From: Candidatus Woesearchaeota archaeon | GTDB lineage: Archaea; Nanobdellota; Nanobdellia; Woesearchaeales; GW2011-AR4 | Direction: 5' to 3' | Length of the DNA stretch: 64,000 nt | Assembly: GCA_016187465.1 (NCBI GenBank) | Contig: JACPJQ010000002.1 | Location: 1 to 64,000 of the forward strand | Shown: piece after piece, positions 1 through 64,000 of the stretch | Position numbering within the stretch: position 1 is the stretch's first letter | Layout of the letters: the number at the start of each line of letters is the position of its first letter | Translations under genes and position numbers: made by a program | Notes under the pieces: generated by a model | Database searches by the model: none | What the model was told of the DNA's origin: nothing | Seen by the model: only the letters and a program-made list of their open reading frames with translations

Positions 1-1227
1 TTTTAATTTACCTCCCATCTTTAACTGGTATACAATGTCGAGCAATTTTTCCATAATTTTCTGATCTTTTGCCGCTTCGTTCATTATTTGCTCTTTAAAC
101 TTGAATCTGTTATCTTCCTGAACCATCTTCTCTTGCTCTTTCATGGCAGTTTCTGTATCCAATATAGAGGCGCATTTTGAGCAGTAATTGCTGTCTTGAG
201 AGTTAAGCATGCTGCATCTAGGGCAAATTTTAGGCTTGAGCTCGTCTTGTTTTTTCTTGTTCTCTTCTGCCATTCCATTAATTTCCAATATTTTATGGTC
301 TGTATCTCTTCCAGATAAGTGCACATAAGTTCCAGCAACATCACTACCTTGAACCCAACCAAAATAGACTTTAAGCTGTGCTTCTGTCAGGAAATTAGCC
401 AAGAACGTAGCTCTTGAATGCCTGAAAATATGCGGATTGTATCTTTTCTGTATCCCAGCCTTCTTGAAAATCTTCTCCAGCAAAGTCAGTATTGTGCCAT
501 ACTGCATATGCTTCCTGTTGTTTATCGCCCCTATATTAGTCCACAAAGGTGCTTTTGGATTGTTTCTCATAGGATGTGAATTAATCCATGCAAGTAGGTA
601 TGGAACAGAAGAGACAATTCTTATTCTTCTCGATCCTGTTTTTCCTATTACAGTCATTACAGCTCCTTTCTCGTCAAAGGCAATATTGTTCACTTGAAGG
701 CTTGCTATCTCCCCAACTCTGCATCCAGACTCGTAAAGCAAGGATATCAAGGCTTTGTTTCTTGGATGGTCTGAAGCTGTTATAAGCGTCTTTATGTCGT
801 CTTCTGTTAGCAATCCGTCTTGACCCGGAAGCTTGACTTTGGTCCTGTTAAGCCTCGTGCTAAACCATTTAACTTCAGGCGGAAATTCTCCATTTCCTTT
901 AAGCCATTTGTAGAACTTCTTTAATGTAACCTTGAAGTCTTTTTTTGTCCATTCAGAATACTCATTGTTCTGCTGTATTGAGATAACAATTTTCTCAATA
1001 TCCTCTTTGGTTGCCCTTTCTAGGTCCTTTTTAAGCCATAAGGCAAGCGTCTTTAAGGTTTGAACGTATTTTATCACTCTTGGCTTCCCTATTCCAGTTG
1101 CAAAGCAGTTATTTCCGAATTTTTCAATTATTGCTTTGTTCTTATCCGATATCTTGGAAGACTTCATTCTTTCCAGAGTTGACACTAGCTGCTTGTCGTA
1201 GTTGTGTATATCTATTGTTTTTTCCAT
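1..1227 (-). CDS. Tyrosine recombinase/integrase, C-terminus cut by window edge
   Basis: Site-specific DNA recombinase of the phage-integrase/Xer family. The frame is open from the ATG at 1227 to base 1 (409 codons, no stop in the window), so the C-terminus is missing. A SAM-like core-binding domain covers roughly residues 1-145. The catalytic domain shows Arg in ESGCRVGEI, a Lys in the beta-hairpin GKTGSRR, the HxxR box HIFRHSR, and the nucleophilic Tyr in GTYVHLSGRD. A zinc ribbon follows (CPRC and CSKC pairs, about residues 340-365), then a charged tail. An SD-like GGAGG lies before the ATG. It sits about 90 bp from an intron-bearing tRNA gene, the usual setting for an integrase and its attachment site. 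It could be a chromosomal XerA-like enzyme instead of an element-borne integrase. Confidence 0.9.
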   Translation of the reverse strand, partial: MEKTIDIHNYDKQLVSTLERMKSSKISDKNKAIIEKFGNNCFATGIGKPRVIKYVQTLKTLALWLKKDLERATKEDIEKIVISIQQNNEYSEWTKKDFKVTLKKFYKWLKGNGEFPPEVKWFSTRLNRTKVKLPGQDGLLTEDDIKTLITASDHPRNKALISLLYESGCRVGEIASLQVNNIAFDEKGAVMTVIGKTGSRRIRIVSSVPYLLAWINSHPMRNNPKAPLWTNIGAINNRKHMQYGTILTLLEKIFKKAGIQKRYNPHIFRHSRATFLANFLTEAQLKVYFGWVQGSDVAGTYVHLSGRDTDHKILEINGMAEENKKKQDELKPKICPRCSMLNSQDSNYCSKCASILDTETAMKEQEKMVQEDNRFKFKEQIMNEAAKDQKIMEKLLDIVYQLKMGGKLK

Positions 1228-1317
1228 TTTGGCCTCCAATAGAATAAGGGTATTCATGGTATATATAGCATATGTAGACTATATGTACACTCTGAGGGCA
1301 TATCGACTAAGAACGGA

Positions 1318-1464
1318 TGCCCCTGCGGGGATTTTCAAAAAGGTGCAATGCACTTTTTATTGAACCCCGACCTTAAGGTGACTGCTAGGCAGCCTGCAAA
1401 TAATGAGCAGGCTCGCTGTCTCACAACCGCAACCTCACGTTCTGGTCCGTTATACTACAGGGGC
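1318..1464 (-). tRNA. tRNA with two introns, probably Arg (GCG)
   Basis: The acceptor strands GCCCCTG (1464-1458) and CAGGGGC (1325-1319) pair perfectly, with discriminator A at 1318. The anticodon stem TGAGG (1437-1433) pairs with CCTTA (1378-1374). The loop reads TTGCGG plus A, giving anticodon GCG with G37. A canonical 37/38 intron of about 47 nt (1426-1380) contains a 7-bp hairpin. The T stem CGGGG/CCCCG is interrupted by a second insert of about 27 nt inside the T loop (about 1360-1334), also hairpin-forming, so that splicing restores TTCAAAT. The D stem has one A.A mismatch. Arg identity rests on the inferred splice sites and an A20-like base, so it is provisional. CCA is not encoded. 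Confidence 0.65.
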
Positions 1465-1512
1465 AGGTAGTTAAAGATAAAGAAAACAATTTATAAAGTT
1501 TTGTTATGAATG

Positions 1513-1577
1513 GCTAGCCAGAGCGTGTGCGCCAACAGCGAGGGCTAGCACAAGAATTGCGAAGCGGATTTAAAATT
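1513..1577 (+). ncRNA. Structured RNA motif, copy A of four
   Basis: GCTAGCC (1513-1519) pairs with GGCTAGC, which is followed at once by ACAAGAAT. A short hairpin TTGC-GAA-GCGG and the tail GATTTAAAAT follow. The same architecture recurs at 21151, 54203 and 59469 with different but still pairing stems. A TATA-like TTTATAAAG lies at 1490-1498. The motif lies between two minus-strand genes and is antisense to both neighbours, so it is not their leader. Function is unknown. The ACA directly after the closing stem recalls archaeal H/ACA guide RNAs, but the trailing hairpin does not fit that class. Confidence 0.5.
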
Positions 1578-1656
1578 CAATAAATATAACCCAACAAAAA
1601 ATCCAATAACGATTTAAAAATATACATTTCGAAAAAATAAATCAAAATAAAAATAA

Positions 1657-4600
1657 TCATTCGCCCCAGTCTTTGAGGCTTATCTGCCCTTTTCTCTTGT
1701 TTTCTGGAACTTCAGTTTGCTCCTGGCCGAGCTGTTTTTTGAGGCTCAAAGCCACTTTATCTCCTAAAAGCTTGGTTAATGTCGACAAATCAGCACTCTT
1801 CAGATCTTTGATGTCCCTCATCCTGTTCCTGAATAACAGTCTTGCCCTAACCCTTCCGATGTTTTCAAGCCTGACCAATGGCAGCAGCTCCTCCTTGATG
1901 CCATACTTTAACCTCAGCCTTAACTTCACAATTTCCTTTATCAGAGATTGATAGTGCATTATCCGGCTTATCTCCTCTGTTGCGTAGAGCAGCCAATCGG
2001 CAATCTCCAGCTTCATTCTTAATTCCCCGGGCCTTATGTTGTATTCTTCCAGCAAGAATTCCTCGTCCTGCTCGCTTATCCAGTGATTCAGCATCAATGC
2101 AGTTTTCACAGAATTCAAAAAATCTTCATATTCGGGCTCATACATTGAAGGCTCGTTTTCAAGCAGTAAGGTGCTGAACTGCAGCATTGACTCCTGTATT
2201 TTGTCATATTCCCTTATCCCGACTTTGAGCATCGGCCTTATCTCAAGTGTATGGGATACCATCTGCAGGAACGAGAAAGATTCTATCCTTTTATCAGATG
2301 CGTTCTGTAGGCACTTGATTATGAAGTTGGCAGTCAAAGGGTCTATGTAAAGCTCAGCAATCCTCCTGCCCATCAAAGTCGGCTTTAGCTTTTCATCGTC
2401 TATTTCATCAGCGCTGGCGAATTCGTCTCCAGAGCGCATTATGAATTCCCACTCGTCAAGCATGCCTATAACTTTGGATATTGTTGCATGCAGTCTTCTC
2501 AAATCCTTGAATTGGTGCGCATAAAAAGTCTTGTCAAAAAAATCAAAAAGCTGTTTTTTTGTTGTAGTGAAATTCGCCGCTATTAATGAAAGGACATAAG
2601 TCCTTAGGACCGGCTCAACGGCAAGCTTCGAGTAGATATCTTCCGGAGTGCCATTCACGTATTTTTCCTCTATTTTTTCCTTCTCGGAGTTTGTCAGAGC
2701 AATTGCAATGGACTGCCCTTCATTGTCGTATCTCGGTCTTCCGGCCCTGCCCGACATCTGCATGTAATCCAGCACGGGAATCCATGTGAGCCCGTGGATA
2801 GTATATCGCTTCAGGTCCTTTATTATTGCCCTGTAAGCAGGCAAATCCACTCCGTATGAATTATGAACAATAAATCCTTCTGCAACAAACATATGACTGT
2901 TAAATGGGCTATTTGGTAATACAACATCATAAACATCTTCTTCATAATCTAAGATTTTTATTTCTTTTACCATATCCCAAAAAATGTCCCCTTCAAAATC
3001 TGAACTTCTCCAACTTTTTTTAATAAAAATAGTAAGTTTTGTATCACAAATTGGACAATTATTCAGTCTAAAAATATCATTAAAATTATTATTAAGTAAT
3101 GAACTATGAACCCATTTACCTATATTATTTAAAGACCAATACCATTCTGTATTACTTCTACTGCCCATCCTTTTTTTTGAAATTAATTGGTAATGATGAT
3201 TTAACCTAATCTCTTTCTTTCTAGGCTCATGACTTAAAATTTGATTAATCTCTCTTGAGCCTAATTCGTTGTTTTCGCCTACTAATTTTATAACTTCAGG
3301 CTTTCTTTTTCCCCATTCTTTTTGCTCGTTAGTTCTGCCTCCAAATAAATCTTTGTATAGCTTATAATTACATTTATTACATGAGATATAATGAATATTT
3401 AGGTTAAATCCTTTTAGAACATTTTTAAGAGCCTCCTGCTTCCGTTTAACACTGAAACCAATCTTTTTATGAAATCTTTCAATGCAAATTTTCTGATTTA
3501 TTAATAACTCATAAATAGGTTTTGTAGCGTATTCCTTATCATAAATTTTCATAATCCTTTTTTCTTTTTTTCTTATTGTACAAACAATTCCAAATCTTAG
3601 TAATAGTTTTTGAACATTTTTTATAAGCCTGTAAGATATACTGCAAAAACCAATATTTTTAGTATGTTTCTGCACAAAACCATCTGTGTCAAATAAACCT
3701 CGTAATAGCTCAGCAACTAAATCGCCTTCAGAATTCATTATTAATGCAGAAATATACTTATTCTCTCCTTTTTCAACACCACAGCTGCACAGAAATTCTC
3801 TAAACCACTTATTCTTGCCCAATACTAGTTGTGGTGTTCCATGAAAAGTTTTGCTAATTCTATAACTTATTCCAAGTTCTCTACAGGTACTCATAACTTT
3901 AAAAAATATTTCTTTATCTTTTCCCACAATACTGGGGCTTCCTTTATATATTATTTTTCCATTAGAAGTTTGAGCTCCAGAATAGCCATCACCAAGCATT
4001 GCACCTATCAGATACGAAATAGATTGGCTAAAATTGATATTAACAGGTATGTCATTATCTTTAACTAAATCACTTATTTTTGGTACGCTTTTCTCATTAA
4101 TATTTAAATAACCGATTGTAGCTATTTTGTCCTTTATCTTAATTTTATCAGCAGAAATTATCACCTTTTTATTGTTCCTTTTTATATACATTTTATGATT
4201 TGGAGTAACTTTTATTGAGTAGCCAGAAACTGAAGAGATTTGAATCAACTTTGAAGAATTCTTCACCTTTTGAATTTTTTGAGTTTTCATGCTTATTAAT
4301 TTATTATTGGAAATCACAAAAATAGGATTAGATGTCTCAAACGTAGAAACTTCAGTTTCATCTATACCGTGCCATAATTTTGTATCTTTAGATAAACAAA
4401 GAGTAGGCGTGCAGCATATCAGTTTTATTGTGCCATTCCTGAAATTGTCCTCTATAATATTTTTTTGGTGCTGCGTCAGGCCTGCATGATGGAATGCAAT
4501 TCCCTTTTTCAGGCAGAATGCAAGCCTCTCGCACTGCTTTGTAGGCCTTGAAAGCGCATTCAAGGCATCATCAGCCAAGGCTTTCAGAACATCATTTTCT

Positions 4601-4755
4601 GTTTTTATCTTCTTTGATATTTCCTCAGCGGTCTTCTCTGCAGATTTCTTTGTGCTCGCAAAAATTAAAGCCTGCTTCCCAATCTTCAAAGTGTCCAAAG
4701 CGATATTAAGAACAGCACTGTCAAACTGGTCGTCAAGCTTGATGGATTTTTGCAT
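1657..4755 (-). CDS. hel308: Hel308-type helicase lacking RecA1, with intein
   Basis: C-terminal part of an archaeal Hel308/Ski2-like superfamily 2 DNA helicase. It starts at the second RecA domain (GKQALIFAST), then FHHAGL, motif V (TPTL, intein, SYGVDLPA), motif VI (QMSGRAGRPRYD), the winged-helix and ratchet region, and a C-terminal helix-hairpin-helix (LENIGRVRARLL). Motifs I and II (Walker A, DExH) are absent. The frame is open up to an ATG at 4827, overlapping the neighbouring gene. A TATA box (CTTTATAAAC on the minus strand, about 4777-4787) lies 27 nt before the ATG at 4755, so a leaderless start there is preferred; it coincides with the RecA2 boundary. After intein removal the protein would be about 519 aa, against about 700 for the family. 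It is either half of a split helicase or a decaying gene. The separate RecA1 half is not in this window. Confidence 0.8.
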   Translation of the reverse strand: MQKSIKLDDQFDSAVLNIALDTLKIGKQALIFASTKKSAEKTAEEISKKIKTENDVLKALADDALNALSRPTKQCERLAFCLKKGIAFHHAGLTQHQKNIIEDNFRNGTIKLICCTPTLCLSKDTKLWHGIDETEVSTFETSNPIFVISNNKLISMKTQKIQKVKNSSKLIQISSVSGYSIKVTPNHKMYIKRNNKKVIISADKIKIKDKIATIGYLNINEKSVPKISDLVKDNDIPVNINFSQSISYLIGAMLGDGYSGAQTSNGKIIYKGSPSIVGKDKEIFFKVMSTCRELGISYRISKTFHGTPQLVLGKNKWFREFLCSCGVEKGENKYISALIMNSEGDLVAELLRGLFDTDGFVQKHTKNIGFCSISYRLIKNVQKLLLRFGIVCTIRKKEKRIMKIYDKEYATKPIYELLINQKICIERFHKKIGFSVKRKQEALKNVLKGFNLNIHYISCNKCNYKLYKDLFGGRTNEQKEWGKRKPEVIKLVGENNELGSREINQILSHEPRKKEIRLNHHYQLISKKRMGSRSNTEWYWSLNNIGKWVHSSLLNNNFNDIFRLNNCPICDTKLTIFIKKSWRSSDFEGDIFWDMVKEIKILDYEEDVYDVVLPNSPFNSHMFVAEGFIVHNSYGVDLPAYRAIIKDLKRYTIHGLTWIPVLDYMQMSGRAGRPRYDNEGQSIAIALTNSEKEKIEEKYVNGTPEDIYSKLAVEPVLRTYVLSLIAANFTTTKKQLFDFFDKTFYAHQFKDLRRLHATISKVIGMLDEWEFIMRSGDEFASADEIDDEKLKPTLMGRRIAELYIDPLTANFIIKCLQNASDKRIESFSFLQMVSHTLEIRPMLKVGIREYDKIQESMLQFSTLLLENEPSMYEPEYEDFLNSVKTALMLNHWISEQDEEFLLEEYNIRPGELRMKLEIADWLLYATEEISRIMHYQSLIKEIVKLRLRLKYGIKEELLPLVRLENIGRVRARLLFRNRMRDIKDLKSADLSTLTKLLGDKVALSLKKQLGQEQTEVPENKRKGQISLKDWGE
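2860..4398 (-). mobile_element. Intein in Hel308 motif V, with LAGLIDADG domain and zinc fingers
   Basis: A 513-residue protein-splicing element within the helicase gene. It begins with Cys (CLSKDTKLW) after TPTL and ends VHN before Ser of SYGVDLPA, so both splice junctions have the expected Cys and Asn/Ser residues. Block B is TPNHKMYI. Two LAGLIDADG-like motifs are visible, LIGAMLGDG and LLRGLFDTDG. Between the endonuclease and the C-terminal splicing block lie two cysteine pairs (CNKC and CPIC) that look like zinc fingers, an uncommon addition. The reading frame is intact, so splicing and homing may still work although the host helicase has lost a domain. Confidence 0.9.
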
Positions 4756-4810
4756 ATGCTGAAAAAGTGCAAGCTGGTTTATAAAGTTTGCTTGAGAAAT
4801 TTCAAAAATG

Positions 4811-6703
4811 TCAAATAACATTAACATTTATAATCTGCTCAATCTCATCTATGCCGTCGCTCACGGTAACTTTAACAACTTTGGCTCCTCTCGTCGTGAA
4901 TATTCGCTGGTGCATTGAAGTTGCTTTGTATTTCTGCAAAAAGCCGAAGTTCCATGTGTAGCTCAAGTCATCTTCATCCTCGTCAATTGCTTTAACAAAC
5001 ATCAGCACAGGCTTATTTACCCTTGCAACAACTGTTTTGCTGGCATTTATGATTATTGGAGGCCTGTTCTTATCGGCTATTTCAGCTTTCGCTATCTGCC
5101 TTGTCTCTGACTCGCCGTCACTGGCCACAAACACCAAATCAATTTTTGCAGTCTCTCCTTTGCCTGCTGTGCTGAAGTCAGGCGTCCACAAAAATGCATT
5201 TCCTTCAAGGGATGAGCCGCCAGGAGGATTGTCAATTAAATAAGTAATCTCGTCGCCGTCGGGGTCATTGGCATTAAGGAGTATTGCTATGCTGTCTCCT
5301 TCTCTTGCCTTTATTTCCTGTATTTGCCCGAATATAGGAAGCCTGTTGACATGCTCTATGTTTATGTCCACAAACTTTGAAGTCTCGAGCGAGCCATCGC
5401 TTGCAGTAACTTTGACATTGTAGGCTCCAGTATCGCCAAAGTTTGATTTGAAGGTGTCTGTATTTATAAACCCGGAGTAGCTCAGCTTTACCCTGTCGCC
5501 GTCCAAATCATACGCTTTCGGCGCTATTTTAAAAGCGTCTCCCTCGTTTATGTTTATTGGCTCAATATCCTCAAGCACAGGCGCCCTGTTGACATCCTTG
5601 ACGGTTATTATCACATTATGGACGATTTTTTTGTCTTTTGATGATGCTGTGAATTGCACATAAAAGTTCTTGTTAAGAATTCCAAACTGGTTCAGCACTC
5701 GATCAATAAGTCCTTCCTTCTTGACAGTATCGTAGCTTGGTTTCCATGCAAATATACTTCCGTTTAATGCTGCGCCCTCTGGCATGTGGTCAGCATTGTA
5801 AATTATTTCATCGCCATCAGGATCATTGGCATTCAAAGTGATTTTAAGTTCTTCATTCTCATTTGCAATTTTGTTGCCTATCTCGTCAAAAGCCAGCGGC
5901 CTGTCAACATCATTCACAACAATATTTACATTTTTGTCTTTGCTGAATCCTTTTCCTTCGGCATGGACAGTAATTCTGCGGCTGCCAGCATCTGAATATC
6001 CTGTTTTCCATTCATTCTTATCGCCGACAGGTTCTGATATCGAATAGCTCAGCCCATACTTCTCAAAATCCGGAAGATTGAGGGTTATAACATCGTTTTC
6101 ATTTGCAGTAATGTCTTGTATGCCTTCCAGCAGGCTTTCGACATCGACATCTGCTACATCAATATCCCATTTTCTGCCCACTTCACTTGTCCCGTCTGAC
6201 ACGGAAACAAATACTTTATGGCTTCCGGCATCGTCATAAGTAGTGTCGTAAGAAAACTCCTCCCATTTTCCTGATTTTTCATCATCTAAACGCCATTCGT
6301 AGCTCAACTCGTCCTCGTTCAAGTCTGTTGCCAGAACCTTAAAGTTAATTGACTCTGCCTCATTAATACTCAAAACATCCTGTTCCGGAGAATAAGATTC
6401 TATCCTAGGCGGCTCTTCCTTTTTTTTTACTGTTATCAGCACATCCTTGGACACGCTTGTAATGCCGTCAGAAACTGTTATTGCGGTCTTGTATTCGCCT
6501 GCATCCCCGTAATTGGTCTGCCATTCGCCATTATGGTCAAGCGGATGCTCATATTTTATTATAAGGCTGTCCGCATCAGGATCAACCACATTAGGCTCCA
6601 AGCTTAATTTTTCTGTTTCCTGAATAGTAAAATTTGATATGGAATGCGCAATATATGAGAATGCAAAAAGTATAATTACCAATAACCAAATCCCTTTATT
6701 CAT
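4811..6703 (-). CDS. Secreted cadherin/PKD-like repeat protein
   Basis: A 630-residue extracytoplasmic protein. An N-terminal hydrophobic segment (LLVIILFAFSYIA) acts as signal peptide or anchor. About seven Ig-fold repeats follow, resembling dystroglycan-type cadherin or PKD domains: each has a WxTxYxDAGxY-like strand, a VSDG-type turn, and a Dx(N/D)xPP(V/I)-like linker beginning the next unit. Asp- and Asn-rich linkers suggest calcium binding (inference). No sortase or membrane motif is seen at the C-terminus, which ends at the last beta strand. It lies 37 bp downstream of a lipoprotein built from the same repeats and is probably co-transcribed. A role in surface adhesion or host-cell contact is likely for the family, but the ligand is unknown. 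Confidence 0.8.
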   Translation of the reverse strand: MNKGIWLLVIILFAFSYIAHSISNFTIQETEKLSLEPNVVDPDADSLIIKYEHPLDHNGEWQTNYGDAGEYKTAITVSDGITSVSKDVLITVKKKEEPPRIESYSPEQDVLSINEAESINFKVLATDLNEDELSYEWRLDDEKSGKWEEFSYDTTYDDAGSHKVFVSVSDGTSEVGRKWDIDVADVDVESLLEGIQDITANENDVITLNLPDFEKYGLSYSISEPVGDKNEWKTGYSDAGSRRITVHAEGKGFSKDKNVNIVVNDVDRPLAFDEIGNKIANENEELKITLNANDPDGDEIIYNADHMPEGAALNGSIFAWKPSYDTVKKEGLIDRVLNQFGILNKNFYVQFTASSKDKKIVHNVIITVKDVNRAPVLEDIEPININEGDAFKIAPKAYDLDGDRVKLSYSGFINTDTFKSNFGDTGAYNVKVTASDGSLETSKFVDINIEHVNRLPIFGQIQEIKAREGDSIAILLNANDPDGDEITYLIDNPPGGSSLEGNAFLWTPDFSTAGKGETAKIDLVFVASDGESETRQIAKAEIADKNRPPIIINASKTVVARVNKPVLMFVKAIDEDEDDLSYTWNFGFLQKYKATSMHQRIFTTRGAKVVKVTVSDGIDEIEQIINVNVI

Positions 6704-6740
6704 TTATCCCCCAACTCTAAAAAAGAAAATACAAAAAAAA

Positions 6741-8420
6741 TTATTTCTTCTGCACTATGTCTGTTATGACTGGCGGCCTGTTGACATTTTCAACACCCAG
6801 CATGAATGTCTTTGAGGTTGTGTCCTGCCCATCTGACGCGCTTATAGTAATTTCGTAAGTGCCTGCGCTGTCATAATCAGTTTGCCATGTGAATACATTG
6901 TCTTCCTGCATGAATAGTTTATCGCTGATTGAATATGTTATTGAATCCTTGTCAGCATCTGTGGCCAATGCAGTGATTGTAACCTTGTCTGTTTCTTTTA
7001 CTTTCATATCATCTATGCTTTCAAGTACGGGCTTTCTGTTAACATTCTTAACATTGATAGACCAGATCTTGCTTGTGCTTGAGAAACCATCAGACACTTC
7101 AACTTTGACAGTATGCGTGCCTGCATCGTCATAAGTTGTCTGATAGGAATATTTGTCATCTGTGCCTGATTCAACTCCGTCAAGCTTCCATGAATATGAC
7201 AGCTGGTCCTTATTAAGGTCGCTGGCTTCTATGCTGAAATCCACAGATTGGGTTTCGTCAGCTTCCAAGCCGCTTTCGATGGGCTTTGAGCTGTCAATTG
7301 TCGGAGATTCTTCCTTCTTATTCACAATTATCAAAACGTCCCTTGATGTTGTTGCTTCCCCGTCTGAAGCTGTGACAGTAACCGTGTATTCGCCTGCATC
7401 GCCGTATTCTGTCTGCCATTCCCCCTTATCACTTAAAGGAGAAGTGTATGTGAAAACCAAATTTGTGTTCTTGTCAAGGTCTTCTGCATTTGGCACCAGG
7501 CTTACAAGCTCAGTTTCCTGAACTACAATAACAACCGGCTTTTCAGCAGACTTTTCGTGATATTCCTCTTTCTCTTCTATTTTTGACTCTTCTTCAGGTG
7601 TTTCTTCCTTTACTATTTCACCTGTGACTGGAGGTTGCGTGACAGGCGGCTGCTCTTCCTTCTTTTCCATAACTTCCTCCAACTCGATGAAAACATCCTG
7701 TTCCGGCAAACCAGCGTCTAAATGGTTCATGAATTTTATAGGAACTTCAAACTTTGTTGCATTGCCTGCTGGAACTGGAATAAGGAAGAAAATTTGAACA
7801 TGGCTGTTCAGCCCGAAATCTCCCGGGCTCGCGCCGTAAGTCTTGCCATCGCTGTGGTAAGCAACAGCAATTGCAGATGCCGTTTCTTTTGTGCTTGCCT
7901 CGAGAGGCTTAAGCTTCAAAGAGAATGAGGCAGATCCTTTCTCATCTGACTTAAAGCTGTTTTCTGAGCCGTCTTCAGCCCCGCAGGGCTTGTCCACTAT
8001 ATTTGGCTCAGGAGGCAGTTTTATTCTGGAGCACCAAACTGTGTAAACTCCGTTAGGAACAAGATTCTTGAAAGAAAGCTCTAGCTCCGCATTGCCGTCA
8101 TTGACGCTGTAAATGCCGATGCCGCTTGCAGAAAGCCATTGGCCCAGGGTGAATCCAAGCTCTTTGCCCTTGTCAAAAGGCCCGAGAGGGTTCAATCCAG
8201 TCTTAAATGGATCATGCATTGTTGGCGTGGCTGCTGCGTAAGCTTGTTTCGCAAGAGCCGCAGGATCCTTAGCTTCGGCTCTTATAACTTTTCCGCCGGT
8301 TTCTGCGGGAGCAGCTTCTTTAGGGGAAGGTCCGTAAAGAGTTTGATAGACCTCGCAGCCGCTCAGCAAGAAAACAGAAAGTATAAGCATAACAACCAAA
8401 AACTTTGTTTTAAAATTCAT
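6741..8420 (-). CDS. Surface lipoprotein with cadherin/PKD-like repeats
   Basis: The signal peptide ends in a lipobox, FLLSGC, so the Cys is probably lipid-modified and anchors the protein outside the cell. An unassigned beta-rich domain of about 160 aa follows (core SFKNLVPNGVYTVW), then a Glu/Pro/Lys-rich linker, then three Ig-like repeats (EWQTEYGDAGEYTVTV, DAGTHTVKVEVSDG, DSAGTYEITISASDG) closely similar to those of the downstream gene. The frame is open seven codons further upstream, but an SD sequence GGAGG lies inside that stretch, 7 nt before the ATG at 8420, which fixes the start. The shared repeats suggest the pair arose by duplication and may work together at the cell surface. Confidence 0.8.
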   Translation of the reverse strand: MNFKTKFLVVMLILSVFLLSGCEVYQTLYGPSPKEAAPAETGGKVIRAEAKDPAALAKQAYAAATPTMHDPFKTGLNPLGPFDKGKELGFTLGQWLSASGIGIYSVNDGNAELELSFKNLVPNGVYTVWCSRIKLPPEPNIVDKPCGAEDGSENSFKSDEKGSASFSLKLKPLEASTKETASAIAVAYHSDGKTYGASPGDFGLNSHVQIFFLIPVPAGNATKFEVPIKFMNHLDAGLPEQDVFIELEEVMEKKEEQPPVTQPPVTGEIVKEETPEEESKIEEKEEYHEKSAEKPVVIVVQETELVSLVPNAEDLDKNTNLVFTYTSPLSDKGEWQTEYGDAGEYTVTVTASDGEATTSRDVLIIVNKKEESPTIDSSKPIESGLEADETQSVDFSIEASDLNKDQLSYSWKLDGVESGTDDKYSYQTTYDDAGTHTVKVEVSDGFSSTSKIWSINVKNVNRKPVLESIDDMKVKETDKVTITALATDADKDSITYSISDKLFMQEDNVFTWQTDYDSAGTYEITISASDGQDTTSKTFMLGVENVNRPPVITDIVQKK

Positions 8421-8598
8421 CATGCACCCTCCTTTATTCAATCTTTTGACATAAATAAAGTGTTGTTATTTTAAAATAATAACTTATATTTAAACTTTGT
8501 GGTAGTAAATGAAATTTTTGATTAAAATTTGGGATTTACATAAATATTTTTCAGAAAAATTTGCCAATATAATAATTAGTATTGACAAAAATAAAGAA

Positions 8599-8706
8599 TG
8601 GGCCTGGTGTGATTTGAACACATGACCTCCGCCTTATCAGAGCGGCGCTCTAACTGCCCAGCAAGCCGATTTTCAACCGGCAGCTACCAGGCTGAGCTAC
8701 AGGCCC
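8599..8706 (-). tRNA. tRNA-Ile (GAT) with D-loop intron
   Basis: Acceptor GGGCCTG/CAGGCCC with discriminator A at 8599. D stem GCTC/GAGC, anticodon stem CCGCT/GGCGG, loop CTGATAA giving anticodon GAT, T arm ATGTG-TTCAAAT-CACAC. The D loop is broken by about 33 extra bases between AGCCTGG and TTAGAGC (about 8686-8654). These fold into a hairpin (GCCG/CGGC within CTGCC/GGCAG). Removing them gives a standard D loop. The anticodon loop has no intron. A D-loop intron is non-canonical in archaea. CCA is not encoded. Confidence 0.92.
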
Positions 8707-8733
8707 GAATGGATTATTGAAAATATAGTTAAT

Positions 8734-9039
8734 TTATAAAGTTTGTTTAACAGACTCAAGAACAAGGCTCTTTATTTTTTCGATTTCATCTTTTTTCACT
8801 TCCCTGAGCCATAATTGCCCGGGATAAATCACAACAGTTGCCCCCACATTGTTGCAGAATCCCAAACAGCCTGTCCTTGTAACCCAAACAGAAGACGCCA
8901 GGCCATTGGCTTTAACCCAATCTTTCAGCTCCCGAAATATTTCATATCCCTGAACATTGGAGCAGCATTCCTTGCCATGGGGCCTTTCGTTTGTGCATAC
9001 AAGAATGTGCTTTAATGGCTTTGTGCTGATTTGTTGCAT
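8734..9039 (-). CDS. (2Fe-2S) ferredoxin-like, thioredoxin-fold protein
   Basis: A 101-residue protein of the thioredoxin-like (2Fe-2S) ferredoxin family. Four cluster-ligand cysteines are suggested: HILVCTN, GKECC, and TGCLGFCNN. The spacing (a Cys near the N-terminus, one about 12 residues later, then a Cx3C pair) matches that family. Proteins of this type pass electrons or act as subunits of hydrogenases and NADH-linked enzymes; no partner gene lies nearby. The frame is open for 20 codons upstream, but a TATA box (TTATATAC on the minus strand, about 9063-9070) sits about 27 nt before the ATG at 9039, favouring a leaderless start there. That upstream region also carries the divergent promoter of the LAGLIDADG element. 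Confidence 0.8.
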   Translation of the reverse strand: MQQISTKPLKHILVCTNERPHGKECCSNVQGYEIFRELKDWVKANGLASSVWVTRTGCLGFCNNVGATVVIYPGQLWLREVKKDEIEKIKSLVLESVKQTL

Positions 9040-9096
9040 TAGTATGAGTTGTATATTGGGGTATATAATAGTTTTGATGAGAAAGTACACCGCAAC

Positions 9097-9129
9097 CACT
9101 GGACATTTCCCGACGCAGGTTATTTAAAG
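9097..9129 (+). promoter_or_regulatory. Promoter of LAGLIDADG element 1
   Basis: A CACTGGACAT box (9097-9106) lies 13 nt before a TATA box TTATTTAAA (about 9119-9127). The predicted transcription start falls at about 9148, exactly where the folded leader begins. The same box, spacing and TATA position precede the second LAGLIDADG gene at 58318-58347. Confidence 0.65.
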
Positions 9130-9148
9130 CAGTTCTCCTTCTAGAATT

Positions 9149-9239
9149 GAAAAAGAGAACACGCAAAACTGCTAAATAATGCTTTTCGGCTTTCAGCACG
9201 AAAATCAATTATGCAGTTTTGCTTAACATTCTCTTTTTC
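9149..9239 (+). promoter_or_regulatory. Folded 5' leader of LAGLIDADG element 1
   Basis: A long nested hairpin. The outer stem is GAAAAAGAGAA (9149-9159) with TTCTCTTTTTC (9229-9239), 11 bp perfect. The middle stem is GCAAAACTGC with GCAGTTTTGC, 10 bp perfect. The inner stem is TTTTCG with CGAAAA. The second element (58369-58464) has the identical outer stem but different middle and inner stems that still pair, which indicates an RNA structure under selection. Confidence 0.7.
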
Positions 9240-9245
9240 TTACGA

Positions 9246-9282
9246 CTCCGAAGTTTTCAAATAAAATAAAAAACTTTGGAGG
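9246..9282 (+). promoter_or_regulatory. Hairpin sequestering the ribosome binding site
   Basis: CTCCGAAGTTTT (9246-9257) pairs with AAAACTTTGGAG (9270-9281), burying the SD sequence GGAGGT in the stem just upstream of the ATG at 9293. Translation would need the hairpin to open, so endonuclease expression is probably held low or switched. Confidence 0.65.
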
Positions 9283-9292
9283 TTTGATTAAA

Positions 9293-10120
9293 ATGGATAA
9301 ATTAAACGATAAAGAAATCAAAGAGATATGCGAGTTGTATAAGCAACATGGAAGCCTAAGGCAGATTGCCAAGATAAAACGAAGGTCTCTTAGCACACTG
9401 CATAAATATACTTCAATGCATTCTGTGATTAAAACACAGAATATTGTAAAAAGAATTGCTAATAGCGACGAGCGCTTTATAGGCACTTATGTGGGGCTTT
9501 GGATGGGTGATGGAACTCAGTATAATGACAGAAATAGGTATACTATAAAAATTTGCTCTAACAAGAAAAATGTGAAGCTCAATAAATTTGTGCAGGATAT
9601 AATTTACAGGACTTTTGGCAAAAGGACAAGATTAATGGAAGTTAAGACCACAAATCAAGCGTATATAATATTCAAATCAAAATTTATTTATAGTTTTATT
9701 AAGGATTATTCCTACTTTGATGAAACGAGAAAAACTTACACCGTAAAGCTCAAAAAAAGAGCTGGTTCATACAATCTTCCGTTTTTAAAAGGCTGCTTGT
9801 TAGGTTTAGTTTTAAGCGATGGCTATTTAAAGGATAAATTTGCCTTTAATGTGACTTCTAGCAGATTGGCCAAGAATATGCTTAACATTTTAAAGAAGCT
9901 AGGCTATCTTCCTCACTGCTCTATAACAATGAGAGAAAAAGAGGGCTTCAAAAATCTTTATTCTATTAGGCTCGGTGTAAAACAAAGCAATAAGCTAAGG
10001 CTATTGTTGGACAGGTTCTTATTAGATATCGGAGTAGATTACTCATTTAAAGGATTGAAGTACGAATATTGTGAAAAAGAATGTACGCCCTCGAAGAGAC
10101 TCGAACTCTTGACCCCGTGA
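9293..10120 (+). CDS. Free-standing LAGLIDADG homing endonuclease 1
   Basis: A 275-aa endonuclease with two LAGLIDADG motifs, YVGLWMGDG (about residue 65) and LLGLVLSDG (about 165), each ending in the catalytic Asp. An N-terminal helix-turn-helix-like segment (SLRQIAKIKRRSLSTL) may assist DNA binding. A TTG nine bases upstream is in frame, but it lies only 1 nt from the SD, so the ATG at 9293 is chosen. The last 12 codons (KRLELLTP end) are the antisense of the tRNA-Asn 3' half: the stop at 10118-10120 lies inside the tRNA gene. It shares promoter and leader with the gene at 58516, although the proteins are only distantly similar. It probably cuts tRNA genes or their introns; the target is unproven. 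Confidence 0.88.
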   Translation: MDKLNDKEIKEICELYKQHGSLRQIAKIKRRSLSTLHKYTSMHSVIKTQNIVKRIANSDERFIGTYVGLWMGDGTQYNDRNRYTIKICSNKKNVKLNKFVQDIIYRTFGKRTRLMEVKTTNQAYIIFKSKFIYSFIKDYSYFDETRKTYTVKLKKRAGSYNLPFLKGCLLGLVLSDGYLKDKFAFNVTSSRLAKNMLNILKKLGYLPHCSITMREKEGFKNLYSIRLGVKQSNKLRLLLDRFLLDIGVDYSFKGLKYEYCEKECTPSKRLELLTP

Positions 10121-10175
10121 ATCGTCCTCATCTGAGATTAACAGTCACGTGCTCTACCTGCTGAGCTACGAGGGC
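10086..10175 (-). tRNA. tRNA-Asn (GTT) with anticodon-loop intron
   Basis: Acceptor GCCCTCG/CGAGGGC with discriminator G at 10086. D stem GCTC/GAGC, anticodon stem CGTGA/TCACG, anticodon GTT, T arm AAGAG-TTCGAGT-CTCTT. An intron of about 17 nt (10138-10122) follows position 37, the canonical archaeal site. The converging homing endonuclease gene overlaps the 3' half by 35 bp. CCA is not encoded. Confidence 0.92.
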
Positions 10176-10211
10176 ATAGAATTCTAGGATAAAAATTCTA
10201 TTTAAAAAACT

Positions 10212-10634
10212 TTAGTTAATTTCAACAACCTTGACCTTGAAATTCATCTCCTTTCCTGCCAAAGGATGGTTCAGGTCTATCTTGACAACATCTTCTGTTA
10301 TTTCTGTTATCACGGCAGGAAGCTGCTGACCTTCAGGGCCTTTGAGAATTAGTCTTCCTCCTTTTTCTATTTCCTTTGATAATTTTTCTCTCGGAACGCT
10401 TACTACCATTCTTTCATCTCTTTGTCCATATGCTTCTTCCGGTTTTATTTTTATAGTTTTTTCCTGATTCAGCTTCATGTCCTGAACTCCGTCTTCAAAT
10501 CCCTTTATAACTCTGTTTTCGCCGATTGTGAACTCTAATGGCTCTCTGCCTTCGCTGGAATCAAAAACACTTCCGTCATTCAAAGTGCCTGTGTAGTGGA
10601 CTTTTACTTTGGTTCCTGGTTTCAAATTAATCAC
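10212..10634 (-). CDS. FKBP/SlyD-type peptidyl-prolyl isomerase
   Basis: A 140-aa cytosolic peptidyl-prolyl cis-trans isomerase. The FKBP core is clear: VKVHYTGTLNDGSVFDSS, EPLEFTIGENRVIKGFE, and the C-terminal strand of the split FKBP fold. The insert-in-flap domain typical of SlyD and archaeal short FKBPs lies between (KPEEAYGQRDERMVVSVP, then the NHPLAGKEMNF return). It probably assists folding of proline-containing proteins. The His-rich metal tail of bacterial SlyD is missing. It stands alone, upstream of the tRNA-Asn gene on the same strand. Confidence 0.93.
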   Translation of the reverse strand: MINLKPGTKVKVHYTGTLNDGSVFDSSEGREPLEFTIGENRVIKGFEDGVQDMKLNQEKTIKIKPEEAYGQRDERMVVSVPREKLSKEIEKGGRLILKGPEGQQLPAVITEITEDVVKIDLNHPLAGKEMNFKVKVVEIN

Positions 10635-10662
10635 CTAAATAAAAAGGATTAAGGGAGGGTAT

Positions 10663-10854
10663 TTAAGGGTTTTGAGTTGTTATTTTATAAATTTCAAAAG
10701 TGACAATATCGCCTACTTTGAGATTCCTTTCTTTCATATATTCCGGCGGAATAACAATTGCCGCGCCTTTTCCGAATTTTATTATTTTTGAGGTTGGGAT
10801 TTTAAATTTTATATTGATGAAGGATTTAAAGGTTTTGGATAAATGGATAAACAA
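10663..10854 (-). CDS. AbrB/SpoVT-type DNA-binding domain protein
   Basis: A 63-aa protein whose second half is a swapped-hairpin AbrB domain: KIIKFGKGAAIVIPPEYMKERNLKVGD. Small AbrB proteins are transcription regulators or antitoxins. No toxin gene follows: the next gene upstream is a membrane protein 6 bp away and the one downstream is FKBP. The first 20 residues are unlike the family, so the true start may be internal, but no better SD was seen. Confidence 0.7.
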   Translation of the reverse strand: MFIHLSKTFKSFINIKFKIPTSKIIKFGKGAAIVIPPEYMKERNLKVGDIVTFEIYKITTQNP

Positions 10855-10860
10855 TAAACA

Positions 10861-11469
10861 TTAATCTTCATATCTTCTGAAAGTATTAAATACGAGATTT
10901 ACGTGTTCGATGCTTCCATTAAGTATGTTATAACAATCTTTAGAGGTATAATTTTGCCCTAAAAACATTTTGTTTCCTAAGTCATCAGAAAATGCTATTA
11001 CAAAGCATGTTTTGTACTTCTTTGGGATTTGAAATTCGTAATAGATATAGCAGTCCGAATACTCTTCATTGCAACATCCAACTTTGAATGTTTTGTGATA
11101 ATCATATTTTTTAATAAATACTTCTTGATTGTTTTTTAAAATAAATTTTACATTTAATAAATCAATTTTTAAATTTTCTTTGTCGATAGCATTGTTTGTG
11201 AGACTTATTTCATTTACATATCCAGAACATAAACCTTTTTGATTGCTTGGAATCTGTGTTGATTCAATATCTGAGGTTGTATTTGTTGAAGGCAAATTGG
11301 CTGTACTGTCTAATTTTGGTCCATAAAAAAACAGACCAATTATAAATAAAACTATAGTTAAAACTAAGGGTATCAGCCATTCAGGTTTCTGATAAAACCT
11401 TTTATATTTTCTTTTTGATTTGACTTCAGGTGTTTTTGGTTTATTTATGTCAACACTTTCCTTTTCCAT
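10861..11469 (-). CDS. Membrane-anchored hypothetical protein
   Basis: A 202-aa protein of unknown family. A basic cytoplasmic N-terminus (KSKRKYKRFYQK) is followed by one membrane helix (LIPLVLTIVLFIIGLFF) and an extracytoplasmic domain of about 140 aa with Cys residues (CSGYV, CCNEEYSDCY, KTCFVI, KDCYN) that could form disulfides. The start is the ATG 2 nt after the stop of the radical SAM gene (TAGAATG), so the two genes are translationally coupled. No function is assigned. Confidence 0.7.
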   Translation of the reverse strand: MEKESVDINKPKTPEVKSKRKYKRFYQKPEWLIPLVLTIVLFIIGLFFYGPKLDSTANLPSTNTTSDIESTQIPSNQKGLCSGYVNEISLTNNAIDKENLKIDLLNVKFILKNNQEVFIKKYDYHKTFKVGCCNEEYSDCYIYYEFQIPKKYKTCFVIAFSDDLGNKMFLGQNYTSKDCYNILNGSIEHVNLVFNTFRRYED

Positions 11470-11470
11470 T

Positions 11471-12958
11471 CTAAACTTCCACTTCCCTCTCCACCACAAC
11501 TTTCCCTGTAACTGAACGTAACATCTGCCCCGTTACTTCGATATCATAAAATTTTTTCAACTCTAATCTTCCTTTCACCCCGACAATTATCGGATAAGTT
11601 CCAAATTGTCGACAAAAAGTTGTCTTGCCGTCGTAAATTTCTGCGTAGCAGTTTGTCAGCACAGTCCCGGAAGGAACAACTCTCTGAAGCATTGGCCAGT
11701 CAATCTTCTGCCTTATTTCATTGCGCCATTTCCAGTATAATTTTTTATTTTTTCTGAGGAATTTGTCTCTGCCTTCATTGTACAAGGATGTGCCTTCAAA
11801 TATTGCAACCTGCCTTATGTTAATGCGCCTGAGCATCAGGCCTTCGTCATAAACTCTTGAAAGCCACTTCATGTTTTCCTCATGGGTTTTCTTAGTCTCA
11901 TTTCTCAGTCCGAAAATTATGTTGATGCCTGGCAGGAACTTCGGCATTCCATCTGAACCTCTCTCGCTTCCAAATTTATTCAGGATTTTTATTGCTTCGT
12001 ATGCGATATTGGGTGGTGTGTTTAATGTATTGGCTTTCACAACTTCCAAATCAAATGATTCAACTCCAAAAGCGGCAATGTTTCCTGAAGTGCAGTATTT
12101 CACAATAGCTTTTGTGATTGCAAAATCATTTTGCTTGTCCATAATCACTTTCACAGGATTGACATTGTCGATGTGCAGAACTTTTATGTCCGGGCATTCA
12201 TCACTAATTTCTTTCAGCAGTTCAGCGGCATAAGGCAATGTATAGAAGCATGTCTGCTTTCCTAATCTAAAATATCTTGCGCCTAAATTATAAAATTCAG
12301 CAATTTCTTTCATCACATCTTCTTTCTCCCTGAACTCAACTTTATTTTTAAGTGGCTCTGTGCAGAATGAGCATTTTCCAATATCGCATCCATGCCCTGT
12401 CTCTATTTCTATCATCCTGTAATCCGGAATCTGTTTTATTATAGAAGCGCCTTTTATTGAATATTCCTTAACGTCTTTGTAATGGAAATTAAACATGTCA
12501 TATGAGACTTTGTCAAAAATGCCCAAATCAGCTTTCTCGTAAAATCTGCCTCCAAACAATTGCGTGCCAAATACAGCAGGCCCAGTCAGTATTTTTTTGC
12601 AATTAAAATCCTTAATCATTGGGATTATTTCATTCAAAGTTCCGGGAATCGCAGAAAGATATTTTCCAGGAACGTGAACGCCAAGAACAACAATCAAAGT
12701 TTCTGTTTCATGCAATATTTTTCCAACATTTTTGAAGTTTATTGTTAAATTACAAGTTGTGATGTCGGTCTTTTTGGATATTTTAGTTTCTTGGATTATT
12801 GAGTTATATTTTTTCCACAATCTTAAATCATCAATTGTCAAATAATTAACTTTTTCATTAAGATAGCCTGCTATGTACCTGGGGTAAGTGCCAAGGTAAG
12901 GAGGCACTCCAAGCCCTGCAGGCTCGTCTGTGTAGCAATCAAATATTGCATACTTCAT
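11471..12958 (-). CDS. Radical SAM protein, B12-binding-domain type
   Basis: A 495-aa radical S-adenosylmethionine enzyme. The N-terminal 160 aa resemble a cobalamin-binding-type Rossmann domain. The SAM domain carries the cluster motif GHGCDIGKCSFCTEP, spaced Cx4Cx2C instead of the usual Cx3Cx2C. A TIM-barrel core follows (RYFRLGKQT, AAFGVESFD, PGINIIFGLRNET), then a C-terminal domain (CYAEIYDGKTTFCRQFGTYP) resembling archaeal proteins of the MJ1487/MJ0865 type. The chemistry is unknown; related proteins modify RNA, protein or cofactors. It heads a two-gene unit with the membrane protein downstream. Confidence 0.8.
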   Translation of the reverse strand: MKYAIFDCYTDEPAGLGVPPYLGTYPRYIAGYLNEKVNYLTIDDLRLWKKYNSIIQETKISKKTDITTCNLTINFKNVGKILHETETLIVVLGVHVPGKYLSAIPGTLNEIIPMIKDFNCKKILTGPAVFGTQLFGGRFYEKADLGIFDKVSYDMFNFHYKDVKEYSIKGASIIKQIPDYRMIEIETGHGCDIGKCSFCTEPLKNKVEFREKEDVMKEIAEFYNLGARYFRLGKQTCFYTLPYAAELLKEISDECPDIKVLHIDNVNPVKVIMDKQNDFAITKAIVKYCTSGNIAAFGVESFDLEVVKANTLNTPPNIAYEAIKILNKFGSERGSDGMPKFLPGINIIFGLRNETKKTHEENMKWLSRVYDEGLMLRRINIRQVAIFEGTSLYNEGRDKFLRKNKKLYWKWRNEIRQKIDWPMLQRVVPSGTVLTNCYAEIYDGKTTFCRQFGTYPIIVGVKGRLELKKFYDIEVTGQMLRSVTGKVVVEREVEV

Positions 12959-13083
12959 AAATAAAAAGCATAGTTTGTCCTCTTAAAAATGTTTGTATAT
13001 GCCAGGCACGCATTTTGTAATGGAGAAGGTCGTGCTTAAAAAACACAAAAACATTTATAAAAGCAGTTCAAACATTAAACTCT

Positions 13084-13689
13084 ATGGGGTGGCTCATACT
13101 TATTCCAATAGTCATTTTGCTGTTAATTTTATTTCTAGTTAATTTCTACAGAGACCCAAGAAGAACAATACCCAAAGGCAGTAATATAGTAGCACCGGCA
13201 GACGGCAGAATAATATCAATTATTAACACATCAAAAAATAATATAAAAATAAAAAAAGAAATTTTTGGAAAAATAAAAATACTGACCGAAGACATAGCCG
13301 AAGAATGTTGTGTTGTGTCTATATTCATGTCGCCTTTTGACGTGCACATAAACAGGGCCCCAATAGACGGCATTGTCAAATCAATAAAGCACACAAAAGG
13401 GAAGTTCTTCAAGGCGTATGATTTGGAAAAAAGCCTTCAGAATGAAAAAAATGAAATCATAATTCAGAATAAAAAGTTAAAAATCAAGGTCGTACAAATA
13501 GCAGGATTTCTTGCAAGGCGCATAAAATGCTACACCAAGCTAAATCAAAAGGTTAATAAAGGCGACAAAATAGGCATGATAGCTTTATCAAGCCAAACAA
13601 CTTTAATAATGCCGAAAGGGGTGGACTTGAAAATCAAAATAAACGATAAAGTAAAGGCAGGCTCGACTATAATCGCTTACGCAAAATGA
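13084..13689 (+). CDS. psd: Archaetidylserine/phosphatidylserine decarboxylase-like protein
   Basis: A 201-aa PSD-family proenzyme, converting archaetidylserine to archaetidylethanolamine at the membrane. An N-terminal membrane helix (LILIPIVILLLILFLV) precedes the family motifs APADGRIISI, FMSPFDVHINRAPIDG, and the late motif KGDKIGMIALSSQTTLIMP. The family self-cleaves at a Gly-Ser bond to make the pyruvoyl group. Here the aligned bond reads Ser-Ser, so the Ser is kept but the preceding Gly is replaced. A TATA box TTTATAAAAG (13053-13062) lies about 25 nt before the ATG, so translation is probably leaderless. It starts an operon with the methyltransferase (4-nt overlap) and the CDP-alcohol transferase. 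Confidence 0.85.
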   Translation: MGWLILIPIVILLLILFLVNFYRDPRRTIPKGSNIVAPADGRIISIINTSKNNIKIKKEIFGKIKILTEDIAEECCVVSIFMSPFDVHINRAPIDGIVKSIKHTKGKFFKAYDLEKSLQNEKNEIIIQNKKLKIKVVQIAGFLARRIKCYTKLNQKVNKGDKIGMIALSSQTTLIMPKGVDLKIKINDKVKAGSTIIAYAK

Positions 13690-14243
13690 AAGACTCACTA
13701 TTGCTTTTGTCAAATTTCATAAAGAAGCCCAAGGAAGTCGGGGCTGTGGCTCCAAGCTCGAAATTTCTGACAAAAGGGATTATAGAAGATATAGACTTCA
13801 AGGCGTCGCGAAATATTGTTGAGCTTGGTCCGGGATTGGGAACTTTTACAAAAGCGATTCTAAAAAAATCTGGCCCGTACACAAGAGTATTCTGCTTCGA
13901 GGTAAATGGTAAGTTCTGTGATTATCTGAGAAAGAATGTCATTGACGAAAGGCTGACAATAATTAATGCAAGCGCTGAGGACCTGAATAAAAATATAAGA
14001 AAATCTAAAGTGAAAAATGTGGATTATGTTGTATCGGGGCTTCCATTTCTTAACTTTTCAACCTCAAAAAAAAAGCGGATTCTTCAGGAGATAAGAGACT
14101 CCTTAAACGACGGTGGAAAATTTGTTCTTTTCCAATATACAAATGGATTAAGAGAGCTGCTTGAGTCTTATTTTGGCAGTGTGGAAAGGAAGTTCGTGCC
14201 GTTGAACGTGCCGCCGGCTTTTATATACCTGTGCCGGAAGTGA
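13686..14243 (+). CDS. Phospholipid N-methyltransferase-like (PmtA type)
   Basis: A 185-aa class I SAM-dependent methyltransferase. It has motif I VELGPGLGTFT, an acidic strand end (CFEVN), and YVVSGLPFLNFS, typical of PmtA-type phosphatidylethanolamine N-methyltransferases (related to KsgA, but with SGLP in place of NPPY). The N-terminus KPKEVGAVAPSSKFLTK also matches PmtA. It overlaps the decarboxylase gene by 4 nt and precedes the CDP-alcohol transferase by 4 nt, so it probably methylates archaetidylethanolamine. That substrate is inferred from gene context. The start ATG overlaps the preceding stop (ATGA-type). Confidence 0.78.
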   Translation: MKDSLLLLSNFIKKPKEVGAVAPSSKFLTKGIIEDIDFKASRNIVELGPGLGTFTKAILKKSGPYTRVFCFEVNGKFCDYLRKNVIDERLTIINASAEDLNKNIRKSKVKNVDYVVSGLPFLNFSTSKKKRILQEIRDSLNDGGKFVLFQYTNGLRELLESYFGSVERKFVPLNVPPAFIYLCRK

Positions 14244-14247
14244 TGAA

Positions 14248-15294
14248 ATGAGACTGCGGATTAAAAAGGAAAGGATATTCCTTGCGCTTACCTTGCTGAG
14301 AATTGTACTCGCTTTTGTGGTGGGCATTTTGATATTAAATGACCGCAAAATCATCTCAAGGGTGTTCTTCATTGCCACGGCATTGATTTCATTTCTTGAA
14401 GGCTTGACTGCAAGAAGATTCATGCAGAAATCTTTGATTAAGTCAATACTTGACTTGTCAGCTGACAGGCTATTGGTTGATGTGGCTGCAGTTGCGCTTG
14501 TGCTTGACAATCTGCTTCCTATATGGGTAATGCTTGTGTTTATTGTAAGGGACTTGCTCACTGTGGTGATTGCTTCTGTTTTGTTTTACCGCGATTCAAG
14601 GAGGGAGTTCAAGCCAACGGCCCTTGGGAAGATCAGCCTTTTCTTTCAGATCATAGCTTTGATACCTGTGATGATGGGCAATCTTGACTGGGTTTTGATA
14701 TGGATTGCAATAGCCATGACGCTGGCATCAGGAATCGAGTCATTGTTCAAATCAGAATTTAGGCTTGTAAGGAGGAAAACAGATATTGATGACTTTAAAA
14801 TTTTAAGGCTCATTAAGTTTGCTGATGTCTTTACATTAACAAATGCGATGTTTGGCATCATAAGCGTACTTTTCGCCATAAAAGGATGGTACAACACAGC
14901 TGGCATTATGATGATGCTGGCTGTTGTGTCAGACTACTTTGACGGAAAAATAGCCAAGATAATGGGGCAGCAGAATGAATTTGGAAAGGAGCTTGACTCA
15001 CTGGCAGACACTGTCTCATTTGGTGTGGCGCCAGCAATCTTTGGATTTACATTGATTCAGACTCCACTGGCGATAATATCTTTCACGGTCTTCTTATTCT
15101 GCGGCATTTTGAGGCTTGCAAGATACAACATAATGAACTTAAAAGGCGCTTTTCATGGAATGCCGATAACAATGAACGGCATCTTCATTCCGCTGGCTTA
15201 TTTTTTTGATACGCCAATTTGGCTATATCCCTATATATACCTTGTTTTAGGGGTACTAATGGTTTCTTCAATCAGGATAAAAAAGCTTCCTTAA
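14248..15294 (+). CDS. pssA: Tandem CDP-alcohol phosphotransferase, archaetidylserine synthase-like
   Basis: A 348-aa integral membrane enzyme made of two CDP-alcohol phosphotransferase domains. The C-terminal copy (about 165-348) has the catalytic motif DYFDGKIAKIM...ELDSLADTVSFG, with the SFGVAPA run typical of phosphatidylserine/archaetidylserine synthases. The N-terminal copy (about 1-160) is degenerate: its motif reads FLEGLTARRFM then LDLSADR, losing the first Asp and the conserved Gly. Predicted reaction: CDP-archaeol plus serine gives archaetidylserine, the substrate of the decarboxylase two genes upstream. Members of this family are usually single-domain, about 200 aa. The inactive half may stabilise a pseudo-dimer. 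Confidence 0.82.
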   Translation: MRLRIKKERIFLALTLLRIVLAFVVGILILNDRKIISRVFFIATALISFLEGLTARRFMQKSLIKSILDLSADRLLVDVAAVALVLDNLLPIWVMLVFIVRDLLTVVIASVLFYRDSRREFKPTALGKISLFFQIIALIPVMMGNLDWVLIWIAIAMTLASGIESLFKSEFRLVRRKTDIDDFKILRLIKFADVFTLTNAMFGIISVLFAIKGWYNTAGIMMMLAVVSDYFDGKIAKIMGQQNEFGKELDSLADTVSFGVAPAIFGFTLIQTPLAIISFTVFLFCGILRLARYNIMNLKGAFHGMPITMNGIFIPLAYFFDTPIWLYPYIYLVLGVLMVSSIRIKKLP

Positions 15295-15303
15295 TCTATA
15301 CTC

Positions 15304-15336
15304 ACGGACAAAAATAATTATACAATAGTTGTCCGT
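15304..15336. terminator. Inverted repeat between convergent genes
   Basis: ACGGACAA (15304-15311) and TTGTCCGT (15329-15336) form an 8-bp hairpin with a 17-nt AT-rich loop in the 96-bp gap between two convergent CDP-alcohol transferase genes. A bidirectional terminator or processing site is likely. No clear T-run follows. Confidence 0.4.
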
Positions 15337-15390
15337 TCGTAATACAAAGAAAACCTTATGGGTTTTCGAGTGCTCAAAAATTTCATCAAT

Positions 15391-16434
15391 TTATAATAAA
15401 TACGTGAAATTTTTGACAAGCAAATGACTTATTTCAATCATTGCCAAATAAACAAGCATAAGAGTCGCTATTAATAAATAAAATCTGTACTGAAATCTTA
15501 TTATGATAGAAGCGATGGTCAAATAAGTCAATCCAACACTCAGTCGTGCTATAAAAGTAACAGGAACAATCTTTTGCCTTTTGGCGTAAGCCATCTTCAT
15601 CACGCCGCTGATTATTGACGGCACAACAAGCAGCACAACCCAAAAAATGTTTAGATAGCCTTTTGCGACTAAAAGAACAAATGTTGAGATGATAAGAACC
15701 CAGTCGGTGAACGAGTCAAGTCCGCTTCCAAGCTCTGTCCTCTGGTTCATAATCCTCGCAGAAACTCCGTCCAATTTATCGCTCAAGGTTATGATTGCAA
15801 AAATCAACAGCGAAATATGCACTTTTGGCTTCAGGAGATAATACACAAAAGGGATTATCAATAAGAATCTTGCCAATGTTATCAAGTTCGGAAGATTAAC
15901 AATCCTGTTTCCAGTCATTTGCCTTATATTGATTAGATACTGAACGCCAGATATTAATGTGAGCAAAACTGCAGCCATCATTGCGTGCCAGCTAAAAGGA
16001 ATATTTAGAAGTACAAACATAATAGCTATGCTCTGCACAACGGTTTTTGCCTTTCCGAAATTGCTGGCAGGCACAATTATTTTGCTGGGCAGCAGGTAAA
16101 TCCTCATAGCCGTCATTATTACTTCTCTCGCAATAATCGCAATAACCATCCATAATTGGATTCCGCCATAGCCCTGCACTACCAAAAATACCAAAGCTGT
16201 TGAAATCAGCAGCTTGTCCGCAATAGGGTCTATCAGCTTGCCAAACTCAGTGACTTGCTTTTTCTTTCTGGCAAGGTATCCGTCAAAAAAATCAGATATG
16301 GAAAGCATTCCAAAAATAAAAGCAGCCAATATGTTTTTATTCGGCATATCAACCAGAAGGATTGCCGCAAACAACGGAATCAGCATTACTCTTATAAGTG
16401 TTATCTTGTTGGGAACATTGAATCTAAACTTCAT
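15391..16434 (-). CDS. Tandem CDP-alcohol phosphotransferase, PgsA-like
   Basis: A 347-aa membrane protein with two CDP-alcohol phosphotransferase domains, both with intact catalytic motifs: SDFFDGYLARKK...GKLIDPIADKLL in the N-terminal half (PgsA-like) and SDKLDGVSARIM...GSGLDSFTDWVL in the C-terminal half. Such enzymes join a CDP-activated lipid to glycerol phosphate, inositol phosphate or serine. Two active sites in one chain could make two head groups, or one intramolecular dimer. It converges with the pssA-like gene, another tandem fusion. Its start lies next to the divergent PAP2 gene. Confidence 0.82.
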   Translation of the reverse strand: MKFRFNVPNKITLIRVMLIPLFAAILLVDMPNKNILAAFIFGMLSISDFFDGYLARKKKQVTEFGKLIDPIADKLLISTALVFLVVQGYGGIQLWMVIAIIAREVIMTAMRIYLLPSKIIVPASNFGKAKTVVQSIAIMFVLLNIPFSWHAMMAAVLLTLISGVQYLINIRQMTGNRIVNLPNLITLARFLLIIPFVYYLLKPKVHISLLIFAIITLSDKLDGVSARIMNQRTELGSGLDSFTDWVLIISTFVLLVAKGYLNIFWVVLLVVPSIISGVMKMAYAKRQKIVPVTFIARLSVGLTYLTIASIIIRFQYRFYLLIATLMLVYLAMIEISHLLVKNFTYLL

Positions 16435-16478
16435 AAATGCATAAGATTTATAATACCTTAAATAGTTTTCTGAAAATT

Positions 16479-16943
16479 ATGGATAATGACATATTAAGAA
16501 AATTTTTCCATGCAATTACTCTTTTTGGCAGCCCATTATTCTACGCGCCTGCAACCGCCTACGTTTTTAGTATTAATTTAAATCTGGCAATAAATCTTAT
16601 TGTTATTTTAATTTTAACTGAGGTTGTATGCGCCGCTATAAAGTACCTTTACCCAAAAGAAAGGCCGATACCTATGCCGAAAAAGACGCTCTTCCAAAGA
16701 TATCTTGCAGGCAGCTTTCCAAGCGTTCACACTGCCAGAATAACTTCATTTTCTATTGCAGCCGCTGCGTATTATCCAAACAGAATATTCGTTTTAATTG
16801 CCTTTTTAGCAATAATCAGCGTCGGCTATTCAAGAATTTACCTGAAGAAGCATTATCTTGCAGATGTGCTTGCCGGATTTCTGATTGCAGCCATTATAAG
16901 CGTGCTGGAGCTGAACATACAAAACTATTTAAATCTATATTAA
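16479..16943 (+). CDS. PAP2-family membrane phosphatase
   Basis: A 154-aa multi-helix membrane phosphatase of the PAP2 superfamily, with all three active-site motifs: KYLYPKERPIP, FPSVHTAR, and YSRIYLKKHYLAD (nucleophilic His in the last). It dephosphorylates lipid phosphates such as polyprenyl pyrophosphate or the phosphorylated products of PgsA-type enzymes. The frame is open to 16437, but a TATA box TTTATAAT at about 16448 puts the transcript start by the ATG at 16479, so a leaderless start is preferred. It is 12 bp upstream of carS. Confidence 0.87.
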   Translation: MDNDILRKFFHAITLFGSPLFYAPATAYVFSINLNLAINLIVILILTEVVCAAIKYLYPKERPIPMPKKTLFQRYLAGSFPSVHTARITSFSIAAAAYYPNRIFVLIAFLAIISVGYSRIYLKKHYLADVLAGFLIAAIISVLELNIQNYLNLY

Positions 16944-16955
16944 AAAGCCAACCGC

Positions 16956-17504
16956 ATGCCAGAATCATTTGCAATGCTGCTGTTGAAATGCTTCTACCTG
17001 ATGCTGCCGGCATACTTTGCCAACATGGCGCCAGTCATGGTAAAAAAAATCAATTTATTTGCAGTTCCAATAGATTTTAACAAAAAAATAAACGGAAGTC
17101 CGCTGCTGGGAAAGAACAAAACATATCGCGGCTTGGTATTTGGAATTATTTTCGCGGTTATTATTGCGTATCTTCAATTTTTGCTTTACGGCAGGGAATT
17201 TTTCAGGGAAATCTCATTTATGGACTACCAAAATTGGTTATTATTCGGTTTTTTGATGGGTCTTGGGGCTTTAACAGGAGACCTTGTGAAGAGCTTTTTT
17301 AAGAGAAGGATGGGCATTGAACCAGGCAAGAAATTTATTCCTTTTGATCAGGCAGACTTCGTTATCGGCTCTTTGGTTTTTGCTATTCCGGTCTTTAAGG
17401 TCACAATAAATATATTCGCTGTTTCCTTATTGCTAAGCTTTGTATTGGATGTCATAGTCAACCACCTTGCATTTTATCTTAGGATACGGAACGAGAAGTG
17501 GTGA
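16956..17504 (+). CDS. carS: CDP-archaeol synthase
   Basis: CDP-2,3-bis-O-geranylgeranyl-sn-glycerol synthase, which uses CTP to activate the archaeal ether-lipid phosphate at the membrane. The 182-aa length fits. Diagnostic segments are LPAYFANMAPVMVKK, GKNKTYRGLVFG, GALTGDLVKSFFKRRMG, and KFIPFDQADFVIG. About five membrane helices are visible. It lies in the lipid cluster just after the PAP2 gene. Its product feeds the CDP-alcohol transferases of this window. Confidence 0.93.
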   Translation: MPESFAMLLLKCFYLMLPAYFANMAPVMVKKINLFAVPIDFNKKINGSPLLGKNKTYRGLVFGIIFAVIIAYLQFLLYGREFFREISFMDYQNWLLFGFLMGLGALTGDLVKSFFKRRMGIEPGKKFIPFDQADFVIGSLVFAIPVFKVTINIFAVSLLLSFVLDVIVNHLAFYLRIRNEKW

Positions 17505-17999
17505 TTAGACAAAAAACAGCAAAGTCGTGATTATGACAAACCCGCTATTATAAAAAATTAGCTTGTAATGATTTTGATTTTTTTTCTGTTTATTATAAAT
17601 CAAAGAAGCTGTCGGCAGCCCATAAAGAAAGACTAGGCTTGATTCTATTGCAAACAAATTCGCGTTCTTTGAGCTCAAAAAAAAGATGATTCCGAGCAGT
17701 TGGTAAACTATTATTGATTTTTTTAGTGAGTCATTTATCCTATATTCAATGAAAAATAAAAAAACAACATAAATGATTGAGATAACCAGATTGGCGTAAT
17801 TATTAAAAAAATAGAACACTAAAAAAACAAAAATAGCAGATAAGAGTAGTTTCCTTGAAAAAATAAAGTATTTTTCAAGCGGCTTTTGCTCTTCTGGTGC
17901 TATTTTTGCCAGCAGTATTCCAATCAGCAAGCCCGAATATGACACTAGGGCAGCAAAAAAATAATTTATGAATTGCATATTATTTTCATATACCATCAA
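17505..17999 (-). CDS. Hypothetical multi-pass membrane protein
   Basis: A 164-aa protein with about five predicted membrane helices (FFAALVSYSGLLIGILLA, LLLSAIFVFLVFYFF, LVISIIYVVFLFFI, and two near the C-terminus). No catalytic motif or family was recognised. Its start overlaps the rpiB stop by 14 bp, so it is in the same operon, and it meets carS tail to tail with no gap. An internal ATG (residue 8) could be the start. Confidence 0.6.
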   Translation of the reverse strand: MMVYENNMQFINYFFAALVSYSGLLIGILLAKIAPEEQKPLEKYFIFSRKLLLSAIFVFLVFYFFNNYANLVISIIYVVFLFFIEYRINDSLKKSIIVYQLLGIIFFLSSKNANLFAIESSLVFLYGLPTASLIYNKQKKNQNHYKLIFYNSGFVIITTLLFFV

Positions 18000-18438
18000 T
18001 CTTATTTATCCTTCTGATGTGCTTTGCTTCATTGCTGAAGTCAGTATTCAGCCATATTTTTATAGCTTCTATCGCTTCGTCTTTCTTTAGAAATCTTGCC
18101 CCTATTGAGAGAATGTTGGCATTGTTATGCGTGCGGGAAAGCCTCACAATATCAATATTGCCGCCGTAATACAAAGCAGCCCTAACGCCTTTGATTTTGT
18201 TGGCGGCAATTGCCTCTCCCTGGCCTGAAGCTCCGAAAATTATTCCCCTGTGGTTTTTTGGGTCTTGAGCGACTTTTTTAGCCACCGGAACAATAAAGTC
18301 AGGATAATCATCTTCATGATCGAGTTTATGCGGACCTTCATCCTCAACTTCAAAATTCAAGCTCTTGAGATATTTTTTAATTTCTTCCTTCAGCTCGAAC
18401 CCTGCATGGTCTGACCCAAGAAATATTTTCTGTTTCAT
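17986..18438 (-). CDS. rpiB: Ribose-5-phosphate isomerase B
   Basis: A 150-aa RpiB/LacAB isomerase interconverting ribose 5-phosphate and ribulose 5-phosphate. The N-terminal GSDHAGFELKEEI and later SRTHNNANILSIGAR are diagnostic. The catalytic Cys of the E. coli enzyme (ICGTG) is absent: the site reads IFGASGQGEAIAANK. This matches the actinobacterial variant, where a Glu after the glycine loop is the base. The start is the ATG at 18438, and the nudix gene lies 6 bp upstream, so the genes are probably co-transcribed. Confidence 0.9.
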   Translation of the reverse strand: MKQKIFLGSDHAGFELKEEIKKYLKSLNFEVEDEGPHKLDHEDDYPDFIVPVAKKVAQDPKNHRGIIFGASGQGEAIAANKIKGVRAALYYGGNIDIVRLSRTHNNANILSIGARFLKKDEAIEAIKIWLNTDFSNEAKHIRRINKIDGI

Positions 18439-18444
18439 AATGTC

Positions 18445-18843
18445 TTAAATTAACCCCAGCACTTTTAAATCTTTCTCCAGCCCGGGAACTGTTGGGTGTT
18501 TATTTAGGTCTTTGCGGTTTATCCACTTAAACTCAACATTCTCGCAATCAAGCTTCACATTCTGCGACTTGACCCTGCACAGGAAAGGCATTATAATCCA
18601 GCTTTTTCCGTTGCTATTGTCGTCTTTTTGGAACAGTCTGCCCTTTTTTACGATTTTCGCACTTAATCCAGTTTCTTCCTTTATTTCCCTCAAAACGTTT
18701 TCTTCTGCTGACTCAAATTCCTTGGCGTAGCCGGAGCAGAAGCTCCATTTGCCAGGGTAGTTCCAGTCTTTTGGGGATTTTTTCAGAATCAATATCTTAC
18801 TATTATGTTTTACTATTGCTGTTACGACAAAATAGGTTTTCAT
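18445..18843 (-). CDS. Nudix hydrolase
   Basis: A 132-aa nudix hydrolase. The nudix box is complete: GYAKEFESAEENVLREIKEE then TGL, giving the metal-binding REIKEE core. It hydrolyses nucleoside diphosphates linked to another group; the substrate cannot be told from sequence. The frame is open seven codons upstream, but MKTYFVVTAIV is the natural start. It is followed after 6 bp by rpiB. Confidence 0.88.
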   Translation of the reverse strand: MKTYFVVTAIVKHNSKILILKKSPKDWNYPGKWSFCSGYAKEFESAEENVLREIKEETGLSAKIVKKGRLFQKDDNSNGKSWIIMPFLCRVKSQNVKLDCENVEFKWINRKDLNKHPTVPGLEKDLKVLGLI

Positions 18844-18874
18844 AATGCCAAGAATAAGCCTCAATATTTAAATC

Positions 18875-19141
18875 TTAATGCCAGCTTCCTCGCCAAGTTG
18901 AATGGCCCCATTGCACAAGCAAGTCAACCCCAAGCCTTTCAACATGCAGAGGCACATCGCAAGCTCCAAAGCAGGAGCCCATCCACACAACAACAGAAGA
19001 GCCTGTATTTTTCTCTATTGCCTGCTGTATCTCCTTAGCCCTCGGCTTCAGTCCGTCAGGCAGTTGAACGCAGACAAGCTTTGCATTGTCGTTCTTGATT
19101 CTTTCAATGACTTTGTTTAATTCCAAGTCGTAATTGTCCAT
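18875..19141 (-). pseudogene. dph2: Dph2 N-terminal fragment (diphthamide synthesis)
   Basis: 88 codons matching the first third of archaeal Dph2, the radical enzyme that adds a 3-amino-3-carboxypropyl group to the EF-2 histidine. Seen: VCVQLPDGLKP, then GSCFGACDVP with the first cluster Cys, then VDLLVQWGHS. The frame stops soon after, and no continuation is present in any frame before the nudix gene 31 bp on. Dph2 is normally over 300 aa with three cluster cysteines in separate domains. It is a fragment unless the rest is encoded elsewhere. The later pathway gene dphB is intact at 57105. Confidence 0.75.
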
Positions 19142-19260
19142 AGAAGCAAAGAAAGGCTGTTTAATTTAAAAATTATTTGGTTTTTTGTTTCTTTTAATGT
19201 ACACAAAATTCTTAATCATTCCCTAAGAATCCGATTTTTTCAATACTATTGGTTATAAGT

Positions 19261-19932
19261 TTACTTGTTTAATTTAAATATTTCCTGAATATTGTGTTTT
19301 GAGTTTTTTGAATAGATATTGTCAGGCGGTGCTATCTTTATTACAGTTTGGTAATGCCGTATAGCTGCCAATATATCTATTGGATTTTTACTTAAAGATT
19401 TGATATTCCCTAAAATGTAATGTGCTTCAATTTGAACGTCAAGTTGACCTTCTTTAGCAGCCTCATTCAAGCGATTAATCCCGATTTCAACATCATTGTT
19501 GTTGTATTTTTGATTCCATTTTAATGTACCAGAAATTAATTTTGCCATCGGGGCATTTGGGCTCTTGCTGTGATTCTTAATCACATATTCACAGATTTCC
19601 AAAGCTGAGTCTACAGTAGCTGATGCATATGCCATTTCTACCAATCGCTTATGAGTGAATAATGCTTCTTTGATAGCTCTCTCCGCAGATAACTCATTAT
19701 TGGAACTTATTATATCAATATAAAGCTTGGCTGCAGATTTAGGTTTTGTTAAAGCTGCTTCTTTCGCCTCTTTCAATAATTCATCGATTGTATTTTCTTT
19801 AGAAGCCTGCGCATAAATTGCCGGCGGAGTTTTATTTTGAACTTGCGCGAGATAGATTTCCGTTGGCGAATAGCCTGCGCCGTAGTTAAGCGGCAAAAAT
19901 AAAAGCATTGCTTCCAGAAATTCATTCCCCAT
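19261..19932 (-). CDS. TPR-like helical repeat protein
   Basis: A 223-aa protein of Ala- and Lys-rich helices, arranged like degenerate TPR or Sel1 repeats (SAAKLYIDIISSNN, SALEICEYVIKNHSKSP, AHYILGNIKSLSKNP, IRHYQTVIKIAPPDN). The N-terminus is hydrophobic (FLEAMLLFLPLNYGAG) and may be a short membrane or export segment. It is the last gene of a minus-strand run with the 253-aa protein and two very small genes. A scaffolding role is typical of TPR proteins; nothing more specific can be said. Confidence 0.6.
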   Translation of the reverse strand: MGNEFLEAMLLFLPLNYGAGYSPTEIYLAQVQNKTPPAIYAQASKENTIDELLKEAKEAALTKPKSAAKLYIDIISSNNELSAERAIKEALFTHKRLVEMAYASATVDSALEICEYVIKNHSKSPNAPMAKLISGTLKWNQKYNNNDVEIGINRLNEAAKEGQLDVQIEAHYILGNIKSLSKNPIDILAAIRHYQTVIKIAPPDNIYSKNSKHNIQEIFKLNK

Positions 19933-19969
19933 ATAAAAAAGAGAAGATGATTTGATTTAAAAAAGATTT

Positions 19970-20731
19970 CTATATTTTCTGTGTCAAAGGTGTGTTTTTG
20001 CTCGGCTCTATATATTTTTGATATGGATTTTTTATTGAGCTTTTTGTTGGATTGCCAGCGTTATTGTTAACATGACATGAGTATAAACCAATCAATGCCG
20101 CAGCGCCTGCCACTAATGCAGCATATAAAGCATTTTTGCGCCAATTGGTTTGCTTAAGAGTTTCATCGAATTTTGTTCCAAAAAGATGGTTGTAAAGTTT
20201 GGCTGTTTCAGTTGGTGATAGTCCATAACTTGCAATTAGTTCAGAGTACACCTCTGGAATTCTTTCTCCAAATTTCTTTTTTGGATCCGTTTCTATTTTA
20301 GGTATTGCGTAAACTTCATCGTGCTCATTTACCCTACCATCGGATTTGGCCCCCCCAGGTACTATAATATAAACAATTTTTGGTTTGCTCCTTACATTGG
20401 CAGTTAGGTCATCACCAGTATAGTCATAATCAGCAGAAAACACAATGGCTTTATTTCCAATTTTCAATAGTTCTGGGTAATAAGGAGAGGGAACTCCGAC
20501 TTTATCAACAAGCGTTTTAGCTATATCTATGATTACTTTCTGATTTATTTTTTGCCCAGTTGTATCCAGTAAGTTCTTGATGTCCCTCCCCATAGAATAA
20601 AGAATTGCATTTCTTGCAACGGTTTCATCAAAAATTATAATAGGATTTCCTCCAATTTCAATTTCTTCCTCAATTTCATTAAAAACTACAGTAGGTTTTA
20701 CTTTATTTGTAATTTCTTCTAGAGTATTCAT
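19970..20731 (-). CDS. Hypothetical protein with C-terminal membrane helix
   Basis: A 253-aa protein without a recognised family. An N-terminal soluble part of about 195 aa contains a mixed alpha/beta segment (NKAIVFSADYDYTGDD, KIVYIIVPGGAKSDG). One membrane helix follows (ALYAALVAGAAALIGLYSC) and a short polar tail, so it looks tail-anchored. Its SD (GGTGAGG) overlaps the end of the 49-aa gene upstream, indicating coupled translation. Its downstream neighbour is the TPR-like protein. Confidence 0.6.
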   Translation of the reverse strand: MNTLEEITNKVKPTVVFNEIEEEIEIGGNPIIIFDETVARNAILYSMGRDIKNLLDTTGQKINQKVIIDIAKTLVDKVGVPSPYYPELLKIGNKAIVFSADYDYTGDDLTANVRSKPKIVYIIVPGGAKSDGRVNEHDEVYAIPKIETDPKKKFGERIPEVYSELIASYGLSPTETAKLYNHLFGTKFDETLKQTNWRKNALYAALVAGAAALIGLYSCHVNNNAGNPTKSSIKNPYQKYIEPSKNTPLTQKI

Positions 20732-20740
20732 TCCTCACCT

Positions 20741-20890
20741 TCACAAAAACATCTCGTCCATCTCGAAATCAGAAAGCTCTTTCTTATTTATTAATTTAGC
20801 GAAATCCTTGTCCTTCATCTTCTTCCTTTCGCTTCTCATTGCCTCAATCTGTTCCATGTCCTCATCGAAAAATAATTCTTCTGTTTCCAT
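20741..20890 (-). CDS. Small acidic/basic helical protein, 49 aa
   Basis: An ATG at 20890 is preceded by the SD TAGGAG at good spacing. The product is 49 aa and highly charged: acidic start (METEELFFDEDMEQ), basic middle (RSERKKMKDKDF), acidic end (FEMDEMFL). It is probably one long helix. The stop is 10 bp before the next gene, whose SD overlaps it. No family recognised. The gene is supported by the SD and by its position in a tight four-gene run. Confidence 0.5.
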   Translation of the reverse strand: METEELFFDEDMEQIEAMRSERKKMKDKDFAKLINKKELSDFEMDEMFL

Positions 20891-20898
20891 TTTAACTC

Positions 20899-21009
20899 CT
20901 AGTAGTTTGAATTTGCTGAATTGTTGTATGTTGGGTTTTCTATGTACTGAACCTGCGCTTTTTCAATAGCACCCTGACCTTCTATAGCCACTTCACATGC
21001 CAAACACAT
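20899..21009 (-). CDS. Very small protein, 36 aa
   Basis: An ATG at 21009 follows a GGGGGT SD. The product is 36 aa, starting MCLACEVAIEG and ending in an Asn-rich tail (NNSANSNY); the CxxC may bind metal. Its stop overlaps the SD of the next gene (TAGGAG). A strong TATA box lies about 55 nt upstream, so this is the first gene of the operon. No family recognised. Confidence 0.45.
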   Translation of the reverse strand: MCLACEVAIEGQGAIEKAQVQYIENPTYNNSANSNY

Positions 21010-21061
21010 TGTTAAAACCCCCAAGCTTTTTGCTGTTATTTGTTACTTCGTAGTGATATAA

Positions 21062-21074
21062 CTTATATATAAAG
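21062..21074 (-). promoter_or_regulatory. TATA box of the small-gene operon
   Basis: CTTTATATATAAG on the minus strand. The predicted start is about 25 nt downstream, leaving a leader of about 30 nt with SD before the 36-aa gene. It is followed by TTATATC; the combined ATAAGTTATA string also occurs in the promoter of the AbrB/PIN pair at 25927. Confidence 0.55.
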
Positions 21075-21150
21075 CTTTCGCTTAACACTATAAAATATAC
21101 TTATTTTCTATATTGAAAAGAAAGAATATTAGAATGTTGAATATTAATAG

Positions 21151-21256
21151 GCGAGCCTGAGCGGGTACATGGCGAGCGAGTCTCTTCGCGAGTCTCGCAT
21201 GTCACCGGCAAAGAAGCGAAGGCGAGCACAAGAATTTGCCGAAGGTGTATTGAAAT
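21151..21256 (+). ncRNA. Structured RNA motif, copy B of four
   Basis: GCGAGCC (21151-21157) pairs with GGCGAGC (21221-21227), with two central G.A/A.G pairs. ACAAGAAT follows directly, then a hairpin GCC-GAA-GGT and the tail TATTGAAAT. The interior is longer than in other copies and forms its own hairpin: ACATGGCGAG pairs with CTCGCATGT around a CG-rich loop. It contains ATGGC(G)AG, like copies C and D. It lies between minus-strand genes and runs opposite to them. A TATA-like TATAAAATA at about 21090 could start a transcript. See the copy at 1513. Confidence 0.55.
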
Positions 21257-21278
21257 AATAGTAAATTCAAAATTTCTT

Positions 21279-21590
21279 TTACTTTATCGGATGCCTCATA
21301 TAATGCTTGCAGCTTAGGCAATAATAAATAAGCCTGTGCTTATGAATCCTTATCCTGCAGTTAACGCTTGGGACAAGATATTTATGGCAGTTCTTGCAGA
21401 ATCTTTTCTTAAGCGAAGAAGGCAGTCTTATTTTATGCTTCATTGCGATTCTTCTTGCCATCTTTACATACTTGTCAGAAATCCTGCTGTCTTTCCTGAG
21501 ATTATCCTTGGCAAGCTCGAACATCAGCTTGATGCGCTCTTTCGCTATTTTCTGGATTTTATGTGGTTTTTTATAGTATTTTTTGGGCAT
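21279..21590 (-). CDS. rnp4: Ribonuclease P protein component 4 (Rpp21)
   Basis: A 103-aa archaeal RNase P subunit of the Rpr2/Rpp21/SNM1 family, which binds the specificity region of RNase P RNA with RNP1 (Rpp29). An N-terminal helix (KIAKERIKLMFELA) precedes a zinc ribbon: CKNC and CLSC pairs with basic residues between. The Lys/Arg-rich start MPKKYYKKPHK is typical. No partner subunit lies nearby. The next gene upstream is hppA. Confidence 0.92.
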   Translation of the reverse strand: MPKKYYKKPHKIQKIAKERIKLMFELAKDNLRKDSRISDKYVKMARRIAMKHKIRLPSSLKKRFCKNCHKYLVPSVNCRIRIHKHRLIYYCLSCKHYMRHPIK

Positions 21591-21668
21591 TTAGCTATGA
21601 TTTATTTTTGTTTTTTTAATTTTATTGTATTTTTATTTAGCATATGTAAAAAAGTTTAAGAATTCTAA

Positions 21669-23765
21669 TTAAACAAACAAAGGAACTAAAACTAACGTAA
21701 TCGTGCTCAACAATTTAATCAAAACATGTAATGAAGGTCCTGCGGTATCCTTAAACGGATCTCCAACAGTATCTCCCGTGACGGCAGCTTTATGAGTCTC
21801 CGAGCCTTTTCCACCAAAATTGCCATCTTCAATGTATTTCTTAGCATTGTCCCATGCGCCTCCGCTGTTATTCAGCAGCAGTGCCATAAGGATTCCAGTT
21901 ATTGTGCCAACCATCAAAAATGCGCCTGCTGCCTCATACTTCAAGACAACTCCAACAATCACGGTTGTAACCACGACCAACAGCCCGGGCAATATCATCT
22001 TCTTAAGTGAAGCTTTCACGCAGATATCAACGACTTTGGCGTAATCAGGCTTTTGCTTTCCGGTCATTATGCCTTTTTTGGTCTTCCACTGCCTCCTAAC
22101 CTCGTTAACAATGGAATAAGCAGTATCTCCCACAGCCCTTATCGCCAATGAGCTGAACACGAATATTAGCATCGCGCCAATAAAGCCGCCTACAAAAACA
22201 TGAACTTGTGATATGTCAATATTTATAGTGGACAATGCAGTTATTCCTGCCACTCCTTTCTTAATTAAATGTGATTTAACATCATCCAGGTAAGCGCTGA
22301 AAAGCAGGAAAGCTGCCAAAGCAGCGCTGCCGACGGCATATCCTTTTGTCAATGCCTTTGTTGTATTGCCGACTGCATCCAGCCTGTCCGTTCTTTGTCT
22401 TACAGAATCCGGAGCTTTTGACATCTCAGCTATTCCGCCAGCATTGTCAGTTATAGGCCCAAAGTTATCCATAGCAAGTATATAAGCTGCTGTGCCCAGC
22501 ATTCCCATTGTTGCAATTGCAGTCCCGTACAGCCCTCCGTGCTCAACACCGCTTATATTTCCTAAAAAGTAAGAAGCCAGCAAAGCAACTGACAAAACAA
22601 GAACAGGTAATGCAGTTGATTCCATGCCGACAGCAAATCCGGTTATTATGTTAGTCCCATGGCCAGTCTGGGAAGCCTTTGCAATGTCCTTGACAGGCTT
22701 GTAATGGTGATCAGTATAGCGAACCGTTATCCACACTATTAATATGCTTGTTATAATCCCAACAACTCCTGCCCAAAAGAACATTAAGTTACCTTTTAGG
22801 AGCCATTTCACAGCAGCAAAAAAAGCGATGGCTGCCAGAAAGCTTGTTATGTAATAGCCTCTGTTCAGTGCCTTCATCGGGTCTTCATTCTCATTCTTCA
22901 TCCTTGTGCTCATGATTCCGATTATGCTGGCAATCAATCCAAATGACCTCACAACCAATGGAAACAGTATGCCCTTCAATCCAAAAACGGGGAACAAAGC
23001 AACCCCTAAAATCATTGCCCCTATATTTTCAGCTGCTGTGCTTTCAAACAAATCAGCGCCTCTTCCAGCACAGTCTCCCACATTGTCTCCAACCAAATCA
23101 GCGATTACCGCCGGATTTCGCGGATCGTCTTCAGGAATGCCTTTCTCGACTTTGCCAACCAAATCAGAGCCGACATCGGCTGCTTTTGTGTATATTCCGC
23201 CGCCGAGCTGCGCAAATAATGCAACAAAAGATGCGCCAAATCCGTATCCTACAATCATGAACGGGACAGATTTTGCTGCATCATCTGGTTTCATGCCTAT
23301 GCTAAACAAGTAGTATATCAGAGAAACTCCAAGCAATGACATTGCAACTATTATTATGCCCGTAATTGCACCGCCTCTAAGCGCAATAATAAATGCCTCA
23401 TTAAGGCTTCTTCTTGCTGCGCTTGATGTCCTTATGTTGGACCTGATAGAAACCATCATACCGACAATTCCCGCCAATGCAGAGCTGAAAGCACCAAACA
23501 AAAATGCCACTGAAGTTCTCCACCCAAGCGGCTGCTGATGCATGAAAGCGTAAACTCCGTAAATTATTACTGCAAGAATAACTGTAAGAATGCCTATTGT
23601 TGTGTACTGCCTCTTCAGGAAAGCCTCAGCGCCTATTTTAATTGCGTTGGAAACTTCCTGCATAGCCTCTGTGCCGGTGTCTTTCTTAAGAATTTGTCTT
23701 GCGAGATAGCCTGCAAAAATCAAAGCCAGAATGCTTATGGCAATCACTAAGCTTATCAAATCCAT
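21669..23765 (-). CDS. hppA: Membrane-bound proton-pumping pyrophosphatase
   Basis: A 698-aa H+-translocating inorganic pyrophosphatase with about 15-16 membrane helices. Substrate-binding motifs are complete: DVGSDLVGKVEKGIPEDDPRN, then DNVGDCAGRGADLFES, AMDNFGPITDNAGG, and GDTVGDPFKDTAGPS. The segment NTTKALTKGY has Lys where K+-dependent enzymes have Ala, so this is predicted to be the K+-independent, H+-pumping class. It conserves energy from pyrophosphate and would work alongside the A-type ATPase. It is a single gene with its own start. Confidence 0.96.
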   Translation of the reverse strand: MDLISLVIAISILALIFAGYLARQILKKDTGTEAMQEVSNAIKIGAEAFLKRQYTTIGILTVILAVIIYGVYAFMHQQPLGWRTSVAFLFGAFSSALAGIVGMMVSIRSNIRTSSAARRSLNEAFIIALRGGAITGIIIVAMSLLGVSLIYYLFSIGMKPDDAAKSVPFMIVGYGFGASFVALFAQLGGGIYTKAADVGSDLVGKVEKGIPEDDPRNPAVIADLVGDNVGDCAGRGADLFESTAAENIGAMILGVALFPVFGLKGILFPLVVRSFGLIASIIGIMSTRMKNENEDPMKALNRGYYITSFLAAIAFFAAVKWLLKGNLMFFWAGVVGIITSILIVWITVRYTDHHYKPVKDIAKASQTGHGTNIITGFAVGMESTALPVLVLSVALLASYFLGNISGVEHGGLYGTAIATMGMLGTAAYILAMDNFGPITDNAGGIAEMSKAPDSVRQRTDRLDAVGNTTKALTKGYAVGSAALAAFLLFSAYLDDVKSHLIKKGVAGITALSTINIDISQVHVFVGGFIGAMLIFVFSSLAIRAVGDTAYSIVNEVRRQWKTKKGIMTGKQKPDYAKVVDICVKASLKKMILPGLLVVVTTVIVGVVLKYEAAGAFLMVGTITGILMALLLNNSGGAWDNAKKYIEDGNFGGKGSETHKAAVTGDTVGDPFKDTAGPSLHVLIKLLSTITLVLVPLFV

Positions 23766-23855
23766 TCAAAATGGAGAAATTGATGTATTTATAAAACTTT
23801 TTATGAATTGTTTTTAGCCCTCCAAAATAGTAAAAATTATATGCACTAAGCTTTT

Positions 23856-25139
23856 ATGGACTATAAAGTGCTAAATTTCCTTAAGAAAATATTTCAAAAT
23901 GAGCAAGAGGCTCCAAAGCCTGCAACAGAGATAAGCCTCAGCAATCTTGAAGGATGGCTTAATGAAAAATCAAAGCCCCTGATGGAGGAAATCGAGCAGC
24001 AGATTGAAGAAATCCTGATGAAGGTTAACGAGGAGCTTGAAAGGGCAAGGATGAATGTGGAGGTGCTGGAAAACGCAAAACTTCAAAACCCAAATATTCC
24101 TTTCAGGGCAAAACAATACATGGAAGGGAACAGAAAAGCCTACATAAGGGCTGTCAATTCGTTTTTCGGGCACATGGAGATAAACAACAGGGACTATTTT
24201 TACCTTGTTGATTTTTGCAAATTGTTTGATGAACTGCTAAATGGTCTGAACAAAGGAACATTCAGGAGCTATGCAATACTTCAAGAGTTTTTCGCAAATG
24301 AAACAAGCAGGATAGCGCAGAATATCAGGAATTTTGACAAAATCTTTTCTGGCCTTAAGTCTGTCTTGAATAACGATAAGATGGCTGCTGTGAATGACTT
24401 GATGAAAAAAATAAAAAGCATGGAAGCAAAAACAAAGCAAAAGATAAATCTGGATTTGGATTTCAAGAGCGCTGAAGCTTCTGTTAAGCTCGGCAGCAAG
24501 GAAAAAGAGGAGGTGATGGCATCCATAGAGAAATTCAACAACAGTGAAGAGCATAACAGCTTCCTGAAGCTTAACGAGGAGAAGAAAAACAAAGCATTGG
24601 CTTTTTACAACGATGAAAACCAGTTTCTGCAGGCGTTCTCAAATCTTGACAGGCCTTTGAGAAAGTATTCGCACATTGCATTTGAGCACGAGGAAATTGT
24701 CCTGGATTACTTAAAAAGCCCCATAGAAACATTGGCAAATGACAGGAATTTCGCGGTTATTGAAATTTTAAAAAATCTGGAAAAATCACTGAATGAAAAC
24801 AGGATACAGATAGACGACAGGAAAAAAGAGAAATCGCTGGAGGAAATAAAAAAGCTAAGCAGGGAATTTCTAGAGCAGTTCCTGAAAAAGTATTATTCGT
24901 TCAAATCGGAGATTCAGGAGCTTGAAGATAAGATAAAAAGGTCCGGTGTTTCGGATAAATTCCGGGATTTCAACAAGCAGCTTGAGAGTATAAATTTCAA
25001 AATTGAGAAGGATAATGAGGAATATAAAAGGCTGAAAGAGGATGTTGTTAAGCTAACGGCTTCAATCGATAGTTTGAAAAAAGAGGTTGAGGGTTCTTTT
25101 AAGGAGAGTTTTGGGGAGGAAGTTGGGATTGTGGTGTGA
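23856..25139 (+). CDS. Conserved coiled-coil protein
   Basis: A 427-aa soluble protein that is almost wholly alpha-helical, with long charged coiled coils at about 30-80 (EIEQQIEEILMKVNEELERA) and from about 330 to the end (EIQELEDKIKRSG). No signal peptide, membrane helix or catalytic motif was seen. A TATA-like run (AAATTATATG) lies about 25 nt before the ATG, suggesting a leaderless mRNA. It lies divergent to hppA. Structural or SMC-like accessory roles are possible, but no family was recognised. Confidence 0.7.
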   Translation: MDYKVLNFLKKIFQNEQEAPKPATEISLSNLEGWLNEKSKPLMEEIEQQIEEILMKVNEELERARMNVEVLENAKLQNPNIPFRAKQYMEGNRKAYIRAVNSFFGHMEINNRDYFYLVDFCKLFDELLNGLNKGTFRSYAILQEFFANETSRIAQNIRNFDKIFSGLKSVLNNDKMAAVNDLMKKIKSMEAKTKQKINLDLDFKSAEASVKLGSKEKEEVMASIEKFNNSEEHNSFLKLNEEKKNKALAFYNDENQFLQAFSNLDRPLRKYSHIAFEHEEIVLDYLKSPIETLANDRNFAVIEILKNLEKSLNENRIQIDDRKKEKSLEEIKKLSREFLEQFLKKYYSFKSEIQELEDKIKRSGVSDKFRDFNKQLESINFKIEKDNEEYKRLKEDVVKLTASIDSLKKEVEGSFKESFGEEVGIVV

Positions 25140-25159
25140 AATTAAAAAAATAAAAAGTT

Positions 25160-25771
25160 TCACTTGTATATTCGTGCCATAGTTTCATAGGCTTTGACTC
25201 TTTCTTGGTCTTTCATCTTACGTGCTAGATAAATAAGAACATCAAAACGACGCTCGTTTTCTAACTCTAACAGAGCCTTTCCATACATTTCTTCAGCTTT
25301 AGCTTTATCGCCTATCTTCTTAGCGCAGAGTGCTGCACCGGCATGATCTTTAAGCTCTATAAACTCTTCTAGTGCTTTGACATAAAATTGCCGCGCCCTG
25401 TCTTTATCTTTTGCTTTCTCTGCTAGAGGTGCAGCTCTTTCATACCATCCATTTCTATCGAAAATTTCAATTGCTTTGTCTATGCCATATTTCTTTTGAG
25501 CCAACCGAGCAGCAAGGTCAATATATCCGCACTGCTCATACATTGAGATTGCTTTGTCTATATCGCCTCTTCTTAAGGCAACTTGTGTGGCACCGAAGTT
25601 ATCCCCCGTATCTTGTAGTATTTGTACCGCATTTTCTCTGTAATATTTGTTTTTTGCCAATCCCTTGGCCACTACATTGCGAGTAAGAGATTGTTTAAGT
25701 TCCCCTGCACTCAGTTGACTGAGTAAATAATCTAAATCAACTTTGTTATGTTTCTGTTTTCGTTGTGACAT
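25160..25771 (-). CDS. TPR-like repeat protein
   Basis: A 203-aa soluble protein with about five helical repeats of 30-34 aa, recognised from recurring DKAISMYEQCGYIDLAARLA, DKAIEIFDRNGWYERAAPLA, DRARQFYVKALEEFIELK and KAEEMYGKALLELE. This is TPR or clathrin-repeat-like architecture used for protein binding. A strong SD (TAGGAGGTAAAG) precedes the start. It sits at the edge of the accessory island; its partner is unknown. Confidence 0.7.
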   Translation of the reverse strand: MSQRKQKHNKVDLDYLLSQLSAGELKQSLTRNVVAKGLAKNKYYRENAVQILQDTGDNFGATQVALRRGDIDKAISMYEQCGYIDLAARLAQKKYGIDKAIEIFDRNGWYERAAPLAEKAKDKDRARQFYVKALEEFIELKDHAGAALCAKKIGDKAKAEEMYGKALLELENERRFDVLIYLARKMKDQERVKAYETMARIYK

Positions 25772-25926
25772 TTTCTTTACCTCCTAGATAAGATTTTTAC
25801 TATTCTTAAGTAATGTCATAATGGAACAAGTATATCAATTTTTACCCGAAATTCTTCGGTTTATATTTAATATATAAAGAAAAAGCCGAAATTATTCGAG
25901 CAAGTAAAACAGAAAACTTTTTATAT

Positions 25927-25956
25927 AAGTTATACTACACAAGTTATATATAAATA
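25927..25956 (+). promoter_or_regulatory. Promoter with direct repeats before the AbrB/PIN pair
   Basis: AAGTTATA occurs at 25927-25934 and 25941-25948, 14 bp apart, the second copy running into the TATA box (TTATATATAAAT). The repeats are positioned to be the binding sites of the AbrB antitoxin encoded just downstream, as is usual for toxin-antitoxin autoregulation. Confidence 0.45.
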
Positions 25957-25979
25957 ATATAATAAAGAAATTAAACAAA

Positions 25980-26198
25980 ATGGAAGTAATAGTCAAGGTA
26001 AAGAAAATCGGAGGAAGCGTAGGAGTCATCTTGCCCAAGAGATTAATAGAAAAAGAGCATATCATGGCAGAAGATGAGATAGAACTTAAAATAAAAAGAA
26101 TGGATAATTTTGATTCTCTGTGGGGCATTATAAAGGACGTTAAAATTCCAACCCAAAAAATAATGGACATTATAGATGAAGGTGAAGATTTTGACTGA
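25980..26198 (+). CDS. AbrB-family antitoxin (VapB-like)
   Basis: A 72-aa protein. An N-terminal AbrB/MazE DNA-binding domain (VKVKKIGGSVGVILPKRLI) is followed by a short acidic tail (DIIDEGEDFD) of the kind that wraps the toxin. It overlaps the PIN gene by 23 bp. Promoter repeats lie just upstream. Together they form a type II toxin-antitoxin module; the antitoxin would neutralise the nuclease and repress its own promoter. Confidence 0.8.
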   Translation: MEVIVKVKKIGGSVGVILPKRLIEKEHIMAEDEIELKIKRMDNFDSLWGIIKDVKIPTQKIMDIIDEGEDFD

Positions 26199-26562
26199 GT
26201 CGCTATATTTTGATACGTATGCGCTTGTTGAAATTGCCCAAAGTAAGCAAAGCTACGATAAGTATAGGCGCGGAGTCTTAATAATCACAAACAAGCTTAA
26301 TATTATGGAATTAGCCTATTTCCTGCTTCGCATAGGAAAAGAAGACAAAGTTGCCATGATTTTCAGTGACTACCTAAGGTATAATGTTGAACCCAGCACA
26401 AACGCCTTAATAGAAGCTGTTAAGCTCAAATTTATGCACAAGAAAAAGAAGCTTAGCTATATTGATTGCATTGGATACGCCATTGCGAAGGAAAACAAAG
26501 TCAAATTTCTTACTGGCGATGAGAAATTCAGGGATATGGGTAACGTAGAATTTGTTAAATAA
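26176..26562 (+). CDS. PIN-domain toxin (VapC-like)
   Basis: A 128-aa PIN-domain ribonuclease. The acidic residues expected for the metal site are visible: D in YFDTYALVE, E in NIMELAYFL, D in SYIDCIGYA, and D in TGDEKFRDM. VapC-type toxins cut tRNA or rRNA and stop growth. The start overlaps the antitoxin; a TTG at 26191, closer to the conserved beginning, is an alternative. The following genes run on the other strand. Confidence 0.82.
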   Translation: MKVKILTESLYFDTYALVEIAQSKQSYDKYRRGVLIITNKLNIMELAYFLLRIGKEDKVAMIFSDYLRYNVEPSTNALIEAVKLKFMHKKKKLSYIDCIGYAIAKENKVKFLTGDEKFRDMGNVEFVK

Positions 26563-26603
26563 GTTTGATGAGAAAGAGCTAAAAATCTTAAACCCCAGGT
26601 AGC

Positions 26604-27287
26604 CTAGCGCTTCGACTCTTGCTTCATCTGATACTCAATAATAACCGGAAGAAGCTTCAATTCAGCCTTCCTTAGATGCTCCTGAAAAGTCGATATTCCA
26701 ATTTTTGCAATCTTCGCGAGCTGCTCCAGAGTAATTTTTCTCGGATATGAGTAATAGCCATTTCTGTAGGCCAATTCAAGCGCTGTTTTTTGATGGTTTG
26801 ACAGTTTAGGCATGACATTTGGAAAATAAACATCAGTCAAAGGGGAGTTTTCCATTTTCAAAATTTCACATACATCCATGTGGCTTTTCAAAGACTTGAT
26901 GAAATCCTCAAGCTCTTCCCTTTTCCACGAAGCAACTTCCCAATATTCATGCCCGTCATAATGATTGACAGTCGGCTTGACAAAGATGATTTGTTTTGTA
27001 TGATACAGCATTACGTGCTCGCCCTCTTTGCCTAAATTGATTTCATAAGTGAAAACATCTCCGGAAACATCTACATTGGTTATGCGCCTGTCTGCCTCAA
27101 GGTCTTCTATAAATTTATTTTTCTGTTTATCGTCATTGCTTTGGAAGTAGCAGGTGGTTGTAGCAAATTTTTTCCCGGATTTTTCATACCAGCTGCTCGG
27201 ATAAGATAGGACAATCACATTAAATTTGACGCATCTGTTGACAATAGGGCAGTCTTCGTGCTTTAGCTTAAGCTTTGTAATCCACAT
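26604..27287 (-). CDS. Bat-type HTH (HTH_10) regulator
   Basis: A 227-aa archaeal transcription regulator. The C-terminal 65 aa form an HTH_10 domain of the bacterio-opsin activator class (LSNHQKTALELAYRNGYYSYPR, split here as seen, then TLEQLAKIAKIGISTFQEHLR). The N-terminal 150 aa form a beta-rich region with Cys and His residues (CPIVNRC) that may sense a ligand. It follows the small RHH-like gene by 6 bp and seems to be the last gene of the Fic module. Confidence 0.78.
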   Translation of the reverse strand: MWITKLKLKHEDCPIVNRCVKFNVIVLSYPSSWYEKSGKKFATTTCYFQSNDDKQKNKFIEDLEADRRITNVDVSGDVFTYEINLGKEGEHVMLYHTKQIIFVKPTVNHYDGHEYWEVASWKREELEDFIKSLKSHMDVCEILKMENSPLTDVYFPNVMPKLSNHQKTALELAYRNGYYSYPRKITLEQLAKIAKIGISTFQEHLRKAELKLLPVIIEYQMKQESKR

Positions 27288-27293
27288 TTGAAC

Positions 27294-27539
27294 CTACTTC
27301 TTGTTTATCCTTTTCATTTCTTCCCTTATATAATGCTCGATTCTCCCGGACATATTTATCCCATTCTCCCTGCAATAAGCCCTGAATTTGTTGAAAAGTT
27401 CTTCGTCTAATGTAAACGCCGCCCTTATTTTGTAGGTTCTCTTCTTAAATTTACCAGTCCTGTCTAATTCCTCAAATACTGCAATTACATCCTGGTTTTT
27501 TGCAATTACTTCTTTCGCTTTTTCAAGGAATGATTGCAT
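27294..27539 (-). CDS. Ribbon-helix-helix-like small protein, likely antitoxin
   Basis: An 81-aa protein. The first 30 aa are helical; the rest (TYKIRAAFTLDEELFNKFRA then NGINMSGRIEHYIREEM) resembles a ribbon-helix-helix DNA-binding unit. Its start overlaps the Fic/Doc gene by 17 bp. In Phd/Doc-like modules the partner is an antitoxin and repressor; here it lies after the toxin gene, not before it. Function is inferred from context. Confidence 0.6.
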   Translation of the reverse strand: MQSFLEKAKEVIAKNQDVIAVFEELDRTGKFKKRTYKIRAAFTLDEELFNKFRAYCRENGINMSGRIEHYIREEMKRINKK

Positions 27540-27867
27540 TTTTTATCAGCCTCGTCAGTTTATTAATATCGCTAATATTTTTCTTTGAAATGCCCCAAAC
27601 AATTTTTATTAATTTATCCTTATCAAAATCCAGATTGTTATTTTCAAAATATGTGATTATCACGATTATTGCCGTTCTTTTATTTCCATGTTCAAAGCTA
27701 TGGTCAACCAGCAGGCTTCTTACAATATAGCTTAGTTCATATAGCCAACTTTTATTCTGTTTTGCAATTGACAGAGCAAAATCCATGCTGTCTTCATTAT
27801 GCAGCTTGCCATTACCCCCTATTTCTTGGTTTATGCCAATTAAATCTTTCTTGTTTAAGTTCAACAT
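27523..27867 (-). CDS. Fic/Doc-family protein, likely toxin
   Basis: A 114-aa Fic/Doc-fold protein. The signature HSFEHGNKRTAI matches the HxFx(D/E)GNKR active-site loop, with catalytic His and phosphate-binding Asn-Lys-Arg. Doc proteins phosphorylate EF-Tu; other Fic enzymes transfer AMP. The short length fits Doc. It heads a three-gene run with the RHH-like protein and the HTH regulator. Confidence 0.82.
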   Translation of the reverse strand: MLNLNKKDLIGINQEIGGNGKLHNEDSMDFALSIAKQNKSWLYELSYIVRSLLVDHSFEHGNKRTAIIVIITYFENNNLDFDKDKLIKIVWGISKKNISDINKLTRLIKNAIIP

Positions 27868-28032
27868 TTTGATATATATTTATATATATAAATAGTAATA
27901 GATTATATATAAATGTTTTGGTTTTAGGGTATGAGAATTGAAAAATGATTCTTCTAAACTAAACGAAGTAATAATAAGCTTAACAACCGAAAACGATATT
28001 AGAAATATTTTTAATGAAGAATTAAAGTTTAT

Positions 28033-28323
28033 TTAAATTGATTTACAAGAATTCAAAATCTTCTGGCATTTTTCACTGCATGAAAATTTATCACAATAGA
28101 TTTTCCCATTTCTTCTGGTAATTGTTTGTATCATTGTCTTTAAACATATAGGGCAATGTGTCCTATCTTTTCTTGGGAAAAGCTGTAATTTCTCTTGTAT
28201 TTCATATAACTCATAAGGATATTTCTTGCTCAAATCCACAGCTTCTCTATTCAATAAGTTAGTTAGATATTTTATTTCCCTATTGTTTAATAAGTTATTA
28301 ATCTTTGCTGGCATTGCCTTCAC
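28033..28323 (-). CDS. Small zinc-ribbon hypothetical protein
   Basis: A 96-aa basic protein. The C-terminal half has a probable treble-clef or zinc ribbon: CPIC, then CDKFSCSEKC. The N-terminal half is helical (EIKYLTNLLNREAVDLSKKY). It overlaps the upstream gene by 26 bp, which suggests coupled translation. No family recognised. It lies within the accessory island. Confidence 0.6.
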   Translation of the reverse strand: MKAMPAKINNLLNNREIKYLTNLLNREAVDLSKKYPYELYEIQEKLQLFPRKDRTHCPICLKTMIQTITRRNGKIYCDKFSCSEKCQKILNSCKSI

Positions 28324-28861
28324 CCACTTGAGGACAAAAAGTTTTTTTATATTTCATAGAATCTGAATAATCATTATCTCCTTTTTTGGTTCCTATTAAT
28401 AGGAGTATCTTACCATCTCCTTTGATTTTTTCAACAATATAGTTCTTAAAATCTCCATCATAATCTTTGTTGTCTAAGTAACAGATTAACAATTTTTCAT
28501 TAGCGTCTATTGCTTGAAGTTTCTTGTAATTATTATTTATACCTTTTTTATGATTTTTATCGCGGCGATCGTGTTCATGTTCAATTGCAAGTTCTACCTC
28601 ATCTTTCTCGTTTTTAAGGCTAAAATCTGAACGTAATCCATTTAATACCCTTTCTTCAGGGGTAATAAAAATTTTTTGAAAATTATTATTATTTTTGGAT
28701 TCTTTATTATAAGCCCTAACTGCATTATATATAGCAATACCGATTAAGTAAGTATGTTCATAATTTTTTAATTCTTTAATTTTTTCTCTGCCAATTATGG
28801 GGTCATTATACAATTTCCTTACTTCTTCCCTAAACATTTTAATAAATTTTTTAACATCCAT
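28298..28861 (-). CDS. Possible PD-(D/E)XK-like nuclease, hypothetical
   Basis: A 187-aa protein of unknown family. A segment resembling a restriction-endonuclease-like core is visible: SDFSL, then VELAIEHEHDRRDKN (an Asp strand followed by an ExE strand), then KLLICYLDN and KILLLIGTKKG. Catalytic assignment is tentative. A TTG two codons upstream is in frame, but the ATG at 28861 is preferred. It is followed by the overlapping zinc-ribbon gene and preceded by a 23-bp palindrome over its TATA box. A small defence or restriction pair is possible. Confidence 0.5.
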   Translation of the reverse strand: MDVKKFIKMFREEVRKLYNDPIIGREKIKELKNYEHTYLIGIAIYNAVRAYNKESKNNNNFQKIFITPEERVLNGLRSDFSLKNEKDEVELAIEHEHDRRDKNHKKGINNNYKKLQAIDANEKLLICYLDNKDYDGDFKNYIVEKIKGDGKILLLIGTKKGDNDYSDSMKYKKTFCPQVGEGNASKD

Positions 28862-28900
28862 GACCAACTAGATAATAACGCATCCTTAAATAGTTTATTG

Positions 28901-28923
28901 ACTTTGATTATATAAATCAAAGT
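28901..28923. promoter_or_regulatory. Perfect palindrome over a TATA box
   Basis: ACTTTGATT and its reverse complement AATCAAAGT flank ATATA, a perfect 23-bp dyad. It covers the TATA box of the possible nuclease gene, about 40 bp before its ATG. This is a typical repressor operator layout. Confidence 0.55.
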
Positions 28924-28962
28924 TGATATATCTAGAACCTATAGAATCTCATATTTATTTTC

Positions 28963-30168
28963 CTACATAAATCTCTTATAGCTCTCTTCCAGCGCCTCTA
29001 TCCCGGGCAGTTTCTTGCCCTCGAAAAATTCCAACGATGCTCCTCCGCCGGTGCTTACATGGGTTAGCTTATCAGCATAGCCAAACTTTTCAACAGCAGC
29101 TGCAGAATCTCCTCCGCCAATAATTGTTGTTGCCTTTAAAGTTGTCAAATACTTTGCAATTTCTTTTGTGCCATTGGCAAACTTGTCAAACTCGAACACC
29201 CCAAGCGGTCCGTTCCACACGACTGTCTTTGCATTTTTCAGAATTTCCTTAAAATTCCAGATTGTTTGTGGACCTATATCAAGCCCAAGCCAATTTTCCG
29301 GAATGTTGCCAGCCGAAACTATTCTTGATTCTGCATTTGCATCAAATTTATCCGCTATGACAACATCAACAGGCAGTACTATCTTTTTGTTCTGCAAAAG
29401 TTTTTTCGCAGTTTCAACTCCAGCCTCGTCCAGTTTTGAATTTCCGATGTTTTTGCCCTGGGCCCTGTAGAAAGTGAAAATCATTGCTCCTCCTAGGAGA
29501 AGCTTGTCCACTTTTGTCAGCAAATTTTCAATGACTTTAATCTTGTCAGATACTTTTGCGCCCCCCAAAATGCCGATAAAAGGCCTTTCAGGAGCTTCCA
29601 TGGCCTTTCCCATAATTTTAAGCTCTTTCTCAACGAGTAAACCAGCGCAGCTTGGTAAGAATTTAGGAATAGCACAAAATGAGGCATATTCCCTGTGGCT
29701 TTGGCCAAATCCGTCATTTACATAAAGCTCTGCTAAAGAAGCCAATTTCTTGGCAAATGTTTCGTCATTTTTTGTTTCTCCTTTATGAAACTGGATATTT
29801 TCAAGCAATGTTATGTCCTCATTTGGAATATGCGAAATTACAGAATCTTGTGTAATGGAATCTTCAGCAAAGAAGACTTTTTTTCCAAGCAGATTTTCTA
29901 ATTCCTTTGCAACAGGCTTTAAAGTAAATTCTTTCTTTACTTCATCCAGTGTTTTGCCTTCGGCAAATAATTCTTTGGGTCTTCCTAAATGGCTCATTAA
30001 AATCAACTTGCATTTATTTTTAAGAAGATACTCAATTGTCGGTATTGACGCCTTTAGCTTGGTCACATCCCAAATTTTACCTCCTTTTATCGGCACGTTA
30101 AAATCAACCCTCACAAGAACTCTTTTTCCTTTAACATCCAAGTCTTTAAGTGTAAAAAACTTTTGCAT
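28963..30168 (-). CDS. pgk: Phosphoglycerate kinase
   Basis: A 401-aa phosphoglycerate kinase of glycolysis/gluconeogenesis, making ATP and 3-phosphoglycerate from 1,3-bisphosphoglycerate. The N-terminal substrate site VRVDFNVPIKGGK, then LMSHLGRP, NDGFGQSHR, GILGGAKVSDK, WNGPLGVFE, and the nucleotide loop TIIGGGDSAAAV are all present, as is the closing STGGGASLEFFEGK. The length is normal. It lies alone between the island and the ATPase operon. Confidence 0.97.
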   Translation of the reverse strand: MQKFFTLKDLDVKGKRVLVRVDFNVPIKGGKIWDVTKLKASIPTIEYLLKNKCKLILMSHLGRPKELFAEGKTLDEVKKEFTLKPVAKELENLLGKKVFFAEDSITQDSVISHIPNEDITLLENIQFHKGETKNDETFAKKLASLAELYVNDGFGQSHREYASFCAIPKFLPSCAGLLVEKELKIMGKAMEAPERPFIGILGGAKVSDKIKVIENLLTKVDKLLLGGAMIFTFYRAQGKNIGNSKLDEAGVETAKKLLQNKKIVLPVDVVIADKFDANAESRIVSAGNIPENWLGLDIGPQTIWNFKEILKNAKTVVWNGPLGVFEFDKFANGTKEIAKYLTTLKATTIIGGGDSAAAVEKFGYADKLTHVSTGGGASLEFFEGKKLPGIEALEESYKRFM

Positions 30169-30245
30169 ACATCAAGCTAATATAGGGAGTTTTTAAATGT
30201 TTTTGGGCAATCGCTCATACAGCAAGATATTTATTTTCATTTATC

Positions 30246-30419
30246 CTAATGCCTTTTCACCCAGAAATAAAGGTAAACGAAAAACCCAGCCAGTATCAAA
30301 AAATTTATTGCTGAAATCAGTATGAATGTCCAGTAAAGTTTTTTTTGGCTCTGTTTTTTATATTTATTATTTATTTTGTCTATTGTCTTTTCTTTGATTC
30401 TTTTGAGGATTTTTAGCAT
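30246..30419 (-). CDS. Small single-helix membrane protein, 57 aa
   Basis: A 57-aa protein starting 6 bp after the stop of atpase subunit D. A Lys-rich N-terminus (ILKRIKEKTIDKINNKYKK) precedes one membrane helix (FILISAINFLILAGFFVYLYF) and a short basic end. It seems to be the last gene of the ATP synthase operon. No homolog family recognised; it could be an accessory or assembly factor of the rotor. Missed easily because of its size. Confidence 0.5.
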   Translation of the reverse strand: MLKILKRIKEKTIDKINNKYKKQSQKKLYWTFILISAINFLILAGFFVYLYFWVKRH

Positions 30420-30425
30420 CTGTGA

Positions 30426-31058
30426 CTAAGTCTTTGCTTTAATCCTTTTCATCCTAAAGATGTTTTCCCTTTCCATCTCCTCCAATCTAAGCTGTATAAA
30501 AACCCTTGTCTTGTCTAAGTTGGGCATGACTACAAACTCAAGCGCGTTGACCCTTCTTTTTGTCTTTTCTATCTCGTTTAGCAGTTTCCTCATTGAAGTT
30601 TCAACCTCTGCAGCCAGTATAATTTTTTCAACAACTTTTTCGTACGCTGAAGCTGCCTCATCAATTGCAGAAGAATTATAAATTCCATATCCTCTTTCCA
30701 TGAATGCTTTCTTTATCTCAGAAGACTCTATCTTCGGGACTTTGACTCCCATTATGTTTTTGGCAGTCAATTTCACATCTGGAATGTCCTTGATCGCCAT
30801 TGCAATTGACTTCACTTTTAAGTCGCCTTCCAATGCTCTTGCAATGTTTATTTTTTCCAGTGCGATTTGATACTCATTTACCAATTCCCCCCTCAATGAT
30901 TTTGCTTTCTTCAGAATTTCAAAGAATTCAAGTATCAATCCGTCTCTCTTCTTTTTCAGCAGGCTGTATCCAGATTTAGCTAGTCTAATCTGCCTTTTTA
31001 ATTTCAATAATTCGCTTCTAGTCGGCTTGATGTCTTGTGGCATTTGATTTATAGTCAA
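30426..31058 (-). CDS. atpD: A-type ATP synthase subunit D
   Basis: A 210-aa central-stalk subunit. Two long helices form an antiparallel coiled coil at the ends (SELLKLKRQIRLAKSGYSLL near the start; INEIEKTKRRVNALEFV-type near the end). The N-terminal IKPTRSELLKLK and the C-terminal EEMERENIFRMKRIK are diagnostic of subunit D. It rotates within the A3B3 head and connects to the c-ring through subunits F and C. It is the last conventional gene of the operon, 150 bp after subunit B, a longer gap than elsewhere in the cluster. Confidence 0.95.
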   Translation of the reverse strand: MTINQMPQDIKPTRSELLKLKRQIRLAKSGYSLLKKKRDGLILEFFEILKKAKSLRGELVNEYQIALEKINIARALEGDLKVKSIAMAIKDIPDVKLTAKNIMGVKVPKIESSEIKKAFMERGYGIYNSSAIDEAASAYEKVVEKIILAAEVETSMRKLLNEIEKTKRRVNALEFVVMPNLDKTRVFIQLRLEEMERENIFRMKRIKAKT

Positions 31059-31208
31059 CCAACAAAGTAATTAGGTGTTATGTATTTTTGGTGGGTATAT
31101 TTTTTATTTCATTGTTATTTTTAATGTAAGTTTAATGTTATTGTGATTTATTCATATCATTACACAACGCATTATTCCAGCTTTCAACAACATAAAAATT
31201 ATCAAAAT

Positions 31209-32576
31209 TTATTGTGATTTGTAATACTTCTTCCTCAATTCAGGGCTGATTCTTGTCAATTCATTCTCCGGCAGGATGCCAAGCAGTTTCCATCCAAGAT
31301 CAAGAGTTTCCGCTATGCTCCTGTCCTCGTCTCTTTTCTGCCTCACGAATTTGTCCTCGAACTCAGCGGCAAACTTAAGCAGTTTTTTGTCCCTGTCGCT
31401 TAACGCCTCCTCTCCAACAATTGCAACCAGTCCCCTTAAATCCCTTCCTTCTGCATAAGAGGCATACATCTGGTCAGACACTTGCTTATGGTCTTCTCTT
31501 GTCCTTGTCGGCCCGATGCCGAGGTTCATCAATCTTGAAAGCGATGGCAGGACATCAATGCTTGGATAGACTCCTTTCCTATGCAATTCCCTTGAAAGCA
31601 CAATCTGTCCTTCTGTTATGTAGCCCGTTAAATCCGGAATAGGGTGTGTGATGTCATCGCCAACCATTGTAAGTATCGGAATCTGGGTAACGCTTCCTTT
31701 TTTTCCCTTTATGACACCTGCCCTTTCATAAATTGTGGCAAGATCTGTGTACATGTAGCCAGGATACCCTCTTCTTCCCGGGATTTCTTCACGGGCAGCG
31801 CCAATCTCCCTTAGGGATTCGCAATAGTTCGTCATGTCAGTCAAGATTACAAGCACATGGGCGTCATGTTCGTATGCAAAATATTCTGCCGCTGTCAATG
31901 CCATTCTTGGCGTAACCAATCTTTCAACTGCAGGGTCATTAGCAAGGTTCAGGAAAACAACGCTTCTTTCCAATGCCCCTGTCCGCTCAAAATCATTTAT
32001 GAAATACTGGGCTTCCTCGTTTGTAATGCCCATTGCCGCAAAGACAACTACAAAATTTTCCTGCTTGCCAACGACTTTCGCTTGGCGAGCAATCTGCAGC
32101 GCAATTTCATTATGGGGCAGTCCAGAGCCTGAAAACAATGGAAGCTTCTGCCCCCGCACAAGGGTGTTCATCGCGTCAATTGTTGAAACCCCGGTTTGGA
32201 TGAAATCATGCGGAGAGCTTCTTGCAAACGGGTTAATTGCAGCTCCAATTATATCAAGTCTCTTTTCGGGTATAACCTCCGGGCCATTGTCAATCGGCCT
32301 GCCTGAGCCGCTTAAAACTCTTCCAAGCATGTCTTTTGAGACATTAAGCTTTAGAGTGTCTCCTAGAAACTTCACCCTGCTGTCAACGTCAATTCCTGCA
32401 GTCCCTTCAAAAACCTGAACAACCACAATATCATCGCTTGTATCAAGCACCTGGCCGTTTTTTACATCTCCATTCGGCAGCGCTATCCTTACAATGTCGG
32501 CATATCCTATAGGCTCTGTCCTGTTCACAAAAATTAGTGGCCCGGCAATTCTTGTTATTGTCTTGTATTCCTTCAT
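31209..32576 (-). CDS. atpB: A-type ATP synthase subunit B
   Basis: The 455-aa non-catalytic regulatory subunit of the A3B3 hexamer. It has an N-terminal beta barrel ([21 protein letters not shown], shown in part), the central RecA-like domain without a canonical P-loop ([21 protein letters not shown]), and [20 protein letters not shown]. The length is normal. It is 182 bp downstream of subunit A, and that gap holds an imperfect inverted repeat of TCATTTT/AAAATGA. No intein is present. Confidence 0.97.
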
Positions 32577-32757
32577 TTTGAATTAATAGATTTATTTTTT
32601 GCCCTCAAAATGAAGGCTACGAACGTTAGTGAGGCTGCTTTCATTTTATATTTTGATTTTTTATTGATATTTTTAATTTAATTTTTATTGTTTTTAATTG
32701 GCTTTTAGCAATGCTCAATCGTTATTGATTTTTTGATTATTTAATTTTTAAAATAAA

Positions 32758-35700
32758 TCAAACTCTTAATTCTTTCTCCATCTGCTTCGCCAGTTCGTCG
32801 AGCAGTTTTTCATAGTCTTTCACAAACTTTACTTCGCTCAGCCTGTCTTTTGCTTTTGTTGAAAGTATCTGCTGCACCCTCATCCCTGAATCCAAGGCTG
32901 AATTTGCCAGTTTTGAAAAATGAATTATGGTTTTCATTATAGAGTATGTTTTCTTTAATTCGCAAAATGTGTCAATTTCATGGAACGCATTCTGCTGCAA
33001 TAAAACTTCCCTTATCAGCCTCGCAACTTGCAGCACAAGCTGCTGCCTTTCCGGCAACGCGTCAGAGCCTACCAACTGCACAATCTCAAGCAGTTTTTCC
33101 TCTTCCTGCAGAATACCCATCATCCCCCCCACCAAGCTGTGCCAGTCTGCTGCAATATGTTTTGCATACCACGGCTCTAAAGTATTCAAATAAAGAGAGT
33201 ATGATGTCAGCCAGTTTATAGAAGGGAAGTGCCTTCTCTGGGCCAGTTTTGCGTCCAGTGCCCAGAACACTTTTGTAACCCTCAAAGTGCTTTGCGTGAC
33301 GGGCTCTGAAAAATCGCCGCCTGGAGGAGAAACCGCCCCAATGATGCTTACGCTTCCTTCTTTTTTTGTTCCCAGCGGGATAACCCTTCCTGCTCTTTCG
33401 TAAAATTGCGCCAATCTTGTCGACAAATACGCAGGATAACCCTCCTCTCCGGGCATTTCCTCCAGCCTTGATGAAATTTCCCTCATTGCCTCTGCCCATC
33501 TTGAAGTAGAGTCTGCCATCAATGCAACAGAGTAGCCCATATCCCTAAAGTATTCAGCAATTGTAACTCCAGTATAGATGCTCGCCTCTCTTGCCGCAAC
33601 AGGCATGTTTGATGTATTGGCTATAAGCACTGTCCTGTTCATCAGCGGCTTGCCGCTTCTCGGGTCGGTTAGCTCTGGAAATTCTGTAAGCACCTCTGTC
33701 ATTTCATTGCCCCTTTCTCCGCATCCGACATAAACAATGAGGTCTGCATCACTCCATTTTGCAAGCTGCTGCTGCGAAACTGTATTATGGAGGATCATTG
33801 GAAAGTTTCCACCTATAAAATTATGAGTGTTTGGAACACTTATGTCATAAACATCAACTTCACCATCTATAATGTCGATACTCACAACTTCATCGCAGAA
33901 AACATATTCCAGCGAATTTTTGAAATCTTGCAAATCCTCAACATTTAATAAATCAATAACTTTTGTAAAAGTCTGCACAGTTTGTTTGCTTCCAGAATAA
34001 TATGTTGTTGTTGAAATCTCCTCTTTTTCAAGCTCGTATGGTTTTCTGCCATCTAATGTTTTTCTTAGTAAGCCAGAAGTTATGGGTACAATGTCATTGC
34101 TGTTATAGTAAGACTCCTTATTGTAATAAGGTGCAAGTTTAATTGCTTCTCTTGGCGATATAAATAATCTGTAATATACTCTCTCATCAATTATTCTTTG
34201 GCTTAGCCTGTGCAAAATTCCTAATCTTAAAAATAAATAAGATAAACCAGATTGCATTTCCTTGCTTGCGGTAGTAATTTCAACTTCCTTCTTGCCTGTA
34301 TGACCGTCGCAACTTATGTACGCTATCAAGAAACTACTGATGACCGAATCCGGGGATTTTAGCAATATTTTTGGCGCCTTAATATTTCTTGATTTTTTAT
34401 TCAATGGATAGCCCAAGTTTTCCAAGATCCGAACAAGTGCCTTGCTACTCGCCATTATTGCTTCTACAGTTCTTGCATAGTATTCTTTTGCCTCTAAGCC
34501 GAATAGATTATCCAATAAATAAGTAACTCTATCGCGCAATTGTTTTTTCTTATTGAAGAAATGGATTGATGAGCCACCCTTTATCATGCCATCAGACATC
34601 AAATATCCAAGCAGTTCCGAGAATTCTTCGGAAAAGACTTGCGGAACATTAACTATTGTAGAGTTCCGTTCAACTTTTATTTTTGTAATTCTCAAATCTT
34701 GATTAATCAATTCGTATAAGGTTTTCACAAAACTAATGGTGGGGTGGTTTCTGCAATGATAAAAGTTCTGAAGCGTATGCTCAGGTACCCCAATATGCTC
34801 TGCCAATCTCTTTTTTGTGATACTAGTTTTTTTACAATAAGTATCTATCACATTAGGTATAGTTCTTAAAATACTTTCATCGCAAACTCTACATTCAAAA
34901 TTTAAAGAAAGATATTGATAATCTGCATTAAATTTTATCTTTCTAGGTGAAATAATAAAATCACCTTCGTTTAAGTTCTGAGCTTGAGTTTCAACTATTT
35001 TTAAGTTTTCATCAACTTTAAAGAGCTTGTGAATTGGGGTTAGTTTTACTTTTCTGCCAGACCTTGTCTTTATTTCAAACAATCGATTTGTTTTTCCTTT
35101 ATACACGTGGGTTGCAATGCCTTGTTGTATCTTATTTTTATTAAATGTATAAACCTTTAAAGGACTCCCAACCTTAATTAGTTTTTCATGCTCAGTTGAT
35201 TTCACAACTTCATTGCTTTCATCTTCCGAACATAATTCAAATAACTTTTTAATTTCAATTAAATCATTATTTACAAAAATTAAAGTCTCTCCAGTGACGC
35301 ATTTACCGGCTCCAAACGGTCCGGGAATTGCTGCAACTCCTCCTTTTGCCAACGGAAACAAAGCATCAAAAATCCTTTGCCCAGTTATCAAAGGCGCTTC
35401 AGGCTTCAGCTTTGAACTTACAGGCCTTGCCACTCTTACGGGCCAATTGTGCTTCAGCCTAAACTCAAAGCCATTGTCAAGCTTTCCGATAACGTCATTA
35501 ACATTGAATTTTCCGGATTTTATTTCAGCAATCTTGCCTTTTTGGTTTGGATGCAAAAGAATTTTGTGCATGATTCCCGGGTTCTCCTCTATCTCGCCTA
35601 TAATTCCGCCTCCAGCGACGTGCTCGCCATTTTTAACAGAAGCCTTGAATTCCCATTTCTTCGCTTGGTCAAGTCCCGGAGCGTCTACGCCTCTTTTGAT

Positions 35701-36012
35701 GAAGTCGCCCATCTGCTTTATTAATACTGGCAGAGGCCTTTGAATGCCGTCATAAATGCTTCCGAGCATCCCCGGGCCCAGCTCAACTTTTAGCGGCTCT
35801 CCCGTGTTTATCACAGGCTCGCCTGGCTTTATTCCCGAAGTATCCTCATAAACCTGTATGATTACTTTTTCTCCATCTATCTGGATTACCTCTCCCATCA
35901 GATTTTCATTGCCAACCCTGCAGACATCGTACATTCTCGGCTTTATGCCTTTGGCTATGACTACAGGCCCTGCAATCCTGTACAAAACTCCTTTGTCTTG
36001 GGTCATTTCCAC
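32758..36012 (-). CDS. atpA: A-type ATP synthase catalytic subunit A, with intein
   Basis: The catalytic ATP-binding subunit. The precursor is 1084 aa; after removal of a 506-aa intein the mature protein is about 578 aa, the normal length. The N-terminal barrel ([14 protein letters not shown]) is followed by the archaeal bulge domain and the P-loop GPFGAGK-T, which the intein splits. C-extein motifs are [30 protein letters not shown], and [20 protein letters not shown]. The start is the GTG at 36012, with an SD GGAG 7 nt upstream, overlapping the stop of subunit F by 10 bp. An ATG two codons later is less well placed. ATP synthesis depends on correct splicing. Confidence 0.97.
33784..35301 (-). 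mobile_element. Intein in the ATP synthase A-subunit P-loop
   Basis: A 506-residue intein starting with Cys ([10 protein letters not shown]) after GPFGAGK and ending LHN before Thr. Block B is [18 protein letters not shown]-like motifs are LLGYLMSDG and [11 protein letters not shown] helix-turn-helix-like stretch ([18 protein letters not shown]) lies between the splicing and endonuclease parts. It sits in the same P-loop where other archaeal A-ATPase inteins are known. The frame and junction residues look functional. Confidence 0.93.
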
Positions 36013-36302
36013 AAATCAACTCCTATTGATTTTTTTATAAGCCTCTTTAAGCTGTCCTGCTCTACTTTTGTTGAGACAGGTATGAAGACAGGATCTACAG
36101 AAGCCTCTATCTCGCTTCTTTGGTATAATTCAAGATTTTCCATTATTTTTTCATCCACAATAACAATACCAAGATCCTTTCTGCTTTTTAGATTTTTAAG
36201 CTCGTTAAAAAAGTTACTTGTAATTTTAATAGCGTCTTTTATGCCGGCTAACTGAAAACCGACAATAAATTCGCTTCCTCCGACAGCTGCAATTTTCACC
36301 AT
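36003..36302 (-). CDS. atpF: A-type ATP synthase subunit F
   Basis: A 99-aa central-stalk subunit with a CheY-like fold ([19 protein letters not shown], then [15 protein letters not shown], then PVFIPVST). It binds subunit D and may regulate the enzyme through its C-terminal helix ([15 protein letters not shown]). It overlaps the next gene, A, by 10 bp and follows C by 6 bp. The length is typical. Confidence 0.94.
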
Positions 36303-36308
36303 TTTGAA

Positions 36309-37400
36309 TCAGTAGACTAACTGGCTCCCAATAAAATCCTCGCTTAACCCAAGCTGTTTGCCTTTAATGATTATTCTCAGGTTTCTTGCTTCAATATCCT
36401 TCGCAAACATATAGCCCAGTATCACGTCAATTGAAAGCGGATGCTGGTGCATAAACAAGGCAGACTGCCTTAACAAATATTTGTACAGCTCTGCTTCAAG
36501 CGCTATTAATGAGCCGCTCTTCTTGAATTCTCCTATGCCTTTCGTTATAATATCTCTGTACTCTGTTTTTGCCAAAACTCTTGAAAGCTCATCCAAATCC
36601 TCAACATTTGCCAATGCCATTGTTTTTGAATCTATAAGCTTGTCTCCTGTCGGGATAATGAAGCTTTCCACCAGCTTCTTCTCTAATTTTGCCTTTTTAA
36701 GCCTGATCAGCGCCAGCATGTTCAGTATTACCGCTTCGTGAATCAAAAAATTTCTGAATAAAGCCCCTTCCTTCGGCAAAATTCCTGAAAATTGGATTAA
36801 ATTTGAGTAATAATATTTGTCAAACGCGTTTTCAACGCTAACAAGATTGTTTTTTTCATTTAAGTGCTTCAATCCTTCTTTTAGCATGTTAAAATCAACT
36901 ATGCCATTGCTTTTTAGGATATCCTCAATAGAGCCTTTCTTCAGAAGGGACAGAAGAAAATCATAGCTTAATGTGCCTGCTCCCGTTATTGAGTTAGAGA
37001 TAACTTTTTCGTCGGTATTTGTAAATTTGCCCCTTAGGATTGTCTTAATATCTTCTATGTCCTTTCTTTTTGCGTACTCCTTTATAAGGATGCCAAGCTC
37101 ATTAGGGGAAGTCCTGATCAATTTTTTGAATGATTCTGCAAGGTTTCTGTTCAATGCCAGCTCAAGCAAATCTGCTCCAGAGTGCTGTGCCGCCAAATCA
37201 TTTATCTCTTTTTTATAATGAGATTCCTGCAAAAACCTTGCGATTTCGCTAAAGCTCATCTTAAGCATTTTATTGTACTCTTCTCTCTTAAAAAGCAATG
37301 ACCTCATAATAGCAGTCCTTACATAAGTGTACGGATAAAAACCGAGTTTTATCCTTTTTGGCTGCCTTTGTTTTTCCACTAGCTTCAGCATTTTATCCAA
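36309..37400 (-). CDS. atpC: A-type ATP synthase subunit C
   Basis: A 363-aa funnel-shaped subunit linking the central stalk to the c-ring. It is almost all helical, with the family's repeated three-fold bundle (FYPYTYVRTAIMRSLLF near the start, PLSIDVILGYMFAKDIEARN near the end). The ending YMFAKDIEARNLRIIIKGK is diagnostic of subunit C/AC39. Its start overlaps the subunit E stop by 8 bp. Confidence 0.94.
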   Translation of the reverse strand: MDKMLKLVEKQRQPKRIKLGFYPYTYVRTAIMRSLLFKREEYNKMLKMSFSEIARFLQESHYKKEINDLAAQHSGADLLELALNRNLAESFKKLIRTSPNELGILIKEYAKRKDIEDIKTILRGKFTNTDEKVISNSITGAGTLSYDFLLSLLKKGSIEDILKSNGIVDFNMLKEGLKHLNEKNNLVSVENAFDKYYYSNLIQFSGILPKEGALFRNFLIHEAVILNMLALIRLKKAKLEKKLVESFIIPTGDKLIDSKTMALANVEDLDELSRVLAKTEYRDIITKGIGEFKKSGSLIALEAELYKYLLRQSALFMHQHPLSIDVILGYMFAKDIEARNLRIIIKGKQLGLSEDFIGSQLVY

Positions 37401-37938
37401 ATAACAATTTATTTATATTTTGCAATTCATTGTCCTTTATGCTTTGCAGTACCGTCTCAAAGCTGTAGTCGACTCTCACGGTTTTTTCCTGATTCTCGGC
37501 AATCAGCCCGCCGGTTATATCCACAGGCAGTGCCTTGAATTCCCTAACGAAGCGGACATCTTTTTTATTGCAGTATACATATGCCGCTTCAATGTCATTT
37601 TTTGCCTTTTCAAGCAGTTTTTTGATATACGCTTCCCTTTTTTTATCATCTAGATTTTCAAGCCTTTTCTTGGCATCGGCAAAAACTGCGTCTATCATGT
37701 TTTTCTTCGCGTCAAGAAGCATTTTTTTGTATTCCATCTCTGCGGAAGATATTTCCTGCTTCTTGGCCGATTCAATCATTTTTTTGGTGTCCGCTTCGCT
37801 TCTCTCTTCCATTTCTTTTATTTTTTTTTCTGCCTCTTTTGTTATTCTGCCGGCTTCTCTCCTAGCTTCCGCTATCAAAGCAGCTTCCTGCTCCTTAGCG
37901 TTCCTAATTATTTCTTCCTTTACTTCTTCCAGTCCCAT
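37393..37938 (-). CDS. atpE: A-type ATP synthase subunit E
   Basis: A 181-aa peripheral-stalk subunit. The N-terminal half is a long charged right-handed coiled coil (AGRITKEAEKKIKEMEERSE) that pairs with subunit H; the C-terminal half is a globular domain that contacts subunit B (ALPVDITGGLIAENQEKTVR). The short spacing to K (2 bp) and the overlap with C show one operon. The length is normal. Confidence 0.93.
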   Translation of the reverse strand: MGLEEVKEEIIRNAKEQEAALIAEARREAGRITKEAEKKIKEMEERSEADTKKMIESAKKQEISSAEMEYKKMLLDAKKNMIDAVFADAKKRLENLDDKKREAYIKKLLEKAKNDIEAAYVYCNKKDVRFVREFKALPVDITGGLIAENQEKTVRVDYSFETVLQSIKDNELQNINKLLFG

Positions 37939-37940
37939 GT

Positions 37941-38174
37941 TTACCCTGACGCCAGGTTCAATATCAGGATAGCTACGACAAGTCCGAAGATTACTATTGT
38001 TTCGGGTATGACCGTAAGGATCAAACCTTTACCAAAAAGCTCTTCTTTCTCTGCCATAGCCCCTATCGCAGCCACGCCAATCTCCTTCTCAGCCAAAGCA
38101 GCCGCAATGGCGCTCGCTCCGATTGCAATGCCGGAAGCCAATGCAATCAATCCAGTTGACATTTCTACTGCCAT
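37941..38174 (-). CDS. atpK: A-type ATP synthase rotor subunit K (c)
   Basis: A 77-aa proteolipid with two membrane helices, the basic two-helix form instead of the duplicated one. Helix 1 is glycine- and alanine-rich (LIALASGIAIGASAIAAALA). Helix 2 has the ion-binding Glu in VIPETIVIFGLVVAILIL. The loop carries EKEELFGKGL. A very strong SD (GGAGGTGA) precedes the ATG, as expected for the most abundant subunit. H+ versus Na+ use cannot be settled: no obvious extra Na+ ligand was seen. Confidence 0.95.
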   Translation of the reverse strand: MAVEMSTGLIALASGIAIGASAIAAALAEKEIGVAAIGAMAEKEELFGKGLILTVIPETIVIFGLVVAILILNLASG

Positions 38175-38191
38175 TTTCTCACCTCCATGAT

Positions 38192-40033
38192 TTATTGTCT
38201 AACTCCAAATGGCCGGTACTTATCAGCACCGCCATGAAAAAATTTTGAAAAAAATTCAACATAGTGCAGCCTTAACGAATGCAAGAAGCTGCCAAGAAGC
38301 CCAAGCATTATGTTGATTATGTGGCCGAGCACAAGAATCACAATGCCAAGAACAATAAATACGCCTCCAGTATGCATCATTTTACCAGCAGATTCATTTA
38401 TTATAACAGCAAGAATCACTGAAGAAAGGCCGATGGCCATGAGCCTTGCATAAGACAATATATTTGTGAATATGCTCAGAGATTCTATCGGGCCCTTGAT
38501 TCCTTCGCCTATGAATAACATGATTAGTGAAAGCAATATGACTGCAACCCCAGTACTCCAATGCAAGCTTATGATCTTAAAAATTGAAAGTGCTGCCAAA
38601 ACAGCGCCAATCTCAAGGACAAACCAGCTTGCTTTTGCAAAGAATGCGTGCTTGAATCCATGAGATTTCATTTCATTTATAAATCCTACAATCAAACCTA
38701 TGTTTACATGCACAATTCCGATGGCAATGGCAAGTGGCATGAACATCTTGTTTTCAGCGCTTCTCTCGACAATCGGGTGCATAAACTCGAATCCAAAAAA
38801 TTCCCCGAAAATTAATCCAAAAATAATGCTTGAAACTGAGGCAAGCATCAATATATTAAAAAAATTAGAAGCTTTTGGCATTTTTCTCTTGAGAATCCAA
38901 AAAAGCAATAGAGTTACAATACCGTAGCCGACATCACCCAGCATTATTCCAAAGAAGATTGGGAATGTAAGGAAAATGAAAAGTGTAGGATCAAGCTCCA
39001 TATAGGAAGGGTAGGAGTAGAGATCCAAGAAAAATTCAAACTGCCTTACAGGTGTAGGATTTTTCAGTTTTACAGGCACTTTGTCGTGCTTTTTGGCAGG
39101 CTCAAAATTAACGAATATCCTGTTTTTTGCAGCTTTGCTTAATTTTTCTATCGATTCTGTTAATTCATCCGAAGGTACCCACCCCTTTATCAGAAAGCTG
39201 CTTTTAGTTGACGCGAACTTCAATGGAGCTTCGGCTTTTTCAAGCTGCTCGCTTAAAAATTCCTCCGCCATTATTAAAAATCCCCCAAAGTCATTGGCTA
39301 TGATGTGCATTCTTCTTGTAATTTCTTCACTCTTACTCTGAAGCTTTGCAATCTCCTTTTCTATTTTTTCCATATTGCCTGATGCGCTTCCCTTTAAATT
39401 ACTGATATTCATAAAATTCACAGGAGAAAAACCGCCTTTACTAAGCACATGGTTCGCGGAGTCCTTGCTTTTCGAATCTATAAACAATGCGATAAAATGC
39501 CCTTTTTTGATTGGACTCTGGAACATCATAAATCTTGATGTAATCAACGACAGCTCAACTTTTATTGAAGCGGCAGTGTTTTCATCCCTGACATAGCCGG
39601 CAAAGCAAGTTAATGATTTATAGGAGGAAAATACCTCAAGAGGTAAATTAATGTTCTTCAACGTATCCAGCTCTTCCCCGACAGAATGGTTTCTCGCTAT
39701 GAGCTCTTCTGTCTTTTTTAGTTCTTCCTGGCTCATGCGTACCTCCTCGCTCAGCTTTTTTGTAGTTGATTCAATCTCCAACAGTCCTTTTTTCAGCTTG
39801 AATGTTTTGTCTTCTTTTTTTATGCCCAAGGCAGCGATTAGTGCCCTGACATTAACCAATATTTCAGAAAGTTTGTTTGCGCTTTTCAGCGGCGAGCCTA
39901 TATCTGCCAATTCCTTGTCAGAATGCTCAACTATATGAAGAACTTTCATATTATGAAGCGCCTTGATAACATGCTCCATAACGCTGTTCGGGCCGGTTAT
40001 TACGACGCTGTCCATCTTGTGGGGGGTTAACAT
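38192..40033 (-). CDS. atpI: A-type ATP synthase subunit I (a)
   Basis: A 613-aa stator subunit that, with the c-ring, forms the ion path. The N-terminal half is cytoplasmic with coiled coils (LSEEVRMSQEELKKTEELIA). The C-terminal half has about seven or eight membrane helices. FFGIMLGDVGYGIVTLLLF and the essential-Arg helix ILSYARLMAIGLSSV are clear. It is preceded by H with no gap (ATG follows a TGA) and followed by K. Confidence 0.95.
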   Translation of the reverse strand: MLTPHKMDSVVITGPNSVMEHVIKALHNMKVLHIVEHSDKELADIGSPLKSANKLSEILVNVRALIAALGIKKEDKTFKLKKGLLEIESTTKKLSEEVRMSQEELKKTEELIARNHSVGEELDTLKNINLPLEVFSSYKSLTCFAGYVRDENTAASIKVELSLITSRFMMFQSPIKKGHFIALFIDSKSKDSANHVLSKGGFSPVNFMNISNLKGSASGNMEKIEKEIAKLQSKSEEITRRMHIIANDFGGFLIMAEEFLSEQLEKAEAPLKFASTKSSFLIKGWVPSDELTESIEKLSKAAKNRIFVNFEPAKKHDKVPVKLKNPTPVRQFEFFLDLYSYPSYMELDPTLFIFLTFPIFFGIMLGDVGYGIVTLLLFWILKRKMPKASNFFNILMLASVSSIIFGLIFGEFFGFEFMHPIVERSAENKMFMPLAIAIGIVHVNIGLIVGFINEMKSHGFKHAFFAKASWFVLEIGAVLAALSIFKIISLHWSTGVAVILLSLIMLFIGEGIKGPIESLSIFTNILSYARLMAIGLSSVILAVIINESAGKMMHTGGVFIVLGIVILVLGHIINIMLGLLGSFLHSLRLHYVEFFSKFFHGGADKYRPFGVRQ

Positions 40034-40375
40034 TCATACCATCTCTCCAAATTTTTTTAGCATAAATTCGACCGCTTTAGGTATGTTTTTTTCTGCTTTT
40101 GCCTTTAACTGCTTGACTACGCCCCTGCCTTCAGCAATTTTCTCTTCTTTTATCAGCCTTGCTTTGTCCCTAAATTCCACTAGCTTTTTTTCCTGCAGCT
40201 TTCTTATTTCATCCTCTTTTGCAATCAGCATTTTAGATGCGTTGAAAGATGCCTGGTGAAGCATGGATTCCTTTTCCCTGCCTGCCTTTTCGATTATTTC
40301 ATCTGACTTTTTCTCAGCATCTCTAATTTCACTTAATATTTCCGCTTCCCTGGACTCCTTTAGTGCAGTTTCCAT
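40034..40375 (-). CDS. atpH: A-type ATP synthase subunit H (G-like)
   Basis: A 113-aa coiled-coil protein, the partner of subunit E in the peripheral stalk and the first gene of the operon. Almost the whole length is charged heptads (ALKESREAEILSEIRDAEKK, RKLQEKKLVEFRDKARLIKE). The terminal KNIPKAVEFMLKKFGEMV resembles AhaH ends. No operon-wide promoter was identified beyond the AT-rich stretch at 40380-40450. Confidence 0.85.
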   Translation of the reverse strand: METALKESREAEILSEIRDAEKKSDEIIEKAGREKESMLHQASFNASKMLIAKEDEIRKLQEKKLVEFRDKARLIKEEKIAEGRGVVKQLKAKAEKNIPKAVEFMLKKFGEMV

Positions 40376-40531
40376 ATGGATAACCCCAAGCTATCGCGCT
40401 AACCATTAATAAAAATGCCTAAATGTTATATGAAAAACATTTGTATTTGTTTTATGAAATGTACCTATAGTAAATACTTTTGATTTTTCATTTGGGTTTC
40501 ATTTTTGTATAATTCGGCTTTGTGCTCGGTT

Positions 40532-40648
40532 ATGAACTTTAATCAGCTCGCAGTGCATATAAAATATTTATCGGTTTTCTTTATTGGTGTTATTGTTGGA
40601 AGGGTGTCAATGGCAATCCAATATGCCTTGATGAAGCCGAAGCGATAA
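40532..40648 (+). CDS. Possible small membrane protein, 38 aa
   Basis: An ATG at 40532 opens a 38-aa frame with one membrane helix (YLSVFFIGVIVGRVSMAI) and a basic C-terminus (LMKPKR). A TATA-like TGTATAATT at about 40506 sits 26 bp upstream, consistent with a leaderless message. The stop directly abuts the PhoU-like gene, which runs the other way. No family. Coding status is plausible but unproven. Confidence 0.35.
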   Translation: MNFNQLAVHIKYLSVFFIGVIVGRVSMAIQYALMKPKR

Positions 40649-41521
40649 CTATTTTTCTATCTCCCGGGTAATTGCCCAGTCTGTTATCACCTCAGCTATT
40701 GTGGTCAGTGAAAGCCTTATCCTCTCTTTATCGTAGCTCTTTATATCCTTTACTTCAAAGTTTTTTATTTTTGCTGTTTTCTTTATGAATTGAAGCGCTG
40801 TCTTGTGGTTCAGGCTGTTTGTGTTTTCTATTATTAATTGGAGACTTTCTATCACGTCATAAACCATGCCGAGGAATTCTGTTTCCTTGTTGCTTACGCA
40901 TATCAGGTGGTCGACTGTCCTCTCAAGGTCTTTTGATATTAATGAGATATAATATAAGTCTATTGTTTTAAGCTTTGTTATTCTTTCAAATGTCAGCGAG
41001 CTTATAATGGACTTGTCTATAAGCATCTTGCTCCTGTCGATCTCATCTTCATATCTTTCAATCAGTTCCTTGTCGTAGTTTTTTTGCATTACGACAATCA
41101 TATTTTTTATCTTCTTTGCCATTGTCTTGAGCAAAGATTCCGGGTCAGCTATTGAAATCGCTCCGCTGCATGTTATTTGCTTCTTGTCTATCTCAACAGA
41201 TTCCAGGCTTATAAGCCTTTTTTGGTTTAGCAGCTTCGTAAAGTCCATCTCCTTTTCAAAATTTATCTCAAAAGAGCTCGCTGGGTTTATGTAGCATGCG
41301 ACAACAAGCTTGTGTATTACCTCTTCATCGTCCTCTGCAATGCTGAATTTCAGGTGCTTTGGCTTTTTTTCTGTAAGCTGCGGCGATATAGTCATCGAGC
41401 CGTCGCTGTCCTGCTCAATGCTGACTTTGGATTTTGGGCCGATTTTATGCTCCCTGCACCAAGAAGTAGGCAAGTATAAGTAATGCATGTCACCTGTTTT
41501 CTGTATATTGCGTATTTCCAT
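40649..41521 (-). CDS. AbrB-PhoU fusion, phosphate-type regulator
   Basis: A 290-aa archaeal PhoU-like protein. An N-terminal AbrB/SpoVT domain (IRNIQKTGDMHYLYLPTSWC, then KIGPKSKVSIEQDSDG) is fused to a helical PhoU domain with paired metal-type segments (IDRSKMLIDKSIISSLTFER, DLERTVDHLICVSNK). Such fusions are thought to regulate phosphate uptake in archaea. A TATA box TTTATATATA on the minus strand, about 25 nt before the ATG, predicts a leaderless mRNA. No Pst transporter is adjacent. Confidence 0.85.
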   Translation of the reverse strand: MEIRNIQKTGDMHYLYLPTSWCREHKIGPKSKVSIEQDSDGSMTISPQLTEKKPKHLKFSIAEDDEEVIHKLVVACYINPASSFEINFEKEMDFTKLLNQKRLISLESVEIDKKQITCSGAISIADPESLLKTMAKKIKNMIVVMQKNYDKELIERYEDEIDRSKMLIDKSIISSLTFERITKLKTIDLYYISLISKDLERTVDHLICVSNKETEFLGMVYDVIESLQLIIENTNSLNHKTALQFIKKTAKIKNFEVKDIKSYDKERIRLSLTTIAEVITDWAITREIEK

Positions 41522-41682
41522 GTATATAGCTGCTATTTAGTGGGTATATATAAAGATTACTAAAGTAAGGTTGAGAAGATGTATTCTCTGCTCTCTCGTT
41601 TCGGACTGCTTTTTTCATGCCATAAGCATAGCTTTGGCACTACTCCAAGGGTTCCTCATCAATACGAGGCAGTTTAATGAAG

Positions 41683-41823
41683 CGCGCCGGAAGGGATTCG
41701 AATTCGAGGTGAAAGAGCATTCACTCAGTCACGCCCTCGGCCTAAAGGTTAGGAACCTTTCGCTCTATTTGCACGAAGCATTAGCGAGTGCTCGCTAGCT
41801 TCTCCAAGCTGAGCTACCGGCGC
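41683..41823 (-). tRNA. tRNA-Arg (CCT) with D-loop and T-arm introns
   Basis: Acceptor GCGCCGG/CCGGCGC with discriminator G at 41683. D stem GCTC/GAGC. Anticodon stem AAAGG/CCTTT with loop TTCCTAA, giving anticodon CCT and no anticodon intron. The D loop is expanded by about 36 bases (about 41803-41768), self-pairing through GCGAG/CTCGC. The T stem GAGGG/CCCTT is separated from its loop TTCGAAT by about 31 bases (about 41733-41703). Removing both restores a standard tRNA. Exact splice sites are uncertain by a few bases. CCA is not encoded. Confidence 0.85.
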
Positions 41824-41864
41824 ATATAGAAACAGAAATCAATTTCTTTTAAAAATCTTTATTT

Positions 41865-42110
41865 TCATCCCATATGCTTCAGCGCCTTTTCCATTGCAGG
41901 GATTACTTTCTCAGCCTCGTCCTTGAACATCCTTCCAAGCTTTGCAAAGCTCCATTCACCATTCTGGTTCATGTTCTCCCTTGAAATCTGCAGTTTCTTT
42001 TCGCCGTCATTGTATGAGAATACGCCGACAGTTATCCTTGTTGTCTCAAATTTAATTGTCTCGGAGAATATTTCCTTGTCGAGATTTTTGTCGAATTTAC
42101 TAAATGCCAT
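41865..42110 (-). CDS. Small conserved hypothetical, possibly PC4-like
   Basis: An 81-aa protein. A beta-rich middle (TRITVGVFSYNDGEKKLQIS) followed by a helix (KDEAEKVIPAMEKALKH) weakly resembles PC4/YdbC single-stranded DNA-binding proteins; this is a tentative match. The frame is open to a TTG at 42122, but GGTGA 5 nt before the ATG at 42110 fixes the start. It lies between tRNA-Arg and gatE on the same strand. Confidence 0.6.
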   Translation of the reverse strand: MAFSKFDKNLDKEIFSETIKFETTRITVGVFSYNDGEKKLQISRENMNQNGEWSFAKLGRMFKDEAEKVIPAMEKALKHMG

Positions 42111-42152
42111 CGAGTTCACCAAAGCAAAGGAATAGGCAGTCCATTATAAAGG

Positions 42153-43565
42153 TTACTTAATAAGCCTCCCCACTAGCTCCATGACTTTTTTTCCGTCAAC
42201 CTTGCCCCTGTATTTAGCCATAACCAGCCCCATATAGGCGCTTGCATTCAGCCCAGGCTTCTCATTGATTATTTTTTTTATTTCTTTTTCCAATTGCTCT
42301 TCTGAAACCGCTTCAAAGTCAGAAATTTTTATTTTCTCTCCCAACGACTTTTTCTCCAGTAAATCCATAATTGCTTCCTTTGCTATTTTTCCGTCATAAT
42401 AGTAATCAAGCACTTCTTCAAAATCTTCAATGCCCAGCTTTTGCCTGATTTCTTTGGGAGTATTGGTTAAAGCCCTTATTATAACCCAAACATCCTTATT
42501 CCTGAATTTTTGTTTTAGGTATTCAAAATCCCCATTTCCCACCAAATCTTTTGCGATTTCTTTTGTGATGTTGTATTTTTTAGCACATTCGTCAATTTTT
42601 TCCGTCAATAGTTTCGGCAACTCCTTTCTTAATTCTTCAATATGCGCCGTGCCAATCCTAACTGGCAGAACATCTGTCTCCGGATAAAGCCTGGCGGCCC
42701 CGGGCAGCGGCCTCAGGAAAGATGTCGTGAAATCCGGCTCTGCCTTCCTCACTTCTTTTTTTAATTGTTTTCCCTGTTTTATCGCTTCAAGCTGCCTTTT
42801 CACTTCATATTCAATGACTTTTGGAATGCTCTTCAAATCCTGAAACCCTTTTATCTCAGTTCTTGTGCCTTCGTTTACTGAAATATTGACATCCTGCCTT
42901 ATTGTGCCGAGCCCTCTTTTGACTCCTTCAACGCTTCTCAGAATCATCCCGATTTGCCCGGCAACTTCCTTGGCATGCTCAGGGCTTTTAATGTCGGCGC
43001 TTGTAGCTAACTCTATCAAAGGGATTCCAAGCCTGTCCAATTTGTACCTCACAAAATCATTTCCTTCCTCTATCTTTTGTGCTGCCTCTTCTTCCAAGCA
43101 GATTGTCTGTATGCTTACCTTGCCCATTGAAGTTTCAACAAAGCCGTTCATTGCAACCAATGCTGTTCTTTGGAACCCGGAAACGTTTGAGCCGTCTACG
43201 ACAGTTTTTCTCATTATTTGGATTTCATCAACAATCTCGGCGTTAATAAGCAAGGCAACTTTTATTGCTGTTCCAATGGCCTGCTTGTTTAATTCATGCG
43301 GCGGCTCTTCATCATATTCGACCAAGCATGTATCTTCATAGCTGCTTTCATAAATGAATTTCCTATCTTTTGACATTTCAAACTCAGCAGCAATATCAAC
43401 ATCTCCAGTTTCGCCTGCAACCGCCCTTAATTTTCTCTCTACATGAACATCAGGATTCTTATCAGAATTTAAAGTCGGGCAGCTGCAGAAAAGCTTTTTG
43501 CCATGAAGCTGCTGGTGCACTTCCAATCCGCACCTGAATCCAAGTTCTTGGTAATTTATTTCCAT
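42153..43565 (-). CDS. gatE: Glu-tRNA(Gln) amidotransferase subunit E, short form
   Basis: A 470-aa GatE, the tRNA-binding and kinase-like subunit that, with GatD, converts Glu-tRNA(Gln) to Gln-tRNA(Gln). Motifs: GLEVHQQLHGKKLFCSCP, VDGSNVSGFQRTALV, IRQDVNISV, and FLRPLPGAARLYPETDV. The C-terminal YqeY-like tail (AYMGLVMAKYRGKVDG) is present. Archaeal GatE is usually over 600 aa because of an inserted GAD domain; here that insert is missing. GatD lies 33 bp upstream in the same operon. Confidence 0.94.
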   Translation of the reverse strand: MEINYQELGFRCGLEVHQQLHGKKLFCSCPTLNSDKNPDVHVERKLRAVAGETGDVDIAAEFEMSKDRKFIYESSYEDTCLVEYDEEPPHELNKQAIGTAIKVALLINAEIVDEIQIMRKTVVDGSNVSGFQRTALVAMNGFVETSMGKVSIQTICLEEEAAQKIEEGNDFVRYKLDRLGIPLIELATSADIKSPEHAKEVAGQIGMILRSVEGVKRGLGTIRQDVNISVNEGTRTEIKGFQDLKSIPKVIEYEVKRQLEAIKQGKQLKKEVRKAEPDFTTSFLRPLPGAARLYPETDVLPVRIGTAHIEELRKELPKLLTEKIDECAKKYNITKEIAKDLVGNGDFEYLKQKFRNKDVWVIIRALTNTPKEIRQKLGIEDFEEVLDYYYDGKIAKEAIMDLLEKKSLGEKIKISDFEAVSEEQLEKEIKKIINEKPGLNASAYMGLVMAKYRGKVDGKKVMELVGRLIK

Positions 43566-43597
43566 TTAATTTTTTTAATATGCGTGTGATGAAATTA

Positions 43598-44893
43598 TCA
43601 GTATAAAAACGAATTTTCATCGCTCCTTTCGCTTATCTCTCCCGCATAATTGGTCAGCATCTTTTCCTTAACCTCGGTAAATTCATCAGTATGGCCCAAA
43701 ACCCATCCCAGCTTTACATAGGCTGTCTCAGGCAGCATGTCCTCAGCAAAAATGCAGTTTAATTCTATTGAAAGTTTTCGTAATGGTGAATATACGTATG
43801 GATGCACTCTGCCATAAAGTGTCTGTGGAGCTATGACAATTACAACATTATCATCAATCAATTCTTTTAATTTTTTAACTAGAGAATGTTTGGGACTCAT
43901 CGTAGACACATGCCCTAATCCAGTCGCAGCAATTACAATTCCCTTATACTTTTTTTTTAGATAATAATCAAGGACCTCAGAATTCATGCCCGGGTAAACA
44001 TATAGCAGGGCTGTTTTGTGCTCAAATTTATCATCAACAATTACCTTTGCATCATTTTTTTTACTGTAATTTGAATTCAAAATTTCAACATTGCCATTTT
44101 CAAATACTTTCGCAAGAGGCAGTTCATTTATTGGGCGAAAAGCGTCTCTCCTGCTGGTGTGCATCTTCCTTACTTTTGTGCCCCTGTTCAATATGCAATA
44201 ATTATCGTCGCTGGTTCCGTGCATGCAGGTAACAACAGAAGCTCCGTCAAACTCTGAGGCTGCGTGCACTGCACAAAGTAAATTTAAGAAAGCGTCTGAG
44301 CTTCCCCTGTCAATGCTCCTTTGCGCCGCTGTAAAGACAACCGGCTTGTTCAGGTGCTTAAGGAAAAATGACATTGCTGCAGTAGAAAAGTGCAGAGTGT
44401 CTGTTCCCTGGGTCACGACAACTCCTGAGACTTCGTCGTCATTAAGGTCTCTTGCAATTCTTCTCGCCATTGACTGCCAGTCTTCAGGGGCCATATCCTC
44501 GCTCATAATGCTCATTACTTTTTCCGCCTTCAGGTTTGCAATATCCTCAAGCTCCGGCAGCATTGCAATGAAATCCTCTGCAGTGTAGCCAGCATAAACT
44601 CCTCCTGTTTTGTAGTCAACCCTTGAAGAAATAGTGCCGCCGAAAGAGAGTATCGGAACCGTAGGCAGCCCTTCCTTATGCCCTATCCTGTGCTTTATTT
44701 CTTTTTTCTTCTCGTATTTTTTAATGACTTCGATTTTTGTGATTTTATTGTTTTCAACTCCTATATTGTAGCCGTTTTCCAGTTTGATTATTGTGTAATT
44801 CTCGTCAAAAATCTCAGGGCGTGGCAGCATTATGCCTTCATAGATTTGCTCTTTGGTGTGTATCCTGACAGCATCGCCATATTCCGGTATCAT
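43598..44893 (-). CDS. gatD: Glu-tRNA(Gln) amidotransferase subunit D
   Basis: A 431-aa GatD that frees ammonia from glutamine or asparagine for GatE. An N-terminal barrel (YGDAVRIHTKEQIYEGIML) precedes the L-asparaginase domain: first Thr in PILSFGGTISSRVD, second site VVTQGTDTLHFSTAAM, and the Asp/Lys region DKFEHKTALLYV. Length and order match the family. The start ATG at 44893 lies just after an AT-rich stretch. The pair is archaeal-specific. Confidence 0.96.
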   Translation of the reverse strand: MIPEYGDAVRIHTKEQIYEGIMLPRPEIFDENYTIIKLENGYNIGVENNKITKIEVIKKYEKKKEIKHRIGHKEGLPTVPILSFGGTISSRVDYKTGGVYAGYTAEDFIAMLPELEDIANLKAEKVMSIMSEDMAPEDWQSMARRIARDLNDDEVSGVVVTQGTDTLHFSTAAMSFFLKHLNKPVVFTAAQRSIDRGSSDAFLNLLCAVHAASEFDGASVVTCMHGTSDDNYCILNRGTKVRKMHTSRRDAFRPINELPLAKVFENGNVEILNSNYSKKNDAKVIVDDKFEHKTALLYVYPGMNSEVLDYYLKKKYKGIVIAATGLGHVSTMSPKHSLVKKLKELIDDNVVIVIAPQTLYGRVHPYVYSPLRKLSIELNCIFAEDMLPETAYVKLGWVLGHTDEFTEVKEKMLTNYAGEISERSDENSFLY

Positions 44894-44918
44894 AGGAAAA
44901 AATTAGAAATGAGTTTAT

Positions 44919-45257
44919 TTAAAGGTTTTGATATGAATCAGATTGAGCTTTAGCATTAATCATAATACTTACTTCCGAGATATATTTACTTAAATAATCT
45001 GGTACTTTAGCTGGACTTCTTAAAACATAATTTGTCAATCCATCAGCAACTATTCTAACTAATGTCGTTTGGAAAGTTTGTTGGAATAGTGCTGGGCCAG
45101 ATTCTATAAATAGTTCGTCTTGAACAATTTGGCCTTTTTCTGAAAATGTTTTAGTGACAAATCCTAAAAAATAAAATTCACTGGCTAACTCGTCTAAAGA
45201 TTTTTCGTTTAAATTTCGTAACTTTAATCTGGCTTGGATGGTTTCTTTTTTTATCAT
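44919..45257 (-). CDS. Hypothetical protein, 112 aa
   Basis: A soluble protein without a recognised family. The frame stays open into cdc48, but the ATG at 45257 is preceded by GGGGT and comes 4 nt after the cdc48 stop, so the two are coupled. The sequence is amphipathic (LKLRNLNEKSLDELASEFYF, FQTTLVRIVADGLTNYVL). Its position after cdc48 may mean a link to that ATPase, such as an adaptor; this is speculation. Confidence 0.6.
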   Translation of the reverse strand: MIKKETIQARLKLRNLNEKSLDELASEFYFLGFVTKTFSEKGQIVQDELFIESGPALFQQTFQTTLVRIVADGLTNYVLRSPAKVPDYLSKYISEVSIMINAKAQSDSYQNL

Positions 45258-45261
45258 TAGT

Positions 45262-48200
45262 TTACCCCATATACCCCGGCTTTTCATCCAGCATCTGCTT
45301 TGCCCTTGCTGCTGTGAAGTGCTCCTGAAGCTCTTCGTACGCCTTCTCAACGTCTTTTGTCACGCTGGGCCTTACTTTCAGGAGCGCCTGCTCAAAATGC
45401 CTTTTATAAATTTCCCTCGAATTTATATCCTCTCTTAGCGTAAGTATTGCAGCTTCCCTGCACACCGATTCAATGTCAGCTCCCACATATCCTTCTGTTT
45501 TCTTTGCTAAGTATCCAAGTAGTTCTTCCCTGCTTTTGATGTCGGCTAAATTATACGAGTTTCTTTCAGAATCCATGTCCAATGTTTTGATATCTGATTC
45601 ACTTAATGATTCGCCACTTATCCCTCTTTTTATAATTTTATTGTGTTGTTTTCCATTGTCTTCTAGCTCACTTTCCCCACTTATTGATTTAACAGCAACC
45701 ATTTTCTTTGATTTTGTCCTTGCACCTGTTTCGACAGCAATCGGCATTCCTTTTGTATGGACTTTGAAAATCTCAAGCCTTGATTTCTCGTCTGGAATTG
45801 GAGTCAATATCATCCTGTCGAATCTTCCGGGCCTGAGCAACGCAGTATCCACAATATCCGGCCTGTTGGTCGCGGCAATGACAACAACGTCATGCAAATC
45901 CTCCAAGCCGTCTATTTCCGTCAGCAGTTGGTTGACGACCCTTTCGCTTACATGGCTGTCTGAGCTTAAGCCCCTCTTCGGAGCAACAGCATCAATCTCG
46001 TCGAAGAAAATAATGCATGGGCTTACCTGGCGGGCTTTCTTGAAGACCTCCCGAACAGCTTTCTCGCTCTCGCCAACCCATTTGCTATTGTGCATGATTA
46101 ATGGTATTTTTCCTCCAACAAAAGAGTCATTCTCAGTTTCTAAATCATACATCCATTGGGTATTTGCTCTTGCAATATTCCTAACCCTAGTCCATGCTAA
46201 GTCACCTTCAGCAATTATGTTTAAGGTTTTATAAACATCAGAATTTCTAAATTCTTCAGTTGAATATTTTTTTATATATATCATCATTTTTTTAAGCCTT
46301 AGTAATCCGCAATTTTTCCTTCCAGAAATAACGGATTCAAAAAGACCTTCTGGCAGTTCCTTATCATAATGCAAATCTAATTTCTCTTTTGCTTCCTTAA
46401 GTAATTTGGACACATTTGGAATAATGTATTTTGCGTTATAATACTTCCTTTCAATATCTTTAACATTTTGCCCCGTAACACCCCTTAAAAATTTGTTCAT
46501 TTCTTTTTTGCCTGAAATTGTAATCATAAACATATCATCTTTTCTTTGCCAGTATTTTGATTTAATGGACAATTGACTTAATAGATAGATCATAGTCTGC
46601 GCAAGAAACTTACTCATTGTTCCATACTCAATTTTTTGATTATCTATGTGCCCGTCACCTTTAAAGGCGCCTCTCAAAAACGCACAAATCATTTCTTTAG
46701 AGGCTTTGGTAATCACAGGCGGTACTTTTATTATGTGGGATTTCTTTCCCTTTAATCCTATTTCAAAAATTTCTTCTAAAAACTTGATTAACGGCGCAGA
46801 ATAAACAAATATCATATCTTTATCTTCCTTAATATCATTCTCATAAGAAAAGATTGTAAATAATTTTCTAATTACCTTTCTATTAGATAGATTTTTATTA
46901 CAAATACACACCTGATCCTTTGAGATGTTTCCTTCTGCTGCGAACCATCCTAAAAATTCCGCCAATTCTACAGATAAATCCTTTGGCAGCTTTGTTATCT
47001 TATTTGAAGAAAATATTTTCACATAATATGAATTTTTATCTTCTTTTACTAATCTTAAATGTTTATATTTAGGGCATTTAAGTTTAATTTCTTTATCAAA
47101 TCCTATTAAATGAGAAGGTTTGGCCGCAAAATCTTTTAATTTTAAGTCTTCAGCCTTTATCCATTCAATTTTTCCATTTCTACAAACAAAAAATGGTTGA
47201 TTTTTTGAAACTTCAATATCATTATTATCTTCAAATAAAATTCTATAAGCTTCGTCCACAAAAATCTTTGTAGCTCTAATTATTTTTGTTTTTGTCAATT
47301 TTCCTTTTGTGTCTATTCCAATTGTATAAAAATTTTCATTTAAGTTTCTAACTTCAATTCTATCGCTCTCTTTCTCCAGAGTTGTGTACGGTTTAATATT
47401 TTCAAAGAAACTCCCTATAGGTCTTACACCGCATAAGTCTGTAAAAATAGGTGTGTCTTTTGATAAGCATAACATCTCCGGCCCTTTAACCAAAATAAAA
47501 TTAGCTTCGCTTTCGTTTGAGACAGCCTTTGCCAGTAAAGTTTTTCCGGTTCCGGGAGCTCCATAAAGCAGAATGCCTCTTGGGGGCCTTACTCCTAATC
47601 TCTTGAACGCTTCGGGAAACTTCAGTGGCCACTCCACAGCTTCTATCAGCTCCTGCTTTACATTTCCCAAGCCTCCGATATCCGACCATTTAATATTTGG
47701 AATTTCGACAAGCACTTCCCTCAAGGCGGACGGCCTCACGACCTTCAGCGATTCCTTGAAATCCTGCTGGGTTATTACAAGCCTTTCGAGCAATTCCCTG
47801 GGCAAAGGCTCGTCCTCCTTTAATTTTATGTCGGGCAGAACTTTCCTAAGCACAATCATTGCCGCCTCTTTTGCCAATGAAGCCACATCTGCCCCTACAA
47901 AACCATGCGTCACTTCAGCAAGCTCCTTCAGCGAAACTATTTTAGAATCATTGCTAATTTTTTCCATGTACTTCTTCAGTTTTGACAGCTCGATCTTCTT
48001 AAACAGCTCATTCTTCTCGGGGTTTTCAACAAGATATTTGTTTATTGTCCTTTCAAGACTCCTCGAGTTAGCGTCCTTGTATCTAAGCAAATTTAAAATC
48101 ACTTCTTTATACTCCTGCTCAAAGTCGCTGTCCTTGACAATGTTTTCCCTTGTATACATCGGCATGTTCCTTGTATGGATTTTAAGAATATTCAGCCTTC

Positions 48201-49341
48201 CTTCTTTGCCAGGAACCCCTATTTCAATTTCCCTGTCAAATCTTCCGGGCCTTCTTAATGCGGGGTCCAGAATGTTCGGGACATTTGTCGCTGCTATGAC
48301 AACAACCTTGCCTCTTGACTGCAATCCGTCCATCAGGGCAAGCAGCTGGGCGACAACCCTTCTCTCGACCTCTCCCCTTGTTTCTTCCCTTTTTGAGGCG
48401 ATTGCATCAATCTCGTCAATAAAGATTATAGAAGGCGCGTTTTTTTCCGCCTCCTCAAATTTCTTACGAAGGTTTTCCTCTGACTGACCATAATATTTAC
48501 TCATTATCTCCGGGCCGTTAATCAAAATAAAGTGCGAGTTTGTCTCGTTTGCCACGGCCTTTGCCAGTAAAGTTTTTCCGGTTCCGGGGGGCCCGTGCAG
48601 CAAGACTCCTTTGGGCGCTTCTATTCCCAATCTCTCGAATATCTCAGGATGCTTCAGCGGAAGCTCGACCATTTCCCTTACTTTTTTTATTTCATCTTCC
48701 AAGCCGCCGACATCCTCGTAAGTGATGTCAGGAACTCTTTCTTCCTCGATTTCAACAGCTTCTGACCTGAATTCAATTTCTGTTTGGTCAAGAATGATTA
48801 CTGCCTGCTTTGGATTTGTGTCGACAACAACAAACTTTATGTCTCCAAAGCCTATGCCCATCATGCTCTCATCCAGAATGCTGAAGATGTCCTCGTCAAA
48901 AAATGGGTTGTTCATCATTGTTGTTTTTCTTCTTCTGGCCCCTCCCAGAGAAACTATGTCACCCCTAACCACGGCCCTTCCAAGCAAACCCTGCTTGAAA
49001 ATTTCAGATGACGCCCTTATGACAATGCCTTTTCTTGCAGGCGCTATTATAACTTTTTTTGCTTCCTTTACCGCAGCTTTCCTTATTCTTACGATTTCTC
49101 CTATGCCTGTCTTTGAATTCTTTCTTATAATACCGTCCATTCTTATTATATTTAATCCAATGTCACCAGGGTAAGATCTGTCAGCAATTGCAACAGTTTT
49201 TCTTTCGCCTTCAATCTCAACTATGTCGCCCGGCTTTATGTCTACTTCAGAAAGATAGCCCGAGTCAATCCTGACGATGCCTTTGTTTACATCGTCCTGA
49301 ATAGCTTCCGCGACTTTAAGTTTAAGCTCTTTGTCTGTCAT
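45262..49341 (-). CDS. cdc48: CDC48/VAT AAA+ ATPase with intein
   Basis: The archaeal p97/VAT unfoldase: N-domain (about 1-190) and two AAA modules. D1 has GPPGTGKT and [13 protein letters not shown]2 has GAPGTGKT and [10 protein letters not shown], with Arg fingers in both. A 461-aa intein splits D2 in pore loop 1 (KGPEML then SKWVGESE). The mature protein would be about 898 aa, longer than usual (about 750). Both modules carry an extra 70-80 aa between the RecA core and the helical lid: about 392-470 in D1 and about 1200-1275 of the precursor in D2, the latter with a repeated ISGES. It extracts and unfolds proteins for the proteasome. No proteasome gene is adjacent. Confidence 0.96.
46087..47469 (-). 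mobile_element. Intein in CDC48 D2 pore loop
   Basis: A 461-residue intein beginning [11 protein letters not shown] and ending IMHN before Ser. LAGLIDADG-type motifs are LGWFAAEGN and [11 protein letters not shown]. The block-B His of the TxxH motif is not obvious, so splicing may rely on a variant (SKNQPFFV region). The insertion point is the substrate-gripping pore loop, a highly conserved site. The opening CLSKDT matches the helicase intein at 4398, suggesting relatedness. Confidence 0.88.
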
Positions 49342-49462
49342 ATTGTATTAACTATATGATAGAGATAATGTTTTATAAATGTTGTGGAAATCTTTTGTTT
49401 TCCAAAACTCAGAAATCATTGATTTTCGATAGTTTTGATAAATGGTTTAAAATAAAGAATAA

Positions 49463-49891
49463 TTATCCTATATAATTCTTGTCAGGAGCCTGAATTTGAA
49501 CCTTTGGCAGCGGAATCGGCGCCGGCAGATTTATTTCCTGGCTCAAAATCAATGCCTGTATGTTGCATTTTGTAAGTATTGTGTTAAGCAGGCCAGCCAT
49601 AAGCTCCTTTGGCACTTTCTTGTCCTTCTTCCATGAAGCCAGAATTTCCTTGACTTTTTTTGAATCTTCCATGTACAAAAGCTCGCCCTCAAAAAGAATC
49701 GTCCCTATGCTGGGCTCGTATTTTGATGTGAACTCAAAAATAAACTTAATAACATTCTGCTTATCCTTTCCCAATGCCAAATCAGACTCTTCAACATTCT
49801 TGATTGTTACATTGTTGTTTATGTCTATCTTTCCCTTGGCCGCTTCGTTTCTTTGGGCGCTTAATTTCGTGAATCCAAATCCGACAATCAT
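49463..49891 (-). CDS. Conserved hypothetical protein, 142 aa
   Basis: A soluble protein of unknown family. The N-terminus MIVGFGFTKLSAQRNEAAKG leads into a beta-rich half with an FEFTSKYEPSIGTILFEGEL core, then helices (ELMAGLLNTILTKCNIQALIL) and a proline-rich end (PAPIPLPKVQIQAP). The layout resembles SecB-like or domain-of-unknown-function proteins common in archaeal genomes, but no firm match is claimed. It has its own AT-rich promoter region. Confidence 0.6.
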   Translation of the reverse strand: MIVGFGFTKLSAQRNEAAKGKIDINNNVTIKNVEESDLALGKDKQNVIKFIFEFTSKYEPSIGTILFEGELLYMEDSKKVKEILASWKKDKKVPKELMAGLLNTILTKCNIQALILSQEINLPAPIPLPKVQIQAPDKNYIG

Positions 49892-49934
49892 TTTAGCTCA
49901 AGTGTTTCTATTTAATATATAAAACTTGTTGTAA

Positions 49935-50771
49935 TCAGTTTGATGAAGGACTGTAAATGTTGAAAGAGTTGACAGTGTTAAAATGAATGCTGTTGGTTGT
50001 AATAAAGGGAATTGAAGAATTATTGGTATATTTCGAATATTTCAAGAAATCTTTATTTTTAACAATCTTTTCTAAGATTACTCCCTTGTATATTGATCCG
50101 TAAACTGAAGCAAATTTGCTGTCCGGCATGCTCCTCCCTTCATCATAAGTTTTTATATAAAATTTTCCTGCGTCATGAGATTCTTTAATTTGTCTAACTC
50201 TTATCCAATCTTGATAGGAAACCCTAGCTTCATACACTTCTGTTTCATTTAAATGTCCATTTATTGTCTCTCGCAATGTACCTATTGATATTCTATTTCT
50301 AAGGAAACTCTTGATTAATAGGTCCTGTATGTCTTTCTGGGCAACCTCCTCACGCAACTCTCTGACTGCCGTGTCTTCTGGGCTAAAATCATAAGGTTCT
50401 TTTTGGCCGCCTATGGGCCTCAATTTACCTCTTTCTTCCTTTAAGGTGTAATTTAACGGATTTTCTTCAGTAAGAATCTCTCCAGTTTCAACGTTATAAA
50501 AAATAATAACCGTCCCTTTATATACAACTTGATTGTGGTCTCCTGACTCGTTTGATGCGACTATTGAATCCAAATTCTTAGACTTAAATTTCATCTTTTC
50601 TTCTTTTTTTGGCTTTGCTTGTTTTGATTCCCTGGCTTCTTTTGAATTATAGACTATTTTTTCTCCAGAGTCATACTCTGCTGTTCCTTCCTCTCGTGGC
50701 TCAGGGGCTTCTTCTATATGACTCCCAGTAGCTTCAGCTTCCAATCTTCCGTCTAAACCACCCTCTTCCAT
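49935..50771 (-). CDS. Nudix-domain protein with charged N-terminal tail
   Basis: A 278-aa protein. The first 90 aa are low-complexity and charged (Glu/Lys-rich). A nudix-like domain follows (GTVIIFYNVETGEIL, then RPIGGQKEPYDF and DTAVRELREEVAQKD, close to the GX5EX7REUXEEXGU box but lacking the final Gly). It may hydrolyse a nucleotide derivative or be a non-catalytic relative. No operon partner is evident; the ligase gene is 64 bp upstream. Confidence 0.65.
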   Translation of the reverse strand: MEEGGLDGRLEAEATGSHIEEAPEPREEGTAEYDSGEKIVYNSKEARESKQAKPKKEEKMKFKSKNLDSIVASNESGDHNQVVYKGTVIIFYNVETGEILTEENPLNYTLKEERGKLRPIGGQKEPYDFSPEDTAVRELREEVAQKDIQDLLIKSFLRNRISIGTLRETINGHLNETEVYEARVSYQDWIRVRQIKESHDAGKFYIKTYDEGRSMPDSKFASVYGSIYKGVILEKIVKNKDFLKYSKYTNNSSIPFITTNSIHFNTVNSFNIYSPSSN

Positions 50772-50834
50772 AGCTATAATATAGAAAAATGTCCTTTTTA
50801 AAGCTTTCGGTTTTATTTACTAGAGAGTAACGAA

Positions 50835-52595
50835 TCAACTCTTTTTCTGGCTTTCATACAATTTTGTTATGTAATCCAGAGTTGATGCGTCATTTGGGCC
50901 TTTCTCAACCCTTAATCCTATGACCCTCGGAAAGCGCAAGGCAAAACCGCTTTCATAAGTTGGAGATTTCTGTATTTCCTCGTAGCCGACTTCAATCACA
51001 ACTCTTGGCTTGACTTTTACCTCTTTTCCTTTGTCATTTATTATTAAAGGTTTCAGTAACTTAGTCATTTCCTCAAAGCTCAGTCCTTCTTCTTTTTTCT
51101 CTTTCAGGCCAGTGCTTACCCTGCCAACTTCAACAAAATTGCCATTGTCGTCAACACAAGCAATTGTGTAGCTGCTCAGCCATTTTGACCTTTTGCCCTC
51201 GCCCCATTCAGCTCCTACAATTGCCAAGTCCAAAGTTTCCATTATATGCTTGAACTTTATCATGTAACCGACGCGGGCGCCCGGCTTGTAAGGAGAATCA
51301 AGCGACTTAAACATCAGGCCTTCGTTTCCGGCATTTACAGCGTCCTTGAAGAACTTCTCAACATCCTTTTTCTCTGAAACTATTTTGATTCTTGAAAGAA
51401 CAATTTTTTTGGGCTCCTGCCTTACTATTTTCTCCAGCAGTTTTCTTCTTTTATCAAAGCTTTCATTAATTATGCTTTTGCCTTCATAATAAATTATGTC
51501 AAAAACATTTAACTCGACGGGAAAATCAACCGACATTTTATCTATGTCATATTTTCTTTTTATCCTTTGAGAAATGTTTTGGAACGGCATATACCTTCCG
51601 GTTTTCCTGTTGTAGCCAACTGCCTCTGAGTCAATTATAAAGATCTTTCCTTTGACATTTCTCCTGACAGATTCAGCAACATCTGGAAATTGCTTTGTAA
51701 CATCTTCTAAACGTCTTGTAAAAAGTCTTATATTTCCTTTTTCGTCCTTATGCCCCTGAATTCGAAATCCGTCGTATTTAAATTCTACAGCAGCAGGCTT
51801 TCCTACAGTTTCAAAAGCCTCTTCAATTGTATCGGCTTTCAATGCAAGCATTACTTTTATTGGTATGCCAACATTCATTTCCATGTTTTTTAATCCTTCA
51901 ATGCCCTTTAGCCTGGCAGTTTTCGCAACCTCGGCAAATTCGTTGCTAACATCATAAGCGCGCTGAACCTCATCAAGATATTTATTGTATATTTCCCTGT
52001 CTTCAACCTCTATGTCATTCATTTCTTGGGTGTATTTGATGCCTATTTTCTTATCAAAAAAAGCCCATACGATAGCATCCCGCATGACGCCTTCCCCCAC
52101 CCCAATGCGCATCTCCCCCAGAATAGTCTTGACGATGTACTTAGATTCGATAGGCTTTGCAGAAGTGAGCAATTCAGCTATAAGCTGAGTTTTCCTCTCG
52201 ACAGTTCCTTCCCCCTCAAGCTCTGCCAGCTTTCTTATATTATCAACCACTTTCTTTATGGTTAATTTTGCTGAATGCAGAGTTTCCTGCTTTTTTGTTT
52301 TGACGATTATTTCCGCAACCAGTCCCAGATCGCCCTGCTTTTTCCATTCATTTTCTATCTTGTCGACGCTTATGCCTGTTGCTGTGCTCAAGGATTTTAG
52401 CATAAGACGTGATGCAACTCCGATTTCTCGGGAGTCATAGCTTGGAAAAACCCTTCCTTCCAGAAGCAGCATAACATGCTCTGTGTCATCAATGCTTACA
52501 TCTTTCAGGAACTCCGAGATTATATGGGTTTTTTCCAGCCTTTTTGTAGTCTTGTTCAGCTGCTCGTAAACATCAACTAATTTTGAGTAGTCCAT
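50835..52595 (-). CDS. lig: ATP-dependent DNA ligase
   Basis: A 586-aa archaeal DNA ligase I that seals nicks with ATP. It has an N-terminal helical DNA-binding domain (about 1-215). The adenylation domain has the KxDG motif EFKYDGFRIQGH with the nucleophilic Lys, plus IDSEAVGYN, EGLMFKSLDSPY (motif IV) and MIKFK (motif V). The OB-fold follows. Length and motif order match the archaeal family. It is a single gene. Confidence 0.96.
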   Translation of the reverse strand: MDYSKLVDVYEQLNKTTKRLEKTHIISEFLKDVSIDDTEHVMLLLEGRVFPSYDSREIGVASRLMLKSLSTATGISVDKIENEWKKQGDLGLVAEIIVKTKKQETLHSAKLTIKKVVDNIRKLAELEGEGTVERKTQLIAELLTSAKPIESKYIVKTILGEMRIGVGEGVMRDAIVWAFFDKKIGIKYTQEMNDIEVEDREIYNKYLDEVQRAYDVSNEFAEVAKTARLKGIEGLKNMEMNVGIPIKVMLALKADTIEEAFETVGKPAAVEFKYDGFRIQGHKDEKGNIRLFTRRLEDVTKQFPDVAESVRRNVKGKIFIIDSEAVGYNRKTGRYMPFQNISQRIKRKYDIDKMSVDFPVELNVFDIIYYEGKSIINESFDKRRKLLEKIVRQEPKKIVLSRIKIVSEKKDVEKFFKDAVNAGNEGLMFKSLDSPYKPGARVGYMIKFKHIMETLDLAIVGAEWGEGKRSKWLSSYTIACVDDNGNFVEVGRVSTGLKEKKEEGLSFEEMTKLLKPLIINDKGKEVKVKPRVVIEVGYEEIQKSPTYESGFALRFPRVIGLRVEKGPNDASTLDYITKLYESQKKS

Positions 52596-52699
52596 AGGTT
52601 AAAGACTCATTCTTTGGGATTTATTAAGTTTATTGATAGTTTTTCATTTTTGATAATATAATTATTGAGTTTGTCAATTAAAAAACTAGAATTTGATTA

Positions 52700-53299
52700 T
52701 TACAGTAAAGGGTTCTTCCAATCATCTGGATGCAGATGTCTTGTACCACGAATTGATACTTTTTCTGATGGCAAATCCAAATGTTTTAAGTCAGATACTC
52801 TCACATTCTGGAAAAACGCTCTGGGAATTCCAACATTATCAAAATTTTGTCCATAGTCGTTGATGAGTTCTGCAATTCTATGATTTGTTAAAAAACTGCG
52901 CTCGACATCAATAAATCTTAGAGGTCCGTAATCTCTACCCTCCTTAAAACTTTCAAACCTAGATCCTAGATGGACTCCTTCTAATTTTTGTTTTGCAATC
53001 GATTCTAGTGTGGATTCAACATATGCAAAATCAACCTCGTCAGATTCCTCTTTTTTGCAAGATAATTCTATATAGAAACTAGCGGGCAATCCATAGAAAA
53101 AACGTCCTAATCCGCTCGGAATGACTCGAGTATGGTCAGCATAGTAGGTTATTCCGGCAGGGCTTTTGAACTCTGCTAAAACAGAGGTTATTGAACCTAA
53201 ACGAAAATCGTTTAATGAGGACTCCCTTAATTCTTCTGTTGTTAATCCAGCACCAGTTACATAATATTTATTTTTTGGAGTGAATATTTGGAATGCCAT
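52700..53299 (-). CDS. Hypothetical protein, 199 aa
   Basis: A soluble protein not matched to a family. An alpha/beta mix is suggested (FQIFTPKNKYYVTGAGLTTE, VIPSGLGRFFYGLPASFYIE, EVDFAYVESTLESIAKQKLE). The repeated sequence style around LGSRFESFKEGRDYG is unusual. It lies head to head with the nitroreductase gene, leaving a 73-bp spacer that must hold both promoters. Confidence 0.55.
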   Translation of the reverse strand: MAFQIFTPKNKYYVTGAGLTTEELRESSLNDFRLGSITSVLAEFKSPAGITYYADHTRVIPSGLGRFFYGLPASFYIELSCKKEESDEVDFAYVESTLESIAKQKLEGVHLGSRFESFKEGRDYGPLRFIDVERSFLTNHRIAELINDYGQNFDNVGIPRAFFQNVRVSDLKHLDLPSEKVSIRGTRHLHPDDWKNPLL

Positions 53300-53372
53300 C
53301 TTTGCAGGAAATTGCTATCTGTTTAAAAATTTTTCAGTTAACTATTTAAATACCCTAAGCACAAATAATATT

Positions 53373-54059
53373 ATGGAGCACCACAAACACCACACTCATT
53401 CTCATCGTATGAATATTTTTGATTGCATAAGAACTCGCCGTTCAATAAGGAAATACAAAGACAAGGACGTGCCTTGGGATAATATTGTTGAGATTCTGCA
53501 GTCCGGCAAGTATGCCCCGTGCGCCGGCAACATTTTCAACCTGAAGTTCATTGTTGTGAAAAATGAAGCTAAAAGGACGGCTATTGCGGAAGCCAGCGTA
53601 CAGCAGCACTGGATGCAGGATGCTCCAATCCATATTGTTGTGGTAGGCGAACCTGAAAAGGCAGAAAGATATTACGGCACAAGAGGCGCAAGGCTTTACA
53701 CCTTACAGGCTGCAGGCGCTGCAATCCAAAATATGCTATTGACGGCTCATTCTCTTGGACTGGGATCGTGCTGGGTAGGCGCTTTTGACGAAGAGGAAAT
53801 AAGAAGGCTCTGCAACCTTCCCGAGCACGTCAATGTGCAAGCCGTTGTGACAATCGGCTATGCTGATGAAGTCCCTCAAATGCCGCCAAAATACAGGATA
53901 GAACATGCCATGTTCTTTGAGAAATGGTGGGGCAGGATCGAAGGCCCGAAGACAGGACTGGGCATGTGGAGCCCTGTCATAAAAAGTGCTGTAACAAGGA
54001 CACATAAGCACATTAAGAAGCATGTTGAAAAAATAAAGGGGAAGTTGAGGAAGAAATGA
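53373..54059 (+). CDS. Nitroreductase-family FMN oxidoreductase
   Basis: A 228-aa flavin enzyme of the nitroreductase superfamily. The FMN phosphate site RTRRSIRKYKDKDV, then SGKYAPCAGN, and GLGSCWVGAFDEEEIR are typical. A His-rich leader (MEHHKHHTHSHRMN) could bind metal. The frame is open 31 codons upstream, but a TATA box (TATTTAAATA, about 53341-53350) is about 27 nt before the ATG at 53373, so translation is likely leaderless. The substrate is unknown; NAD(P)H is the probable donor. Confidence 0.86.
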   Translation: MEHHKHHTHSHRMNIFDCIRTRRSIRKYKDKDVPWDNIVEILQSGKYAPCAGNIFNLKFIVVKNEAKRTAIAEASVQQHWMQDAPIHIVVVGEPEKAERYYGTRGARLYTLQAAGAAIQNMLLTAHSLGLGSCWVGAFDEEEIRRLCNLPEHVNVQAVVTIGYADEVPQMPPKYRIEHAMFFEKWWGRIEGPKTGLGMWSPVIKSAVTRTHKHIKKHVEKIKGKLRKK

Positions 54060-54202
54060 ATTTTTGTTCTTTGATTTTTAGAGATTCGATAAATAAATTC
54101 TATAAAACATAACGATAACGAACAAAATAAAAAACACGAGAGCGACTTTGTGCTGTGAAGTAAATAAAGTAAACCGCTTTTAATGTTTTATTGAATAAAT
54201 AG

Positions 54203-54276
54203 GCGAGGCGTAAATTAATGGCAGACAATTTAAGCCGAGCACAAGAATAATGTCGTGAAGCGACGGATTGAAATTT
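54203..54276 (+). ncRNA. Structured RNA motif, copy C of four
   Basis: GCGAGGC (54203-54209) pairs with GCCGAGC (54234-54240), with two central G.A/A.G pairs. An inner hairpin TAAATT/AATTTA has ATGGCAG in its loop. ACAAGAAT follows at once, then a hairpin GTCG-TGAAG-CGAC and the tail GATTGAAAT. It lies between the convergent nitroreductase and ftsZ genes. See the copy at 1513. Confidence 0.58.
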
Positions 54277-54296
54277 TTAGTTTTCTATCTGACCTC

Positions 54297-54328
54297 AAAT
54301 AAAAAAATGTGGCCCATTTCTGAGCCAC
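54297..54328 (-). terminator. Terminator of ftsZ
   Basis: On the minus strand GTGGCTC pairs with GGGCCAC (one G.T pair) around a short loop, followed by a run of T. It lies 100 bp after the ftsZ stop. The shape is that of an intrinsic terminator. Confidence 0.55.
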
Positions 54329-54333
54329 CGCTT

Positions 54334-54377
54334 GCCTTCATAATGAAAAACGTTGGGGGTGGTTTTCTAATGAAGGC
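54334..54377. repeat. Inverted repeat with exposed GGGGGTGG
   Basis: GCCTTCAT (54334-54341) and ATGAAGGC (54370-54377) are exact inverted repeats; the stem continues imperfectly as TGAAAAAC/GGTTTTC. The loop displays GGGGGTGG, an SD-like string on the plus strand, just before an 11-codon ATG frame that ends at 54405. It may be a second terminator arm for ftsZ or a tiny-ORF control element. Confidence 0.4.
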
Positions 54378-54426
54378 AAAGAAACAATCTCACCACAAAG
54401 ACTAAAGGGGTGATTATGAGTTTTGC

Positions 54427-55503
54427 CTATTGAATCAGTTCTATTCCAAGCTCGTGTGAAACGGCAATTGCTGCCTGGGTAGGCTTTGAGTAATCAACCT
54501 TGCCGAGCACCCACGGGCTTTTCACGCCCGTGATAATAGTCATGATTGTGATTCTGCCTTTCATGTCCTCTGCTACCCTTGCTCCCCAGATGACATTCGC
54601 ATCCTGATCGAGGCTTTCTGTTACTAATTCGCCTGCCCTGTTTATGTCATCGAGTGTCATATCCGGCCCGCCGACAACATGGATTAAAGCTCCGGTAGCG
54701 CCTCTATAATCAACTTCCAATAACGGGTTTGCAAGAGCCCCTCTTACAGCTTCTTCAACCCTGTTGTTTGTGTCTGATGAGCCTACGCCAATAACCGCAA
54801 CCCCGCCGTTTTGCATTATTGCCTTTACATCAGCATAGTCCAAATTGACAAGCGATGGAATTGCAATAGTTTCTACAATGCCTTTTATCATTGTAGCAAC
54901 CAGCTCATTTGCAACAGCAAATGCCTGCTGTATTGGCAAGTTGCCTGCAATCTGAACTAACCTATTGTTATCAATCACAATAACAGTATCAGAAACCTGC
55001 CTTAATTGCTGCAAACCAAATTCAGCTTTATCGACCCTTGCCCTTTCGATCTTGAACGGCATTGTCACAGTTCCAATTACAATAGAGCCTGTATCTTTTG
55101 AAAGATGTGCAACAACGGGAGCAGCGCCTGTTCCTGTTCCGCCGCCCATTCCTGCGCATACAAAAGTCATGTCAGCGCCTTTTACAGAATCCTTAAGCTC
55201 GTTCATTGACTCTTTTGCTGCTTCAGCCCCTTTTTCAGGAAAACCTCCGCAGCCTAAGCCTCTTGTAACGCCTTTTCCAATCAAGAACTTCCGATCGGCA
55301 TCTATTATGCCAAGATGCTGCTTGTCAGTATTGCATGCAATAATTTCAGCGCCTTTTATGCCCTTCTTGTAGAGCCAGCCGACCATGTTGTTGCCAGCTC
55401 CGCCAACGCCTATAACTTTTATGTTTGCCTGTCCGACCTCAAATCCCAAGCTTGTGTCTGCAGCCTGTTTTAATGCTCCTTCAACTAAAAAATCCATTTT
55501 CAC
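54427..55503 (-). CDS. ftsZ: Cell division protein FtsZ
   Basis: A 358-aa tubulin homolog that polymerises with GTP at the division site. The GTP-binding loop GAGGNNMV, the tubulin signature GMGGGTGTGAAP, and the synergy region NLDYADVKAIMQNGG (catalytic Asp) are intact. The N-terminal extension (VEGALKQAADTSLGFEVGQ) is typical of archaeal FtsZ2-like proteins. It lacks a long C-terminal linker. A perfect 22-bp palindrome overlaps its promoter. An SD (GGGGAGTGAG) precedes the ATG. Confidence 0.97.
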   Translation of the reverse strand: MKMDFLVEGALKQAADTSLGFEVGQANIKVIGVGGAGNNMVGWLYKKGIKGAEIIACNTDKQHLGIIDADRKFLIGKGVTRGLGCGGFPEKGAEAAKESMNELKDSVKGADMTFVCAGMGGGTGTGAAPVVAHLSKDTGSIVIGTVTMPFKIERARVDKAEFGLQQLRQVSDTVIVIDNNRLVQIAGNLPIQQAFAVANELVATMIKGIVETIAIPSLVNLDYADVKAIMQNGGVAVIGVGSSDTNNRVEEAVRGALANPLLEVDYRGATGALIHVVGGPDMTLDDINRAGELVTESLDQDANVIWGARVAEDMKGRITIMTIITGVKSPWVLGKVDYSKPTQAAIAVSHELGIELIQ

Positions 55504-55533
55504 TCACTCCCCTTTCCCCTAGCCTGTGGTTTC

Positions 55534-55555
55534 ATTTATATTGTACAATATAAAT
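55534..55555. promoter_or_regulatory. 22-bp perfect palindrome at the ftsZ promoter
   Basis: The half-site ATTTATATTGT is followed by its exact reverse complement ACAATATAAAT. It contains a TATA-like TTTATATT on each strand and lies 31-52 bp upstream of the ftsZ ATG. A dimeric repressor bound here would block TBP, or the site could fire in both directions. Confidence 0.6.
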
Positions 55556-55896
55556 TTCCGAATACCGAAATGTTTATATTGCTCTTCTTCACATCCCCTT
55601 TTAGAATTAGTTTGTGCCAACAGACTGATTTGATATCGTTTTATAGTTTTTTTCGTACTAAAAAACTAGAATTTCCAAAACAAGACTATTTCAAGCCGCT
55701 TTTCGCCAAAAAAGCTGCTTTAGATGAGTTTTTCGCCAAAAAAACTCATAATTAATCTTTCTTAAATTTTATCTCTATATATAAGTGAATTTATAAAGAT
55801 TTCTGGGGTTGAATATATATTTTAGGGTATATCGATAGTCTATTTGGCTTGTAACTCTCTATAGATTTATAAAATGATTTGCATTACTTGATGGGT

Positions 55897-57057
55897 ATGG
55901 TGGAACCTCACTCAATTGACGATCTTTTTGCACCAGGAACATCTTATGCGGAAGTTGAAGAGTATCAGGGTAGTGAAATACTTTTTGGAATCTTGACATT
56001 ACCCCAATCACCAAAAGAGCATCTTGCAGCTTATATTAAACTTAAAGGGGGTTATAATGGGAATAACCCAGATACGATGCTGGCTATTTTTGATGCTCTT
56101 CATGACAAGGAAGAAGGATTGAGCTATGGATTAAAAGGTGTTGAAAAGCTCAATCGGAACCCAAAAGCTTTGCTTGGTCTTAAACACCCCGGTAAGTTAG
56201 TTGAGTATATGTTAATTACATCTGAGGACATTTCTGAATTATCGCAATTGCTTGGAGAATTCCAAGGTGCAATGAATCATTTAAAAAATAAGTCACATAA
56301 TTTTTCTTACTATGATAAAGGATATTCTAAATTGCGGTTATCTCTTGAAGAGCTTGCGCAGCAGGTTATTGTTATAGGAACGGGTGTGGCTAACCATATT
56401 GGCCATATTACTTTCAAAAGCTACATTAATTCTCTTGGAGAAGGAGAAAAAGCAAAAAAATCAAATGATGAAGCATTTAATAGACTATGTTTGCTAAGAG
56501 ATGCTTACAGTAATCTGGCTCTTGCTGCTCAAATTTTAGGTTCAAAACAGCTGGTTTTAGATTACATGAGGCTTCACGAGGAAACAGGCGGCAGTTATGA
56601 AATAAAAGGCATAAGCTATGAAACTTTGAACGAATACGCATTTCATAAACATGGTATGGATACTGCCTCAACCGGAAATATTCCTAAGAGTATGAAATAT
56701 GATATGTTCTCATCACCGCTAAACAGAATTATTTTTGGCTTGAGTTTTGACGACTTTTTCAGATTGGAACATTTTAAAGAAGTAGATGATTTAGCCAAAG
56801 AGCCTAAAGAAGAAACTTCAGTTAAAGTACAACCAGCTTCTGATGCGGATTTTGCTCTTTTTGGAATTAATAACAAAAATAATTGGGAAGAAGCTAGCAA
56901 GAAATACAGGTCTCTAATGAAAGCACGATATATTGCTGTGTTTAGCAGTTCATCACTGCATCAAAATACCGGAGAAGTTCAAAGATTTAACGATGCTTTT
57001 GGCAGAATTAGGGAATTTTACAAACAAAAAGCTCTTCAAGAACAAAAGAGTGCATAG
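55897..57057 (+). CDS. Hypothetical protein with C-terminal J-like domain lacking HPD
   Basis: A 386-aa soluble protein. The first 300 aa are helical with no recognised family (LSELSQLLGEFQGAMNHL, LRLSLEELAQQVIVIGTG-type). The last 75 aa (ADFALFGINNKNNWEEASKK, then YRSLMKARY and FNDAFGRIREFYKQKA) fit the J-domain pattern: helices II and III with the family's conserved hydrophobics, but the HPD tripeptide is replaced by RYIAVF. It would not stimulate Hsp70 in the normal way. The frame is open 6 codons upstream; a TATA box TTTATAAAA at 55866 favours the ATG at 55897. Neighbouring genes include a possible Hsp70-like fragment at 57859. Confidence 0.6.
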   Translation: MVEPHSIDDLFAPGTSYAEVEEYQGSEILFGILTLPQSPKEHLAAYIKLKGGYNGNNPDTMLAIFDALHDKEEGLSYGLKGVEKLNRNPKALLGLKHPGKLVEYMLITSEDISELSQLLGEFQGAMNHLKNKSHNFSYYDKGYSKLRLSLEELAQQVIVIGTGVANHIGHITFKSYINSLGEGEKAKKSNDEAFNRLCLLRDAYSNLALAAQILGSKQLVLDYMRLHEETGGSYEIKGISYETLNEYAFHKHGMDTASTGNIPKSMKYDMFSSPLNRIIFGLSFDDFFRLEHFKEVDDLAKEPKEETSVKVQPASDADFALFGINNKNNWEEASKKYRSLMKARYIAVFSSSSLHQNTGEVQRFNDAFGRIREFYKQKALQEQKSA

Positions 57058-57104
57058 ATTAATAATTTATAGATTTATAAATAGAGCTTAACTACTTTAT
57101 TCTT

Positions 57105-57857
57105 ATGCCTTTCTACTTCATCGGTTTGGGACTAAGTAACGAAAAAGACATCACAATTAATGGCATTGAAACAATAAAAAAATGTGACATTATTTATTTG
57201 GAGAACTATACTTCTATCTTGAACTGCAAAAAAGAAGATTTGGAAAAGTTCTACAATAAAAAAATAATCTTGGCTCCAAGGCAGAAAGTTGAAAATGATA
57301 AGAATGAGATTATAGACAACGCAAAAACGAAGAATGTAGCTTTTCTTGTTGCTGGTGATCCTTTTGCCGCAACAACCCATATTGACTTGTTTTTAAGGGC
57401 AAAAAAAGAAGGAATAAAATGCGTTGTAATCCATAATGCTTCCATAATAACTGCCGTAGGCATTACGGGACTGCAGATTTACAAATTCGGCAAGACTACA
57501 AGCATTCCTTTTGACAATGAAAATATAGAAGCCCCATATGATGTATTGAAAGGCAATCTAAGCTTGGGCTTGCATACCTTGTTTTTGCTTGATTTAAATC
57601 CTGAAGACGATAAATTCTTAAGCGTTAATGACGCAATCAGATATCTGCTTAAGGTTGAATTGAAAAGAAATGAAAAAATATTCTCTGAAAAAACTTTATG
57701 TATTGGATGCGCAAGGATCGGAAGCCAAAGTCAAATGATTAAATTCGGGACTGCAAAAGAATTGTTAAAGCATAATTTCGGCAAGCCAGTTCATTGCTTG
57801 ATAGTTCCGGGGAAATTGCATTTCATGGAGGAAGAGGGATTGGATATTTACAAATGA
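57105..57857 (+). CDS. dphB: Diphthine synthase
   Basis: A 250-aa SAM-dependent methyltransferase (tetrapyrrole-methylase fold), the second step of diphthamide synthesis on EF-2. The N-terminus FYFIGLGLSNEKDITINGIE is diagnostic, as are VAFLVAGDPFAATTH and the ending FGKPVHCLIVPGKLHFMEEE. It has its own TATA box (TTTATAAAT, about 57073) and a probable leaderless start. The first-step gene dph2 is only a fragment in this window (18875). Confidence 0.94.
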   Translation: MPFYFIGLGLSNEKDITINGIETIKKCDIIYLENYTSILNCKKEDLEKFYNKKIILAPRQKVENDKNEIIDNAKTKNVAFLVAGDPFAATTHIDLFLRAKKEGIKCVVIHNASIITAVGITGLQIYKFGKTTSIPFDNENIEAPYDVLKGNLSLGLHTLFLLDLNPEDDKFLSVNDAIRYLLKVELKRNEKIFSEKTLCIGCARIGSQSQMIKFGTAKELLKHNFGKPVHCLIVPGKLHFMEEEGLDIYK

Positions 57858-57858
57858 G

Positions 57859-58146
57859 TTATCTATATTTTTTTATTATTTCTTCAATTTTCTGCCGTAT
57901 ATTCTGATTGTTCACATCAGCAATAACATTAGGGATATCTCTTCCATTATCGGGGTTATAAAAAATTGAAGCTTTAATACCGTCATTAATAAATACATAA
58001 GTTTCTGTATTAACTCTGGGGGCTGTTGGTTTAATCGGAACTGGAACTTCAACTCCAATACAGTCTGCAATCTCTCTTAGAATTGCCATTTTAGTATTCG
58101 AGCCATTTCCAACCAAAAAAATAGTTTCACTGATATTCCCGCCCAA
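57859..58146 (-). CDS. Small hypothetical, possible Hsp70/actin-fold fragment
   Basis: A 95-aa frame with no ATG start (TTG at 58146, or an internal ATG 18 codons in). SETIFLVGNGSNTKMAILRE resembles the phosphate-2 and adenosine region of Hsp70/actin-fold ATPases (ILVGG then IREKI). The rest of such a domain is missing, so it may be the remnant of a larger gene, or a coincidence. The LAGLIDADG element 2 begins within about 120 bp upstream. Confidence 0.4.
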   Translation of the reverse strand: MGGNISETIFLVGNGSNTKMAILREIADCIGVEVPVPIKPTAPRVNTETYVFINDGIKASIFYNPDNGRDIPNVIADVNNQNIRQKIEEIIKKYR

Positions 58147-58262
58147 ATACCAGTTTTCAAGGTTGATATTTAAATTTTATCCCGCTTTTCAAAGAACTGA
58201 AGCATTAAATTTAAATATCATCCAGTAGTCTTTGAGTATGCTTCGGCAGATTCGCTTTATAT

Positions 58263-58272
58263 AGCCCCGTGG
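58263..58272. repeat. Left copy of AGCCCCGTGG, flank of LAGLIDADG element 2
   Basis: These ten bases are identical to the first ten bases of the tRNA-Gln gene (59207-59216), 944 bp away. The LAGLIDADG unit lies between the two copies. They may mark an insertion that duplicated the tRNA 5' end. Confidence 0.45.
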
Positions 58273-58303
58273 AAGAATTAACTTAAAAGTTCTGTGAACT
58301 ACC

Positions 58304-58347
58304 CACTGGACAAAAAGCACTGGACATCTCTGCCTAAACTATATAAA
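58304..58347 (+). promoter_or_regulatory. Promoter of LAGLIDADG element 2
   Basis: Two direct copies of CACTGGACA (58304-58312 and 58318-58326, 14 bp apart) are followed by the TATA box TATATAAA (58340-58347). The predicted start is about 58369, where the folded leader begins. Element 1 has a single copy of the box at the same distance from its TATA box. Confidence 0.65.
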
Positions 58348-58368
58348 CCCATTCTACTTTTAGAAATT

Positions 58369-58464
58369 GAAAAAGAGAACACGCAAAATTCCCAAATTAA
58401 GTCTTTTGGTTTTTATCAAAACACAAAAGCCTATTACGGAATTTCGCTTCACATTCTCTTTTTC
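58369..58464 (+). promoter_or_regulatory. Folded 5' leader of LAGLIDADG element 2
   Basis: The outer stem GAAAAAGAGAA (58369-58379) with TTCTCTTTTTC (58454-58464) is identical to element 1. The middle stem GCAAAATTCC/GGAATTTCGC and the inner CTTTTG/CAAAAG differ from element 1 but still pair, apart from one mismatch. Confidence 0.68.
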
Positions 58465-58470
58465 TTTTAA

Positions 58471-58509
58471 CTCCAAAGCCTTTACAAAAATAAAAAACTT
58501 TGGATGGTG
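58471..58509 (+). promoter_or_regulatory. Ribosome-site hairpin of LAGLIDADG element 2
   Basis: TCCAAAG (58472-58478) pairs with CTTTGGA (58498-58504), directly before the SD string GGTGAT (58506-58511). As in element 1, the stem abuts or covers the ribosome binding site. The ATG is at 58516. Confidence 0.55.
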
Positions 58510-58515
58510 ATAAAA

Positions 58516-59205
58516 ATGAATAAGCAGGAATTAATAAGGAAATATAAGACAACAAATGTTAAGATTCCTAATTTGCCTGATAAAAATGCAATGCTGGCAG
58601 AATTAGTCGGGATTATTCTAGGTGATGGTAATATACATGTTTATCCCAATAATGGACTGTATGCATTGAGAATAGCTGGAAATGCTGTAAAGGACTATGA
58701 TTATCTGACTACTTATGTTTTTAATTTATGCATGAAATTATTTTCAATTAGACCTAGAATTTACAAGCAACCAAGAGTTGACTGCATTTATTTAATAATT
58801 CAGAGTATAATTGTAACAGATTTCTTATTGAGTATGGGTTTAAAGGAGGGTAATAAGATAAAAAGTCAAATTACTATACCGGATTGGGTCATAGAAAATG
58901 ATGTTTATTTAAAAGCATGTATTAGAGGATTGATTGATACAGATGGCTGTGTTTACGAAATGCTTCCACATTGGCCTGGCTTGTTTCAGATAAATTTTGA
59001 AAACAGAAACATAACTTTGTTGAAAGATACCAGAAAGGCCCTAATAAAGTTAGGCTATAATCCTTCTAGAATATGTGGCAAACGAACCATAAACGGAACG
59101 AAATGTTATATTTCTAGAAAAGAGAAAATCAAAAAATTTTATAAAGAGGTTGGGTCTAGCAACGATAGAAATATAAAACAATTCAATAAAGTATTAAATT
59201 CATGA
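58516..59205 (+). CDS. Free-standing LAGLIDADG homing endonuclease 2
   Basis: A 229-aa endonuclease with two motifs, LVGIILGDGN (about residue 30) and CIRGLIDTDGC (about 135), each with the catalytic Asp. Middle and end segments (LTTYVFNLCMKLFSIRPRIY, FYKEVGSSNDRNIKQF) are typical of the family. An in-frame ATG four codons upstream exists, but GGTGAT lies 4 nt before the ATG at 58516. The stop lies 1 bp before tRNA-Gln, so the gene abuts the tRNA 5' end. It shares promoter and leader with the gene at 9293. The tRNA gene is the probable target or insertion site. Confidence 0.88.
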   Translation: MNKQELIRKYKTTNVKIPNLPDKNAMLAELVGIILGDGNIHVYPNNGLYALRIAGNAVKDYDYLTTYVFNLCMKLFSIRPRIYKQPRVDCIYLIIQSIIVTDFLLSMGLKEGNKIKSQITIPDWVIENDVYLKACIRGLIDTDGCVYEMLPHWPGLFQINFENRNITLLKDTRKALIKLGYNPSRICGKRTINGTKCYISRKEKIKKFYKEVGSSNDRNIKQFNKVLNS

Positions 59206-59206
59206 C

Positions 59207-59353
59207 AGCCCCGTGGTGTAGCGGTCAAATTCTCTAATTTTATTAGGGGAGCCGAGGCATCGTGCCCTTTGGAGGCAGCGAAAATCAGAGATTTTCTGGT
59301 CTTTCTGCTGCTGCAGAAAGGCATGGACGGCAGTTCGAATCTGCCCGGGGCTA
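59207..59353 (+). tRNA. tRNA-Gln (TTG) with D-loop and anticodon introns
   Basis: Acceptor AGCCCCG/CGGGGCT with discriminator A at 59353. D arm GTGT...GCAT. Anticodon stem GTGCC/GGCAT with loop CTTTGG plus A, giving anticodon TTG. T arm GGCAG-TTCGAAT-CTGCC. A D-loop insert of about 28 nt (59229-59256) contains the hairpin CTCTAAT/ATTAGGG. A canonical 37/38 intron of about 46 nt (59273-59318) contains a hairpin. A repeated AGGCA at the second splice site leaves its exact position ambiguous. CCA is not encoded. Gln-tRNA is made from Glu-tRNA by the GatDE pair in this window. Confidence 0.9.
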
Positions 59354-59468
59354 TTTTTGATAAGATTTATAAAGTATCCAAGTTTTCCATATATTGAAAG
59401 ATAGTGCGGTGAAAGCTTCGCTATGCTGGATGAAATATGGATTTCTCCAGAGTTTAATGCAATGTATG

Positions 59469-59539
59469 GCTAGGGCGAGTGTTATGGCAGGAAAACGAGC
59501 CCGAGCACAAGAATTTGCAACGAAGTTGCGTATTGAAAT
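59469..59539 (+). ncRNA. Structured RNA motif, copy D of four
   Basis: GCTAGGGC (59469-59476) pairs with GCCCGAGC (59499-59506), with one A.G pair. ATGGCAG (59484-59490) lies in the apical loop, as in copy C. ACAAGAAT follows, then a perfect 5-bp hairpin GCAAC-GAA-GTTGC and the tail TATTGAAAT. It ends about 32 bp before the S15P start. An upstream TATA box (TTTATAAAG, about 59367) could start a 150-nt transcript that includes a further CTGGA/TCCAG hairpin. Confidence 0.6.
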
Positions 59540-59570
59540 CTTGAATTAAAATCAAACATAATTGAATAAA

Positions 59571-60026
59571 ATGGCAAGAATGCATTCAAGGAAGCGCGGA
59601 AAGCACGGCTCAAAGAAGCCTGCAAAGAAAACATCCCCTTCATGGATAAGGTACAAGGCAAAAGAAGTGGAATTACTGATAGCAAAGCTTGCAAAAGAAG
59701 GCAGGACAACATCCCAGATTGGAATTCTGTTAAGGGACGTTTATGGAATTCCAAGCGCATTGGCTTTATGCGGCAAGTCAGTAAGCGCGATTCTCAAGGA
59801 CAAGAAGATTGTTCCGGATATTCCTGAAGACTTAAGCGCATTGTCAAAGAAGTACGCATCAATCACAAAGCATCTTGAAGTCAACAAGCATGATGAAACA
59901 GCTGCAAGAGGATTGCTTCTTACAGGATCAAAAATCAACAGATTGGTTAAATACTACAAGAGGGCAGGCAGAATTCCGGAAGCCTGGAAGTTTGACGCTG
60001 GAAAGGCGGCATTCCTGGCTGAGTAA
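59571..60026 (+). CDS. rps15: 30S ribosomal protein S15P
   Basis: A 151-aa archaeal S15 (S13e/S15P type), which binds 16S rRNA helix 22 and helps form the central domain. It starts MARMHSRKRGKHGSKKP, characteristic of archaeal and eukaryotic forms, and continues with AKEVELLIAKLAKEGRTTSQ, then GIPSALALCGKS and LLTGSKINRLVKYYKRAGRI. A TTG nine bases upstream is in frame but the ATG at 59571 is the family start. It lies just downstream of structured RNA copy D. Confidence 0.97.
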   Translation: MARMHSRKRGKHGSKKPAKKTSPSWIRYKAKEVELLIAKLAKEGRTTSQIGILLRDVYGIPSALALCGKSVSAILKDKKIVPDIPEDLSALSKKYASITKHLEVNKHDETAARGLLLTGSKINRLVKYYKRAGRIPEAWKFDAGKAAFLAE

Positions 60027-60030
60027 AGTT

Positions 60031-60678
60031 TTATTTATTTGAATTTTGATTATTCGTACGATTCCATAAAGCCCATGCTACACGCCCAAATTTTTTAGCA
60101 GGAATTAATATTTTTCTGTAGTAGTCACCGCCTTGGTTATATAATCTTACATCTTCATTCCCGGCAGCGGGTCTGATTTTGCAGAAATAGGAATGTAACC
60201 TGTACAGGTACCTTACCAATTCCCTTTCATGCTGTACGTTTAAAAATGCATCTTTTTTTGAGGTAATACTGAAGATTACAGGTATTTGCTGCTGCTGACC
60301 TTGCAATTCCCACAAAGGACCTATTTGGTATATATCTTTTCGGCTTAAATCGAATACATGCACTTTTCCGTAGCTATCTGAAGACAATGTTACGTAAGGC
60401 TGCCTTGAAAAGCCTTGCCTGATTTTCCTGAAAGAGCTGTCAGTTTCAGCGTATCTATCCAGAGCTGATTTAACATAAGCCTCAAGGACTGACTCTCTTA
60501 GTAATAGTACTGCGGCATCTTTGCCCTGTGATGCCAAAGCATGATGCAGATTGAATCCGTTTTTTAAAATCAGTTTTTCCAGCTCGTCTAAATTAATTTC
60601 ATCATCAGCAAGAAATCTGCTTAATGGCACAAAAAGTCTGTCGTCAATAGATTCGCTTTGCTGAATCGCTTGCTCCAT
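60031..60678 (-). CDS. Hypothetical protein, 215 aa
   Basis: A soluble protein of unknown family. The first 70 aa are helical and acidic (SRFLADDEINLDELEKLILK). The rest is mixed, with VHVFDLSRKDIYQIGPLWEL and a basic C-terminus (AKKFGRVAWALWNR). It may continue the ispE-ispH operon (10 bp after ispH). It meets rps15 tail to tail with 4 bp between the stops. No function assigned. Confidence 0.55.
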   Translation of the reverse strand: MEQAIQQSESIDDRLFVPLSRFLADDEINLDELEKLILKNGFNLHHALASQGKDAAVLLLRESVLEAYVKSALDRYAETDSSFRKIRQGFSRQPYVTLSSDSYGKVHVFDLSRKDIYQIGPLWELQGQQQQIPVIFSITSKKDAFLNVQHERELVRYLYRLHSYFCKIRPAAGNEDVRLYNQGGDYYRKILIPAKKFGRVAWALWNRTNNQNSNK

Positions 60679-60688
60679 TTTAGAAATT

Positions 60689-61612
60689 TCAATTACTTAT
60701 TTCTCTTATCCTTTCAACAACTTCATTTATAAGATAGTCAGGAGTAGAGGCTCCTGCAGTCACTCCGATCTTTTCCTTGCCTTCAAACCATTTTTTATCC
60801 AATTGTTCGTAGGATTGTATGAAATAGCTTTCGACTCCAAATTCCCTGCATTTTGCGTAAAGCTCCTTTGAATTGCTTGAATTCTTGCCTCCTACCACAA
60901 TTACAATGTCGCATTCTTTTGCAAGCTCCTCTGTGTCGGACTGCCTCTGCTTTGTGGGGTTGCAGATTGTGTCCACAAAACCATATTTCTTGCTCATGTC
61001 CCTTAAGTTTAATGGAATCTCGTCAAATTTCAGGCCGTTCATTTTGGAATTGATATTGTCAATAAGCTGCCTGTAGCCGTAAACCGACATTGTTGTTTGC
61101 GATATTATAGCCACTTTCTCGAAATTGTTTTTGCTGAGGTAGTCAATCACTGAACCATACTGCTCTGGGTCTTCAACAATGAATGTGTCTTTCCCCCTCA
61201 GATGATAGCTCGTGCCTATTGCCTCAGGATGATTGGCTTTGCCGAAAAGAATAACCTCGTAGCCATTGTTTTTTAATTTAATCGCAACGTTATGAACCAA
61301 GGTTACCAAAGGGCAGGTTGCGTCGTTCAAATTTTCTCCCTTTACTATTGACTTTTCCTCCAGAAGTCGATAAGTTGTTCCTGGCTCGCCATGGGCCCTG
61401 AGCACAGTAACGGCATTTTGCGGAATATCTTTAATATTTTCAACAAAAATAATTCCTTTGCCCTCTAAATCTCTTATGACCTTTTCGTTGTGGACAAGCT
61501 GCCCGTAAACATATGTGCTTCCATTATTATTTTGCGCCACTTCCTCTGCGATCTCTATGGCTTTCTTTACTCCAAAACAGAAGCCTGCATGCTTTGCTAC
61601 AGTTATTTTCAA
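60689..61612 (-). CDS. ispH: 4-hydroxy-3-methylbut-2-enyl diphosphate reductase
   Basis: The last enzyme of the MEP (non-mevalonate) isoprenoid pathway: a (4Fe-4S) reductase making isopentenyl and dimethylallyl diphosphate. The three cluster cysteines are visible: AGFCFGVKKAI, NDATCPLVTLVHN, and DTICNPTKQRQSD. The TTG at 61612, with GGGGGT before it, is the likely start; the frame opens four codons earlier at another TTG. The 307-aa length is normal. The pathway is bacterial or plastid in most organisms and rare in archaea. It directly follows ispE. Confidence 0.95.
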   Translation of the reverse strand: MKITVAKHAGFCFGVKKAIEIAEEVAQNNNGSTYVYGQLVHNEKVIRDLEGKGIIFVENIKDIPQNAVTVLRAHGEPGTTYRLLEEKSIVKGENLNDATCPLVTLVHNVAIKLKNNGYEVILFGKANHPEAIGTSYHLRGKDTFIVEDPEQYGSVIDYLSKNNFEKVAIISQTTMSVYGYRQLIDNINSKMNGLKFDEIPLNLRDMSKKYGFVDTICNPTKQRQSDTEELAKECDIVIVVGGKNSSNSKELYAKCREFGVESYFIQSYEQLDKKWFEGKEKIGVTAGASTPDYLINEVVERIREISN

Positions 61613-61644
61613 TTTAACCCCCAAGCCCGAATATGATGCAAAGT

Positions 61645-62493
61645 TTATATAGTTTTTGTCAGGAACACAAAAGGATAGTCATATTGTATCTTGAAGTAAG
61701 CCTCTCTTGCTTCGTATATGCTGTTGAAAATCCCGAAAACAGTCGGACCGGAGCCTGAAACACATGCATTCAGGGCATCATTCCTCATGAGATTTGTCTT
61801 TATATCGTTCAGCATCTTGTATTTTTTTGTCACAATCGGCTCAAAATCATTATGTAGATTGTTGGCTATCTCCTTGATGTCCTTCTTTTCTATAGCTTTT
61901 ACCAAATTTTTTATGTCTGCTTTTGTCTTTATTTTCGGCTTTTGCTTGTCAAAAACGGAGTAAGCCCATTTTGTGGAAACCCTAAAGCCGGGGTTGATGA
62001 GTACAATGTTTATGCTGAATGACTTTTTTATCCTCTTTATTTTGTCGCCTATCCCCTCAACCAAAGCCGCCCCTTCTCCCATAAAGAAAGGCACATCAGA
62101 GCCTATTTGGGCAGCCAAATCGATTAACTGCTTTTCTTTTAATTTGAGACCCCATAACTTGTTTAGGTTAAGCAAAGTTGTTGCCGCATCACTTGAGCCG
62201 CCGCCTAATCCAGCTTCAATTGGTATGTTCTTCTCTATGTAAATCCTGGCGCCTTGCCTTACCTTGTATTTGCTTTTCAGCAATAAAGCCGCCTTATATG
62301 CAAGATTCTTCTCGTTTTCCAGCTCCTTGTTTGTGCATTCAACTATGATTTTGTCTTCAGCAATAGGCTCAATGGTCATGCTGTCATTCAGCTCTATCTT
62401 CTGCATTACTGATTGGATATTATGGTAGCCCGAGCTTAGCTTCCTGCCTATCTTCAGGTAAAGGTTGATTTTAGCGTATGAATTAATCGCCAT
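61645..62493 (-). CDS. ispE: 4-diphosphocytidyl-2-C-methyl-D-erythritol kinase
   Basis: A 282-aa GHMP-family kinase of the MEP pathway, phosphorylating CDP-methylerythritol with ATP. The N-terminal SYAKINLYLKIGRKLSSGYH and the ATP loop PIEAGLGGGSSDAATTLLNL are diagnostic, with the C-terminal GHMP motif CVSGSGPTVFGIF. It is 32 bp upstream of ispH, on the same strand. Two pathway steps side by side argue for a working MEP route, probably gained from bacteria. Confidence 0.95.
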   Translation of the reverse strand: MAINSYAKINLYLKIGRKLSSGYHNIQSVMQKIELNDSMTIEPIAEDKIIVECTNKELENEKNLAYKAALLLKSKYKVRQGARIYIEKNIPIEAGLGGGSSDAATTLLNLNKLWGLKLKEKQLIDLAAQIGSDVPFFMGEGAALVEGIGDKIKRIKKSFSINIVLINPGFRVSTKWAYSVFDKQKPKIKTKADIKNLVKAIEKKDIKEIANNLHNDFEPIVTKKYKMLNDIKTNLMRNDALNACVSGSGPTVFGIFNSIYEAREAYFKIQYDYPFVFLTKTI

Positions 62494-62567
62494 GACAGAA
62501 CTGGTAACACTAATGATATATTAATATTGCTGATTTTAAGGGTAAATTTTATGTTTTGAAGAACATA

Positions 62568-63227
62568 TTAATTACTTTTATTAATTTTCTCAATTTTTCC
62601 ACCTTTAAAAGAGTATAAGACTACCCTTCCTATAGGATGCCCATAAGCGTTTATATCAAATAAACCTGGTTTTTTTTGAATAATGCATTCTCTAATAACT
62701 CTTACTTCATCTAAAGCTGTAGCTTCCATAACACTCAAACCGTCTGGAAAACAGGCGTCTGATTCAATGAAACCACCCACAGCATTAATAAATTTGATGC
62801 TATTATTTTTAAGATGGTAGCTTGGTACAAAAATTCCATAAATGCTTTTTTGTTCAAAATATTGAATTGTTAAATCTAAAGGGACCCCCATATTTGGAAA
62901 TGTGGGTACTTCGTAATCTGCGTTTATACCAAATTTATCGCTTAGTGCAGGTTCATTTACGCTACCAAAAATAGGCAACATATCTCTAAAATGTAGTATT
63001 TTTATTCCCTTTTCTTTGCAAAATTGAAAGTAATCCCGTGTGTTTTTTAAATAAGAATTCTTTGCCTCGACTGATAATTGAGAATACCCTAAATCAAATG
63101 CAGGATGAACTGCCATTGTTATCTCTTCTGATCCTTCATCCGCTATTCTTTGTATTGCACTCTTAAAAGATAAATGCCCGTATTGCCTTAATATTTCGTC
63201 TAGATTTATCTGATTTGTCTTATTCAT
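62568..63227 (-). CDS. Hypothetical protein coupled to fabD
   Basis: A 219-aa soluble protein of unknown family. Two parts: an N-terminal helical portion (FKSAIQRIADEGSEEITMAV), then an alpha/beta portion (FGINADYEVPTFPNMGVPLD, YGIFVPSYHLKNNSIKFINA, ESDACFPDGLSVMEATALDE). Its ATG directly follows the stop of the FabD gene (TAAATG), so the two are translationally coupled and probably work together. A polyketide or acyl-transfer accessory role can only be guessed. Confidence 0.6.
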   Translation of the reverse strand: MNKTNQINLDEILRQYGHLSFKSAIQRIADEGSEEITMAVHPAFDLGYSQLSVEAKNSYLKNTRDYFQFCKEKGIKILHFRDMLPIFGSVNEPALSDKFGINADYEVPTFPNMGVPLDLTIQYFEQKSIYGIFVPSYHLKNNSIKFINAVGGFIESDACFPDGLSVMEATALDEVRVIRECIIQKKPGLFDINAYGHPIGRVVLYSFKGGKIEKINKSN

Positions 63228-64000
63228 TTAAACCATTAATCCCTTCACAGTATTTTCAAGCGATTCTGGATCCTGCACGTTTAACATCGTCATATTTGGA
63301 CTAATGTCGCGGATCAATCCGTTTAGGACTTTTTTAGGCCCAATCTCTATAAACAAGTCAGATCCGAATTTAACTGCTTTTTCGACAGAACCTTCCCAGT
63401 TAACCCTTTTATAAATCTGGTGATAAAGCTCATCCCTTACATGAACTGGGTCAACTATTGCCTCTGCTGTCACATTTGCAATTACAGGTATTCTGGCCAG
63501 TTGAATAGGATAAACGTAATTATCACCCTCCTTTTTAGCCATTTCCTCTCTGATATTCTCTGCTGCTTTCTGCATCAAAGGTGTATGAAATGGCCCTTCT
63601 AATTCCATTAATGTTGCCACAGTTCTATCTTCTCCCAGTTCTTTAGCTAGTTTACTTAATCCGCGTTTATTCCCCCCGACTACAACTTGCTTTTGGCTAT
63701 TGATTAAAGACCAGAAAACATCGTGTTTTCTGCATAATTCATCTATCTTATCATGATTTAACCCTGCCCTGTTATTGAGTAGCATAAGTTTAGCGTCTGG
63801 ATAGTGATTTCCGACTTCTGCCATATAGTTAGCTCTTTTTTGCACTAACCTTAAAGATGTTTCGAAATCCATAGCACCCGCAACTGTTAATGCAGTATAC
63901 TCGCCTAAACTATGACCTGCAACTAGAAATGGTTTCAAACCTATTCCGGTTTCGTTGCACCTTTCTTCTAATGCTTTGTAGCAGGCACAACTTGTGGTTA
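63228..64000 (-). CDS. fabD: Malonyl-CoA:ACP transacylase-like protein, N-terminus cut by window edge
   Basis: An acyltransferase of the FabD class. The catalytic Ser motif is GHSLGEYTALTVAG, the His is in GPFHTPLM, and the later NVTAEAIVDP and GPKKVLNGLIRD are also typical. The frame stays open to the window edge (a further TTSCACYKALEE precedes the Ser motif), so the N-terminus is missing. It loads malonyl groups onto acyl carrier protein for fatty-acid or polyketide synthesis, a pathway most archaea lack. It may instead belong to a polyketide-type or lipid-modifying system. No ACP or ketosynthase is within the window. Confidence 0.88.
   Translation of the reverse strand, partial: TTSCACYKALEERCNETGIGLKPFLVAGHSLGEYTALTVAGAMDFETSLRLVQKRANYMAEVGNHYPDAKLMLLNNRAGLNHDKIDELCRKHDVFWSLINSQKQVVVGGNKRGLSKLAKELGEDRTVATLMELEGPFHTPLMQKAAENIREEMAKKEGDNYVYPIQLARIPVIANVTAEAIVDPVHVRDELYHQIYKRVNWEGSVEKAVKFGSDLFIEIGPKKVLNGLIRDISPNMTMLNVQDPESLENTVKGLMV

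Follow-up and report, generated by a model that had tools for sequence, protein, structure and literature searches.

The window, by which we mean the whole stretch of 64,000 nucleotides that was analysed, carries four intergenic copies (S1 to S4) of a structured element, all on the plus strand. S1 is located between a phage-integrase-family gene (43-1227, minus) and a helicase gene with an intein (1657-4827, minus), and S2 between an ORF (19970-20731, minus) and rpr2 (21279-21590, minus); both copies are antisense to both neighbours. S3 occupies the convergent gap between a nitroreductase-family gene (53280-54059, plus) and ftsZ (54427-55503, minus), and S4 is found in the sense orientation 31 nt upstream of the likely uS15 ATG at 59571. 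The parts of each copy are given below with their matches to R1, a covariance model built from 26 copies (training alignment A2).

1499-1573, plus strand: R1 match to S1 (E 2.1e-7; outside the training set)
1513-1576, plus strand: S1, core only (hairpin 1, ACAAGAAT, hairpin 2 and tail)
1513-1519 (GCTAGCC) with 1543-1549 (GGCTAGC), plus strand: S1 hairpin 1, fully Watson-Crick
1550-1557, plus strand: S1 ACAAGAAT
1559-1565, plus strand: S1 hairpin 2 (GC-GAA-GC), then the tail GGATTTAAAAT
21137-21254, plus strand: R1 match to S2 (E 1.3e-11; outside the training set)
21151-21256, plus strand: S2, core with an extra hairpin in the apical loop
21151-21157 (GCGAGCC) with 21221-21227 (GGCGAGC), plus strand: S2 hairpin 1, tandem G.A/A.G
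21165-21205, no strand assigned: hairpin from another repeat family within the S2 loop, ending in CATGTCAC
21228-21235, plus strand: S2 ACAAGAAT, then hairpin 2, then ATTGAAAT at 21249-21256
54136-54184, plus strand: S3 module A, a 5' hairpin (ACGAGAGCGACTTT...AAAGTAAACCGCTTTTAAT) with a 4-nt one-sided bulge
54189-54272, plus strand: R1 match to S3 (E 3.7e-23; in training alignment A2)
54203-54274, plus strand: S3 core, stem GCGAGGC...GCCGAGC with tandem G.A, loop AATGGCAGAC
54241-54248, plus strand: S3 ACAAGAAT, then hairpin 2 at 54252-54264 and GGATTGAAAT at 54265-54274
59455-59537, plus strand: R1 match to S4 (E 1.1e-21; in training alignment A2)
59469-59539, plus strand: S4, core only, GCTAGGGC (59469-59476) with GCCCGAGC (59499-59506), loop with TATGGCAGG
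59507-59514, plus strand: S4 ACAAGAAT, then hairpin 2 at 59517-59529 and ATTGAAAT

Direct reading and the R1 matches confirmed each of the four sites named in a preliminary description of this DNA, and at E values up to 5 the model matched exactly these four in the window. Certain details needed revision. Stems with G.A mismatches had been ascribed to three copies; the tandem G.A/A.G stands for S2 and S3, S4 has a T-A pair plus one A.G, and S1 has no mismatch. The ATGGC said to be common to three copies does not hold for S2, in which it sits in the inserted hairpin and not in the conserved loop. This insert (about 21164-21206) has matches at many other sites in the genus, and inserts resembling it were also found in other copies. 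The tail of S1 reads GGATTTAAAA and not ATTGAAAT. A family of four copies was, lastly, too low a count: the host genome has 48 R1 matches at E up to 0.01, and dozens per genome are common.

Further copies in related genomes, which the preliminary description had proposed to look for, are present in all 20 congeneric genomes searched (1-104 R1 matches apiece). An order-wide sample of 287 genomes contained 15 with a match, all from one family, and the relatives carrying the element are, where named, Woesearchaeota. Two of 33 pattern matches among genome contigs fell outside the Woesearchaeota; they lack the element's other parts and appear to be chance matches, as do both matches in viral contigs, for which reason viral carriage was rejected. 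A called ORF overlaps the element in 17 of 112 copies, and part of those ORFs are spurious. Against Rfam 15 the whole window matched tRNA alone, and permissive scans of positions 54080-54460 and of four copy-bearing loci gave nothing on the element above the gathering score, in agreement with the earlier failure to recognise a known family. Among papers retrieved on repeats, hairpins, MITEs, noncoding RNA or REPs in Woesearchaeota/DPANN, none describes such elements as judged by title and opening of the abstract. The four window copies are real, and are members of a large lineage-specific family outside Rfam.

The core comprises 83 positions and runs from hairpin 1, with its tandem G.A, through ACAAGAAT and hairpin 2, with its GAA loop, to GGATTGAAA. 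It may be preceded by module A (26 of 112 copies) or doubled as an abutting inverted pair. Hairpin 1 has a conserved loop flanked by CGAG/CGAGC; hairpin 2 has the GAA loop in 69 of 112 copies and a C-G closing pair in 88. ATTGAA-like repeats were seen by eye at both element ends. It had been noted that the stems differ and still pair, and a covariation check had been suggested; covariation proved strong, at 0.406 compared with 0.104 for shuffled alignments (0/500 shuffles reached the observed value) and 0.051-0.118 for slid controls. Eleven of the 18 core pairs are changed on both sides. In the alignment of module A (28 distinct copies) 99.1% of 224 cells are paired, with two-sided changes in 4 of 8 pairs. 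Judged from these alignments, pairing is evidently kept while the letters vary. Single copies fold just modestly better than shuffles (z of -1.05 to -2.15 for RNA folding of the plus strands of the four copies; -0.14 to -1.96 for DNA folding of three of them), so that the support is comparative rather than thermodynamic. A single strand is the folded one, and the stem mismatches tell which: almost all of them are G.A, and read from the opposite strand they would be C.T.

The preliminary description spoke of structured RNAs. That the copies form one structured family is borne out; their RNA nature is less certain, in that the scarcity of G.U pairs and the GNA triloops are features that a folded single strand of DNA could show as well. 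G.U pairs make up 24 of 1,472 standard-pair cells (1.6%) in the element. In the uS15 leader from this genus the figure is 35 of 194, falling to 14 of 172 when two nearly invariant G.U pairs are set aside, as counted in the 11 of 16 leaders found by regular expression, the leader in the window being outside those found. The scarcity of G.U, and the C-G-closed GAA loop of hairpin 2, favour a reading in which the copies are non-autonomous single-strand-DNA mobile repeats of REPIN or IS200/IS605-like type, whose folded strand would be read by an HUH/Y1-type transposase with no gain to the host. Such loops are reported in PMC4686876 to be extraordinarily stable in DNA. We consider this reading somewhat unlikely on the evidence that follows.

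The element resembles the bacterial REP/BIME/REPIN sequences in comprising many short palindromic intergenic units that stand singly or, often, as inverted pairs, in forming mosaics with other modules, and in being probably transcribed; the many dispersed copies and the abutting inverted pairs both speak for mobile repeats. REP/BIME copies within a genome are highly similar in sequence. Here mean identity within genomes is 0.546 (904 pairs, maximum 0.87) and between genomes 0.532, and this absence of near-identical copies counts against mobile repeats. Since copies in one genome are no more alike than copies in different genomes, they are old, and nothing points to young bursts. The element differs further from REP/BIME in keeping its structure while its sequence varies, in its tandem G.A, and in having no transposase linked to it. 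No GTAG/CGTC tag of the REP type was noticed in passing. Genes for Y1, the RAYT-type transposase, are found in 8 of 20 genomes, which favours mobile repeats; copy number is independent of them (medians 30.5 and 24, p 0.26; many genomes are incomplete), and the genome with the most matches (104) has no Y1 match, which does not. CGTC REPs also occur without a dedicated RAYT, as described in PMC3733652.

With IS200/IS605 ends and the miniature elements derived from them the family shares strand-specific hairpins, but no Y1 or TnpB gene is tied to it. The core motif was absent from the Y1/TnpB loci examined (L091-L106; 8 of 18 Y1 and 8 of 9 TnpB matches), a further point against mobile repeats; isolated hairpin or tail motifs occur at six of these loci. 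A TnpB guide RNA was rejected, PF07282 being above cut-off in 2 of 20 genomes and the core motif absent at the eight loci examined. Integron attC sites also vary in sequence, keep their structure and fold on one strand; they have an R box and an L box, an integron integrase and cassette arrays. Our element is scattered rather than arrayed, and RYYYAAC/GTTRRRY boxes were not noticed by eye. Many CRISPR repeats have a 3' end like the hairpin plus GGATTGAAA. This had suggested a CRISPR-derived repeat, which was ruled out by the occurrence of copies alone or as single inverted pairs and by the scarcity of Cas1 (above cut-off in 1 of 20 genomes). Archaeal H/ACA RNAs have a pseudouridylation pocket between two stems and a terminal ACA. 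The ACA straight after the stem recalls them; as had been stated earlier, they do not fit, for the stem is continuous save for the G.A, hairpin 2 follows the ACA, there is no guide pocket and Rfam gave no match. A kink-turn was discarded as well, the G.A pairs lying within a symmetric stem with no 3-nt bulge.

The uS15 site has an R1 match in 12 of 17 genomes examined, the window included, and is element-free in five, in three of which the leader is joined straight to the gene; these empty sites favour mobile repeats. The ftsZ site is occupied in several congeners, with module A in the window and at loci L152, L153, L154, L155 and L163, and also at L158, where the core is lost, as against 26 of 112 copies with module A overall. 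One inverted pair is flanked by identical neighbours in two species. Copies that share a site resemble one another no more than randomly drawn copies do (uS15, p 0.43; ftsZ, p 0.18), so that some may have been re-inserted; the comparison of orthologs with paralogs gave no signal and was dropped as proof of vertical descent. The case for descent is made from the neighbours and architecture that copies have in common, a weaker argument. Element-free sites are too diverged to place the boundary of an insertion target. The preliminary description had named a transposon repeat with conserved DNA sequence as one contrary outcome; none was found, and the dispersal and unfilled sites do resemble slow DNA mobility.

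It had also been stated that copies run sense, antisense or convergent to their neighbours. This is so in the window (S4 sense, S1 and S2 antisense, S3 convergent), but in the genomes sampled there is a strong sense bias. In codirectional gaps all 112 copies give 52 sense and 17 antisense; with one member per abutting inverted pair (93 units) the counts are 49 and 10; and in the non-redundant set of 75 units (the 93 minus 18 copies at shared sites, S2 recoded by hand) 40 of 50 are sense and 10 antisense (p 2.4e-5). The 3' end of sense units lies 23-45 nt before the start codon in 16 of 35, with 4.2 expected. The same gap is raised in antisense (3 of 9, 0.7 expected) and convergent (4 of 8, 1.0 expected) copies; the spacing may thus belong to the element itself, and its presence in every orientation favours mobile repeats. 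On that reading the bias would reflect insertion into coding-strand DNA that lies exposed where genes are transcribed, and the 30-nt gap would be left because insertions damaging promoters or gene ends were purged. In the species that PMC3733652 deals with, a REP between codirectional ORFs sits near the upstream ORF's 3' end, and its distance to the downstream ORF varies; our element is nearer to the downstream gene (median 45 nt) than to the upstream one (131 nt). Strand bias and spacing, as read from the sequences, suggest that the element may act in gene control or as a boundary mark.

The 23-45 nt gap is as long as the core promoter of leaderless genes. The gap and the sense bias would both fit a DNA element placed just upstream of such a promoter, its GGATTGAAA end or its hairpins affecting initiation or insulating the gene from the one upstream. 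An impression by eye that no promoter lies between element and gene was given up when TATA-like boxes were counted. In the spacer of sense copies a loose pattern was found in 15 of 25 (9.3 shuffled) and a stricter one in 11 of 25 (7.9 shuffled), and 7 of the 11 strict boxes begin 24-31 nt before the start. As such boxes are somewhat over-represented, some copies lie upstream of the promoter and outside the leader, and we have graded a role in transcripts lower because of these counts. The excess is modest, however; the five divergent cases, where a promoter must exist, show none (2 compared with 2.1 shuffled); at uS15 the TATA box TTTATAAA is upstream of both leader and element; and stem covariation is unexpected for a double-stranded binding site. 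A promoter-proximal function is accordingly judged unlikely.

The downstream proteins, 28 of which were scanned from 41 with a start up to 90 nt from the element, include S13, L10, L18e, Hsp70, proteasome alpha, GyrB, enolase, aldolase, prefoldin and transketolase (10 of 28), as against 0 of 20 random genes, the classes having been chosen after the fact and the background taken from one contig of genome G000. This enrichment, with the conserved loop of hairpin 1 and its CGAG/CGAGC flanks, would be consistent with a post-transcriptional regulon, one protein binding the tandem-G.A hairpin and ATGGCAGA loop in ribosomal, chaperone and central-metabolism leaders and co-tuning their translation. 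Given the post hoc classes and single-contig background, the antisense and convergent copies and the empty sites in relatives, we think this very unlikely. Less credible still, and hardly to be expected, are independent trans-acting small RNAs with a promoter each. The element does form a discrete structured unit in which unpaired boxes are conserved, and module-A copies have an A-rich 5' flank in any gene arrangement; its position is nevertheless tied to the next gene, no consistent TATA-like site was seen by eye before module A, and there are up to 104 matches per genome.

The reading to which we lean, tentatively and with less than even confidence, is that the elements sit on the coding strand where cistrons meet and probably work within transcripts, REP/BIME-like but tied to the downstream gene. 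Copies would long ago have spread, slowly and as DNA, and the ones retained would act within transcripts as intercistronic or leader elements. For the downstream cistron the hairpins may shield or delimit its 5' part, possibly by blocking decay, by setting a processing site or as a protein-binding platform, and the spacer, AT-rich and poor in G, would remain open as far as the start codon. We count in favour of action in transcripts the covariation, sense bias, 3' gap, position of TTTATAAA at uS15, downstream gene classes, sharing of the uS15 site and lack of young bursts; against it stand the rare G.U pairs, spacer TATA-like boxes, antisense and convergent copies, in which the 3' gap is raised too, the lack of closer likeness among copies at one site, and absence from a given site in certain genomes. 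A bolder proposal, which we regard as rather unlikely, is that in a DPANN lineage a structured element, mobile in the past, has come to punctuate cistrons across the genome, with often dozens of copies per genome about 30 nt before housekeeping starts. The coding strand would fold, either as RNA or, within the transcription bubble, as DNA, and a dedicated factor reading the tandem-G.A stem and ATGGCAGA loop would control the expression of these genes.

Woesearchaeota are known mostly from their genomes. A family that covaries strongly, favours one strand and keeps a preferred distance from start codons offers a concrete handle on how expression is organised in small archaeal genomes. It is also well suited to telling apart selection for RNA structure and selection for a folded single strand of DNA: each leaves covariation, but the two should differ in their tolerance of G.U.

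The four sites of the preliminary description were all found by direct reading:

1513-1576, plus strand: copy S1
21151-21256, plus strand: copy S2
54203-54274, plus strand: copy S3, adjoining ftsZ
59469-59539, plus strand: copy S4, adjoining the uS15 gene

A search with R1, a covariance model of 26 copies, gave no fifth copy in the window at E up to 5. An exact two-box pattern has four occurrences in the genome, of which three fall within the window (reversed control 0). Allowing for up to one mismatch, the 13-mer CGAGCACAAGAAT is present in 20/20 genus genomes, in most of them well above the reversed control, and also matches some coding sequence by chance.

R1 was built from alignment A2, the 26 rows with equal hairpin-1 spacing among 60 pattern-derived rows, a few of which are overlapping readings of the same copy. 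The A2 consensus reads, 5' to 3', AATAAATAG, GCGAG, stem, a loop near ATGGCAGA, stem, CGAGC, ACAAGAAT, hairpin 2 with its GAA loop, and GGATTGAAA. Standard pairs fill 81.1% of cells in the structure as read (G.A columns counted as unpaired) and 11 of 18 pairs show both-sided changes. Covariation over the 26 rows has a score of 0.406 versus 0.104 (sd 0.014) in shuffled alignments, 0/500 of which reach 0.406; the shuffle does not remove relatedness among rows, but slid controls nevertheless stay low (0.051–0.118). The number of further pair types is 25 versus 22.1 expected, a value reached by 52/500 shuffles.

The expected copies in related genomes were likewise recovered: at E up to 0.01, R1 matches all 20 genus genomes, with 1 to 104 matches each (median 26.5, total 635), 48 of them in the window's genome; the lowest counts are 1 (G005), 2 (G011), 4 (G015) and 7 (G008). 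At the family level 29/36 genomes and 7/11 genera match (E up to 0.001). In a sample of the order, scored with stricter filters and 15 candidates per genome, 15/287 genomes match at E up to 1e-4, all in one family with the window's genome; up to 269 sampled genomes outside that family gave no R1 match (18 family members being listed among the 287). A stricter pattern run over GTDB contigs returned 33 stretches, 31 titled Candidatus Woesearchaeota; the remaining two appear to be chance hits. The sequence evidence establishes a large family of dispersed, structured elements confined to this lineage.

Some copies carry an extra 5' hairpin, module A, in which 99.1% of 224 cells are paired (28 distinct aligned sequences), 4/8 pairs show both-sided changes and covariation is 0.132 versus 0.075 in the control. 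Loci L158 and L201 have module A without the core. The sequence 5' of it is A-rich and G-poor (nearest 20 nt 67% A, 27 copies); this tract is also seen in a few copies antisense or convergent to genes, and therefore probably belongs to the element. In alignment A10 of the module, C in column 12 goes by eye with C at bulge column 41 (5/5 rows), and a T there with either A or T, a possible tertiary contact. Other copies form abutting inverted pairs; the neighbour genes of one such pair are the same in two species. Several other features lie in or near the copies:

21165-21205, and loci L169, L083, L049, L162 and L163: additional families of hairpins (GTGACATGCGAG...CATGTCAC with its relatives; GTCGATAAAT...TTTCGAC), found as insertions within element loops as well as within the uS15 leader
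59399-59450: leader of two hairpins ahead of uS15, in 17/17 genus sequences compared, preceded in many by TTTATAAA; a candidate autoregulatory leader
~54306-54426: 3' side of ftsZ, ~110 nt almost identical in 15 sequences (L158 without the 5' end), reading GTGGCCCAT...GAGCCACCGCTTGCCTTCAT...ATGAAGGCAAAG, with no Rfam match above threshold; perhaps a small RNA
~20743-20896: ~150 nt whose DNA is 80–92% identical in several congeners, lying ahead of ORF 19970-20731 and partly its promoter region
1657-4827, minus strand: helicase gene with an intein containing a LAGLIDADG domain
58504-59205: second LAGLIDADG gene, adjoining S4

Cell counts over 112 distinct aligned copies are, for hairpin 1, 1,055 Watson-Crick, 305 G.A or A.G, 19 G.T, 3 A.C and 11 other mismatches, and for hairpin 2, 393 Watson-Crick, 5 G.T and 6 A.G. 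The strand as aligned was taken as the folded one because its G.A would be C.T on the opposite strand. G.T makes up 24/1,472 standard cells, compared with 35/194 G.U cells in the single control RNA, the uS15 leader of the genus (11 sequences; 14/172 without two nearly fixed G.U pairs). Minimum-energy folding gives G.U shares of 9.6% in the copies and 15.6% in 13 leaders, the former exceeding the consensus share because folding adds pairs outside the consensus. An automatic search found GAA in 69/112 hairpin-2 loops and C-G closing in 88/112; PMC4686876 describes GNA loops as extraordinarily stable in DNA. Since G.T is rare and such loops are reported to be stable in DNA, selection may act on folded DNA.

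Within genomes, assigned by hand, mean identity is 0.546 (904 pairs, best 0.87) versus 0.532 between genomes (5,312 pairs), so that sharing a genome does not make copies more similar. R1 matches the uS15 site in 12/17 genomes; at L157, L158 and L170 the leader is joined to the gene and the element is absent. At this site L164 (~846-946, minus strand) and L168 (~4384-4547, plus strand) have another, apparently structured insert, GATTTAACTAAAAC...GTCGTCAAGGGGCGAAACCG, the element being missing. The ftsZ site is matched in 9/15 (L154 and L165 weakly), with the L156 match on the opposite side of a conserved block, and the S2 site only in the window and L199 among 14. Same-site copies show no excess likeness over random copies, and saturation or replacement must therefore be assumed. 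Y1 transposase occurs in 8/20 genus genomes, a TnpB domain over the cut-off in 2/20 and Cas1 in 1/20; copy number is not associated with Y1 presence (p 0.26; 20 genomes, many incomplete). Given the dispersal and the unfilled sites, the element likely spread as DNA.

Relative to genes called by a simple script (some neighbours are wrong; those of S2 were recoded by hand), 52 of the 112 copies are sense and 17 antisense to two neighbours that run codirectionally; divergent gaps hold 15 and convergent gaps 18, and for 10 no neighbour was called on one of the two sides. Keeping one member per abutting inverted pair leaves 93 units (49 sense, 10 antisense), and dropping 18 shared-site copies leaves 75 (40 versus 10, p 2.4e-5). 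Where both neighbours are near, the 3' gap of sense units is 23–45 nt in 16/35 versus 4.2 expected under random placement, and the 5' gap in 0/35 versus 4.1. The same 3' gap is found in 3/9 antisense (0.7 expected), 4/8 convergent (1.0) and 2/9 divergent units (0.6, p 0.11). TATA-like boxes occur in 15/25 sense-unit spacers by a loose pattern (9.3 in shuffles) and 11/25 by a stricter one (7.9), 7 of these 11 beginning 24–31 nt before the start; some copies therefore probably sit immediately upstream of a promoter. Divergent gaps show no such excess (2/5 loose, 1/5 stricter).

Downstream proteins starting within 90 nt number 41, of which 28, plus two window neighbours, were scanned with Pfam. 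Ten of the 28 are S13, L18e, L10, Hsp70, proteasome alpha, GyrB, enolase, aldolase, prefoldin or transketolase, 8 have no family, and uS15 downstream of S4 was confirmed separately. Twenty random genes from one contig of the window's genome include none of these classes and 8 without a family, the classes having been picked after the list was known and the two sets coming from different genomes.

Among known elements, the bacterial REP/BIME repeat comes closest. In the species treated in PMC3733652, REPs lie close to where the upstream ORF ends; RepRanger (PMC12306157) reports REPs in archaea, the names Woesearchaeota and DPANN being absent from its main text. From the sense bias, the spacing to starts, the retained pairing and the kind of downstream genes we infer that the element acts on gene expression, and we lean towards action in the transcript rather than just upstream of the promoter.

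What the first reader, a model, noticed from the sequence alone, without database searches (positions are those of the whole stretch)
1657..4827. Helicase split at a domain boundary, with its own promoter and a live intein
The Hel308-like gene begins at the RecA2 domain and lacks motifs I and II. A TATA box 27 nt before the ATG at 4755 suggests it is expressed on purpose. The intein still has intact frame and junction residues. Either the RecA1 half is a separate gene elsewhere (split gene, as known in Nanoarchaeum), or it decays while the intein persists.
Basis: partly seen in the sequence, partly recalled or inferred. Interest (0 to 1): 0.62.

Follow-up and report, generated by a model that had tools for sequence, protein, structure and literature searches.

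The report
Order-wide split Hel308 DNA-repair helicase
In a whole order of tiny, mostly uncultured archaea (Woesearchaeota), the DNA-repair helicase Hel308 is made as two separate proteins from two distant genes, cut between its two motor lobes; the window holds the back half, carrying an intein, and the front half sits intact on another contig of the same genome.

Summary
Window 1657-4755(-) encodes Hel308 from RecA2 to the C-terminus, interrupted by a 513-aa intein (2860-4398). It lacks motifs I, II and III. The RecA1 half exists: a 220-222 aa ORF on another contig of the same genome (G000:C3:339353-340015, L002) with all RecA1 motifs, stopping just after domain 1.

This is neither decay nor an assembly error. 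None of 353 order genomes (220 genera) has a full-length Hel308 at E <= 1e-155. In samples, 83 of 99 order genomes carry two partial matches, which wherever listed are separate N and C halves; other orders of the class have one-piece Hel308 or none. The 65 N halves examined stop at the same place (+/-3 aa, one exception). Both halves are under strong purifying selection (dN/dS about 0.08 and 0.07), keep old separate neighbours (ftsY; a PKD gene) and carry TATA boxes about 30 nt before the ATG.

Best explanation: one ancient gene fission, with the halves assembling as a two-subunit Hel308 whose ATP site lies across the subunit interface. Association itself is inferred. The intein is AT-rich, patchily distributed and looks splicing-competent. 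Split genes are known in Nanoarchaeota, including a split Lhr; I found no report of a split Hel308.

The parts
1657..4755 (-). hel308 C half: RecA2, winged helix, ratchet domain 4, helix-hairpin-helix domain 5 and C-terminal tail, interrupted in frame by an intein (1032 aa precursor; 519 aa after splicing)
   Evidence: Profile and Pfam matches; best solved relatives 2zj2, 2p6r, 2va8, 9b15; conserved start Met
4399..4755 (-). N-extein: start of C half, first part of RecA2 up to ...CCTPTL (motif V)
   Evidence: start shared with genus relatives
2860..4398 (-). Intein, 513 aa, LAGLIDADG endonuclease, first residue Cys, last residues HN; inserted in motif V (TPTL^S)
   Evidence: Pfam Intein_splicing and LAGLIDADG_3; coordinates and GC 0.28 against 0.42-0.44 in exteins; same site in seven C halves of distant families
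1660..2859 (-). C-extein: rest of RecA2 (motif VI QMSGRAGRP), winged helix, domain 4, HhH domain, tail
1666..1686 (-). C-terminal QISLKDW, a PIP-box-like (PCNA-binding) motif; similar tail in 51 of 62 aligned C halves
   Evidence: PfuHjm has a C-terminal PIP box (PMC2636818)
4778..4785 (-). TATA box TTTATAAA at -30 to -23 of the ATG, spacing expected for a leaderless archaeal transcript
   Evidence: Position peak at -31 to -27 across C halves, 52/68 against 10 and 6 controls
4811..6703 (-). Upstream neighbour: PKD/Ig-domain protein whose 3' end overlaps the TATA-box region; a relative is adjacent to the C half in 33 of 73 loci

Best explanation
The Woesearchaeota order to which this genome belongs inherited a Hel308 gene that was broken once, early, between the two RecA lobes. 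The N gene (RecA1, about 220 aa, on another contig here) supplies the Walker A lysine, the DEIH box and motif III. The C gene (in the window) supplies RecA2 with the motif VI arginines, the ratchet domain, the HhH domain and a PCNA-binding-like tail. Each is transcribed from its own promoter, and the two proteins associate without a covalent link into a working Hel308 whose ATP site and DNA tunnel form at the subunit interface. The N half keeps a tail of about 18 residues (RPVKLHKGIYYDGEIEFY) that belongs to domain 2 in one-piece Hel308, and this is the likely docking arm. In this species the C half must also splice out a mobile intein that sits in motif V. Shown: the split, its order-wide conservation, motif conservation, purifying selection and the TATA boxes. 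Inferred: the physical association, helicase activity and splicing.
For: N half found in the same genome with all RecA1 motifs. In all 20 genus genomes the matches are partial halves, and in 29 family genomes likewise. Order sample: 83 of 99 genomes with two partial matches, no full-length; none of 353 order genomes has a full-length Hel308 at E<=1e-155, while seven same-class relatives of other orders have one-piece Hel308 at 1e-182 to 1e-232. The 65 N halves end within about 3 residues of each other apart from one, each followed by a stop; C halves start just before RecA2. Motifs I, II and III are 92-100% in N halves apart from the variable third position of DExH; TPTL and QxxGRAGRP are 95-100% at their catalytic positions in C halves. 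dN/dS median 0.08 and 0.07. Separate conserved neighbours: ftsY beside N in 35/65 loci, PKD gene beside C in 33/73, including distant families. TATA peak upstream of both. AF2 model of the N half pLDDT 92, best structural hits all Hel308/Hjm; the C half likewise. Distances of N and C correlate at 0.89, partial 0.69 after removing FtsY (26 genomes).
Against: No direct evidence that the halves bind each other; no complex could be modelled here. The mirror-tree test has one control protein and non-independent pairs. Some near-complete genomes show only one half (for example G099 C only; G038, G121 N only), probably gaps, but loss cannot be excluded. A single origin of the fission is favoured by the fixed breakpoint, but the concatenated tree supports it only at 41, and in a quick tree of C halves alone one full-length sequence (L076) fell among the split ones.
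Confidence: 0.85

Rival explanations
1. The halves have parted ways functionally: the C half works alone, for example as a DNA clamp or ATP-independent strand annealase controlled by motif IVa, while the RecA1 protein serves another partner.
For: Hel308 anneals ssDNA without ATP and motif IVa in RecA2 controls this (PMC10484726); FHHAGL is kept in the C halves.
Against: Motif VI (QxxGRAGRP), needed only with a nucleotide-binding RecA1, is essentially invariant in the C halves, and the N halves keep Walker A, DExH and SAT invariant; the two evolve at correlated rates.
Confidence: 0.08
2. Pseudogene decay: the N-terminal half was lost and the remnant is kept only because of the intein.
For: The window alone shows no RecA1; in G008 the C half carries a frame-breaking deletion exactly at the intein site.
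Against: Intact N half in the same genome; order-wide conservation without any intein in nearly all relatives; dN/dS about 0.07-0.08.
Confidence: 0.01
3. Assembly or binning chimera that joined two loci.
For: The genome is a multi-contig draft and the gene lies 1.7 kb from the contig end.
Against: The same separation in independent genomes, including two single-contig ones (G041, G174), with the same breakpoint and conserved, different neighbours for each half.
Confidence: 0.01
4. The two halves are rejoined by trans-splicing of RNA or protein (as with the split intein of Nanoarchaeum DNA polymerase) to give a one-piece Hel308.
For: Split inteins are known in Nanoarchaeota (own knowledge); an intein is present in this C half.
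Against: The N halves end in ordinary stop codons (TAA, TGA or TAG) right after GxIEF with no intein piece; the intein here is complete, at a different site, and absent from most relatives.
Confidence: 0.03

Closest known systems
Archaeal Hel308/Hjm (Ski2-family SF2 helicase; structures 2p6r, 2va8, 2zj2-8, 9b15)
   Same: Both halves are Hel308 by profile, by best solved relative and by fold; all motifs and the five domains are present in sum; PIP-like tail as in PfuHjm
   Different: Encoded by two unlinked genes broken between RecA1 and RecA2; no one-piece copy in the order
Split protein genes of Nanoarchaeum equitans and Nst1 (Podar et al. 2013, PMC3655853), including reverse gyrase and large helicase-related protein NEQ003-409
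   Same: Same kind of event (gene fission of an information-processing enzyme) in the same broad group of archaea; a split SF2 helicase (Lhr-type) is on that list
   Different: Different gene; Hel308 is not in that table; here the split is fixed across an order (hundreds of genomes) of non-minimal genomes of about 1-2 Mb, rather than in the most reduced species
Inteins of archaeal helicases (e.g. aLhr2 RecA2 inteins, PMC8301817)
   Same: LAGLIDADG intein inside a RecA2 lobe, patchy distribution
   Different: Here it interrupts a half-gene, in motif V (TPTL^S)

Membership tests
Hel308 helicase (as the sum of two proteins) | RecA1 with Walker A (PTASGKT), DExH, SAT | tested here: met
   In the N half, L002; 92-100% in 55 aligned N halves apart from the variable position of DExH
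Hel308 helicase (as the sum of two proteins) | RecA2 with motif IVa FHHAGL and motif VI QxxGRAGRP | tested here: met
   In the C half
Hel308 helicase (as the sum of two proteins) | Winged helix, ratchet domain 4 and HhH domain 5 | tested here: met
   Pfam PF21280 and HTH_61 (the latter just under its cut-off); alignment to 2zj2 up to residue 713; Foldseek to 2zj8
Hel308 helicase (as the sum of two proteins) | Single polypeptide with RecA1 and RecA2 joined; score over the NCBIfam equivalog cut-off | tested here: not met
   Two ORFs on different contigs; none over the cut-off. Not filed as an ordinary one-piece Hel308; filed as a split variant
Hel308 helicase (as the sum of two proteins) | ATP-dependent 3'-5' unwinding of forked DNA | not testable with these tools
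   Needs both purified halves
Split genes of the Nanoarchaeota kind | Both parts retained as intact ORFs in one genome at unlinked places | tested here: met
Split genes of the Nanoarchaeota kind | Subunits assemble into an active enzyme | not testable with these tools
   Correlated evolution only
Intein with homing endonuclease | C1, block B TxxH, C-terminal HN and Cys/Ser/Thr at +1 | tested here: met
   CLSKDTK, VTPNH, IVHN, +1 Ser
Intein with homing endonuclease | Protein splicing and homing activity | not testable with these tools
   Two LAGLIDADG motifs look intact; no assay

The most novel reading that the evidence does not exclude
Woesearchaeal Hel308 is an obligate two-subunit SF2 helicase in which the DNA tunnel (domains 1, 3 and 4) is closed by subunit association rather than by a linker, so that the motor can be assembled around, or released from, an unbroken strand and be controlled by the supply of the RecA1 subunit.
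Probability: 0.35. Interest if true: 0.82.

Novelty: new variant of a known kind. Interest (0 to 1): 0.63.

Why it matters
SF2 helicases are almost always one chain because the ATP site lies between the two RecA lobes. A fission exactly there, kept by selection across an order (none of 353 genomes full-length), is a natural experiment on whether the covalent link between lobes is needed. It gives many natural split pairs to test how lobe closure, ATP hydrolysis and DNA loading depend on that link, a possible order-level marker for Woesearchaeota, and a case against reading split genes in DPANN archaea only as late reductive damage in the smallest genomes. It also warns that automatic annotation will call Hel308 truncated in these genomes.

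Tried and rejected
Decay and chimera were tested first and rejected. The 643-aa Hel308-like protein on contig C4 was checked as a possible complete copy and rejected: it matches only profile positions 28-511 at 184 bits. Searches of phage records with the locus and of viral contigs with the intein found nothing. A named-genome scan gave only six loci because single-protein queries find close relatives; it sufficed to name Candidatus Woesearchaeota. A phylogenetic proof of a single fission was attempted: the concatenated tree puts the split forms on one side of a branch but with support 41 only, and a quick C-half tree put one full-length sequence inside. Residue-level coevolution between halves was not tried: 54 paired genomes are too few. 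Literature: no paper holds Hel308 together with a split gene, Woesearchaeota or DPANN in the sense needed; this covers the open-licence library only. Rfam found only the tRNA at 10086-10175.

Full report
What is in the window. The ORF 1657..4827(-) encodes the C-terminal part of Hel308. Against the Hel308 profile PRK02362 it covers positions 210-340 and 342-715; RecA1 is missing and the break at 340/342 is an intein. The best solved relatives are Hjm/Hel308 (2zj2, 2p6r, 2va8, 9b15), aligned from residue 228 of 2zj2 to residue 713. Comparison with relatives puts the start at the ATG at 4755: the first residues of genus relatives line up there, and the 24 codons before it in this species (in relatives a similar stretch reading xFINx) are a TATA box read through in frame.

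The missing half. A search of the window's own genome found a RecA1-only Hel308 at G000:C3:339323-340015(-), profile positions 1-228. It is an intact ORF (L002:1531-2199(-), 222 aa from the first ATG, 220 from the conserved one) with PTASGKT, DEVH and LSATIGN, ending ...RPVKLHKGIYYDGEIEFY followed by TAA. It aligns to residues 17-213 of 2zj2. PfuHjm domain 1 is residues 1-197 and domain 2 starts at 198 (PMC2636818), so the N half carries domain 1 plus about 16-18 residues of domain 2. I infer that this tail is a docking arm. No complete Hel308 was found; a 643-aa relative on C4 matches only positions 28-511 at 184 bits against a cut-off of 887.

How far it goes. The 20 genus genomes show only half-length Hel308 matches, nearly all with both an N and a C part, and so do the 29 family genomes. 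In an order sample of 99 genomes, 83 had two or more matches, 14 had one and 2 had none at the threshold; none was full-length. With a threshold that only one-piece Hel308 passes (E<=1e-155), none of 353 order genomes (220 genera, 180 of them at least 90% complete) rang. One caveat is that a one-piece gene interrupted by an intein could miss that threshold, as Methanocaldococcus jannaschii did in the control set; but the looser scans listed no order match spanning RecA1 and RecA2 of Hel308 at that strength. In the same class, seven genomes of other orders have one-piece Hel308 at 1e-182 to 1e-232 and the other nineteen re-examined show no Hel308 match better than about 1e-27. Named relatives are Candidatus Woesearchaeota.

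Not an artefact. Two single-contig genomes show the halves far apart: G041 about 37 kb and G174 about 142 kb, on opposite strands. In 65 N halves the protein ends within about 3 residues of GxIEF, with one exception (L121), each followed by a stop. N halves lie beside ftsY in 35 of 65 loci and C halves beside a PKD-domain gene in 33 of 73, including distant families, so each half has an old address of its own.

Under selection and expressed. Median dN/dS is 0.08 for N (44 pairs with dS<2) and 0.07 for C (19 pairs); many other pairs are saturated at synonymous sites. Motifs I, II, III, V and VI are invariant or nearly so. TATA-like hexamers fall at -36 to -24 of the ATG in 52/68 C halves (controls 10 and 6) and 39/63 N halves (controls 12 and 9). 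In the window the box TTTATAAA is at 4785-4778. The spacing is that of leaderless archaeal transcripts (own knowledge).

Structure and association. AlphaFold2 models of both halves are confident (pLDDT 92.4 and 88.4, pTM 0.88 and 0.67), and Foldseek ranks Hel308/Hjm structures first for each. Pairwise distances of N and C correlate at 0.78 over 54 genomes, and at 0.89 over 26 genomes with FtsY available, where the partial correlation after removing FtsY is 0.69. This suggests linked evolution but is not proof of binding. In Hel308 the unwound strand leaves through a tunnel formed by domains 1, 3 and 4 (PMC2636818), so a working enzyme needs the N half to seat on the C half. Most C halves end in KRKGQxSLx[DK][WYF], resembling the PIP box of PfuHjm (51 of 62).

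One event or several. The fixed breakpoint argues for one fission before the order radiated. The concatenated tree agrees but with support 41, so this is favoured, not shown.

The intein. It spans 2860-4398 (513 aa), GC 0.28 against 0.42-0.44 in the exteins. Seven C halves carry an intein opening at the same residue (TPTL^C), in distant families; among the genus C halves only this genome has it. Where the far junction could be read (six of seven) it is HN^S, while intein-free relatives have Ala at that position in 96%, which fits the need for a +1 nucleophile. Two other inteins are 57-58% identical to this one, about the same as their exteins (54-57%). I take it as a mobile element with splicing intact by inspection.

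Known and new. Podar et al. (PMC3655853) list split proteins of N. equitans and Nst1, including reverse gyrase and a large helicase-related protein; Hel308 is not among them. A DPANN review mentions split Dph1/2 in Woesearchaeota (PMC6349945). No paper in the library reported a split Hel308; subscription papers and preprints were not searchable.

Noticed in passing
L027 (G008:C26), junction of the 140-aa and 455-aa ORFs: The C half of this genus relative has a small frame-breaking deletion exactly at the intein insertion site (CCTPT|...PAYR). It could be error-prone repair after homing cleavage, imprecise intein loss, or a draft error.
   Followed up: partly
L152:1993-4275(+) (G071): The C half is fused in frame to a C-terminal Methyltransf_30 domain (MnmC-like) after its PIP-like tail.
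   Followed up: partly
window 1-141: Identical to 141 bases of contig C6 (63489-63629): probably an assembly overlap, so C6 and C1 may adjoin and the integrase gene at 1-1257 continue there.
   Followed up: no
window 1-1257 (-): Tyrosine recombinase (Phage_integrase) with a C-terminal zinc-ribbon-like CxxC pair, running off the window.
   Followed up: partly
L003:1462-3390(+) (G000:C4:262745-264229): A 643-aa Hel308-like helicase with both RecA lobes but no match to the last domains; present in many of these genomes. It could be a partly redundant paralogue.
   Followed up: partly
L002:218-1534(+) and 1531-2199(-): The N half and ftsY are convergent and overlap by 4 bases at their stop codons; the pairing with ftsY is conserved in 35 of 65 N loci.
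   Followed up: partly
window 10086-10175 (-): tRNA-Asn gene of about 90 bases, longer than usual; possibly an intron or long variable arm.
   Followed up: no
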